A DNA stretch of 36,613 nt from an uncultured Gardnerella sp. (GTDB lineage: Bacteria; Actinomycetota; Actinomycetes; Actinomycetales; Bifidobacteriaceae), in contig CAMXWX010000006.1 of assembly GCA_947252975.1 (NCBI GenBank), forward strand, positions 1 through 36,613. The letters run 5' to 3'. The position numbers and the translations under genes are program-made. This document shows, piece by piece, positions 1-36,613 of the stretch; the first letter of the stretch is position 1, and each line of letters begins with the position of its first letter. The notes under the pieces are model-generated. The model was not told where the DNA came from. It did not search any database and saw only the letters and a program-made list of their open reading frames with translations.

Positions 1-2
1 CT

Positions 3-35
3 TCGTCGGCAGCGTCAGATGTGTATAAGAGACAG
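3..35 (+). other. Illumina Nextera read-1 adapter (artefact)
   Basis: These 33 bases match the Nextera transposase read-1 adapter from end to end. Positions 17-35 are the 19-base Tn5 mosaic end (AGATGTGTATAAGAGACAG). This is library-preparation sequence left on the end of a contig, not genomic DNA. Genomic sequence starts at about position 36, so anything upstream of the nicotinamidase gene is missing because the contig ends here. Confidence 0.97.
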
Positions 36-36
36 C

Positions 37-81
37 GATAGGGTGTGGGAGACTAACACGCTGCCGCATTATTCTTTCTAG
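37..81 (+). CDS. Possible C-terminal tail of a truncated upstream gene
   Basis: From the adapter junction one frame stays open for 14 codons (DRVWETNTLPHYSF) and ends in TAG at 79-81, immediately before an intrinsic terminator. That arrangement fits the last codons of an upstream gene cut off by the contig end. I do not recognise the tail, and a short open frame can occur by chance. Confidence 0.25.
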   Translation, partial: DRVWETNTLPHYSF

Positions 82-108
82 CGGGGAGTATAAACTCCCC
101 GCTTTTTT
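81..108 (+). terminator. Rho-independent terminator
   Basis: A perfect 9-bp stem GCGGGGAGT/ACTCCCCGC (81-89 and 94-102) has a 4-nt loop (ATAA) and is followed by six T residues. It ends the transcript of the truncated upstream gene. Confidence 0.93.
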
Positions 109-265
109 GTTTTCCGCGTTTTGTTCCTGATTCTGCGGTTTAGAGCAACAAAAAGCGAAAAGCTGCCATAGTGCGATTGTATCAAAACATGTTAGTGTAA
201 AGAATCTTGTTAGCGTAAAGAGTAATGTGTAAGTGTAGCTTTAACACAATTAAACGGAAGTATGT

Positions 266-820
266 ATGAAAAAGGCTCTTATCAACATTGATTACACGAA
301 TGATTTCGTTGCAAATGACGGCTCGCTTACAGTAGGAGAGCCTGCACAAAAGCTCGAGAAGCGCATTACAGAGATATCACAAGAATTTCTTGATGCTGGT
401 GAATTCGTGGTTTTTGCAATCGATACGCATCATCTAAATGACCCGTATCATCCTGAAACTAAGCTTTTCCCACCTCATAATATTGCAGGAACTCATGGCC
501 AGAAGTTATATGGCACTCTTGGCGATTTTTATGAAGCAAATAAAGATAAAAGCAACGTGTATTACATTCATAAAACTCGCTACTCTTCGTTTAATGGCAC
601 GGATTTGCTGATTAAGCTGCGCGAACGTCACATTGAAGAGCTGCACTTGGTGGGAGTTTGCACGGATATTTGCGTACTCCACACTGCTGTTGATGCGTAT
701 AATCTTGGATTCAAAATCGTAGTTCACAAAGATGCAGTCGCAAGCTTTGATTCGCAAGGTCACGAGTGGGCTTTGCGTCACTTTAAGACTTGCCTTAATG
801 CGGATATTGTAGAAGGCTGA
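266..820 (+). CDS. pncA: Nicotinamidase / isochorismatase-family cysteine hydrolase
   Basis: This 184-residue protein has the full length of the isochorismatase-like amidase family. The catalytic triad is visible: Asp9 (IDYTNDF), Lys103 (HKTRYSSF) and the nucleophile Cys136 (GVCTDICV). Metal-ligand positions typical of nicotinamidases are also present: Asp53, His55 (DTHH) and His71 (PPHN). The expected reaction is nicotinamide to nicotinate plus ammonia in cytoplasmic NAD salvage. GGAAG at 256-260 precedes the ATG by five bases and supports this start. The gene stands alone between two terminators (81-108 and 876-906). Substrate is inferred from the family; a related amidase activity cannot be excluded. 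Confidence 0.85.
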   Translation: MKKALINIDYTNDFVANDGSLTVGEPAQKLEKRITEISQEFLDAGEFVVFAIDTHHLNDPYHPETKLFPPHNIAGTHGQKLYGTLGDFYEANKDKSNVYYIHKTRYSSFNGTDLLIKLRERHIEELHLVGVCTDICVLHTAVDAYNLGFKIVVHKDAVASFDSQGHEWALRHFKTCLNADIVEG

Positions 821-875
821 GAATTTTAGCTACAAACTATTTAAATAATTAATAAATAGTTATTAAAAATAATCG

Positions 876-906
876 ACGCTGGTTGCTTTGAGCTGCCAGC
901 GTTTTT
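876..906 (+). terminator. Rho-independent terminator after pncA
   Basis: A 7-bp stem ACGCTGG/CCAGCGT (876-882 and 896-902) with a 13-nt loop is followed by T residues. It separates the nicotinamidase gene from the metal-transport locus. Confidence 0.8.
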
Positions 907-925
907 GTTTATTCGGAGTGTCGAC

Positions 926-955
926 TTGACTATTAATGAGAATCATTATTATTAT
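926..955 (+). promoter_or_regulatory. Promoter with overlapping Fur-family (Zur/Fur) operator
   Basis: TTGACT (926-931) and TATTAT (950-955), 18 bases apart, form a plausible -35/-10 pair. The spacer holds the palindrome TAATGAGAATCATTA (934-948). Bases 932-950 match the classical 19-base Fur box GATAATGATAATCATTATC at 15 positions. A metal-loaded repressor bound here would block RNA polymerase. The downstream genes encode a zinc/manganese-type ABC transporter, so I infer Zur (or another FUR-family regulator) control of the whole unit. Confidence 0.75.
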
Positions 956-1054
956 TGATAGACGTTGTAAAGATGTCTTCCATAGTCATTCGTGAAAGAA
1001 GAGCGCGAATAGGCGAAATAGAGAAGATGAAGTGTAGAGAGCGAAATAATAATT

Positions 1055-3334
1055 ATGACTAAGGTCATTAGGAATATTGTGAAACGTGCTTTTGCAATGG
1101 CAAGTGTTGCAATACTTGCCATTGCCGTGCTCGCATCAGGATTTAGTGCAGCTTTACCGGCAGTTGCATTAGAAAATAGTAATCCTGGTGAAAAATACGA
1201 TCCTACAAAAAAGGAAGTGCTAAGTCACGGCCATACGGACGTATTTTACCCAATTCAATACAATGGTAAGTTCATTATGGCCGTCGAAAAAGACGGTGCC
1301 ACTTTCTTAAAGCCTGAAAACACTACTTTGCACGTAGCAAAAAACACGTATACTACAAAATCGCAGCTTCCTGCGCTCGCTACTGAATACTACTATCTCG
1401 ATAGCTCCGGAAATCAAAAAGGAAATCCTCTCTTCCCGGGTTGGGACACAGGTTATGCTGCAACTTTAGTTGGCGCACCTCACGCAGATGACGCAACAGC
1501 AGATATTGCAATTCAGCAAGTTACTGGACCAATGAACGGGCGCATTCTGCTTTGGACTACCGATGGTGCTGGTAAAAATTCGAAGAAATTATCGTTTGAA
1601 GAGAACGATTTAGACGACGAACCTGATACTGATGGCAGTCGATTTATGCTACCTGGCGTAATTCACCAACATACTGCTGGCCACGTGCATGCAAACTGGG
1701 GATTTACGCAGCCTGGCGTTTACAAACTAAAAGTAGCAGCAACTATTACAAATAAGAACACTAAGAAGCAGATCACAACCGAACCTGCAGAATACACTTT
1801 TGAAGTAGAAGATACATATTCAGGCGAAGTACCTGCTTCTGGCATTACGGAAACGCTTGATTTGCACCGTCGCGGTGATTTTATTAATCCTGACGATGAT
1901 GAAGAAGCGCACGAAGCTTCCAAAGATCATAAAGACACGGATAAAGACGATGGCGGCGATATGCGCATCGGCAATATTCGTGATTCCGGACCTCATCCGC
2001 ATTATCATTCATACGAAGGTTATGGTGGTTTAGACTTAAAAGTAGTTAACAAACCAAAGGGCGCTCGTATTGAGTGGAGATATGTGCGTGCTGACGAAGG
2101 TCCTGACGCGTATGGAACCACTCTTTTTGCTGAGAGATTGCAGCTTCCAGCTGAGCCTGCAATGAACAAGATGAAAGTGTATGCTCACGCAACTGAAGGT
2201 GAAACGCAAGTTGGCAAAGATACTGCGTCTGCAACCATCGCCGTTGAAGATCACGGTGCCGACGGACATCCTGTAGTAAAAGCAATTGCTCCTTATAAGC
2301 GTTTCAAACCAGGGGATACTTTACACGCGAAAACATTATTGCTTAACCCTCATGTTGCAACCGACGGTGTTACCGGTGCGCCAATTGACGATCCGACAAG
2401 TCCAGTAACTTCCATTGTCAAAGATTATGTTTGGTTGATGAAAAAGGAAGGAGAAAGCGAATTTAAGCGCATTCCGGGTGCTGCAAGCAGCAAGTTGGAG
2501 CTAAAACTTGATGCGTCAATGCAAGGTGCAACGATTCGTCCTTCCTTAGTTTTAAAGAACGGTGAACTTTACCGCAATAAAATGTTTGATGAGTTTTGCG
2601 ATTATGTTATTGAGATGAAGGGCGTTCCTCACTCTCATAACAATGATGGCGATGATAATCAAAGCGGTTCTGATTCTGAAGATGATGAGAACCCTCACGG
2701 GAAAAAGCACCATGAGAAGCGTCATAATAAGCGCAAAAATAAGACTAAGCATTTTGTTGGTGGAAAGAACTTTTTGAAAGGTGTATTCGGCGGCACTGCA
2801 AATTCGGGACTATTTGGATCTAGTTCTAATGGTGGATTCCAATTCGAATCTAATTTCTTTAAGAAATCCAACAGAAAATTCAAGCGCACAAAGAAGAATC
2901 GCAATAAGATTAACCGCACTAATCGTAAGAATAATTCTAAAAATAATACGCAAAGTGGTGCTAGTTCTGATTCTAGTTCTTTTACAAGAACAGAAAATTC
3001 AAGCGGAACTCATACTAAGAACAAGAGCTCTAAGAAAAGTGGACAGACTATTCGTAATTTCGTAAGAACAGATAATAATTCTGGCAATAAGTCTAAAAAT
3101 AGTTCTGTCAATAACTCTGATTTTGTTAAGAATACTGAACGTCATGCTTTGCAAGGTGCAAGGCAATACAACGAAGAATCTGATGAAGCGTATGAAGATG
3201 ATTCAGATGATACAAAAGGTGATGGTTCCTCGACTAAGTGGGTTGCGGTTGCAGCTTCAGGTGCGAGCGTCGGCTTATGCACAATAACTGGCGCATGCGG
3301 AGCATTGATACGTTCTAAATTGAAATTGTTGTAA
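1055..3334 (+). CDS. Membrane-anchored surface protein with actinobacterial wall-repeat domain (transporter-associated, no. 1)
   Basis: This 759-residue secreted protein has a signal peptide with a hydrophobic core (about residues 14-38). One copy of the actinobacterial surface-anchored repeat (TIGR03769 / 'choice-of-anchor M' type) follows. Its hallmarks are GHTDVF near residue 59, HVHANWGF near 215 and PGVYKLKV. The middle contains Ig-like beta-rich sequence and a His-rich patch (HPHYHSYEGYGG). A long Asp/His- then Lys/Asn/Ser-rich low-complexity stalk (about 525-725) leads to a C-terminal hydrophobic segment (about 729-750) and a basic tail. There is no LPXTG. The ribosome-binding site is weak. 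It is the first gene of the six-gene metal-transporter unit, 34 bases before the next. Metal binding by the repeat is inferred. Confidence 0.8.
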   Translation: MTKVIRNIVKRAFAMASVAILAIAVLASGFSAALPAVALENSNPGEKYDPTKKEVLSHGHTDVFYPIQYNGKFIMAVEKDGATFLKPENTTLHVAKNTYTTKSQLPALATEYYYLDSSGNQKGNPLFPGWDTGYAATLVGAPHADDATADIAIQQVTGPMNGRILLWTTDGAGKNSKKLSFEENDLDDEPDTDGSRFMLPGVIHQHTAGHVHANWGFTQPGVYKLKVAATITNKNTKKQITTEPAEYTFEVEDTYSGEVPASGITETLDLHRRGDFINPDDDEEAHEASKDHKDTDKDDGGDMRIGNIRDSGPHPHYHSYEGYGGLDLKVVNKPKGARIEWRYVRADEGPDAYGTTLFAERLQLPAEPAMNKMKVYAHATEGETQVGKDTASATIAVEDHGADGHPVVKAIAPYKRFKPGDTLHAKTLLLNPHVATDGVTGAPIDDPTSPVTSIVKDYVWLMKKEGESEFKRIPGAASSKLELKLDASMQGATIRPSLVLKNGELYRNKMFDEFCDYVIEMKGVPHSHNNDGDDNQSGSDSEDDENPHGKKHHEKRHNKRKNKTKHFVGGKNFLKGVFGGTANSGLFGSSSNGGFQFESNFFKKSNRKFKRTKKNRNKINRTNRKNNSKNNTQSGASSDSSSFTRTENSSGTHTKNKSSKKSGQTIRNFVRTDNNSGNKSKNSSVNNSDFVKNTERHALQGARQYNEESDEAYEDDSDDTKGDGSSTKWVAVAASGASVGLCTITGACGALIRSKLKLL

Positions 3335-3368
3335 ATAATATTCGTATTATTACTAGAAAGTTTAAATA

Positions 3369-4568
3369 ATGAATTACAAACAAAATGAAACATTGCAAGT
3401 AAAACGAAAGCATGTATATTCTACTGCGTTGCTTGCACTCATATTTTCTTTAGTAACTTTGGTTGCATCTTTATGTGTACCAAATCCAATGCAGGAAACT
3501 GCTTATGCTAATGAAGGCAATCAGCCAGTTATGATTCAAGCAGGTCATGCTGATTTTGGACCAACGCTAATCGACGGCAAATGGAAATTGAAGATTCGCG
3601 ATGATACTGGTGACGAACCAGTGTGGCGAGACCCAGAAAATGTGGTATTTAAATTAGGTAGCAATTCAATAATTCCTATGCCTGATGATGCTGCCTACAG
3701 TTTTATTGGCGAAAAGCCTGGAACCAAGCTTTACGTAATTCCACAAACTCAAAATCCTGATGTGCCGTGGCTTGGTTGGAATACGCAGGAAGGTGGCGTG
3801 CTTAACGAGCTCGATCGCGGTGCAAACCTTTCTCTTGAAGGAGTAAGCGGCCCGGGTAAACTGCATGTTTACTTAGAAAATGGCAACAACAATCCACAGC
3901 AACTTTGGGATAGTACTAAAGGATATCCGCAAAACAGCTGGATTGAAGCCAACGCTCATACTCACGTGAATTGGGTGTTTTCTAAGCCTGGAATTTATCA
4001 TGTGAAGCTTACTTTTTCAGGAAAGCTTAAAAATGGACGCGCAGTAAGCGATACGCGTGTTCTTAATTTTGCGGTTGGAGATAATACCGATCCTAATGCT
4101 GCTTTAGGTGCGAGTGCTGCTGGAGCAAGTGGCAACGAGGGCGATGAAGAGGGTCAAGATGAAGAAGATAACGATGAATCCGAAAAAGATGAAGCTAATC
4201 ATCATCACGAACTCCTTCACAACAAGCATAAGCATTCTCACAAAGTATCTGAAAAAAGTGACGATACAGCTTTAGTTCTTCAAATCGTAGGTATTTTCGT
4301 GGCTATTATTGCCGTAATTATTGTGATTTTTGTACTAATAGCTGTAGTTAAAAGCAAGAAAGCACGAAATCTTGCGCTTGCTAAGCAAGTTTCTGCACAA
4401 GCTAATCAACAGTATGCAAATAATGCAAATTTTGTGAATAATGCAAATGGCGACAGTACTTTGTCAAATCTAGTGCGTGATCAAGAAACGACAGTGATGT
4501 CACCAATTAATAATTCTCAATATTCTCAATCAGACAATATGCAATCTGATGGTACTCAGTGGAAATAA
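3369..4568 (+). CDS. Membrane-anchored surface protein with wall-repeat domain (no. 2)
   Basis: This 399-residue protein has an N-terminal signal peptide (hydrophobic about 18-37) and a single, complete wall-repeat domain. The domain opens with AGHADFG (about residue 58), continues with a central VPWLGWNT, and closes with NAHTHVNWVF and KPGIYHVKL. An acidic then His-rich linker follows (DEEDNDESEKDEANHHHELL and HKHSHK), which could act as a metal sponge. One strong transmembrane helix (about 300-325) is followed by a basic stop-transfer (KSKKAR) and a cytoplasmic tail of about 70 residues rich in Asn/Gln. It is the most compact of the three paralogues, 34 bases after the first and directly before the third. 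The family belongs to the 'anchored repeat' ABC transporter loci; its exact function is not established. Confidence 0.8.
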   Translation: MNYKQNETLQVKRKHVYSTALLALIFSLVTLVASLCVPNPMQETAYANEGNQPVMIQAGHADFGPTLIDGKWKLKIRDDTGDEPVWRDPENVVFKLGSNSIIPMPDDAAYSFIGEKPGTKLYVIPQTQNPDVPWLGWNTQEGGVLNELDRGANLSLEGVSGPGKLHVYLENGNNNPQQLWDSTKGYPQNSWIEANAHTHVNWVFSKPGIYHVKLTFSGKLKNGRAVSDTRVLNFAVGDNTDPNAALGASAAGASGNEGDEEGQDEEDNDESEKDEANHHHELLHNKHKHSHKVSEKSDDTALVLQIVGIFVAIIAVIIVIFVLIAVVKSKKARNLALAKQVSAQANQQYANNANFVNNANGDSTLSNLVRDQETTVMSPINNSQYSQSDNMQSDGTQWK

Positions 4569-4581
4569 TGGTGTGACGAAA

Positions 4582-6753
4582 ATGGTTCGTAATAGTATAA
4601 AGAAATTATCTCGCGCTTTGTTGGTGGGCGTGTGCTTGTGTGGCATGATGATGGGAACTCCCACGGCTTTTGCTGACAATGGTAGTGACGCAACTGTTGT
4701 AAGCGGAAAGAAATCTTCTAAAGATTTTGCCGAAATAAAGAAAGCTAATTGTGAGGCGTGTGCCGCTGCTCGCTTAGATAAAACTGCTTCGCAACCTGCG
4801 GCTGATAGTAAAGCTACAATATGCCACGCGTATAAAGGTCATACTGACGTTTTTGCAACTTTCTTTGATGCTACAAGCAAGCGCATGGTATTAGGTACCT
4901 TGGGCGATGCGTTTGAAAGTGAAGATCATAATGGCACTCGGTATGATACGAATCGACTTATTTTTGAAGTCGGCTCTAAAAATATCATGCAGTTTTCCAA
5001 AGATGAGAACGATCCGATAATAAAAGAAATCTACGCAACAACTCGCGAAGGTGTAGTCTGGTTCTTTGATCAATCTGGAGCTGGAAATACTGGTGCATTA
5101 TGGCCTGGTTTAGATACTAGACCGTTATATGAGGGAGCTGGTTCTACAAAAATTAATCCAACAGTCAAACTGTCATTAACTGGTATCGAAGCACCCCACA
5201 ACGGCGAAGTTTTTATGTACAGTCGCAGCGGTGACGATTATGAGAAAATGCTCGGCTCTGCTGAAAACTGGCCGAAAGATGTTGACATTACTGATGATGG
5301 TGGTAGTGGAAAGCATTCGCACATGTATTGGTCTTTTAACCGTCCTGGTGTGTACAAGCTAAAAATGAAGGCTACTACTACCGTTGGTGACGAGGAGCAA
5401 AGTTCTGAGCAAGTCTATACATTCCACGTCACTAATCATGATGTAACAGCTGGGGATTTTGCTGATTATGATGGCGCATCTTTTGACGGTGGCGAAGATG
5501 GCGAAGAAGATTCAGATGATAATGATGATTCTCAAAGTGAGGATCACAGCATTAATGTGCAACAAAGTAACGGATCTTTCTTCATTAACGGTAACAACAA
5601 CACTGTGTATGTGACTCCATGGCCTGGAGCAAAAATGCAGCAACAAGGACTTTTTGGAAGTAATAATGGTGGTCTTATTAATGGGGAACATAACGCTAAA
5701 AACGGAAAGCAAGTTTCTCAAAGTCAGCAATCTGCTGTGACAAAGTTCAAAGACATCAAGGGCGACAAACTTGTTATAGATCATGGTCACGTTGATATTG
5801 CTGTATATACTGGCGATTCAAATAAAGTTGATATGGCTGTGCAAGAAGATGTGACAGGAAGCCACGTCTTTAGAGACCCGGATACAGTTGTATTCGCAGT
5901 TGGTGATGCTGGTAAAACTAACGGCGTGTATCGTATACCGCAAACACAAATTGATGGTGTGCCATGGATGGGTTGGAATAATCAGTCTATGAATCCGCAT
6001 AAGCCAACTCAATTGAGCCTAACAGGAGTTGAAGGTCCTGGAAATGTACGTGTCTGGATGTTTGGCGGCTTGGGCGGTGGAGATCAAGAGATTTTCTCCA
6101 CTCAAGGAGCAACAGATTATACGATACCTGCAAATACGCATGCTCATGCGAATTGGGATTTCGACGAACCGGGATATTACACATTGCAATTCCAAGCTTC
6201 TGACGGGAATTCTACAGTAACTCGCAATATTCATGTTGCTGTCGGTGTAGATCCACAAGAAACACCAATGGGGTATGCTGACGGCGGCGAAGGTAATGAA
6301 AGAAAGGATACACAAGGCAAAAAGGTTGATCCTTCTGCACCTTATAATCCACCAAAACCTGCTAATTTGCCTCGTTCCGGCGGAAATAATGGCGGCCATG
6401 GAATAGGTGCCGTTGGTGGTGGAAATTCTTTTGTTGGTGGTCGTGGTTTTGGATCAAATAATTCACACTCTGGAAAACAATTGCCAAGAAAAGCTAAAAA
6501 GCATAAAGGTCTTGTTTCAAAAATTAGTAACAAGAGACTTGCTAAAAGTTTGTACCGACAGAAGTTGAACGATAATGACGATGTTGTGAAGTCTGAAGCA
6601 AAAGGTGTAACAGGATTATTTAAGCGAAATCCTTTACTTGCTTATTCGCTTCTTGCTGGTGGAATTATTGCTGTGCTTGGCGTTTTGGGTGCAGGAATTT
6701 GGTATCTACACAAGCGTGGACTTGTTAGCTTCAACTGGTTGTTGCGCTATTAG
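4582..6753 (+). CDS. Membrane-anchored surface protein with two wall-repeat domains (no. 3)
   Basis: I place the start at ATG 4582, 13 bases after the previous stop, because the signal peptide fits from there; an upstream in-frame ATG at 4549 would overlap the preceding gene. The protein is about 723 residues, and numbers here count from 4582. After the signal peptide comes a Cys pair (CEACAA). The first repeat (GHTDVFATF to KHSHMYWSF, PGVYKLKM) spans about 85-285. An Asp/Ser-rich linker leads to a second repeat (GHVDIAVY, VPWMGWNN, NTHAHANWDF, PGYYTLQF) at about 405-565. A Gly/Asn-rich stretch contains an internal LPRSG, then a basic region and a transmembrane helix near the C-terminus (about 685-706) with a short tail. 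LPRSG lies about 120 residues before the end, so it is not a standard sorting signal. It ends 18 bases before the substrate-binding gene. Confidence 0.8.
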   Translation: MVRNSIKKLSRALLVGVCLCGMMMGTPTAFADNGSDATVVSGKKSSKDFAEIKKANCEACAAARLDKTASQPAADSKATICHAYKGHTDVFATFFDATSKRMVLGTLGDAFESEDHNGTRYDTNRLIFEVGSKNIMQFSKDENDPIIKEIYATTREGVVWFFDQSGAGNTGALWPGLDTRPLYEGAGSTKINPTVKLSLTGIEAPHNGEVFMYSRSGDDYEKMLGSAENWPKDVDITDDGGSGKHSHMYWSFNRPGVYKLKMKATTTVGDEEQSSEQVYTFHVTNHDVTAGDFADYDGASFDGGEDGEEDSDDNDDSQSEDHSINVQQSNGSFFINGNNNTVYVTPWPGAKMQQQGLFGSNNGGLINGEHNAKNGKQVSQSQQSAVTKFKDIKGDKLVIDHGHVDIAVYTGDSNKVDMAVQEDVTGSHVFRDPDTVVFAVGDAGKTNGVYRIPQTQIDGVPWMGWNNQSMNPHKPTQLSLTGVEGPGNVRVWMFGGLGGGDQEIFSTQGATDYTIPANTHAHANWDFDEPGYYTLQFQASDGNSTVTRNIHVAVGVDPQETPMGYADGGEGNERKDTQGKKVDPSAPYNPPKPANLPRSGGNNGGHGIGAVGGGNSFVGGRGFGSNNSHSGKQLPRKAKKHKGLVSKISNKRLAKSLYRQKLNDNDDVVKSEAKGVTGLFKRNPLLAYSLLAGGIIAVLGVLGAGIWYLHKRGLVSFNWLLRY

Positions 6754-6771
6754 TAGTAGGAGTGTGTAAGG

Positions 6772-8601
6772 GTGATTCGTAAGCCCAAAAAAGTAAAGCA
6801 AACTTTGTTCTCTTCGCTTGCTGCAATTGCAGCCGTTGCGCTTATTTTGCCGCTTTCTGCTTGTGGTAGTGCTAATGGGAATCGTGCAGTACATCGCGAT
6901 GGTCGCATTAATGTAGTTACAACTACAGGCGTTTTGCGAGATATGGTTGCGAATGTGGCAGGAGACGCGGCAAATGTGAGCGCGATTGTGCCAGATAACG
7001 CGGATCCGCATTCGTACGAGCCGCGTTTGCGCTCAATTAGAGACGTTGTGTACGCGGATGTTGCTTTTAGCAATTACATGATGCTTGAAGAACACGGCGT
7101 AATTACAGCTTTGGACGCTAATTTGCGAAAAGGCGTGCCAAATGTGCAACTTGCGGAAGAAAGCGTTAAGCACGCGGCGGATATTATTCCGATGATAGAA
7201 GACGTGTCTTTAGACACGATTTGGCTAGGGCTTGCTACAGAACGCATGGCTGCGCAACCGAGCGAGGAAGCGCATAGCGCGCAAGGCGCTACAAGTGCAA
7301 ATACGCAAAAGCGTGCGGAAGAATCGCCCTCGGCGGCGGCTGGTGAGTTAGCTTCGCTAAACAATCTCAATAAAACAAAAACAAATTCAAAACAAGATAG
7401 CCAACTAGAAAAGTCGGGTCAATCTTTGCAATCGAATGCGCCATCTACGGCAACAAAAGAAGGTCGCGCGACTGTAATAAAGCCTAACGCATACAACATG
7501 AAGCGCTCCGACAGAATACGCTTAACAGCAACAAAAGTAAAGGGGCCTGGCGCGCTATTTGCATATTTGACTGGCACTTTTGGAAGCGTAGAAACATACT
7601 TTAACAGCGCAAACGGCATAAGCGCAAACGACCATGTAGACTTGCCAGCAGACGCGCACACGCATTTAAGCTGGGCGTTTAGCAAGCCAGGCGAATACAC
7701 TCTTGACTTGCACGCCGATATGCTAAACGCGCAAAACGAGGTAGTTTCTAGCCTTGGAAACACCAAAATGCGATTTGCTGTAGGCATAAACGCGCAAAAA
7801 ATAGCCAAAAAACGTGGAGCTAGCGTAGTGCTAAACAAAGGTCATGCAGATTTAGCTTACGACTTAGCAAAACGCGGATTTGTGTACCGCGTAGATACTT
7901 TGCAAGAAAAGCGCTCCGCTGCGCCAAAACGCGTGTATTACAAGCCGCGCGATGTGGTTGTAGAAGTTCCAACTAACGCACTAAAAGAGATACCAGCCGA
8001 GCAAGGATACAGGTTTTTGGGAGCTGCAAGGCAGAAGATTTATCAGCTGCCGCAAGCAGTTTTAGGAAAGCATGTTCACGGAGACATTGACCCGCATTTG
8101 TGGCAATCCGTAAAAAATGGCATAGCATACGTGCGCACAATCGCAGATCGCCTTTGCGAAGTGGACGCTAAAAATGCTCGTAAATATCGCGAAAATGCGG
8201 ACCGATACATTAACAAGCTTCTAGATGTAGACGCGTATATGCGCAAAAAAGTTGCGTCAATACCAAAAGAGAAGCGCAATTTAGTTACAACGCACGACGC
8301 TTTTGCATACTTGGGTAAAGCTTACGGCGTGAATATTGCAGGATTTGTAACGATTAATCCTTCGAGCGAGCCGAGCGTGCAAGATAGGCGTAGATTGCAG
8401 CAGATTTTGCGCGATTTAGAGATTCCCGCTGTGTTTTTGGAGCCAAATTTGATCTCGCGTTCGTCTGTGCTTAAAGAGCTTGCGGCGCAAGCGCACGTAA
8501 AAGTTTGCCCGATTTATGGAGACGCTTTCGATTCTAAAGTGCGAACTTATGCGGATATGATGCGAGCGAATGCGGATTCTTTGGCAAAGTGTTTGAAGTG
8601 A
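6772..8601 (+). CDS. Anchored-repeat ABC transporter, metal substrate-binding lipoprotein with inserted wall-repeat
   Basis: This 609-residue protein starts at GTG 6772. Its lipoprotein signal (LPLSAC, lipid-modified Cys31) precedes a cluster-A-I (ZnuA/TroA-type) metal-binding fold. The expected ligands are visible: His80 (DPHSYEP), His442 (GDIDPHLW), His508 (TTHDAF) and Asp584 (YGDAFD). The His-His-His-Asp set is the zinc/TroA pattern, whereas manganese-specific relatives have Glu at the third position. Between ligands one and two, where ZnuA has its His-rich loop, about 300 residues of wall-repeat sequence are inserted. The half with DAHTHLSWAF and PGEYTLDL comes before the half with KGHADLAYD, the reverse of the order in the three surface proteins. 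An Ala/Ser/Gln-rich linker of about 75 residues precedes the insertion. It is followed by the ATPase and permease genes. Confidence 0.88.
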   Translation: MIRKPKKVKQTLFSSLAAIAAVALILPLSACGSANGNRAVHRDGRINVVTTTGVLRDMVANVAGDAANVSAIVPDNADPHSYEPRLRSIRDVVYADVAFSNYMMLEEHGVITALDANLRKGVPNVQLAEESVKHAADIIPMIEDVSLDTIWLGLATERMAAQPSEEAHSAQGATSANTQKRAEESPSAAAGELASLNNLNKTKTNSKQDSQLEKSGQSLQSNAPSTATKEGRATVIKPNAYNMKRSDRIRLTATKVKGPGALFAYLTGTFGSVETYFNSANGISANDHVDLPADAHTHLSWAFSKPGEYTLDLHADMLNAQNEVVSSLGNTKMRFAVGINAQKIAKKRGASVVLNKGHADLAYDLAKRGFVYRVDTLQEKRSAAPKRVYYKPRDVVVEVPTNALKEIPAEQGYRFLGAARQKIYQLPQAVLGKHVHGDIDPHLWQSVKNGIAYVRTIADRLCEVDAKNARKYRENADRYINKLLDVDAYMRKKVASIPKEKRNLVTTHDAFAYLGKAYGVNIAGFVTINPSSEPSVQDRRRLQQILRDLEIPAVFLEPNLISRSSVLKELAAQAHVKVCPIYGDAFDSKVRTYADMMRANADSLAKCLK

Positions 8602-8665
8602 GATTGATGGTGGATTTATGTTGAATTTAAGTGAGATTTAAGCGATGAGGATTGATGAGGGAAAT

Positions 8666-9478
8666 ATGGACGCGAATATGGACGCAAGTATGAACGCGAA
8701 TACTGTTATAAACGCACAAAACTTAAGCGTAAGTTACGGCAGCCGCACTGTTGTAAAAGACGTTTCGTTTACGATTAAAAGTGGCGAATTTGTTGGGCTT
8801 CTTGGCGCAAATGGAGCTGGAAAAACAACGCTTTTCCGCGCGATTATGGGGCTAATACCACATTCTGGAAAACTCGAAGTGCACGCTAGTAAAAGCGATG
8901 AATCTTTGATTAATTCGCGAGTAAACAACGTTGGTTACGTGCCACAACGCCACGATATTGCGTGGGATTTCCCACTTTCTGTACTAGACGTAGTAATGAT
9001 GGGCCGCATTCGTCATATTGGCTACGTTCGTCGTGCAAAAACAGAGGACTACGAGATAGCACTCGCTTCTCTTGAGCGCACAGGAATGGCGGATTTTAGG
9101 GATCGCACAATCGGCGAGCTTTCGGGCGGTCAAAGGCAGCGCGTACTTGTTGCGCGTGCTCTTGCTGGGCAGCCGCGATTGCTTCTTTTAGATGAGCCAT
9201 TTACAGGCTTAGACATGCCTACTCAAGAGCTGCTCACAAGTCTTTTTTTGGATTTAGCAAAGTCGGGAGAAGCGATTTTGATGAGCTCGCACGACATAAT
9301 CGGATCTATAAACTCGTGTTCTAGAATCATGCTTTTTGACGGAAGCATAGTAGGAGACGGCGCTCCAGAATCGTTAAACGCAAATCAATGGGTGCAAACA
9401 TTCCATGTGGATGCGCAAAATCCACTAATCAAAGCTGTAGAGCGCGTTATGGCGCATGAAAGCGGGGCAGAAAAATAA
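8666..9478 (+). CDS. Metal ABC transporter ATP-binding protein
   Basis: The protein has a Walker A motif (GANGAGKTT, about residues 47-55), Q-loop region (VPQRHD), ABC signature (LSGGQRQR), Walker B (LLLLDEP) and the switch His (SSHD). It matches ZnuC/MntB-type ATPases. Several ATGs are possible: 8645, 8666, 8678 and 8690. I choose 8666 because GAGGG lies five bases upstream; the first gives 277 residues and 8666 gives 270. The stop codon shares one base with the permease ATG (9478), indicating translational coupling. It powers metal import with the neighbouring permease and lipoprotein. Confidence 0.93.
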   Translation: MDANMDASMNANTVINAQNLSVSYGSRTVVKDVSFTIKSGEFVGLLGANGAGKTTLFRAIMGLIPHSGKLEVHASKSDESLINSRVNNVGYVPQRHDIAWDFPLSVLDVVMMGRIRHIGYVRRAKTEDYEIALASLERTGMADFRDRTIGELSGGQRQRVLVARALAGQPRLLLLDEPFTGLDMPTQELLTSLFLDLAKSGEAILMSSHDIIGSINSCSRIMLFDGSIVGDGAPESLNANQWVQTFHVDAQNPLIKAVERVMAHESGAEK

Positions 9479-10359
9479 TGCTATCTCCAATCGACTTTAT
9501 ACAAGACCTTACAAACCCAGACCTTTGGTTCTTACTAAAAGCGCTTATAGTGGCGTGCCTTTCTAGCGTAATATGCGGAGTTGTAGGATGCTACGTAGTG
9601 CTGCGCGGAATGGCGTTTATTGGAGACGCAGTAGCGCACTCCGTGTTCCCAGGACTCGCAATCGCGTTTGTTTTGCAAGGAAACTTGCTATTTGGCGGCG
9701 CGCTAGCAGGAGTTGCAACCGCGCTAATCGTATCAATATTTAGCCAAAATCGCAGGCTTCGCGAAGACTCGTTTATAGGCGTATTTTTTGTGTCTGCCTT
9801 TGCGCTTGGAATCGTAGTAATATCAAAAGCTTCGGGCTATGCAGGATCCCTGGAATCGTTCCTATTTGGCTCCATTACAGGAATCCCAGACTCCGACATT
9901 GCTGTAGTAGCAATAACAGGGCTAATAATCGTAACGCTTTTAATGATGTTCCACAAAGAGCTAGTATGCGTTTCGATGGACCGCGAAACAAGCCGCGCAA
10001 TGGGGTTGCCAGTAGCGTGGTTGGATGGAATGCTATACGTTTTAGTTGCGATTGCTGTAGTGGTATCTGTGCAAATAATTGGAAACGTGCTTGTTTTAGC
10101 GCTTTTGATTACGCCTGCGGCGACTGCGCGATTGCTTACTGACCGACTTGGAAAGATGATGATTTTAGCGCCTGCTATTGGGTGCGCTTCTTCGATTCTT
10201 GGAATGTACTTGTCTTGGAGTTTAGACACTGCCACTGGCGGAACAATCGTTTTGGTTGCGACTTTTATGTTTGTTCTAGCGTGGGTGTGCTCGCCTAAAC
10301 ACGGGTTGGTAGCGAGGATTGTGCCAAAACTACGATCAGTTGTTGCACGATTTGACTGA
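9478..10359 (+). CDS. Metal ABC transporter permease (ZnuB/TroC type)
   Basis: This 293-residue integral membrane protein has about seven to eight hydrophobic helices and typical ABC-3 family sequence (FIGDAVAHSVFPGLAIAF near the N-terminus; VQIIGNVLVLALLITPAATA near 200). It forms the membrane channel for the upstream ATPase and lipoprotein, and the ATG overlaps the ATPase stop by one base. It is the last gene of the unit. A structured intergenic repeat begins on its stop codon, and no U-tract terminator is visible directly after it. Confidence 0.93.
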   Translation: MLSPIDFIQDLTNPDLWFLLKALIVACLSSVICGVVGCYVVLRGMAFIGDAVAHSVFPGLAIAFVLQGNLLFGGALAGVATALIVSIFSQNRRLREDSFIGVFFVSAFALGIVVISKASGYAGSLESFLFGSITGIPDSDIAVVAITGLIIVTLLMMFHKELVCVSMDRETSRAMGLPVAWLDGMLYVLVAIAVVVSVQIIGNVLVLALLITPAATARLLTDRLGKMMILAPAIGCASSILGMYLSWSLDTATGGTIVLVATFMFVLAWVCSPKHGLVARIVPKLRSVVARFD

Positions 10360-10470
10360 GCTTGAAATTGCATAATGCATTTCAAGCTCCTTCAAAGCGC
10401 TGAGCCGCTCAAGGCAGAAGCATTGCTTCTGCGCGGCGAAGACGTGAGCGCGGCTAATCCGCGCGAGCGA
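10358..10470 (+). repeat. Structured intergenic repeat, copy A
   Basis: This is the first of four related elements (see 19499, 26499, 29656). It begins with a hairpin GAGCTTGAAAT/ATTTCAAGCTC around a TGCATAATGC apex (10358-10389). Then comes CGCTGAGC and a stem GCCGC/GCGGC (10404-10408 and 10433-10437). That stem encloses the hairpin GCAGAAG/CTTCTGC (10414-10432). The last element is GCGCGG/CCGCGC (10448-10453 and 10459-10464), flanked by a GA/GA mismatch and CGT/GCG pairing. Sequence shared with the other copies lies mainly in the GAAGACGT and CGCTGAGC blocks, while the hairpin arms differ but stay complementary. A 65-codon open frame over this element is not credible as a gene. Confidence 0.8.
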
Positions 10471-10657
10471 TTTTCTCTATTTGCTGTTGCGCGAGGTTTG
10501 AGTATTTCTCTCCTCGCAAGTGACGCGCACTTTTACGGATGGTTTATGAACGTTAATATTCTAAGGTTTTAGGTTTTAGTACGGCGCTATTTATTGCTCG
10601 TAGAGAAATACATCAAACCTTCTGGATATCTAGGACTTTTGCGTGGCTTTTATCACC

Positions 10658-10745
10658 GAGATTCTCGATTTTTCTTGCTGCTTCAGCGAATCACCATCAA
10701 AGATGCTGAGGTTCGCTTCATCCGCTGCGAAAAATCTCGAATCTC
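10658..10745 (+). other. Intergenic structured element (long imperfect hairpin) upstream of plsC
   Basis: An 88-base rod can be drawn from the sequence. The outer stem is GAGATTC/GAATCTC (10658-10664 and 10739-10745), followed by a 3x3 internal loop and a stem ATTTTTC/GAAAAAT (10668-10674 and 10729-10735). Further in lie AGCGAA/TTCGCT (10685-10690 and 10712-10717) and an apical CATC/GATG with an AAA loop. It lies in the 300 bases between copy A and the acyltransferase gene, where I see no other gene. It could be a leader RNA element or a repeat; no T-run follows, so it is not a standard terminator. Confidence 0.5.
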
Positions 10746-10777
10746 TACAGCACCTGGCGTAATCATGTAGTGTGCTT

Positions 10778-11701
10778 ATGGAAGATTTTGCGGTTTATAG
10801 TTTGCGGCACAATAGACGTATGGTATCTAAAGGAAAACCTTCGCCTAGAAGCGCAGTTAAGCCGCTCAGCGATGAGCAAGTAGAACGCTTAGCGCGCGCA
10901 CACAAGTTAGTTGACCCTACTTATTACTACCCAACGGGCGCGCGGACGCCAAATACGGCAGAAATCAACGCGCAAAATCCAAAGGCAACCGAACGATTGC
11001 TTGAAGGAACATCTCGCGTGCTTAGATCTCGTTGCAAAGTGCGCGCATGGGGATTAGAGAATGTGCCAGAAGAAGGCGTGTTTATAACCGCTTGCACGCA
11101 CGTTACAATGTTCGACGTTTTTGTGCCAATGACTTCTCTATTCCACCAGGGCCGCCGTCCGCGATACATGGCAAAAGCAGAGCTTGCGAATTGGCCAATC
11201 ATGGGAAAATGGTTCCAGCTTGTTGGCATGCAACCAGTTCCGCGCAGAAGCGGAAAAGCGCGCGAAATCGAAGAAGAATCGATTAAAATCCTAACAAATG
11301 GCAGGCCGCTTAGCGTATGGCCAGAAGGAACAGTTACGCGCGACCCTCAAAAATGGCCTATGAGCATGAAGCCAGGAATCGGCATTATTGCGCTCGAAGC
11401 ATCGCGCAGACTTGGGCATCAAATTCCGCTATTTTGCGCTGTTACGTGGGGTGCTGCAAGCATTAATCATTGGTGGCCGTGGCCAAAGAAAAACGTTGTA
11501 ATGTGCTACGATGCGCGTCTTGATTATTCGGATCTTCTTGAAGATATGGAGCATTGGGGCGATTTGCCGCCTATGGAGTCTGCTGCAGAGCTGGCTCGTC
11601 GCGTACGCGTGCGCATGACGGAAATTATGGAAGAGATTCGCGGCGAAAAATCGCCAGCTGGATACTTCGATTACAAGCTTATGAAAAGAGTTAAAGAATA
11701 G
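10778..11701 (+). CDS. 1-acyl-sn-glycerol-3-phosphate acyltransferase (PlsC family)
   Basis: This protein of about 307 residues has the acyltransferase HX4D catalytic motif as HVTMFD (about residue 108) and the substrate-binding PEGT motif (WPEGTVTRD, near 180). It would transfer an acyl chain to lysophosphatidate or a related glycerolipid at the membrane face. The N-terminal extension before the catalytic domain is about 90 residues, as in actinobacterial homologues. The start is uncertain: ATG 10778 is chosen over GTG 10772, ATG 10820 is possible, and none has a good ribosome-binding site. gpsA follows 332 bases later, and both act in phospholipid synthesis. Confidence 0.85.
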   Translation: MEDFAVYSLRHNRRMVSKGKPSPRSAVKPLSDEQVERLARAHKLVDPTYYYPTGARTPNTAEINAQNPKATERLLEGTSRVLRSRCKVRAWGLENVPEEGVFITACTHVTMFDVFVPMTSLFHQGRRPRYMAKAELANWPIMGKWFQLVGMQPVPRRSGKAREIEEESIKILTNGRPLSVWPEGTVTRDPQKWPMSMKPGIGIIALEASRRLGHQIPLFCAVTWGAASINHWWPWPKKNVVMCYDARLDYSDLLEDMEHWGDLPPMESAAELARRVRVRMTEIMEEIRGEKSPAGYFDYKLMKRVKE

Positions 11702-12033
11702 CGATTGTAAATTTGTGATTCGATAAGCGATAAGTCGTTGATAAGTCGTTAGCAAATCGTTGATAAATCAGTGATAAGTTGTTAGAAAATCGTAAGCAAA
11801 TCACTAATAAATCACTAATAAATCACTAATAAAGTCTTCACAAAATGCCCGTAAAGCGCACTGTGTAGAATTATGTAATAGTGTGATTAAAAGTTGACTA
11901 AGTTGACTACAAATTAACTAAGTTTGCTACGAGTTGACTAAGTTGACTATAACTTGACTAGTTGTAAATCGCTACAAATGGCTTACGACCAAAGTAGTTT
12001 ACAAACTCATAAATCGAAAGGCTAGGCGTAAAC
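11702..12033. repeat. Intergenic region of degenerate short tandem repeats
   Basis: There is no gene here. Bases about 11718-11835 are a run of decayed 10-12-base units such as GATAAGTCGTT and AATCACTAATA. Bases about 11889-11965 are a second run built on GTTGACTAA. The second run creates several TTGACT -35-like hexamers ahead of gpsA, so any promoter there is ambiguous. This looks like microsatellite expansion and drift rather than a defined element. Confidence 0.6.
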
Positions 12034-13029
12034 ATGAACGTTACGGTGTTGGGTGCTGGAGCTTGGGGTACGGCGTTTGGGCAGGTGCTTGCAGACGCGG
12101 GAAATCAAGTGACAATGTGGGCTATAGAGCCGCAAATTGTTGAAGGCATTCGTAGCAATCACCGCAACGAAGTTAGGCTGCCAATCGTAGAGCGTTTGCC
12201 AGAAAACATTACAGCTACGGGGGATCGCGCAGAAGCTGTAGCAAACGCAGACATTGTAGTAGTTGCGATTGCAGCACAGTTTGCGCGCGTTGCACTCGAA
12301 GAATTTGTTGGCAAGATTCCGCAAAATGCGATTGTTGTTTCGCTTATGAAAGGCATTGAGCGATCTACAGGCAAGCGCATGGACGAAGTTGTGTGCGAGG
12401 CCTTGAACTTACCGCGCAACCGTTTTGCAGCGCTATCTGGGCCAAACTTAAGCAAAGAAGTGGCACTAAGGCAGCATGCGGCGGCGGTTGTTGCGTGCGA
12501 GAATCGCGCAAATGCCGAAGTGGTTGCAAAAGCTTGCTCAAACAGCTACTTTAAGGCGTTTGTTTCAACAGATGTGATTGGCGTAGAGATGTGTGGATCG
12601 CTTAAAAACGTGGTTGCGCTTGCAGTTGGCATGGCTCGAGGAGCAGGTTACGGCGAAAACACGGCTGCTATGATTGAAACGCGCGGTCTTGCAGAGTTGA
12701 CGGCATTGGGCGTTGCGGAAGGCGCGGATTCTCGCACTTTTGCAGGACTTGCAGGCTTTGGCGATTTAGTGGCAACTTGCGGATCTCCTCTAAGCCGCAA
12801 CTACACTTTTGGATCAAATCTTGGAAAAGGCATGAGCGTTGAAGAAGCAACTGCTGTGAGTAATGGCGTTGCGGAAGGCGTTCCAACTACTAGCGCGGTT
12901 GTAGCAATGGGCAAGCGTTTGGGAGTTGCAACTCCGCTTGCAAGCGCAATGGCTCGCGTGCTGGAAGAAGGAATCTCTTGCCAAGAGATGCTTGCAATGC
13001 TTTTTGATAACGATGTTTGCGAAGAGTAG
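12034..13029 (+). CDS. gpsA: NAD(P)-dependent glycerol-3-phosphate dehydrogenase
   Basis: This 331-residue cytoplasmic enzyme reduces dihydroxyacetone phosphate to sn-glycerol-3-phosphate for phospholipid synthesis. The N-terminal dinucleotide-binding motif GAGAWGTAFG (residues 7-16) is clear. The family signatures LSGPNLSKEVA (about 135-145) and the catalytic-Lys segment GSLKNVVALAVG (about 188-199) are present. The C-terminal domain has GFGDLVATC and SRNYTFG. Length is normal for GpsA. It lies between a PlsC-type acyltransferase and ddl, an order I recall for bifidobacteria. Confidence 0.96.
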   Translation: MNVTVLGAGAWGTAFGQVLADAGNQVTMWAIEPQIVEGIRSNHRNEVRLPIVERLPENITATGDRAEAVANADIVVVAIAAQFARVALEEFVGKIPQNAIVVSLMKGIERSTGKRMDEVVCEALNLPRNRFAALSGPNLSKEVALRQHAAAVVACENRANAEVVAKACSNSYFKAFVSTDVIGVEMCGSLKNVVALAVGMARGAGYGENTAAMIETRGLAELTALGVAEGADSRTFAGLAGFGDLVATCGSPLSRNYTFGSNLGKGMSVEEATAVSNGVAEGVPTTSAVVAMGKRLGVATPLASAMARVLEEGISCQEMLAMLFDNDVCEE

Positions 13030-13084
13030 TGAAGCACGAAAGCTATGCGTAAGTCGCAAGCGTATAAGCGTGTAAATCGCAAGC

Positions 13085-13155
13085 AAAAATAATAATCAAA
13101 AATAACTAAGATAACTAAAATAATTCAAAATAACTAAAATAATTCAAAATATAAA
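13085..13155. repeat. AT-rich tandem repeat before ddl
   Basis: About 70 bases made of repeated AATAACTAA and AATAATTCAA units end in AAAAGGA, which supplies the ribosome-binding site for ddl. Two nearly identical 19-base units (AATAACTAAAATAATTCAA) are visible at about 13112-13148. Confidence 0.65.
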
Positions 13156-13164
13156 AGGAAAAAA

Positions 13165-14310
13165 ATGACGAAAAAGCGTGTAGTGTTCTTGTACGGCGGT
13201 AAAGCGGACGAACATTCGATTTCTTGCATATCGGCTGCTGGAGTGCTCAGTGCTGTAGACGAAAGTCGATTTGAAATCGTGCGCATTGCAATCACAAAGC
13301 AAGGCGAGTGGATTGTTGGCGGCGAAGATCCGCGAAACTTCCACATGGAGCAAGGCGAGCTGCCAGTAATCACAAAAACCGCAGAAACGCGCGATGTTGT
13401 GCTAGACCCAGCAAAGGGCGCCGACGGATTTTTGGTGCGAGAGGCGGATGGCACGCTTGCAAGCTTAGGTCATATTGACGCTGTTTTCCCAGTTCTTCAC
13501 GGACCAAACGGTGAAGATGGCACTTTGCAAGGCTTGCTAGAAATGATGCAAGTTCCGTACGTTGGTTGCGGAGTTTTAGCCTCAGCTGCGTGCATGGATA
13601 AATACTACGCAAAGCAGCTTTTTAAGGCGGCGGGAATTGCTGTGGCTCCTGGAATCGCACTGGACGCGCGCACGTTTGCAAGCGACGCGGCAAATCGCTT
13701 CGGCGCGTATGCAAACGAAATTCTTGAGCAAGTTGAAGAAGCAAAACTAGAGTATCCGCTTTTTGTAAAGCCAAGCCGTGCAGGGTCTAGTTTTGGAGTT
13801 ACAAAAATAGAAACGCGCGATGCTAAGGCCTTAGCAGATGCCGTTTATGAGGCCTCAAAGCACGATTGGCGAGTGCTAGTAGAGCAGGGAATTGATGCGC
13901 GCGAGATTGAGTGCGCTGTTCTTGCGGCACGCGATGGTGAAGAGCCAAAAGCCAGCTGGCCTGGAGAGGTTGTGCTCGACAAGCGCCAGGCTGGCGAAGA
14001 CCAGTTCTACGATTTTGACAGCAAATATATGGATTCTGCAGCTTCGCACGTTGAAGTTCCAGCAGATTTGCCAGAAGAGACTTTGCAACGCGTTCGCAAA
14101 ACGGCGCTCGCAGCATTTAAGGCGGCAGACGGCAGAGGACTAAGTCGCGTGGATTCTTTTGTGACTAAAGACGGTCGCGTAATCCTTAACGAGATCAACA
14201 CAATGCCTGGATTTACGCCAATTTCCATGTATCCAAAAGCTTGGGAAGCAACGGGAATAAGCTACAGCGATTTAATCACAAAGCTTATTGAAGGCGTTAT
14301 TTTAGACTAG
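13165..14310 (+). CDS. ddl: D-alanine--D-alanine ligase
   Basis: This 381-residue ATP-grasp ligase joins two D-alanines for the peptidoglycan stem. The N-terminal FLYGGKADEHSISC, the central KPSRAGSSFGV (about 210-220) and the C-terminal metal site NEINTMPGFTPISMYPK (about 335-351) are all present. The omega-loop has FYDFDSKY with the Tyr expected for D-Ala-D-Ala rather than D-Ala-D-Lac ligases. AAAAGGA ahead of ATG 13165 supports the start. A CPBP protease gene follows after 12 bases and probably shares its transcript. Confidence 0.95.
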   Translation: MTKKRVVFLYGGKADEHSISCISAAGVLSAVDESRFEIVRIAITKQGEWIVGGEDPRNFHMEQGELPVITKTAETRDVVLDPAKGADGFLVREADGTLASLGHIDAVFPVLHGPNGEDGTLQGLLEMMQVPYVGCGVLASAACMDKYYAKQLFKAAGIAVAPGIALDARTFASDAANRFGAYANEILEQVEEAKLEYPLFVKPSRAGSSFGVTKIETRDAKALADAVYEASKHDWRVLVEQGIDAREIECAVLAARDGEEPKASWPGEVVLDKRQAGEDQFYDFDSKYMDSAASHVEVPADLPEETLQRVRKTALAAFKAADGRGLSRVDSFVTKDGRVILNEINTMPGFTPISMYPKAWEATGISYSDLITKLIEGVILD

Positions 14311-14322
14311 TCGGAGGTAAAA

Positions 14323-15333
14323 ATGCGTAAACAGCGTAAGCTTGCAAACAAGCAGCATCCAGACGCGTATACGATTGCGCGCAAGCGTCAAGGATCTGTA
14401 GGAGTGTCGCTGTGCGTGTTCCTATTTACGTGGATTCTTGCAACGCTTTTAATTGGCGAATTGATTAGCATGTTTGTTCCAAAAGGCGTTTTAACACCTT
14501 CGCTAAGCTCATTTGTTTCTTCGGATGTTGCGCAATACCTAATAGCGTTGCCTCTTGCAATGCTTGTTCTAAGGCGTACACCAGCGGTAGAAACTCGCAA
14601 GTTTACTATGTCTTTGCGCCAATTTGGCGGATTCTTTGCTGTTAGCGTGCCAATAATGTATGCAGGAAGTTACATTGGGCTTGTTGCTTCCGCGCTTATT
14701 TCTGGCGGAAAAGCCGAGAACAGGATTGCAGATATTGTAGCAGGCGGAAACGTGTGGGAAACGCTGCTTTTTGTGGTATTTTTAGCTCCAGTTGTGGAAG
14801 AGTGGCTGTTTAGAAAGCAAATTATAGACAGGTTGCGCGTGTATGGCGAAAAGCGTGCGATTGTGTTCTCTGCATTGGCGTTTGCGCTTTTCCACATGAA
14901 TATGTTCCAATTCTTCTACGCTTTTGGGCTTGGTCTTGTGTTTGGATACATGTACGTTCGTACATCGCAGCTTAGATACAGCGTGTTTTTGCATATGATT
15001 GTAAACTTCCAAGGCAGCGTTATAGCAATGTGGATTTCAAACAACATGATGGATTCAAATGGAGATCTTATTAAGGTTGAAAATTTGAACACTCAAGAGA
15101 TTGCGGATTTGGCTCCAGGGTTTATGTTTATAGGCCTTTACGCAATGTTTATGATTGTTATGTTTGTGTTTGGAATTGTGCTACTTGCTCGCCGCAAGAG
15201 GTATCTTGAATTCTACGATTCGCCGCTAGAGATTCGTGGCACTGCTGGAACAAAAGCACTTTATGGAACTGTTGGCGTTATGGGATTCTTGATTGCGTCC
15301 GTTTTGCTAAATCTGCTTATGCTGTTTGTGTAG
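14323..15333 (+). CDS. CPBP-family intramembrane metalloprotease
   Basis: This 336-residue multi-pass membrane protein carries the CAAX-protease/bacteriocin-processing (ABI) motifs: EEWLFRK (about 158-164), FHMNMFQF (about 189) and HMIVNF (about 225). The Glu and His residues are the expected zinc-binding catalytic ones. A good GGAGG (14313-14317) precedes ATG 14323. It follows ddl closely. Natural substrates of bacterial CPBP proteins in such contexts are generally unknown. Its last codons (CTG TTT GTG TAG) are echoed as a repeat just downstream. Confidence 0.85.
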   Translation: MRKQRKLANKQHPDAYTIARKRQGSVGVSLCVFLFTWILATLLIGELISMFVPKGVLTPSLSSFVSSDVAQYLIALPLAMLVLRRTPAVETRKFTMSLRQFGGFFAVSVPIMYAGSYIGLVASALISGGKAENRIADIVAGGNVWETLLFVVFLAPVVEEWLFRKQIIDRLRVYGEKRAIVFSALAFALFHMNMFQFFYAFGLGLVFGYMYVRTSQLRYSVFLHMIVNFQGSVIAMWISNNMMDSNGDLIKVENLNTQEIADLAPGFMFIGLYAMFMIVMFVFGIVLLARRKRYLEFYDSPLEIRGTAGTKALYGTVGVMGFLIASVLLNLLMLFV

Positions 15334-15415
15334 GGTGAATCTATAAGCTGTTTGTGTAGGGTGTTTAAGCTGTTTGCGTAGTCTGTTTGCGTAGTCTGAA
15401 TCTGTTTGTGCAAGC
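15320..15415. repeat. Degenerate repeat derived from the end of the CPBP gene
   Basis: CTGTTTGTGTAGGGTG overlaps the stop codon of the CPBP gene (TAG at 15331-15333). Related copies CTGTTTGTGTAG, CTGTTTGCGTAG, CTGTTTGCGTAG and CTGTTTGTGCAAG follow to about 15413. The intergenic space seems to have grown by slippage duplication of the gene's 3' end. Confidence 0.65.
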
Positions 15416-15458
15416 TGAATTTATTTAATTGAATATTGATTTAAGTTAGGAGGCGTCT

Positions 15459-16841
15459 ATGTTAGACAAAAACAATTTAGAAAGCGCTCAATGTGCAAAT
15501 GACGATTGCTTTGCCGCAGATCCAATTCGCGTGGGTCTTTTAGGCGCTGGAACAGTAGGATCGCAAACAGCGCGTCTAATAGTAGAAGAAAACGCTGACT
15601 TATCGGCAAGAATCGGCGCTCCTCTAGAGCTTGCTGCAGTCGCGTGCTTGCATCCAGAAGATGTGGACGCGCCATGGATTGCCAAAGATCTTTTAAGCGC
15701 AGATGCAGGAGCGATTTGTAAACGCGAAGATATAGACATAATCGTTGAGCTAATTGGCGGCTTGGAGCCAGCGCACACATTTGTAAAAACCGCGCTAGAA
15801 TGCGGAAAGTCGGTTGTAACAGCGAACAAAGCGTTGCTTGCAAAGTTTGGCCCAGAACTCTACGAGTGCGCGCAAAAAAACGGAGCCGATTTAAGCTTTG
15901 AGGCGTCTGTTGCAGGCGCAATCCCGATTTTGCGTCCACTTAGAGAGTCGCTTGTAGGCGACAAAATCACGCAAATTTTTGGAATCGTAAACGGAACTAC
16001 AAACTACATTCTTGACGAAATGACGGTGCGCGGCCTTGATTTTGATTCGGCTTTGCGCGCAGCTCAAGAAAAGGGATACGCGGAGGCGGATCCTACAGGA
16101 GACGTTGAAGGATTTGATGCAGCAAACAAGGCTGCGATTTTGGCAACGCTCGCATTCCAGATGCCAATAAGCATTGATGACGTTAGCGTTGAAGGAATTA
16201 GCGCGATTACGGCTGAAGATATTGCGGCAGCAAGTGCGCAAAATCGCGTGATTAAGCTGCTTGCGGCGGTTGCTTGCGATTCGAGTGGCGCAGTGAGCGC
16301 AAGTGTTTACCCAGCGTTGGTTAGCAAAGAGCATCCGCTGGCTTCCGTTCATGGCAGCTTTAACGCCGTTTTTGTTAAAGCACAAGCGGCGGATGATCTT
16401 ATGTTTTACGGCCGCGGCGCTGGTGGCGCTCCAACAGCAAGCGCGGTTGTTGGAGATATTGTTGGAGCTGCTAGAAACATAGCGCGCGGCTGCAACGATG
16501 CTAGCGTGCCAATGTATAACGCTAAGTCTTTGGCTTCTACGCGCTCGATTCGTGCGGATTTTGTTGTGCGATGCAGCATGGAAGATACTTCGCTTGCGCT
16601 TTGCGGCGAAGTGATGGATGTGTTTGAGGAGCACGGTGTAAACGCGGAACGATTGCCTATGCTTTGCCAAACTCAATACGATGGCGAAGGCGATTGCCCA
16701 GCTTGCGGAATCAGCGGCCCTGGCGATTTGCGCGTGCTTGTAAAAGATTGCACAGAGGCGGATTTGCAAGCGGTTCTTGCCGATTTGCAAAAAGTGGATG
16801 TTGTGTGTGCAAAGCCTCTTGCATTGCGAATTATTGAGTAA
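15459..16841 (+). CDS. hom: Homoserine dehydrogenase
   Basis: This 460-residue enzyme reduces aspartate semialdehyde to homoserine on the way to threonine and methionine. The N-terminal NAD(P) motif is GLLGAGTVGSQTA (about 25-37). The family signature GIVNGTTNYILDEM (about 175-188) and the catalytic-site segment AEADPTGDVEGFDAANK (about 205-221) follow. The C-terminal 80 residues form an ACT-like regulatory domain, suggesting threonine feedback control as in other actinobacterial Hom. TAGGAGG (15446-15452) precedes the ATG. thrB follows after 57 bases. Confidence 0.96.
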   Translation: MLDKNNLESAQCANDDCFAADPIRVGLLGAGTVGSQTARLIVEENADLSARIGAPLELAAVACLHPEDVDAPWIAKDLLSADAGAICKREDIDIIVELIGGLEPAHTFVKTALECGKSVVTANKALLAKFGPELYECAQKNGADLSFEASVAGAIPILRPLRESLVGDKITQIFGIVNGTTNYILDEMTVRGLDFDSALRAAQEKGYAEADPTGDVEGFDAANKAAILATLAFQMPISIDDVSVEGISAITAEDIAAASAQNRVIKLLAAVACDSSGAVSASVYPALVSKEHPLASVHGSFNAVFVKAQAADDLMFYGRGAGGAPTASAVVGDIVGAARNIARGCNDASVPMYNAKSLASTRSIRADFVVRCSMEDTSLALCGEVMDVFEEHGVNAERLPMLCQTQYDGEGDCPACGISGPGDLRVLVKDCTEADLQAVLADLQKVDVVCAKPLALRIIE

Positions 16842-16898
16842 TCGAGTAATTGAATAATTTAGTAATTTGATAGGCTGCTCGAGTGGAAAAGGTGCGAA

Positions 16899-17996
16899 AT
16901 GAAACCAGTATGCAACAGTGTGTCAGTTTGCGTGCCAGCAACCAGCGCAAATCTTGGGTCGGGATTTGACGTTGCAGGAATTGCGCTTGACTATGCGGAT
17001 TCGCTAGTTTTTACGCTTGATGATTCGCTTGATGATTCGCAAGACGATTCGCAAGATGTGCGCGTGATTATTCATGGCGAAGGCGAAGATACGTTGCCAA
17101 AAGACGAGACGCATCTTGTTGTTCGCGCGTTTCGCAAAGCGTGCGAAGCGTTTGGCTTGCCGCGTTTGCGATTTACTCTAGAAGCGCATAATCGCATTCC
17201 TCAAGCGCGCGGAATGGGGTCTTCCGCCAGTGCGATTGTTTCGGGCGTGGCTGCAGCTTGGGCTTTTGCGCATAATGGGAATCTTAACAAGCAGGCGATT
17301 TTTGAGCTTGCAGCTGCGATTGAAGGTCACCCAGATAATGTTGCTCCAGCAGTTTTTGGCGGATTAACAACCAGTTGGAAGAATGGCAATGAGTTCCACA
17401 CTGTTCGATACAGCGTTTCTAAGAAGATTCGCGCAACGATTTTTGTGCCGAACTTTACTCTTTCAACGCAAATGGCTCGTCAAGCTCTTCCAGAAAAAGT
17501 GCCATATGCAGATGCTGTGTTTAACGTTTCGCGCGCTTGCTTATTGCCGATTGCGTTTGGTGATTTTGGTGATTTTAGCGCATTTGCTGATTCTTGCGAT
17601 TCTGCGGATTCTGGCGATTCTTGCGCAAAAACAACTCTTTCCAGAAACGATTTGCTTTTTACGGCTACTCAAGACGCTATTCACCAGCCATACCGAGCAA
17701 GTCTTATGCAACCAACTTGGGATTTGGTAAAAGCTTTGCGAGACAAGGGGTTTGCGGCTGCAATCTCGGGAGCTGGATCTTGCGCAGCGGTGTTCTACGA
17801 GGAAAAGTCGGAAGCTTCCGTAGAGGCAAATAACGCCACTAATATAAGCGGAAAAATAGAAAGTGCGGAAATAGAAAGTGCGGAAATTGTAGCTAGAAAA
17901 ATAGAAAAAATTGCAGAACCGCTTTTGAGTGGCTGCGATTGGAAAGTTTTGCACGTGCATGTTGATTCTATTGGCGTTGCAATAACTCGCGAATAA
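16899..17996 (+). CDS. thrB: Homoserine kinase
   Basis: This GHMP-family kinase phosphorylates homoserine for threonine synthesis, next to hom. The motifs are PATSANLGSGFD (13-24), the ATP loop ARGMGSSASAIVSG (about 103-116) and the C-terminal SGAGSCAAVF (about 285-294). At 365 residues it is longer than the usual 290-330. The extra length comes from three low-complexity inserts: DDSLDDSQDDSQD near residue 41, DSCDSADSGDSC near 230, and ESAEIESAEI near the C-terminus. These are encoded by short tandem repeats in the DNA (for example GATGATTCGCTT-type 12-mers at about 17018-17059). Confidence 0.95.
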   Translation: MKPVCNSVSVCVPATSANLGSGFDVAGIALDYADSLVFTLDDSLDDSQDDSQDVRVIIHGEGEDTLPKDETHLVVRAFRKACEAFGLPRLRFTLEAHNRIPQARGMGSSASAIVSGVAAAWAFAHNGNLNKQAIFELAAAIEGHPDNVAPAVFGGLTTSWKNGNEFHTVRYSVSKKIRATIFVPNFTLSTQMARQALPEKVPYADAVFNVSRACLLPIAFGDFGDFSAFADSCDSADSGDSCAKTTLSRNDLLFTATQDAIHQPYRASLMQPTWDLVKALRDKGFAAAISGAGSCAAVFYEEKSEASVEANNATNISGKIESAEIESAEIVARKIEKIAEPLLSGCDWKVLHVHVDSIGVAITRE

Positions 17997-18060
17997 TTTG
18001 TGTGAAGATGTAAGTGAAGTTATGAGTGAAATCGCAAGTGAAATCGCAAAAAGAGGGAAT

Positions 18061-19497
18061 ATGAAAGTTTCGTTGATTTTGGCTTCTCAGTCTCCTGCAA
18101 GAAGAGCTGTGCTGGCTGCTGCAGGCGTGATTCCTGTGATTCACGTGAGTGAGGTAGATGAGCCAGCGGCTTTGCGTAATGCTGCAAATGCGCAAGGTGT
18201 TAGCGTGGAGCAGATGAGCGCCGAGGAGCGCGTTTCGATTTTGGCGCAAGCAAAGGCTTTTGCAGTGTATGAGTCGTGGAAGCTTGTGGCAAATACAGCT
18301 GCTTCGGCTAGTGGCGATTTGGTTGTGGGGTATCCGCTGGAGGCTGAGGCTGCTGAATCTTCTGAATCTGAATCTTCTGAAACTGCTAGTAGCGCTTTAG
18401 CAAGTGATTCGCAATCAGACGTAACGCATAACGTAGATACCGCGCAAACTCGCGATTTTTCGGGCGTAAAAGTGCCTACTAAGACTTTTGATATTCATGA
18501 TTTTGCGCACGTGAATAAGTCTTCCGCTGATTCCAATAGCGTGCTTATTGTTGGCTGCGACTCCATGTTTTTGCTAGACGGCGAATGCTACGGAAAGCCG
18601 CATACTCCCGAAGTGGCTGCCGCGCGAATCAAGCAAATGAGCGGAAAAACTGGAGAATTGTTTACTGGCCATTGCTTAATCGACGCAAAAAGTGGCAAAA
18701 CCGTGTGCAAGGTGAGCCGCGCAAGCGTGACTTTTGCACATATGAGCGATGAGGAGATCCGCGCGTACGTAGAAACTGGCGAGCCGCTGGAAGTTGCAGG
18801 ATCCTTTACGCTAGAAGGCTTTGGTGGTGCGTTTATTGAGGGAATTCAGGGAGATCCGCATGGTGTTCTTGGAATCAGCTTGCCGCTGCTAAGGCAGATG
18901 GTTTGTGATCTTGGGTATGCTTGGCCAGATTTGTGGAATAGTCGCAAGCTGGAGAGCGAGGCGATTAAGGACGATCCCGCTTCCGCGCAAGTGCCTAAAG
19001 AAAACGTGCATCAGCCTGGAGATGGATGGGTTATGTGCGATTGCGGACGCAAGCATTGGGGGCATAATGGCGCGGCTGGTGTGTTGCTCGCTAGGCGAGA
19101 TGAGGCAACTGGGCGCGTGACTCACGTTGTTATGCAACATCGCGCGCTTTGGAGCGCGGAAGGCGGCACGTGGGGGATTCCTGGCGGCGCAATATCTGAT
19201 GGCGAAACTGCGATTGAGGGCGCGTTGCGCGAGTCGTTTGAAGAAGCGAACATAACATCTCAAGATATTGATGTTGTTGGAGCGTATTGCGAAAGTCACG
19301 GAAATTGGCGTTATACAACGGTTTTTGCGTTTGAAAAGCCAAGGCATTGTGTGAATCCGTGCGCGCATGACGACGAGAGTATGGAAATCAAGTGGGTGCC
19401 GATTGACGATGTGCCAAAGCTAAAGCTGCTTACGGCAATGCGCACTGATTGGCCGTCTTTCCGCGCTCGCCTTGATTCTCTTGCATCGATTCGCTAG
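18061..19497 (+). CDS. Maf-family nucleotide pyrophosphatase fused to a NUDIX hydrolase
   Basis: The start is set at ATG 18061, preceded by GAGGGA; an upstream TTG frame at 17998 looks non-coding. This gives 478 residues. Residues about 1-320 are a Maf domain (LASQSPARRAVL; GCDSMFLLDGECYGKP; GFGGAFIEGIQGDPHGVLG), the family of house-cleaning (d)NTP pyrophosphatases. A Ser/Glu-rich insertion of about 80 residues interrupts it after the first helices. Residues about 325-478 are a NUDIX domain. Its box GX5EX7REX2EE is visible from GGAISDGETAIEGALRESFE, with Asn in place of the usual Gly near the end. Both halves would remove damaged or surplus nucleotides. It follows thrB with a 64-base gap. Confidence 0.88.
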   Translation: MKVSLILASQSPARRAVLAAAGVIPVIHVSEVDEPAALRNAANAQGVSVEQMSAEERVSILAQAKAFAVYESWKLVANTAASASGDLVVGYPLEAEAAESSESESSETASSALASDSQSDVTHNVDTAQTRDFSGVKVPTKTFDIHDFAHVNKSSADSNSVLIVGCDSMFLLDGECYGKPHTPEVAAARIKQMSGKTGELFTGHCLIDAKSGKTVCKVSRASVTFAHMSDEEIRAYVETGEPLEVAGSFTLEGFGGAFIEGIQGDPHGVLGISLPLLRQMVCDLGYAWPDLWNSRKLESEAIKDDPASAQVPKENVHQPGDGWVMCDCGRKHWGHNGAAGVLLARRDEATGRVTHVVMQHRALWSAEGGTWGIPGGAISDGETAIEGALRESFEEANITSQDIDVVGAYCESHGNWRYTTVFAFEKPRHCVNPCAHDDESMEIKWVPIDDVPKLKLLTAMRTDWPSFRARLDSLASIR

Positions 19498-19498
19498 C

Positions 19499-19662
19499 TG
19501 CGCGACGACCTGCCTTTTCGCTTAGAGCGTAGCGCGAATCGACGATTTCGAGCTGCATAATGCGTGAGAAATCACCTCGATTCGCTGAGCCGCTCAAACG
19601 TAAAGTCCAGTGGACTTTACGTGCGGCGAAGACGTGAGCGCAGCTAACCTGCGCGAACGATG
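19499..19662 (+). repeat. Structured intergenic repeat, copy B (hybrid of both subtypes)
   Basis: It starts two bases after the Maf-NUDIX stop. The 5' part (TGCCTTTTCGC, TTAGAGCGTAGC, 19511-19533) equals that of copies C and D. It runs into a TGCATAATGC-apex hairpin (GATTTC/GAAATC) like copy A, enclosed by GCGAATCGA/TCGATTCGC (19534-19542 and 19577-19585). The core follows: CTGAGC, stem GCCGC/GCGGC (19589-19593 and 19623-19627), a 12+1+12 palindrome ACGTAAAGTCCA-G-TGGACTTTACGT (19598-19622), GAAGACGT, and GCGCAG/CTGCGC (19638-19643 and 19649-19654). Compared with copy A, the last stem shows a G-C to A-T compensatory pair. Confidence 0.85.
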
Positions 19663-19671
19663 ACCTGCCTT

Positions 19672-19720
19672 GTAGTGCGTTTGTATTAAAAAACGCCAAA
19701 ATTCAGTACAATCGCACTAC
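19672..19720. repeat. Inverted repeat GTAGTGCG...CGCACTAC
   Basis: GTAGTGCG (19672-19679) pairs with CGCACTAC (19713-19720), with TTGT/ACAA extending the stem inward. Each arm is a copy of a recurring motif, TAGTGCGWTTGTA, also found at 169, 19735 (variant) and 26687. Function is unknown; it may be a paired protein-binding site or repeat end. Confidence 0.55.
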
Positions 19721-19752
19721 GGTTTTGTGTGTTTGCGTAGTGTATTTGTATC

Positions 19753-19891
19753 ATAATCCGAGTTTGTTGCTTCTTATCTATGAAATCTTATAAAATGACG
19801 TTTATGCGCTGATGCATGCTAGTTTTCTGCTAGTTGTTAGATGTTATACGGCTTGTGCTTGATTTTTGTAATTTTGTTTGTGATTCATGGG
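19753..19891 (+). repeat. Long direct repeat R1, first copy (promoter-like)
   Basis: About 139 bases are nearly identical to 25366-25500. Both begin ATAATCCGAGTTTGTTG and end GTGATTCATGGG. Each copy contains a -35/-10-like pair (TTGCTT or TTGATT, 16 bases, TATAAA). Both lie just upstream of a phage-type DNA-binding gene (ORF6N here, KilA-N at the second copy). They therefore look like duplicated control regions, or the homology used to recombine cassettes. Confidence 0.75.
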
Positions 19892-20080
19892 TACACTACA
19901 GCAAGATTCAACGAGCAGGTAAAAAATAACATAGAAAAATTTGATAATGATTTTATGTTTCAGCTAAGCAAATCCGAGTTGGAATATTTGCAATCAAATT
20001 TTTTGACCGCAAATATTAGTTCTAAAAGCAGGTCGCTTCCATATGCTTTTACTGAGCAGGGTATTTATATACTCACTGCG
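19889..20080 (+). pseudogene. ORF6N-domain gene fragment
   Basis: The translation contains the conserved middle of ORF6N (KilA-N-related) phage DNA-binding domains: YTTARFNEQVKNNIEKF, DNDFMFQLSKSELEYLQSNF and LPYAFTEQGIYILTAV. The usual N-terminus (the strand and helix before the YTT segment) is replaced by repeat R1, and the C-terminal rest is cut by repeat R2. Only about 64 residues remain. An open frame of 92 codons covers it, but its first 16 and last 12 codons are repeat sequence. I call it a remnant, not a working gene. Confidence 0.75.
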
Positions 20081-20124
20081 GTGTGGAGTGGCTGGAAGCG
20101 GCTTTCAAATATAAACTAGTTTTG
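20081..20124 (+). repeat. Short direct repeat R2, first copy
   Basis: GTGTGGAGTGGCTGGAAGCGGC and following bases match 25231-25275 at most positions, including the CTAGTTTTG end. It directly follows the ORF6N fragment, just as the second copy directly follows another gene fragment. Confidence 0.7.
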
Positions 20125-20217
20125 GGATTTATTAAACGCTACACTTCTATAGTTATTAATGGCGGTAGAATTAGAGTAATTTGTTTTTGCAGGTTTTGAG
20201 TAAATAGGTCTACGATT

Positions 20218-23200
20218 ATGGAAGTTGAAAAATTTGACCAGTGGGCAGAGCAGCTGTTGGATACTGGTAAGAATCGCAATAACTTAGTTAATTTTAAGGA
20301 TACTAAAACTTCAACATTAGATGTTTTGCTTCCAAGCTGTGAAGATATTTTTCAAAAGTTTTCATCAGAAAATTCTGGTTCCTTTAAAATATTTGACCCA
20401 GAAGAAGAATTTAATAAAAAGCATAATGACAAGTATTATGTAGATAATTTAAATACGGATGATTTTAATGAGATAGAATATGCAGATGGTAACCCAAGAA
20501 AAAAATATGAATCAAAAACTGATTTTAAGAATAATTATTCCAACAAAATAAAAGCTAATCAAATTCTTGCATATAGTTCATCTGGAAAGCCATTAGAAGC
20601 AGCAAGAAATATTATGAGAAAATCCAGGGAAATTATTGAAGAGACTGGAGTAAATGTTGCGTTCATTACATTTGGGATAATTCATTGGAAAGAAGCTAAT
20701 TACGCTGATACTATTTACAACGCACCAATACTTTTAATACCTATTCAATTAAGTAGTGAGTCGATTGGACGGTCATATAAAATATCTGTTTTAGATAATG
20801 ATGTTATTGTAAATAGAGCGTTTTCTTACAAACTTGATAACGAGTATGGCATAACTCTTCCGAATTATAATAGTGAAACCACGTTAGAAGAATATTTTGA
20901 AAATGTACAAAACATGGTTTCTAAACTAGGCTGGACAATAAGTAAAGAGTGTAAAATTGGGCTATTTTCATTTGCAAAGATTAATATGTATGTGGATCTT
21001 AAGGAAAATAAAAATGATATTTTAAATAGCCCTACTGTTCGTCAACTTTTTGGCGAAGTAGTTGATTCTGGTAATTCATACTTAGATAGCGAAGATATTG
21101 ATAAATCTGATTACGATTCAATAATTGATTTATGTAACGTTGTAGATGCTGATTCTAGCCAAATAGAGGCTATAGAAATGGCTAAATCTGGTAAAAGCTT
21201 TGTTTTGCAGGGGCCTCCAGGAACTGGTAAGAGTCAGACAATTACGAATATTATTGCTGAATGTCTTAATGATGGTAAGAAAGTATTGTTTGTTTCAGAA
21301 AAACTTGCTGCTTTAAACGTCGTTTATAACAAAATGAAGCAGGTTGGTCTTGCGGATTTTTGTCTTCAGCTTCATTCAAATAAAGCCAACAAAAAGAGTG
21401 TTATTGAAGATATATGCAGAAATCTCAATATTAAGAAGGATGTTGTAAGTAATATTAAATTTGATGAAGAAATAAAAGCTAAGAAAAATGTTAAAGAAAA
21501 ATTAGATTCTTATGAACGTAATCTTCATGAGGTGCAACCCGTAATAAATAAAAGTTTATATGATTTATATGAGTCACTTGCAAAATGGGATTATGCGACA
21601 GAATTTATATGCCCCACTGAAGATATATCAAAATTAGGTTCTGAATACTTGAATAGGTCTACTGATCTTTTAAGAAGCTATGTTGATTATTCATATTATA
21701 TCGGTTATGACTATCGCAAGAATCCTTGGTATGGGTATATAAATCAAGATAATTCAATTGCCGAAGAAGTACGATTAAAGGGCAGTATTTCTTCTGCTGT
21801 AAATACTTTGAACGACCTAATTCCATTGTTGGACAGGATTTCTGAACAGTATGGTGTTTGTTGTGAAAGTTTAAAAGATGCTCTATTCTGGGGAAAGTTC
21901 TTTGACTTTGTTGCTAATTCAGCATTAGTTACGCCATCTATATTAAAGAGACAGAATTTTGATATTGCTTACAATGCGCTAGAAAATCTAGAATCAATGA
22001 GCAATAAAATACATGCTTTAATGCAGGAATTATCTGATTGTAATGAGGATATTTATTATCTGGATGGTTTAGATAACTACAATAATTTAAGACAATTTAG
22101 AAGTGTATTATCTAGAATTTTTAATTCTGAATATAAAAAAATTATTTACGATATACGTTCATGCAAGAAAGTAAATAAAAAACCTAATTATAAAGAATCA
22201 ATTCTTTTAATGGGGCTTTTGGCTAAATATCAGAAATCTATTAGTGAATATTCTGACGCTGAAGCTTCTATAAAATCATTGCTTGGTTCAGCTTATAAAG
22301 GTATTGATACTGATTGGAATTATGTTAGCAATCAAATGAGAATTCTTAAAAATATGCTTGATAGTGGATACTCATTTGAATCCTTGGAAAGATATTCAAG
22401 CTTTGCGTCTGAAAGCAAAATTTTTGTGGAATATTCTCATCAAATTAACAATATTTTGAATGAAAATAGCATCAAAAATATAGATTACATTTCTGGATGT
22501 TTTGATAAAAATATTGTTGATTTTAATACAATTGATGCTGTTAAAGTTCAATCTAGATTGCATAAGTGTATTGAGTCTTCTGATATATTGCAAAAATGGT
22601 GTACTTTTAGAGACATTCTTGCTCGTTTAGAGAAGAATGGGCTTATTCCTTTTATCCATGAACTTATAAAGAATAATGTGAGTAAAGATAATATTGTTCC
22701 TACATTTAATAAGCAATTTTATTTACAGTGGATTGATTTTGTAATTTTAAAAAGTCCGATTCTTTCTCAATTTAATAGAGCAACTCAGGATAGATTCATA
22801 AAAGATTTTATAGAGAAAGATTTAGAAGAATTTGATATTAATAGAAAAAAGTTGCATGCAAAGTTAGCAAATGCATGTCCTGGAAAGGAATGTGCTGTTG
22901 CTGGGAGCCAATTAAGTGAGCTTTTGTATGAGAACCAAAAATCAAGGAATAAAAAGAATATACGTTTACTTCTTTCAGAAACCAAAGATACTGTACAAAT
23001 AGTTAAACCTTGCTTTATGATGTCTCCTTTAAGTGTGAGCACATTTCTTAATTATAAAGATTTAAAGTTTGATGTTGTAATATTCGATGAGGCTTCTCAG
23101 GTCTTTCCATGGGATGCGGTTGGTGCAATTAGCCGTGCTAAACAAGCTATCATAGTTGGCGATTCAAAGCAGATGCCACCTAGTAACTTTTTCGCAACAT

Positions 23201-24978
23201 CTGTTAATAATGATGATGACACAGATAACTATGACGATATTAGGAGCTTTGATTCTATACTAGATTTTGCTTCTAGCACTATGCCTCAGCTAAGACTAAA
23301 TTGGCATTATCGTAGTCGCAGCGAGCAGCTTATTGCATTTTCAAACAAGAATTTTTACAACGGTAGCCTTATAAGTTTTCCCGCTGCTAAAGATAATTCA
23401 GAAGGTATGGGTGTGGATTATTACTACGTAAATGGAGTATTTAATCGCTCATATCATAATAATCGAAAAGAAGCTGAATATGTTGTCGATTTAATTTATA
23501 AAAACATTGAGAAATATCCTAATAGGAGTTTAGGCGTTGTTGCTTTTAGTCAGTCTCAACAAAATCTCATAGATAATTTGCTTTTTAAACGCCGTCAAGT
23601 TACTCCTGAAAAAGAGTTTTTCTTTGATTCTGGTAAGGAAGAGCCTTTCTTTATAAAGAATCTTGAAACAGTTCAGGGAGATGAACGTGACGCAATCATT
23701 TTTAGTATTGGTTACGGTCCTGATAGTAATGGAATGTTCTCAACTAATTTTGGTCCTTTAAATCGCGATGGAGGGCAAAAGAGGCTGAATGTTGCCGTTA
23801 CAAGGGCAAAATATAATATTCAAGTTGTTTCTTCCATGCATGCAACTGATATAGATTTAAGTCATAGTGAATCAGATGGTGCTCGTCTTCTTCGAGAATA
23901 TCTTGATTTTGCTGAGAATGGTGAGATTGCCTTGCAGCGCAGTGAAAGCGTGGCAAGTTATGATCAGTTTGATTCCGATTTTGAGGTTGAAGTATGTGAG
24001 TTTTTGCGAAATCATGGTTATTCAGTTGATACGCAAGTGGGATGCTCTGGATTTAGAATAGATCTCGGTGTTAAAGTTCCTAATAGTTCAGATTATATAC
24101 TTGCTGTCGAATGTGATGGTGCCACTTACCATTCGTCAAAGAATGCGCGAGATCGTGATAGATTGCGACAAGCAATTCTAGAAAATATGGGTTGGAAGTT
24201 CTATCGCATTTGGTCAACCGAATGGTTCAGGAATAAGATTTCTGAACAAGATAAACTCTTAGAATTTGTTCGTGAAGTAGTGGAAAACTATAAAAATCAT
24301 AAAGATGATTATGCAGAGAATCTTGGAGGCAGACTGCCTGAAAGCTCCTCATTTTTATCTGAGGCTGAGGTTGATTTATGCGGAAAATCTTTATACAATG
24401 CCGAGTTCTCGGAAAAATCAACTAATAGTATTCTTAATGATATTCCTTTTAGTTTTGTTAAGTATAAGATGGCGGATACTAATAAGGATTGCAAGAATAT
24501 TTTTAGTAAATATAATAACGCTGATTTCAAAAGTAGTGTGAAAGATATTTTGGAAGTTGAGTCTCCTCTATCAGAAAATCTTCTTTTACAAAGAATACTT
24601 TGGTATTTCGAGCGCGAAAAGGTTACTTCATCAGTGCAAAAAAGGTTTGACATCAAAATGCGTGGATGTGAATATTTTGGTATTGTCAGGGAAAATGGCT
24701 TTATGTATTTGAAGGATAAACCGATTACTTTCCGACTCCCAGGAGATATTGTTCGTGATTTTAAACAAATTGCTCCAGAAGAGCTAGGTGTTGGCATGAT
24801 GGAAATTATTAGTAAAAATGTTGTTTTGGCGAAAGAAGGATTATATCGCTTTATGCTTGGCTTATATGGTAAAAAGAGAATTGGTAAATTAGATGGCGAG
24901 GCTTTAGATAATGCCTTATCTATGCTGCTTAAATCTGAGAAAATAGTTGAGATTGATGGACAGATTTCACTAAAATAG
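20218..24978 (+). CDS. DUF4011 / SF1 helicase / Vsr-like nuclease, probable anti-phage protein
   Basis: This single 1586-residue protein begins with a DUF4011-type region (about 1-300). A split SF1 helicase follows: Walker A GPPGTGKS (332-339), motif II DEASQ (957-961), motif III VGDSKQMPPS, motif V TVQGDERDAI and motif VI RLNVAVTRAK (from 1189). A long coiled insertion separates motif I from II. Residues about 1250-1350 form a Vsr/PD-(D/E)XK nuclease with Asp1282 and Glu1298-x-Asp1300 (VECDGATYH). The C-terminus resembles DUF3320. This architecture matches the single-gene Hhe anti-phage system as I recall it; activity is inferred. The gene is visibly more AT-rich than its neighbours and sits among gene remnants and duplicated repeats, so it is probably acquired. 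It appears intact. Confidence 0.85.
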   Translation: MEVEKFDQWAEQLLDTGKNRNNLVNFKDTKTSTLDVLLPSCEDIFQKFSSENSGSFKIFDPEEEFNKKHNDKYYVDNLNTDDFNEIEYADGNPRKKYESKTDFKNNYSNKIKANQILAYSSSGKPLEAARNIMRKSREIIEETGVNVAFITFGIIHWKEANYADTIYNAPILLIPIQLSSESIGRSYKISVLDNDVIVNRAFSYKLDNEYGITLPNYNSETTLEEYFENVQNMVSKLGWTISKECKIGLFSFAKINMYVDLKENKNDILNSPTVRQLFGEVVDSGNSYLDSEDIDKSDYDSIIDLCNVVDADSSQIEAIEMAKSGKSFVLQGPPGTGKSQTITNIIAECLNDGKKVLFVSEKLAALNVVYNKMKQVGLADFCLQLHSNKANKKSVIEDICRNLNIKKDVVSNIKFDEEIKAKKNVKEKLDSYERNLHEVQPVINKSLYDLYESLAKWDYATEFICPTEDISKLGSEYLNRSTDLLRSYVDYSYYIGYDYRKNPWYGYINQDNSIAEEVRLKGSISSAVNTLNDLIPLLDRISEQYGVCCESLKDALFWGKFFDFVANSALVTPSILKRQNFDIAYNALENLESMSNKIHALMQELSDCNEDIYYLDGLDNYNNLRQFRSVLSRIFNSEYKKIIYDIRSCKKVNKKPNYKESILLMGLLAKYQKSISEYSDAEASIKSLLGSAYKGIDTDWNYVSNQMRILKNMLDSGYSFESLERYSSFASESKIFVEYSHQINNILNENSIKNIDYISGCFDKNIVDFNTIDAVKVQSRLHKCIESSDILQKWCTFRDILARLEKNGLIPFIHELIKNNVSKDNIVPTFNKQFYLQWIDFVILKSPILSQFNRATQDRFIKDFIEKDLEEFDINRKKLHAKLANACPGKECAVAGSQLSELLYENQKSRNKKNIRLLLSETKDTVQIVKPCFMMSPLSVSTFLNYKDLKFDVVIFDEASQVFPWDAVGAISRAKQAIIVGDSKQMPPSNFFATSVNNDDDTDNYDDIRSFDSILDFASSTMPQLRLNWHYRSRSEQLIAFSNKNFYNGSLISFPAAKDNSEGMGVDYYYVNGVFNRSYHNNRKEAEYVVDLIYKNIEKYPNRSLGVVAFSQSQQNLIDNLLFKRRQVTPEKEFFFDSGKEEPFFIKNLETVQGDERDAIIFSIGYGPDSNGMFSTNFGPLNRDGGQKRLNVAVTRAKYNIQVVSSMHATDIDLSHSESDGARLLREYLDFAENGEIALQRSESVASYDQFDSDFEVEVCEFLRNHGYSVDTQVGCSGFRIDLGVKVPNSSDYILAVECDGATYHSSKNARDRDRLRQAILENMGWKFYRIWSTEWFRNKISEQDKLLEFVREVVENYKNHKDDYAENLGGRLPESSSFLSEAEVDLCGKSLYNAEFSEKSTNSILNDIPFSFVKYKMADTNKDCKNIFSKYNNADFKSSVKDILEVESPLSENLLLQRILWYFEREKVTSSVQKRFDIKMRGCEYFGIVRENGFMYLKDKPITFRLPGDIVRDFKQIAPEELGVGMMEIISKNVVLAKEGLYRFMLGLYGKKRIGKLDGEALDNALSMLLKSEKIVEIDGQISLK

Positions 24979-25002
24979 TAGTTTTTATAGTTTTACTGGT
25001 GT

Positions 25003-25227
25003 AAAAGTGCAATCAAATGGCTGATTGAGCGATATCAAGTAGCTGTAGATAAGAAGACTGGGATTGTACGAAATCCAAATGAAGCATACGATAATCCGCG
25101 CTATATCGTTGATTTGGTTAAAAAGGTAGTTCGCGTTAGCGTAGAAACAATGAACATTATTGACGGTTTGCCAAAACTTAACGAAATCACTAATAAGCCA
25201 GATTGCTGGCCAGATGCGTGGAATTAG
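25003..25227 (+). pseudogene. C-terminal remnant of a restriction-type DEAD/DEAH helicase
   Basis: An open frame without a start reads SAIKWLIERYQVAVDKKTG, VRNPNEAYDNPRYIVDLVKK and VVRVSVETMNIIDGLPKL, and ends at TAG 25225-25227. This is the characteristic C-terminal end of large restriction helicases (type ISP or related). In these the motif 'ERY.V..DK.SGI..DPN....PRYI.DL..R.V.VS.ET..I...LP' recurs. Everything upstream is missing, and the fragment begins 25 bases after the helicase stop. It shows that a restriction-modification gene once stood here and was replaced or cut by the incoming helicase gene. Confidence 0.75.
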
Positions 25228-25230
25228 AAA

Positions 25231-25300
25231 GTGTGGAGTGACTGGAAGTAGACTTCCAAATGTTAGCTAGTTTTGCAGAATTTGGAAGTAGACTTCCAAC
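25231..25300 (+). repeat. Repeat R2, second copy, with paired GGAAGTAGACTTCC hairpins
   Basis: The first 45 bases match 20081-20124. Two identical inverted repeats GGAAGTAGACTTCC lie exactly 40 bases apart (25244-25257 and 25284-25297), each followed by CAA. Degenerate relatives occur at about 20094 and at 26750-26805. Confidence 0.7.
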
Positions 25301-25365
25301 TTGCATACTTTTAGTTAGAGCATTGTTTTGAGAATTAACTCTTTGCTTTGCTTGAGTTTTTGGAA

Positions 25366-25500
25366 ATAATCCGAGTTTGTTGATTCTTATCTGTGAAATC
25401 TTATAAAATCATACTTATGCGCTGATGCATGCTAGTTTTCTGCTAGTTGTTAGATGTTTTGTGGCTTGTGCTTGATTTTGTATTGCTTGTGATTCATGGG
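25366..25500 (+). repeat. Long direct repeat R1, second copy (promoter-like)
   Basis: Nearly identical to 19753-19891, with a few substitutions and small deletions. TTGATT and TATAAA, 16 bases apart, form a plausible promoter for the KilA-N gene that starts 86 bases downstream. Confidence 0.75.
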
Positions 25501-25586
25501 TTTTGTGTTAAGCGCATAGAAATAAAGTAAACAAATCAAATAAAGCAATTAATTGCGTAAATTTGCGTAAAAATTAGGGGGCAATT

Positions 25587-26446
25587 ATGTCTAATGCGTC
25601 AAATATTAAAAAAGATACTATTACAGCAAAAGGCTTTACTATTCAGGTTTATACGGAAGATTTTAGAAATGATTACGTTAGTTTAACCGATATTGCGAGA
25701 TATAAAAACAAAGAAGAGCCTAAAGATGTTGTTAAAAACTGGCTGAGAGTGAAGAATACTATTGAGTTCTTGGGATTGTGGGAGAGTATTAACAATCCGA
25801 ATTTTAAAGGGGTCGAATTCGACTCCTTTAAGAAGAGGCTGGTTCTAATGCTTTTACTTTATCTCCTAAAAGATGGGTAGAATCAACAAATGCTATTGGC
25901 ATAGTTTCCAAATCTGGTAAGTATGGTGGAACTTACGCTCATAAAGATATAGCATTTAAGTTTGCAGCTTGGATTTCAGCAGAATTTGAACTATATATTA
26001 TCAAAGATTATCAAAGACTTAAATCTGATGAGAACTCAAGGCTTTCGCTGAATTGGAATTTGAATCGTGAGATTTCGAAGATTAATTACAAGATTCATAC
26101 GGATGCTATTAAAGAATATTTGTTGAAGGATTTGACTCCTGAGCAGTTGATGTATAAGTATGCAAATGAAGCAGATTTGTTAAATGTTGCACTGTTTAAT
26201 AAGACTGCTAAGCAATGGAGAGACGCAAATCCTAAGTCAAAAGGCAACATTCGAGACGAGGCGAGTATTAATGAGCTTCTGGTATTGGCGAATATGGAAA
26301 GCTATAACGCTGTTTTGATTTCTAAGGGTTTGCCACAGGCGGATCGAATGGTGGAACTTAGGAATTTGGCACGAACGCAGATTTTATCTTTTGAGAATTT
26401 GAATAATTCTGGAATAAAGAGTTTGGATTCCGTGCTAAAAAATTGA
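25587..26446 (+). pseudogene. KilA-N domain protein gene with a one-base frameshift
   Basis: GGGGG precedes ATG 25587. The first frame encodes a KilA-N domain (YVSLTDIARYKN, WLRVKNTIEFLGLWE, FNNPNFKGVEF-like) but ends at 25880 after a nonsense tail. From about 25838 the +2 frame continues the same protein (GSNAFTLSPKRWVESTNAIG, GGTYAHKDIAFKFAAWISAEF, then a C-terminal domain) to the stop at 26444-26446. One extra G in AAGAGG (making AAGGAGG) near 25836 would restore a 286-residue protein. KilA-N proteins are phage or mobile-element DNA-binding factors. The break may be a real mutation or a sequencing error. Confidence 0.85.
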
Positions 26447-26498
26447 GTTTAATCACTTTTTAATTCTGCGCTTAATGCTGAGATTTACATCGTTTTTG

Positions 26499-26634
26499 TG
26501 CGCTCCGACCTGCCTTTTCGCTTAGAGCGTAGCGCGAAAAGGCAATTCGGAGCGCTGAGCTTGCTTAAGGTTGAAAGCACAGTGTGCTTTCAACGCAAGC
26601 GAAGACGTTCGCGCGCTGTAACGCGCGAACGAAC
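26499..26634 (+). repeat. Structured intergenic repeat, copy C
   Basis: The outer stem GCGCTCCGA/TCGGAGCGC (26500-26508 and 26547-26555) encloses an 11-bp stem TGCCTTTTCGC/GCGAAAAGGCA (26511-26521 and 26534-26544) with loop TTAGAGCGTAGC. Stem GCTTGC/GCAAGC (26559-26564 and 26595-26600) encloses a 12+1+12 palindrome GTTGAAAGCACA-G-TGTGCTTTCAAC (26570-26594). The last stem is CGTTCGCGCG/CGCGCGAACG (26606-26615 and 26622-26631). No T-run follows. An open frame of about 60 codons crosses it, but the related copy D breaks that frame while keeping the pairing. Confidence 0.88.
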
Positions 26635-26880
26635 TAAGTATTCTCGTGTCGCCCTTTGCGCTTTCTGTAGTGCTTTTGTAAATCTGTAGTGCGTTTGTAT
26701 CATAATCCGATTTTTTGCTGCTTGCATCGGCTTACCCGATAGCTGAACTTGGAAGTGGGTTTTCGGGAGTGAACTAGTTTTGCGGAGTTTGGAAGTAGGC
26801 TTCTGACTTTTGCTAGTTTGCTAGTTTGCTGATTTGTGCAAAGTTTGTGTAAAAATGACGCGTGTTTTTGCGTGAAAATA
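26635..26880. other. Intergenic region with degenerate R2-like repeats
   Basis: No gene is visible. TAGTGCTTTTGTAAATC and TAGTGCGTTTGTATCATAA occur in tandem at about 26669-26704. They are followed by TCATAATCCGA, as also seen after copy B (19751). Degenerate R2 relatives with GGAAGT and ACTAGTTTTGC occur at about 26750-26830. The same order (structured repeat, TAGTGCG motif, ATAATCCGA) appears on both sides of the helicase island. Confidence 0.55.
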
Positions 26881-26911
26881 TTGATTTTTGCCTACGGGGG
26901 GGGGGTATTCT
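26881..26911 (+). promoter_or_regulatory. Putative phase-variable promoter with a G10 tract
   Basis: TTGATT (26881-26886) and TATTCT (26906-26911) flank a 19-base spacer that includes ten consecutive G residues (26896-26905). A spacer of 19 is longer than the optimum, and loss of two G would give 17. Slippage could therefore switch expression of the surface protein at 27023, a mechanism known from Neisseria porins. A second, weaker promoter candidate downstream is TATTAT (26964-26969). If that one is the true promoter, the tract would lie upstream of it. Confidence 0.55.
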
Positions 26912-27022
26912 AATTACTGATAGTCCATGTTTTAGGGTTTAGATTGCTGTAATACTGCGACTGTATTATGCAATCGCGTTCTTCGCACGCTTATACGTGA
27001 GAAGGAAGAAGAAAGGAAGATC

Positions 27023-28702
27023 ATGTTAAATAAGAAAGTGATTGCTGGCATTGCTACCGCATCTATTGTTGCGGCTTGCGGATTTGGTAGCTTCGCGTTC
27101 GCTGAAGAAGTTCCTAATAATCCTCCAAAGCCAGCCCCAGTAACTACTCCAACCGTTAAGCCTGAAGATGATATTTATGGTTCTGGTTCTGAATGGGACC
27201 AGCTCCAGAATACTGAAAATGAGTATGATAATTATTACGACCAAATGTATAACACTCATACTAAGTATGGTAATGGAGATAAGCCATTGCCAAAGTTCGT
27301 CCCTCACATGTTTGATGAGGACCATGATCCGAACGGTAATGACACTAAGCCAGAGATTCCAGACGAGCATAAGAATCCTCAGACTCCTCCAGCTCCACAG
27401 CCAAAGGTTGACACTACTAAGGAAGATGCTGAGTTTAAGGCGGCTCAAGATTTAGCTAACCAGAAGGCTCAGAACGCGTTGCTCATGAAGCAGATTGCCG
27501 AAGGTAGTGTTAAAGCCTTGCAAGAAAAGGTTAATAAGGCTACTGGTGCTGAAAAGACAAAGCTTCAAGAACAGTTGGAAAACGCTCAAAAGATTGCCAC
27601 TGCTTTCAGCGAGTTGAATGATAAGGCTACGAGCGTGGCTAAGGCTTACACTCAGGCTGCAACTATTCGCGGCGATGTTAAGGCTCTTGAAGGTCAAGTT
27701 GCGACCGCTCAAGCAAAGTTTGACGAGTTGGCAAAGCAACAGACTGGCCCGTCTGGTTCCGAAGCTTATAATAAGGCTGCTGAGGAGCTTGGAAAGTTGC
27801 AGAAGCAGCTCAAGAGCAAGAAGAATCTTCTCGAGGCTGCTAATAAGGGTGTAACTAAGGCTGAAGAAACGCTTGTAAAGCAGGAAACTAAGGTTCAAGA
27901 AGTTCAGAATCCTAAGAAGTAAGACCCTCAGGCACCAAAGTTTAACGTTCATGACGTTCTCGCCAATGTTAATGGTGATAAGGTTGCTGACTATAAGTTG
28001 ACTCCAGCTGATGTGAGCGAGCTTGTTGGTGAAAAGAAGAATACAGATCCAGTTGTTCCACCAGCTCCAAAGCCAGTGACTCCAACTCCAAAGCCAGTGA
28101 ATCCTGTGGAACCAGACCATACGACTCCGTCTAATCCTTCAACTCCATCGGATGATACTCCATCTTCGACTCCGTCTGTAACAACTCCATCCGCTTCGAC
28201 TCCTGCTGGCGCATCTCAGTCTGCTCCTGCTGCTGGTGTTCCTGCGGCTCCTGCTTCTGTTGCTGACTTGTTGCCTGCTTTGAAGGGCATGATTACGGCT
28301 GGTGCTAATAATGTTGTTGTTGCTGGCGTTGTGAACAGGGTGACTTTGAGTATTTCTAACCAGGCGTTCCTTGATCGCTTGAACCGTGATGGTTCTGCTA
28401 AGGCTTATGCGTTCATTTACTCTAGCCCACGTCTTCTTAAGGGTGCTGATGGTACTAATTATGTGACTGTTCGCTTGGTTAATGGTAAGCCTCAGTTTGA
28501 TGCCATGTTCCCAGCTGGTTATTCTGGCAAGCATACGGTTGTTCTTGTTGATGAGCAGGGCAATCAGCTTGGTTGGACTAACATTACTGTGAAGAGTGGT
28601 GTTAGTGGTTTGCCTAATAGTGGTGTTGGTGTTGCTTTGACTGCTTTGGCTGCTAGCGTTTTGGCTGGTGCTGGTGCAGCGTTCCGTAAGATTCGCCGCT
28701 AA
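27023..28702 (+). pseudogene. LPXTG-type coiled-coil surface protein interrupted by an in-frame stop
   Basis: Both halves are in one frame, separated only by TAA at 27920-27922. Without that stop the product would be 559 residues. The N-terminal half has a signal peptide (cleavage about AFA-EE, residue 27) and a Pro/Asp-rich segment. A long alpha-helical coiled coil (about 130-298) follows. After the stop come a Pro/Thr/Ser-rich wall-spanning region (PKPVTPTPKPV), a folded C-terminal domain (about 415-520) and a sorting signal. That signal comprises LPNSG, a hydrophobic segment and the basic tail RKIRR. As read, the product would be secreted but unanchored (299 residues). AAGGAAG precedes the ATG. 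The stop may be a mutation, an error or, less likely, read through. A terminator follows at 28762. Confidence 0.85.
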
Positions 28703-28761
28703 GCTATTTGGCTGTGTTTAGCTCTGAATGGTGCTGAACGCGTAGAAGCTATATATATGAT

Positions 28762-28798
28762 AAAGGCCTTTGTGTGTAATGCGCGCAAGGGCCTTTTT
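28762..28798 (+). terminator. Rho-independent terminator after the surface protein
   Basis: AAAGGCC/GGCCTTT (28762-28768 and 28790-28796), extended inward by TTTG and G-C pairs, is followed by a T-run to 28798. Confidence 0.85.
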
Positions 28799-28901
28799 GT
28801 ATGCTTTTTACATGCTTTGCGCCAATTTGCATTAGGCTTTTTGCATGCTTTGATTAGTTCGATTAGCCATATTTTGATAATCTCTGGCACAATGTGATAA
28901 C

Positions 28902-28917
28902 ATTTCGTATACGAAAT
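28902..28917 (+). promoter_or_regulatory. Palindromic operator upstream of the ribbon-helix-helix gene
   Basis: ATTTCGTATACGAAAT is a perfect 16-base palindrome four bases before the AGGAG ribosome-binding site (28921-28925). A TTGATA (28874-28879) lies at a suitable distance upstream to be the -35. The position is typical of an autoregulatory site, so the downstream DNA-binding protein is the likely ligand (inference). Confidence 0.65.
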
Positions 28918-28930
28918 ATTAGGAGTGATT

Positions 28931-29218
28931 ATGGCTAATTTTCGCGGTGAAGGTGGCGTTGACGTTACCGATGAAATGCTTGATAAATGGGAAAATGATG
29001 CTGAAAAAGGCATATATCATGGAAAAGCTGGTAATTTACGTATTAAAAAGCCGCTTGGCAGACCGCCTCTTTATGAAGAAGCTATGCTGCCTATAACTTT
29101 CCGCATATCTGCTGAAGATGCAGAGGCTCTAAAGGCTTCTGCTGATAAGCAGGGTGTGAAAGTTGGGGACGTTGTTCGAGAAGCGTGCAAACTGCTTCTT
29201 GCTAGGCAAGCACGATGA
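28931..29218 (+). CDS. Ribbon-helix-helix (CopG/antitoxin-like) protein, paralogue 1
   Basis: ATG 28931 is chosen because AGGAG lies five bases upstream; a GTG at 28925 would put the start inside that site. The 95-residue protein has an N-terminal segment VDVTDEMLDKWENDAEKGIY and the stretch LGRPPLYEEAMLPITFRI. A C-terminal ribbon-helix-helix pattern follows (ITFRISAEDAEALKASADKQ, then VGDVVREACKLLLARQ). Such proteins are antitoxins or small repressors. No toxin gene is next to it. The next gene encodes a relative, and the palindrome upstream suggests autoregulation. Confidence 0.75.
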   Translation: MANFRGEGGVDVTDEMLDKWENDAEKGIYHGKAGNLRIKKPLGRPPLYEEAMLPITFRISAEDAEALKASADKQGVKVGDVVREACKLLLARQAR

Positions 29219-29260
29219 TTGCAAAGTGTTGTGATTGCTTAGCTTTTAATATGTCGCTTG

Positions 29261-29301
29261 TTTTTTTTTTTAACGCTTGAGAACAATGCAATACTTATAA
29301 T
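29261..29301 (+). promoter_or_regulatory. Promoter region with T11 tract upstream of paralogue 2
   Basis: A perfect TATAAT (29296-29301) lies 52 bases before the next start. The nearest -35-like TTGAGA (29277-29282) is only 13 bases away, which is short. Eleven T residues (29261-29271) sit just upstream and may act as an UP-type element or be length-variable. Confidence 0.5.
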
Positions 29302-29352
29302 TCATGCGAATCGGCTTACAAAAGGATTTTTACAAGAGATAAGGGATGCAAG

Positions 29353-29643
29353 ATGAGTAGGAATACGTATACGGCAGAAAATGGATTCGTTATTACAGAC
29401 GATATTGTTGATAAGTGGGCTGCAGAAGCGGAAGGCAATTTTTCTGGTGCTGCTGTTACAGAGTTTTCTGGAAGAGCTTGGGAAGATGAGACTCAGCCAT
29501 TGAAGCCGCGTACTGTTAGGTTAAGTGATACTGTTTGGCATTTAATCGAAGATGATGCGAAGCGCAGAAAGATGACTGTGAGTGCGTGGACTAGAAAAGC
29601 TATACTTAACGAATTGTCTAATGAGCTAGCGTCGCAAAGGTAG
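29353..29643 (+). CDS. Ribbon-helix-helix (CopG/antitoxin-like) protein, paralogue 2
   Basis: This 96-residue protein shares the N-terminal pattern 'G-x-VTD-x(2)-(V/L)DKW-x(2)-(D/E)AE' with paralogue 1. It has its own C-terminal ribbon-helix-helix pattern: LKPRTVRLSDTVWHLIEDDA, then MTVSAWTRKAILNEL. The strand PRTVRLSD would insert in the DNA major groove. It is preceded by GGGATGCAAG. No toxin gene neighbours it, and the next gene is on the opposite strand beyond structured repeat D. The pair may be two small regulators or orphan antitoxins. Confidence 0.75.
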   Translation: MSRNTYTAENGFVITDDIVDKWAAEAEGNFSGAAVTEFSGRAWEDETQPLKPRTVRLSDTVWHLIEDDAKRRKMTVSAWTRKAILNELSNELASQR

Positions 29644-29655
29644 CTGTGCGCTTTT

Positions 29656-29791
29656 TGCGCTCCGACATGCCTTCGCGCTTAAAGCGTAGCGCGCGAAGGT
29701 AATTCGGAGCGCTGAGCTTGCTTAAAGTTGAAAGCACGGTGTGCTTTCAACGCAAGCGAAGGCGTTAGCGCGCTTAGGCCGCGCTAACGAC
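29656..29791 (+). repeat. Structured intergenic repeat, copy D
   Basis: It has the same layout as copy C. The outer stem is GCGCTCCGA/TCGGAGCGC (29657-29665 and 29704-29712). The inner 11-bp stem TGCCTTCGCGC/GCGCGAAGGTA (29668-29678 and 29691-29701) has loop TTAAAGCGTAGC. Stem GCTTGC/GCAAGC (29716-29721 and 29752-29757) encloses GTTGAAAGCAC/GTGCTTTCAAC (29727-29737 and 29741-29751). The last stem is CGTTAGCGCG/CGCGCTAACG (29763-29772 and 29780-29789). Relative to copy C, two base pairs in the inner stem and two in the last stem have changed on both sides. It lies between convergent genes. Confidence 0.88.
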
Positions 29792-29832
29792 GCGACACGC
29801 TGTGAATCAGCTACAAAATGCGGGAGAATTAG

Positions 29833-30774
29833 TCACCCTAAAACTGCTGCGATTAGCGCAATAAAAATCGGACTCGTAATAGTAGAAAACAGGATTCCGT
29901 CGCGCGCAAAACTCAAGCCAACATTGTATCGTGCAGCGTAATTGTACACGTTCTGACCAGTCGGAAGAGCCGCCAGAACAACGCATGCGTAGAGCGTAGC
30001 ACCTCTAAAGCCCATAACAAAATAAGCCAGCAAAAACGCAACAATTGGCATAATCAGATTTTTAAGAATCGCAACCGTCGCAATCGCAGCGCGATTAGAA
30101 TCCTTTTGTAGCGGCTTGCTGCCGTAAAGCGACATTCCAAAAGCCATCAAAATCATAGGAACCGCGGAATCGCCAATCATCTTGATTGGATCATAGAGAA
30201 AATTCGGAACAGGGAAATATCCAACTTTTGCGGAAATTGCCGAAATAATAATTCCTCCAAGCGACCCGATTAAAAGTGGCTGTTTAAGCGGCTGCTGAGT
30301 AATGCGCTTAAGCGAGCACTTTCCAGTAGTTGTAACGTCTAAAACCGTTAGTGCAACAGGCGTAAAAACAGCTTGCTGCATAACTAAAATCGGTGCAACA
30401 AGCGCGGGATTTCCAAGAATATAAGTTGCAACAGGCAAGCCAATGTTGTTCGAGTTTAAGTAAAGCGAGTTAAGCGCGCCAATTGTGCAATCCGCTGCAG
30501 GAAGGTGGAAGAACAGGCGATTAAGCAAGATGAACGCGATTCCAACAATCATTGCGGAGAAAAACGCAACAAAAATTGACGAGTGGAAAATCTCAAAAAT
30601 TGGCTCTTTTGCAAGTATTGCAAACATTAAACAAGGACTTGAAACAAAAAAGCTTACGCGATTAAGCACCATTTGTGCTTGCGATCCGCCGATGCGAAGA
30701 CGCGCGGTTACGTAGCCTGCGGCAATTACGATGCCGATTACGCAAAAGCCTTGCATAGCGCTGATTAAACCCAT
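29833..30774 (-). CDS. AEC-family (auxin efflux carrier-like) transporter
   Basis: This 313-residue integral membrane protein has about ten hydrophobic helices in two repeats of five. AEC-family features are present: NSLYLNSNNIGLPVATYILG in the first half and LAALPTGQNVYNYAARYNV in the second. Bacterial members export or import organic acids such as malate; the substrate cannot be told from sequence. It is the only clear minus-strand gene in the window and runs toward the ribbon-helix-helix genes, diverging from rne. Confidence 0.9.
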   Translation of the reverse strand: MGLISAMQGFCVIGIVIAAGYVTARLRIGGSQAQMVLNRVSFFVSSPCLMFAILAKEPIFEIFHSSIFVAFFSAMIVGIAFILLNRLFFHLPAADCTIGALNSLYLNSNNIGLPVATYILGNPALVAPILVMQQAVFTPVALTVLDVTTTGKCSLKRITQQPLKQPLLIGSLGGIIISAISAKVGYFPVPNFLYDPIKMIGDSAVPMILMAFGMSLYGSKPLQKDSNRAAIATVAILKNLIMPIVAFLLAYFVMGFRGATLYACVVLAALPTGQNVYNYAARYNVGLSFARDGILFSTITSPIFIALIAAVLG

Positions 30775-30872
30775 GCAAACGATTTTAGCGCTGATTTTGC
30801 GATTGGGGTAATGCGAAATTGACTTTTAAGAGCGTATGTTGTTTGACGTTGCAATATGGCATACTAGAGAAC

Positions 30873-31060
30873 GGTGGCGCTGCAAGCCGCCAAAGCATTC
30901 GACGGCGTCGATCCCCTCGCGCGTTTTATCGCATGATTTTAATCGAGGCAGGTGTCCGCTGTCGCGCAGCTAGACTTTATTAACAGCCCGAGGGGTGGCT
31001 CGCACAAGCGTGCCCATTCCAGGCTAAGAGCGCGAGACGATTGCAGCGTTTCGCTAGGAG
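30873..31060 (+). ncRNA. Structured 5' leader of the RNase E/G gene
   Basis: In the roughly 290-base gap before the coding region several stems can be drawn: GGTGGC/GCCGCC (30873-30878 and 30886-30891), CGAC/GTCG (30900-30910) and a long-range CCCCTCG/CGAGGGG (30913-30919 and 30989-30995). The last encloses GCTG/CAGC (30958-30961 and 30967-30970). A further stem is GGC-T-CGC/GCG-T-GCC around 30998-31013. The leader ends in the ribosome-binding site AGGAG (31056-31060). In other bacteria RNase E regulates its own mRNA through its leader; the same here is an inference. Confidence 0.5.
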
Positions 31061-31064
31061 CATT

Positions 31065-34000
31065 GTGCCCAGAGTAACGCGAGAAAGCTTCAACGTATTT
31101 GAAGCAGACGATAATAAAAAAGATAAAAATGAAAATGCTAATTCTAGTGCTAGCGAGAATGCTGGTGCTGATTCTAGCGTGAATTCTAATGCTAGCGTAA
31201 ATCCTAATGCTACTTCCGCTAGAGTTGGCGGCGTTGTTAATGTTGTTTCGGGCTCTAAAGATGCTGCTAACGGCGTGCGTCGCAGGCGCGCTGGAAGGCG
31301 TGTAGTTAGAGTTGCAGGTGCTGCTGGCGAATCGATGAAGTTGCACGTTGAAGGCGGAGATACTCAAGATTTGCGCTCTGGAGTAGCGGCGGCGGATTCT
31401 GCGCCTTTTGTTGCGGATTCTGCGGCAGATAGTTCTTATACACAGCAGCAATCTCAAGCACATTTGCGACCAATAACATCGCTTTTGTTCCAAGAGCCAG
31501 TTTTGCCTCAGCGCGAGCATTCTGCTGAAAGCCGCGATGCGGATTCGGATTACGAAGATTCAAGCAGTAATAAGCGCGATTCGCACAGCCGTCGTGATTC
31601 GCGAGATTCGCGAGATTCTCGCAGTAAAGACGATAGTAGGCGAAATAGCCGCGAGTCGCGTAATAATCGCAAGTCAACAGACAATAGTTTAGATTTTAGC
31701 GAATCATTTGAAAACAAAGACGATTTTAGTGAAGACACAAATCGCAATTCTAAAAAATCGCGTAAGACTCGCTCGAGCAAGTCTTCTGCAAAAGCTAAAG
31801 GCAGCCGCGAGAGTTTTGACGAGAATTATGATTTGCAAGATGACGATACGCAATTGATTCGCGTGCGTTCTAGAGCAAATCGAGACGAGAAAAACGCTCA
31901 AATTGAGCGAGATAAGAATGCAAATCAAGATGAATCGCAAGCAAGTGAGCGCGGCGAGTATGGAATCCAAAATGGCAGAAAATCGCGCAAAAATCGCAGA
32001 CTTAACGCTGCAGAGCGCAGAGCTGCTGCCGAAGTTGAGCAAATCGAAGAAGACCTTGAATACGACGATATAACTTACGCTCCAATCGAAAATCGTAAAG
32101 CTGGAAAAGCCTCTAGAAGACTTGACTATGGCGATTTTGAGGATGACTTTAGTGACGAATCTGCTCGTAGTCGCGTTGATAGTGCTGACAACTTTTATAG
32201 CGCTGATAACGCAGATCGAGCAGATAGTGCAGATCGCGCTGATCGCGCAGATTCAAATGAAGTCTATGCAAAAGAATCCGATTTGCAAGACGACGAGGAT
32301 GGCGTTATAACAAGGCGCAGGCGTCGCAGGCGCTCCTCTAGAGTAGATAGGGCAGATAATGCCAATAAATCTGCAGAATCCGAGGATTCTTCCTTTAACT
32401 CGGCATCAAGCAAGTACAGCGTAGACGAAATTGAGGTTTCTCAAGAAGACCGCGATTTGATTCCAGACCCAGAAGAATTGCGATCTCAAGACGAAGAAGT
32501 TTACACGCGTAGGCGCAGGCGTCGCAGATCCAAGATTGCAGATGATTCAAGCACGATCGAATCGCGATTTGACTCTTCGGATACGGATTCGCAAAGTCGA
32601 AGGTCTAGAAAACAGCAATATATTGACGAAATCACGGATATTGAAGGCTCCACAAGGCTTGAAGCCAAAAAGCAGCGCCGCCGCGATAATCGTAGGGAGC
32701 GCAACCGCCAGAACTTGCTTATGGAGCAAGACTTTTTGGCAAGGCGTGAAAACGTTGACAGACTTATGGTTGTGCGCGAGCGCGATCGTCACACGCAAAT
32801 ATCTGTAATCGAAGACAACATTCTTGTAGAGCATTACGTTTCCGACATTCAAGAAGTTGCAACCGTTGGAAACATTTACCTTGGCCGCGTGCAAAACGTG
32901 CTGCCAAGCATGGAGGCTGCGTTCGTAGACATTGGTCAGGCTAGAAACGGCGTGCTTTACGCTGGCGAAGTCAACTGGGATACAACCAGGCTAGAAGGTC
33001 AGCCGCGAAGAATGGAGCTTGCTTTTAAGGCGGGAGACCCTGTTTTAGTGCAGGTTACTAAGGACCCTATAGGCCATAAGGGTGCGCGACTAACATCGCA
33101 AGTAACGCTTGCTGGAAGGTTCTTGGTGTTGGTGCCGTCTGGAGCGATGACGGGCGTAAGTCGCAAGCTATCCGACCGAGAGCGCAGCAGACTTCGCGCA
33201 ATCGTAAGCAAAATCGCGCCTAAAGACATGGGCATAATCATTAGAACTGCTGCCGATGGTGCTAGTGAAGATGCGATTGAAAAAGACCTTGAGTCGCTTG
33301 TAAAGCAATGGGATCGTATAGAAGCAAAGCGCCAGGAATTCTTGCACGGAAAGCGTCCAAAGTTGCTGCAAGGTGAGCCAGACGTTGCGATTCGCGTTGT
33401 TAGAGACATTTTTAACGACGACTTCCAAAAGATGATTGTGGAAGGCAAGGGCGCGTACGACCGCATTTGCGAATACTTGGAGATGATGGCGCCTGATTTG
33501 CGAAGCAAGATTGAGTACTGGGATCCTGCAGAGCATGAAGGTAAAGACGTGTTTGACAAGTGGCAAATCGACAGCCAGCTTAGAAAGGGCATGGGGCGCC
33601 AGGTTTATCTTCCTGCAGGCGGTTCGATTGTTATTGACCGAACGGAAGCAATGACAACGATTGACGTGAACACGGGTCGTTTTATTGGCCGCGGAAAGTC
33701 TTTGGAAGAGACTGTGACTCGTTGCAATTTGGAAGCTTCCGAAGAGATTGCGCGCCAGCTGCGACTTCGCGATATTGGCGGCATGGTTATGATCGACTAC
33801 GTAGACATGGTTATGCCAGCAAACCGCGATCTTGTTTTGCGCCGTCTTGTTGAGTGCCTTGCGCGCGACCGCACAAAGCACCAAGTTGCGGAAGTTACGT
33901 CTCTTGGTCTTGTGCAAATGACGCGTAAGCGCGTTGGCCAGGGGCTTGTTGAGGCGTTCTCGGAGGAGTGCCCAACGTGCAAAGGCCGCGGGTTTATTCT

Positions 34001-34454
34001 TCACGACGAGCCGACTGTGTCTTCGGAATACGCCGATCCGTATGCGCTTAAGGGCGGAGATCCGTTTATTAAGACCAATAAGCACGGCCACGGAAGCATT
34101 GCGGACACTGCGCCTACAGTTAAGCAGGAGTCTAGTGCGGATGTGCGCGCTAAGTTGGCGAAGATTGCGGCGGCTGCGGCATCTTCGGCGTTCTTTGAGG
34201 AGTCTTTGCGCAGAAGTTTGGACGGCGGTAAGGATGATGCGGATTCTGCGGATTTGGCGGATTCTGTGGATTCTGCGGATTCTGCGATTAGTGAGGATGC
34301 TGCGAATGCGGCGTTTGCTGGCGATTTTTCAGTAGATGAGCCAGTAGATAAGCCAGCGGAAGAGTCGCAAGCAACCGTTGAATCGCAAGAAGCAACAGAC
34401 GAGTCGCAAGGAAAAGACGAATCGCAAGAAAAAACAGACGAATCAGAAAACTAA
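31065..34454 (+). CDS. rne: Ribonuclease E/G with long disordered N-terminal extension
   Basis: The start is GTG 31065, four bases after AGGAG; an upstream in-frame TTG at 31041 lacks such a site. This gives 1129 residues. Residues 1 to about 570 are low-complexity, rich in Ser, Asp and Arg. They include two Arg blocks ([14 protein letters not shown] and [14 protein letters not shown]) likely to bind RNA. The catalytic core follows: S1 domain (about 585-700), metal-ligand Asp867 (TIDVNTG) and Asp911 (MIDYVDM), 44 residues apart as in E. coli, and the zinc-link CPTCKGRG (Cys969). The C-terminus is a tail of Asp/Ser/Ala and Glu/Ser/Gln repeats. It processes rRNA and decays mRNA. rplU-rpmA follow. 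Confidence 0.94.
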
Positions 34455-34522
34455 AAACGCCCAAAGTATAAGGCTTGAGTACAATAGTTTCTACTGTTTA
34501 GCTCGACTTTATAGATTAGCTC

Positions 34523-34598
34523 TTGACGTTAGTACAGGGGTAGGTGTATTTTTGATAGTCGGTGTCTTGCCGCATGTTCAATGCTGCGCGCGAGGCAA
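34523..34598 (+). promoter_or_regulatory. Promoter and leader hairpin of rplU-rpmA
   Basis: TTGACG (34523-34528) and TATTTT (34547-34552), 18 bases apart, make a plausible promoter. The leader then forms a two-part hairpin: TTGCC/GGCAA (34567-34571 and 34594-34598) around GCAT/ATGC (34572-34575 and 34581-34584). Ribosomal-protein leaders often carry autoregulatory structures, but I cannot assign this one to a known class. Confidence 0.45.
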
Positions 34599-34632
34599 AA
34601 GTAAAGCTTTCAATTTAGCTAAGGAACGAATT

Positions 34633-34941
34633 ATGTACGCGATTGTGAAGGCCGGTGGCCATCAAGAGAAGGTTGAGGTTGGAGACGCCATCCTCGTAAA
34701 CCGTCTCGATGCAAAGAAGGGCGATACCGTGGAATTCCCGGTCGCGCTCGTTGTTGACGGTGCTAAGGTGACCTTAAGCGCTAAGGATCTTGCAAAGATC
34801 ACAGTTAAGGCAGAAGTTCTTAACGACGAAGCTAAGGGTCCAAAGATTAGCATTATGAAGTATAAGAACAAGACTGGCGTGGCTCGCCGCAAGGGTCATC
34901 GTCAGAAGTTGACTCTCGTCAAGATCACGGCCATCGCCTGA
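34633..34941 (+). CDS. rplU: 50S ribosomal protein L21
   Basis: The open frame extends upstream, but [18 protein letters not shown] is the standard L21 N-terminus and AAGGA (34621-34625) precedes ATG 34633. The 102-residue product has the family end ([17 protein letters not shown]) that binds 23S rRNA. rpmA follows after 33 bases in the usual order rplU-rpmA-obgE. Confidence 0.97.
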
Positions 34942-34974
34942 TTGACGGTGTTATAAACCTGAAAGGACAGCAAG

Positions 34975-35226
34975 ATGGCACATAAGAAGGGTGCGTCTAG
35001 CTCGCGCAACGGTCGCGACTCACAGGCGCAATATCTTGGCGTTAAGAAGTTCGGTGGAGAAGCTGTTGTGGCTGGAAACATTATTGTTCGCCAGCGCGGC
35101 ACCAAGTTCCATGCAGGACAGAACGTTGCTTTGGGTAAGGATCACACGCTGTACGCTTTGGTGGACGGCAATGTGAAGTTCGGCATTCGTCGCGATCGCA
35201 AGGTTGTAGACGTAGTTACCGCCTGA
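34975..35226 (+). CDS. rpmA: 50S ribosomal protein L27
   Basis: This 83-residue protein starts [16 protein letters not shown] and has the L27 block [16 protein letters not shown]. The N-terminus is the normal processed-type form that reaches toward the peptidyl transferase centre, without the longer Firmicutes extension. GAAAGGA precedes the ATG. A strong terminator follows, so rplU-rpmA is one transcription unit. Confidence 0.98.
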
Positions 35227-35245
35227 GTAACTCATTAATCTTCTA

Positions 35246-35273
35246 GCCGCACCCCGTTCGGTGCGGCTTTTTT
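35246..35273 (+). terminator. Rho-independent terminator after rpmA
   Basis: GCCGCACC/GGTGCGGC (35246-35253 and 35260-35267) with a 6-nt loop is followed by six T residues. Confidence 0.95.
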
Positions 35274-35320
35274 GTTTTTGCAAATCTGGCGAGTATTGAG
35301 CATCAAGTAAGGTAAAAGTT

Positions 35321-36613
35321 ATGAGCGATTTTGTAGATCGAGTAACGGTACACGTTAAAGGCGGCGACGGCGGCAACGGATCCGCAGGCGTGCGCAGAGA
35401 AAAATACAAGCCACTTGCAGGTCCAAATGGCGGAAATGGCGGAAATGGCGGAAGCGTTATATTCGTAGCCGATCGCAACGCTAACAGCCTACTCGACTAC
35501 CGATTCATGCCACATCGCGTAGCGCAGAGTGGCACAATGGGTTTAGGTGATACAAAGGACGGCTCCAAAGGAGAAGACCTTATGTTGCCAGTGCCAGTCG
35601 GAACCGTAATTTTTGAGGCGAAGGGTGCATCGGGCGCGCAAAAAAAGCCAGGCAACGTTTTGGCTGATTTGCAACATGTAGGCGACACATTCGTAGTCGC
35701 AGCAGGAGGTGCTGGAGGCCTTGGAAACGCCGCTCTTGCCAATAAAACTCGCCGCGCTCCAGGTTTTGCACTACTAGGCGAACCTGGCGAAGAACGAGAC
35801 GTAATCCTAGAACTAAAGTCGATAGCAGACGTCGCGCTAGTGGGCTTCCCGTCTGCAGGAAAGTCAAGTCTTGTAGCTTCAATCAGCGCTGCAAAACCAA
35901 AAATCGCAGATTATCCGTTTACAACGCTTGTTCCAAACCTTGGTGTGGTCAGCTTTGGTGAATACCGCTACACAATCGCAGACGTGCCAGGATTGATCCC
36001 AGGAGCTTCCGAAGGAAAAGGGCTTGGTCTAGAATTTTTGCGCCACATTGAGCGCACGGAAATAATCGCCCACGTAATCGACTGCGCAACGCTTGAACCC
36101 AATCGCGATCCAATCAGCGATTATAAGGCTTTAGAACACGAGCTTTCGCAATACGCAAACAAGTTGGATTTGCCGCTTGGAGCGATTCCGATTCCAGAGC
36201 GTCCGCGAATTATTGTGCTAAACAAGATTGATGTGCCAGAGGCAAAAGAGTTGGCAGAATTTGTGCGAAGCGACTTTGAAAAAATGGGCTTTCCAGTTTT
36301 TGAGATTTCTACTGCGTCTCACGAAGGCTTGAAAGAGCTTGGTTTTGCGCTTGGAAAGATGGTGGCTAGTATGCGCGAAAAGCTTGCTGAGCAAGAGGCA
36401 GCGCGAGAAGAAGAGCGAGTTGTTATTCAGCCGCTTGAACAGCCAGCATTGAGACGACGCAGAGATGATGGCCGCGGAAGTGCTAGCGACTTTACAATCG
36501 AGCGCGAAGAAGACAAAAATGGCGACTTCTGGTTTACTGTTACGGGCGCTAAGCCAGAGCGTTGGGTTGTGCAAACAAACTTCGACAACGACGAGGCAGT
36601 TGGCTATTTGGCG
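35321..36613 (+). CDS. obgE: GTPase Obg (partial, 3' end outside the window)
   Basis: ATG 35321 with AAGG upstream opens a frame that runs through the window end (431 codons seen). The Gly-rich Obg fold ([32 protein letters not shown]) occupies about residues 1-165. The G domain follows: P-loop GFPSAGKSS (about 174-182), switch [16 protein letters not shown] and NKID. An OCT-type C-terminal domain begins at about 385 ([20 protein letters not shown]). The protein acts in 50S ribosome assembly and stress response. It stands in the conserved rplU-rpmA-obgE order but after its own terminator gap of about 50 bases. The stop is not visible. Confidence 0.97.

Follow-up and report, generated by a model that had tools for sequence, protein, structure and literature searches.

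Four copies of a structured repeat

What are the four similar segments that follow genes on the plus strand of this Gardnerella DNA, and how did they come to be there? In the window, the whole 36,613-nucleotide stretch that was analysed, a first-pass annotation had picked out elements A, B, C and D, and all four are present in the sequence as it described. The blocks CGCTGAGC and GAAGRCGT are common to them, and the shared order of the stems and the compensated differences between copies can likewise be seen in the sequence. A covariance model built here from 38 copies, A–D included, returned these four loci and no others in the window. Segments close to A–D fold better than 200 of 200 dinucleotide shuffles, with z-scores of −4.2 to −8.0. 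All four belong to one discrete repeat, about 130 bp long, for which a fold of three hairpins, H1, H2 and H3, is predicted.

The positions reported earlier for the elements are borne out, while their exact ends have been revised from boundaries defined on many copies. Unit A, at about 10345–10470 on the plus strand, has an H1 of the CAAAG type, an H2 of type a with an 8-bp inner stem and an H3 of the tandem G-A form. It had been described as starting 0 bases past the end of a gene; the gene does adjoin, but the unit, if its left end is where we set it by eye, starts within the reading frame of this upstream ABC-3 gene, covers the final codons and provides the stop codon. At the orthologous site in genome G013 there is an H3-like hairpin only. 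Unit B, at about 19500–19660 on the plus strand with both ends set by eye, begins with a partial H1, followed by a second H1 of the CGATT type, an H2 of type b and an H3 of the tandem G-A form. The same unit occupies the same site in G001; the orthologous site in G002 lacks it and has a right-hand junction that is not clean.

Unit C, at about 26500–26632 on the plus strand, is the only window unit among the copies anchored at both ends in the many-copy end definition; its H1 spans 26500–26555, its H2 about 26555–26604 and its H3, in Watson–Crick form, about 26607–26630. The orthologous left flank is uninterrupted and without a unit in G013 and G033, and G002 has an H1-like piece at the orthologous site. 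Unit D, at about 29657–29790 on the plus strand, again with ends set by eye, comprises H1, an H2 of type c and an H3 of the TA/TA form. In the window C and D are spaced by 3.1 kb, whereas G001 has a tandem pair of units whose cores are 81 bp apart. The central hairpin, described as 12+1+12, has that form in B and C when read as a DNA palindrome; in D it is 11 bp with a 3-base loop and in A 8 bp with a 3-base loop. The second stem, at the base of H2, is present, but the helix is longer than was annotated, with two pairs beyond the tandem G-A in CTGAGC/GCGAAG. Two of the window copies border a variable segment with candidate defence genes.

Distribution in Gardnerella and the wider group

A strict pattern search gave 40 stretches, 30 of them in Gardnerella and the other 10 chance-like by eye. 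Covariance-model matches number 47, 24, 16 and 25 in four genomes, the 47 lying in a single genome of 1.5 Mb. The repeat family is Gardnerella-wide and far larger than four copies, and no earlier account of it was found in searches of an open-access library. The H2 core occurs in 37 of the 112 genomes of the genus-level group around Gardnerella and in none of 143 other genomes of the same order; the genomes of this wider group are, by inference, probably Bifidobacterium. Altogether, 137 pattern matches combine the fixed asymmetric core with covarying stems.

Spread of the units by phage was considered and rejected: the three and one pattern matches in viral_contigs were chance-like on reading, and positions 9000–31000 of the window have no near match in phage or plasmid records.

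Covariation and the asymmetric H2 core

Pairing is found in 98.9% of cells, compared with 84.0% after shuffling, and both sides have changed in 9 of 16 pairs. For the H2 stem, pairs were counted on 94 distinct 45-base sequences drawn from the 137 pattern matches, duplicates and other lengths having been dropped by hand; pair 6, for example, is paired in 91 of 94 against 41.5 on shuffling. The core of H2 reads CTGAGC...GCGAAG across the tandem G-A, followed by a one-sided bulge (TYAA or GTTAA) and a covarying 11-bp stem; the inner stem ranges from 8 to 11 bp, with a 3-base loop. The inner of the two pairs beyond the tandem G-A is T-A in 25 cases, C-G in 11 and broken in one. Eight further readings have GCTC on the 3' side; four keep the inner pair (two T-A, two C-G), and the remaining four, which come from two loci each read in both directions, do not. 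At 15 of 33 loci the outer arms score at or above the 95th percentile for swapped flanks; at the other 18 they fall below it.

These pairing counts support a structured repeat family with covariation. The further claim that covariation indicates selection on a folded nucleic acid is not supported as stated: covariation alone is no proof of RNA selection, because template switching at palindromes can also make paired changes. Such switching underlies one alternative, in which replication perfects the arms of neutral palindromes and recombination between copies spreads the variants, with neither function nor transposition. Replacement of GA/GA by TC/GA at the bases of H1, H2 and H3 is what would be expected from copying one arm onto the other. 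On the other side, the retention of asymmetric parts, the tandem G-A and the one-sided bulge, argues for constraint, and the A3 and A4 copies keep both the bulge and the CTGAGC/GCGAAG asymmetry, although this persistence is partly by construction because the search patterns demanded asymmetric features.

A second alternative is that the units act in transcripts as 3'-UTR or intercistronic RNA, for instance as a terminator without a T-run, a 3'-end protector or a processing site. The tandem G-A and the first pair of the H2 stem, which is G-T in 69 and A-C in 0 of the 94 sequences, are plus-strand features that would suit such a role. Inside the stem, however, G-T mismatches (20 of 940 cells) are roughly as frequent as A-C mismatches (13), and wobbles are few, unlike a typical RNA helix. 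The predicted RNA folding energies of the two strands, too, differ by only 1–6 kcal/mol, with the plus strand folding better in A, B and D. An Rfam search, as the first-pass annotation had advised, gave no match at gathering scores in the window or at eight related loci, which also speaks against a structured RNA; at a lax threshold over 26450–29850 there were three weak matches, none of them on C or D.

Position relative to genes

With gene calls made by a codon-trained caller rather than taken from annotation, and elements with no called gene on either side dropped, 117 elements could be placed. Co-directional gaps hold 83 of these, convergent gaps 30 and divergent gaps 4 (p = 6 × 10⁻⁶ for 4 versus 30), so that 113 follow one gene or more; one of the 117 overlaps a called gene. 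Within the co-directional gaps, 52 copies are sense and 31 antisense (p = 0.028). These figures supersede counts from a crude ORF rule, which for 46 elements gave 23 with the upstream gene on the same strand, 19 on the opposite strand and 9 divergent, and for 36 elements at Bifidobacterium-type loci put 26 on the same strand and 8 on the opposite one. The four units had been reported as all plus and all behind a plus-strand gene; the preference for gene ends holds generally, but that for strand is weak across the 117 elements and partly local.

The downstream position favours a role in transcripts, which also predicts the sense excess, and a B. breve transcriptome study reports termination sites at GC-rich stem-loops outside the rho-independent class (PMC5746004). 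Against such a role, 31 of the 83 co-directional copies are antisense. With so weak a sense-strand preference, other explanations fit better than a 3'-UTR RNA tied to one strand, and we consider that the units are unlikely to be RNA elements. A preference for the replication strand was not convincing either: in a hand count on contig C2 of G001, 26 of 41 copies run along the fork, taking dnaA at 93 kb, assuming the terminus opposite and leaving out six matches on C3.

Ends, occupied and empty sites, and module exchange

Unit ends were defined on 63 copies, of which 18 could be anchored on the right (in four cases slightly early, by a few bases) and 32 on the left; the left-end result covers these 32, the other 31 having resisted anchoring. 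At the left end, columns inside the unit mostly carry more than 1 bit (a few 0.6–0.7) and those outside 0–0.4 bit; at the right end the values are mostly 1–2 bits inside and mostly 0–0.6 outside. Among the 32 left-anchored Gardnerella copies, most open with GCGC(NN)CGACCTGCC or something close to it. Unit A starts differently and likewise lacks a CGTC tag. Flanks are unrelated between copies, and copies occur on both strands.

For 25 of 62 units both flanks were found in another of the genomes compared, and at least one such genome lacks the unit in 18 of the 25 cases, the counts being of units and not of independent sites. On reading, five empty-site junctions are clean on both sides (two at L255, the second unit of L239, L078 and L079) and four on the left only (L003, L027, L257 and L268); where junctions are clean, some target bases are usually lost. 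At L004, L250 and L251 the flanks are themselves repeats. Some presence/absence differences could be deletion or rearrangement, as at sites A and C and at L239 between G001 and G013. A target-site duplication was not found in 28 units, own flanks scoring 1.61 and swapped flanks 1.63. Small size, dispersal, sharp ends and sites without the unit would fit a MITE that depends for its movement on an ordinary DDE transposase acting in trans. Against this stand the missing duplication and the ends, GCGC..CGA...GCGARCGA, which by eye are nearer a direct than an inverted repeat; we regard such a MITE as very improbable.

The type of H3 is independent of that of H1 (p = 0.30) and of H2 (p = 0.48), H3 variants being shuffled against both, whereas associations are seen between H1 and H2 types (p = 0.0025) and between the base and the loop of H3 (p = 0.003). 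The sequences are related, and the counts throughout retain some orthologous copies. The units resemble BIME mosaics in being intergenic, multi-copy, present in both orientations and built of recombined modules, freely so for H3 and not quite for H1 and H2. Shuffled variants are also in keeping with neutral palindromes, and tandem pairs and the 3-kb segment between copies suggest recombination. Recombination alone, however, does not bring copies to unrelated flanks, and some units stand at otherwise intact sites; the neutral explanation is in our judgement quite unlikely.

Relation to known repeats and to mobilising enzymes

REP, BIME and REPIN elements are moved by RAYT (TnpA-REP) transposases. 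The present units are like them in being intergenic and in combining asymmetric hairpins into mosaic arrays, but the cognate Y1 (HUH) transposase (Y1_Tnp, PF01797) was found in none of the eight Gardnerella genomes searched. In the genus-level group it occurs in 7 of 112 genomes, only one of which is among the 37 that bear the core, and mobilisation by a RAYT or IS200-type enzyme was rejected on these grounds. Copying by reverse transcriptase was rejected as well, RVT_1 being found in none of 12 genomes searched. At L010 a gene lies between two units of opposite orientation, the one such pair examined; it encodes an ORF6N-domain protein, and the locus was dismissed as an autonomous copy.

BOX elements of Streptococcus pneumoniae are similarly modular intergenic repeats with interchangeable structured modules, in another host and with other modules. 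Fungal mitochondrial double-hairpin elements are mobile palindromes whose stems carry compensatory changes, but they are organelle DNA and have two hairpins.

Within G019 the H2 core lies inside the loop of a CGTC-tagged REP-like palindrome. Of 20 copy starts in this genome, 17 read CGTC or TGTC, one GGTC and one TTC, and one (L158) is untagged; the stem nearly always starts with AT. Four of the 20 are composite, with the same second hairpin inside and differing left flanks. The CGTC-tagged REP superfamily (PMC3733652) comprises sharp-ended palindromes dispersed through intergenic DNA, with no known dedicated transposase; stems are 8–9 bp, loops 4–5 bases and most copies head-to-head dimers. 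The paper names at least five phyla, and the word Actinobacteria is not in it. The present units share the dispersal, the intergenic position, the sharp ends, the lack of a known dedicated transposase and, in G019, the tag. They differ in carrying whole extra hairpins in the loop and in that inverted partners, where seen, face each other by eye with untagged ends. The Gardnerella units lack an unpaired CGTC, TGTC or CCTC tag, have three hairpins each and do not conform to the 8–9-bp stem, 4–5-base loop and CCA tail.

A model for spread and its implications

Our analysis points to miniature mobile DNA of the REP/BIME kind, likely spreading at the DNA level, a reading to which we give a probability of about 0.65. 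On this mobile-DNA model an enzyme presumably copies and inserts the unit as DNA, possibly while single-stranded. The plus strand would fold into hairpins, and the tandem G-A bases and the one-sided bulge (TYAA/GTTAA) may be what the copying machinery recognises. Copies would persist downstream of genes because insertion there does little harm and, where transcribed, would form stable 3' hairpins. More tentatively, and with the odds against it, the units may form a class of their own among bacterial mobile DNAs. Each would be branched, with several interchangeable or even nested hairpins that have a tandem G-A base in common, and the class would have spread in Gardnerella and Bifidobacterium by a mechanism that duplicates no target and uses neither an HUH transposase nor a reverse transcriptase.

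Given 137 matches with an asymmetric core and units that differ between close species, the mover of RAYT-less REP-like repeats becomes a testable question. Such repeats can affect both the ends of genes and genome rearrangements in vaginal Gardnerella and likewise, if the wider group is indeed Bifidobacterium, in gut bifidobacteria.

Architecture of the units and their hosts

Sequence reading and model searching confirmed the presence in the window of the four structured elements proposed in the first-pass annotation (A, ~10345–10470; B, 19500–19660; C, 26500–26632; D, 29657–29790; all plus strand). Each consists of three hairpins in the order H1, H2, H3, and in each, H2 is formed by the base CTGAGC...GCGAAG, a one-sided bulge TYAA and an inner stem. 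The base can be written as a single helix, C-G, T-A, G.A, A.G, G-C, C-G. In 45 distinct readings, gathered with a pattern accepting either pyrimidine, or either purine, at the positions concerned, the pair adjoining the tandem G.A is T-A in 25 copies, C-G in 11 and broken in one. Among eight additional readings whose 3′ side is GCTC, four keep this pair and the other four, which are two loci each read on both strands, do not. The same two positions of H3 carry GA/GA, TC/GA or TA/TA, and the H1 outer stem reads either GCGACGA/TCGGAGC or GCTCCGA/TCGGAGC. One swap, between tandem G.A and Watson–Crick pairs, is therefore common to all three hairpins; we infer a sheared geometry for the G.A pairs.

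The window belongs to a Gardnerella chromosome: stretches titled Gardnerella predominate in the strict pattern scan described below, and the ABC-3 protein adjoining A is 100% identical over 286–290 residues in three genomes, of which two carry the name Gardnerella. The handles G001–G004 refer to genomes whose records name Gardnerella (loci L001, L003, L017 and L029); the designation is extended here to G013, G033, G046 and G048 on account of their close proteins and many matches to R1, the model built from the 38 aligned Gardnerella cores analysed below. The genus-level group of 112 genomes we take, partly from GTDB taxonomy, to be Bifidobacterium with Gardnerella inside it.

Covariation of the stems

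Among 38 Gardnerella cores (37 distinct), analysed with the inner H2 stem left out, 92.1% of cells are paired against 87.4% in shuffles, which in all these covariation tests leave sequence relatedness in place. Both partners of the pair are changed in 25 cells (7.0 in shuffles); further pair types number 12 (11.0 in shuffles), which is unexceptional. For 32 H2 hairpins of the Bifidobacterium type (28 distinct), pairing reaches 98.9% against 84.0% in shuffles, with 70 cells changed on both sides against 19.9. These double changes occur in nine of the 11 stem pairs, and pairing drops to 31–44% in slid versions of the alignment; its lower helix is invariant because it was fixed by the search pattern. 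Across 94 distinct stems, all pairs except the first and last beat every one of 500 shuffles. Mismatches within the H2 stem are of roughly equal frequency (G-T 20 and A-C 13 of 940 cells).

Ends, unit-free sites and mosaics

Alignment of 63 Gardnerella copies on their ends revealed conservation from (T)GCGC..CGACCTGCC through ..GCGARCGA, with unrelated flanks; the left end rests on 32 anchored copies and the right on 18, four a few bases early. The 28 copies anchored at both ends are 124–134 bp long, and no target duplication was found at their ends.

Both flanks are present in another fetched genome for 25 of 62 units. The unit is absent from at least one other genome in 18 of these and a unit-length segment is found in another in five, in overlapping classes. 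The tally is by unit, so that its entries are not all independent: unit B and its equivalent in G001 count twice, and tandem pairs as two. Clean junctions at both ends are seen for the L255 (+) unit against L034, the L255 (−) unit against L268, the second L239 unit against L249, and L079 and L078 against the window and L131; some target bases are usually lost there. They are clean on the left only in L003, L027, L257 and L268, and the flanks themselves carry repeats in L004, L250 and L251. At the site of A, G013 has an H3-like hairpin alone, so that gain of H1–H2 is indistinguishable from loss there.

The type of H3 is independent of those of H1 and H2 in the 63 copies, H1 and H2 types being associated (p 0.0025), as are the H3 base and loop (p 0.003), with 'other' types dropped test by test. 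Tandem units occur: C and D border 3.1 kb that is missing from G001, which has two tandem units instead. A truncated H1 start (GACCTGCCTT) lies within a few bases 3′ of several Gardnerella units (e.g. L248, L240 and L126), suggesting insertion beside older copies or recombination with them.

Range of the family

A strict pattern scan returned 40 stretches, 30 titled Gardnerella and 10 chance-like by eye. Matches to R1 numbered 47, 24, 16 and 25 in four Gardnerella genomes; over 61 genomes of the group, there were 9–47 in seven small genomes (1.5–1.8 Mb) and 1–4 weak ones in 13 others. A related core was recognised on reading three of the weak matches; its pattern has 137 matches in 37 of the 112 group genomes, where the reversed pattern has none. 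It is absent from the 143 genomes of the order searched outside the group (of 149 searched, six belonged to the group, two with matches). Hits in viral contigs were chance-like only, no Rfam family exceeded its own threshold in the window or related loci, and no description of these elements was seen among the matches listed from the open-access literature.

Twenty of the 24 copies in one group genome, G019, were fetched. Seventeen start with CGTC or TGTC, one with GGTC and one with TTC, and one (L158) is tagless; of 18 right ends identified, 17 read GAAGGATCC, and conservation is lost beyond the ends. The loop of the outer hairpin holds H2 and further hairpins. L144, L148, L149 and L157 contain the same second H2-type element and differ in their left flanks; L157 lies ~1 kb from L156, the right end being partly common to both. 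At other group loci the outer arms vary yet pair, 15 of 33 reaching the 95th percentile of swapped flanks and 18 falling below. L110 and L114 (~1501–1545), from two genomes, have the core set between duplicate copies of one stretch (ATGCCAACACC...) and flanked by CGGCCATG/CATGGCCG. L116 and L123 have similar outer arms, against which the core appears by eye to be oppositely oriented, as though invertible.

Genomic context

Called genes flank 117 elements on both sides, some of the elements being orthologous. Of these, 52 lie sense and 31 antisense in co-directional gaps, 30 in convergent and four in divergent gaps; one overlap with a called gene was seen. Gaps that hold only promoters are thus avoided (p 6e-6). 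The lean to the sense strand has p 0.028 combined, and 0.13 and 0.15 for the two groups alone.

B and C border a segment with candidate defence genes. A DUF4011/helicase/REase protein of 1586 aa (20218–24978) matches PDC-S37 near full length, at 1386 bits. Different parts of PDC-S22 are matched by two distinct frames (25587–25880 and 26060–26446). No long alignment to the large gene was found in stretches of eight relatives. An ORF6N-domain gene lies beside B (19841–20119), and another (L010, 2339–3331) between two oppositely oriented units. Just downstream of B and C is a second short repeat, TGTAGTGCGTTTGTA (19671–19685, 19707–19721, 26666–26680 and 26685–26699), with four window matches at ≤2 mismatches against 0.09 expected; a looser form gave 21 counts over 327 kb of Gardnerella sequence, in which overlapping stretches were retained. 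The dispersed repeats CGGCTACTAATAGCCG (11 counts) and TTTGAGTATTTCTCTCCTCGCA (six), counted over 327 kb on both strands with overlaps left in, lie beside units in L126–L131, L229–L268 and the window.

Probable mobility

The known REP mover, the Y1 (HUH) transposase RAYT, was not found in the eight Gardnerella genomes searched and its presence across the group does not track the core; no reverse transcriptase was found among 12 genomes searched. The conserved plus-strand asymmetry suggests that a folded single strand would be what is recognised. Mobility at the DNA level, the probable reading, would jointly explain the sharp ends, the unit-free sites, the copies on both strands, the composites and the mosaics.
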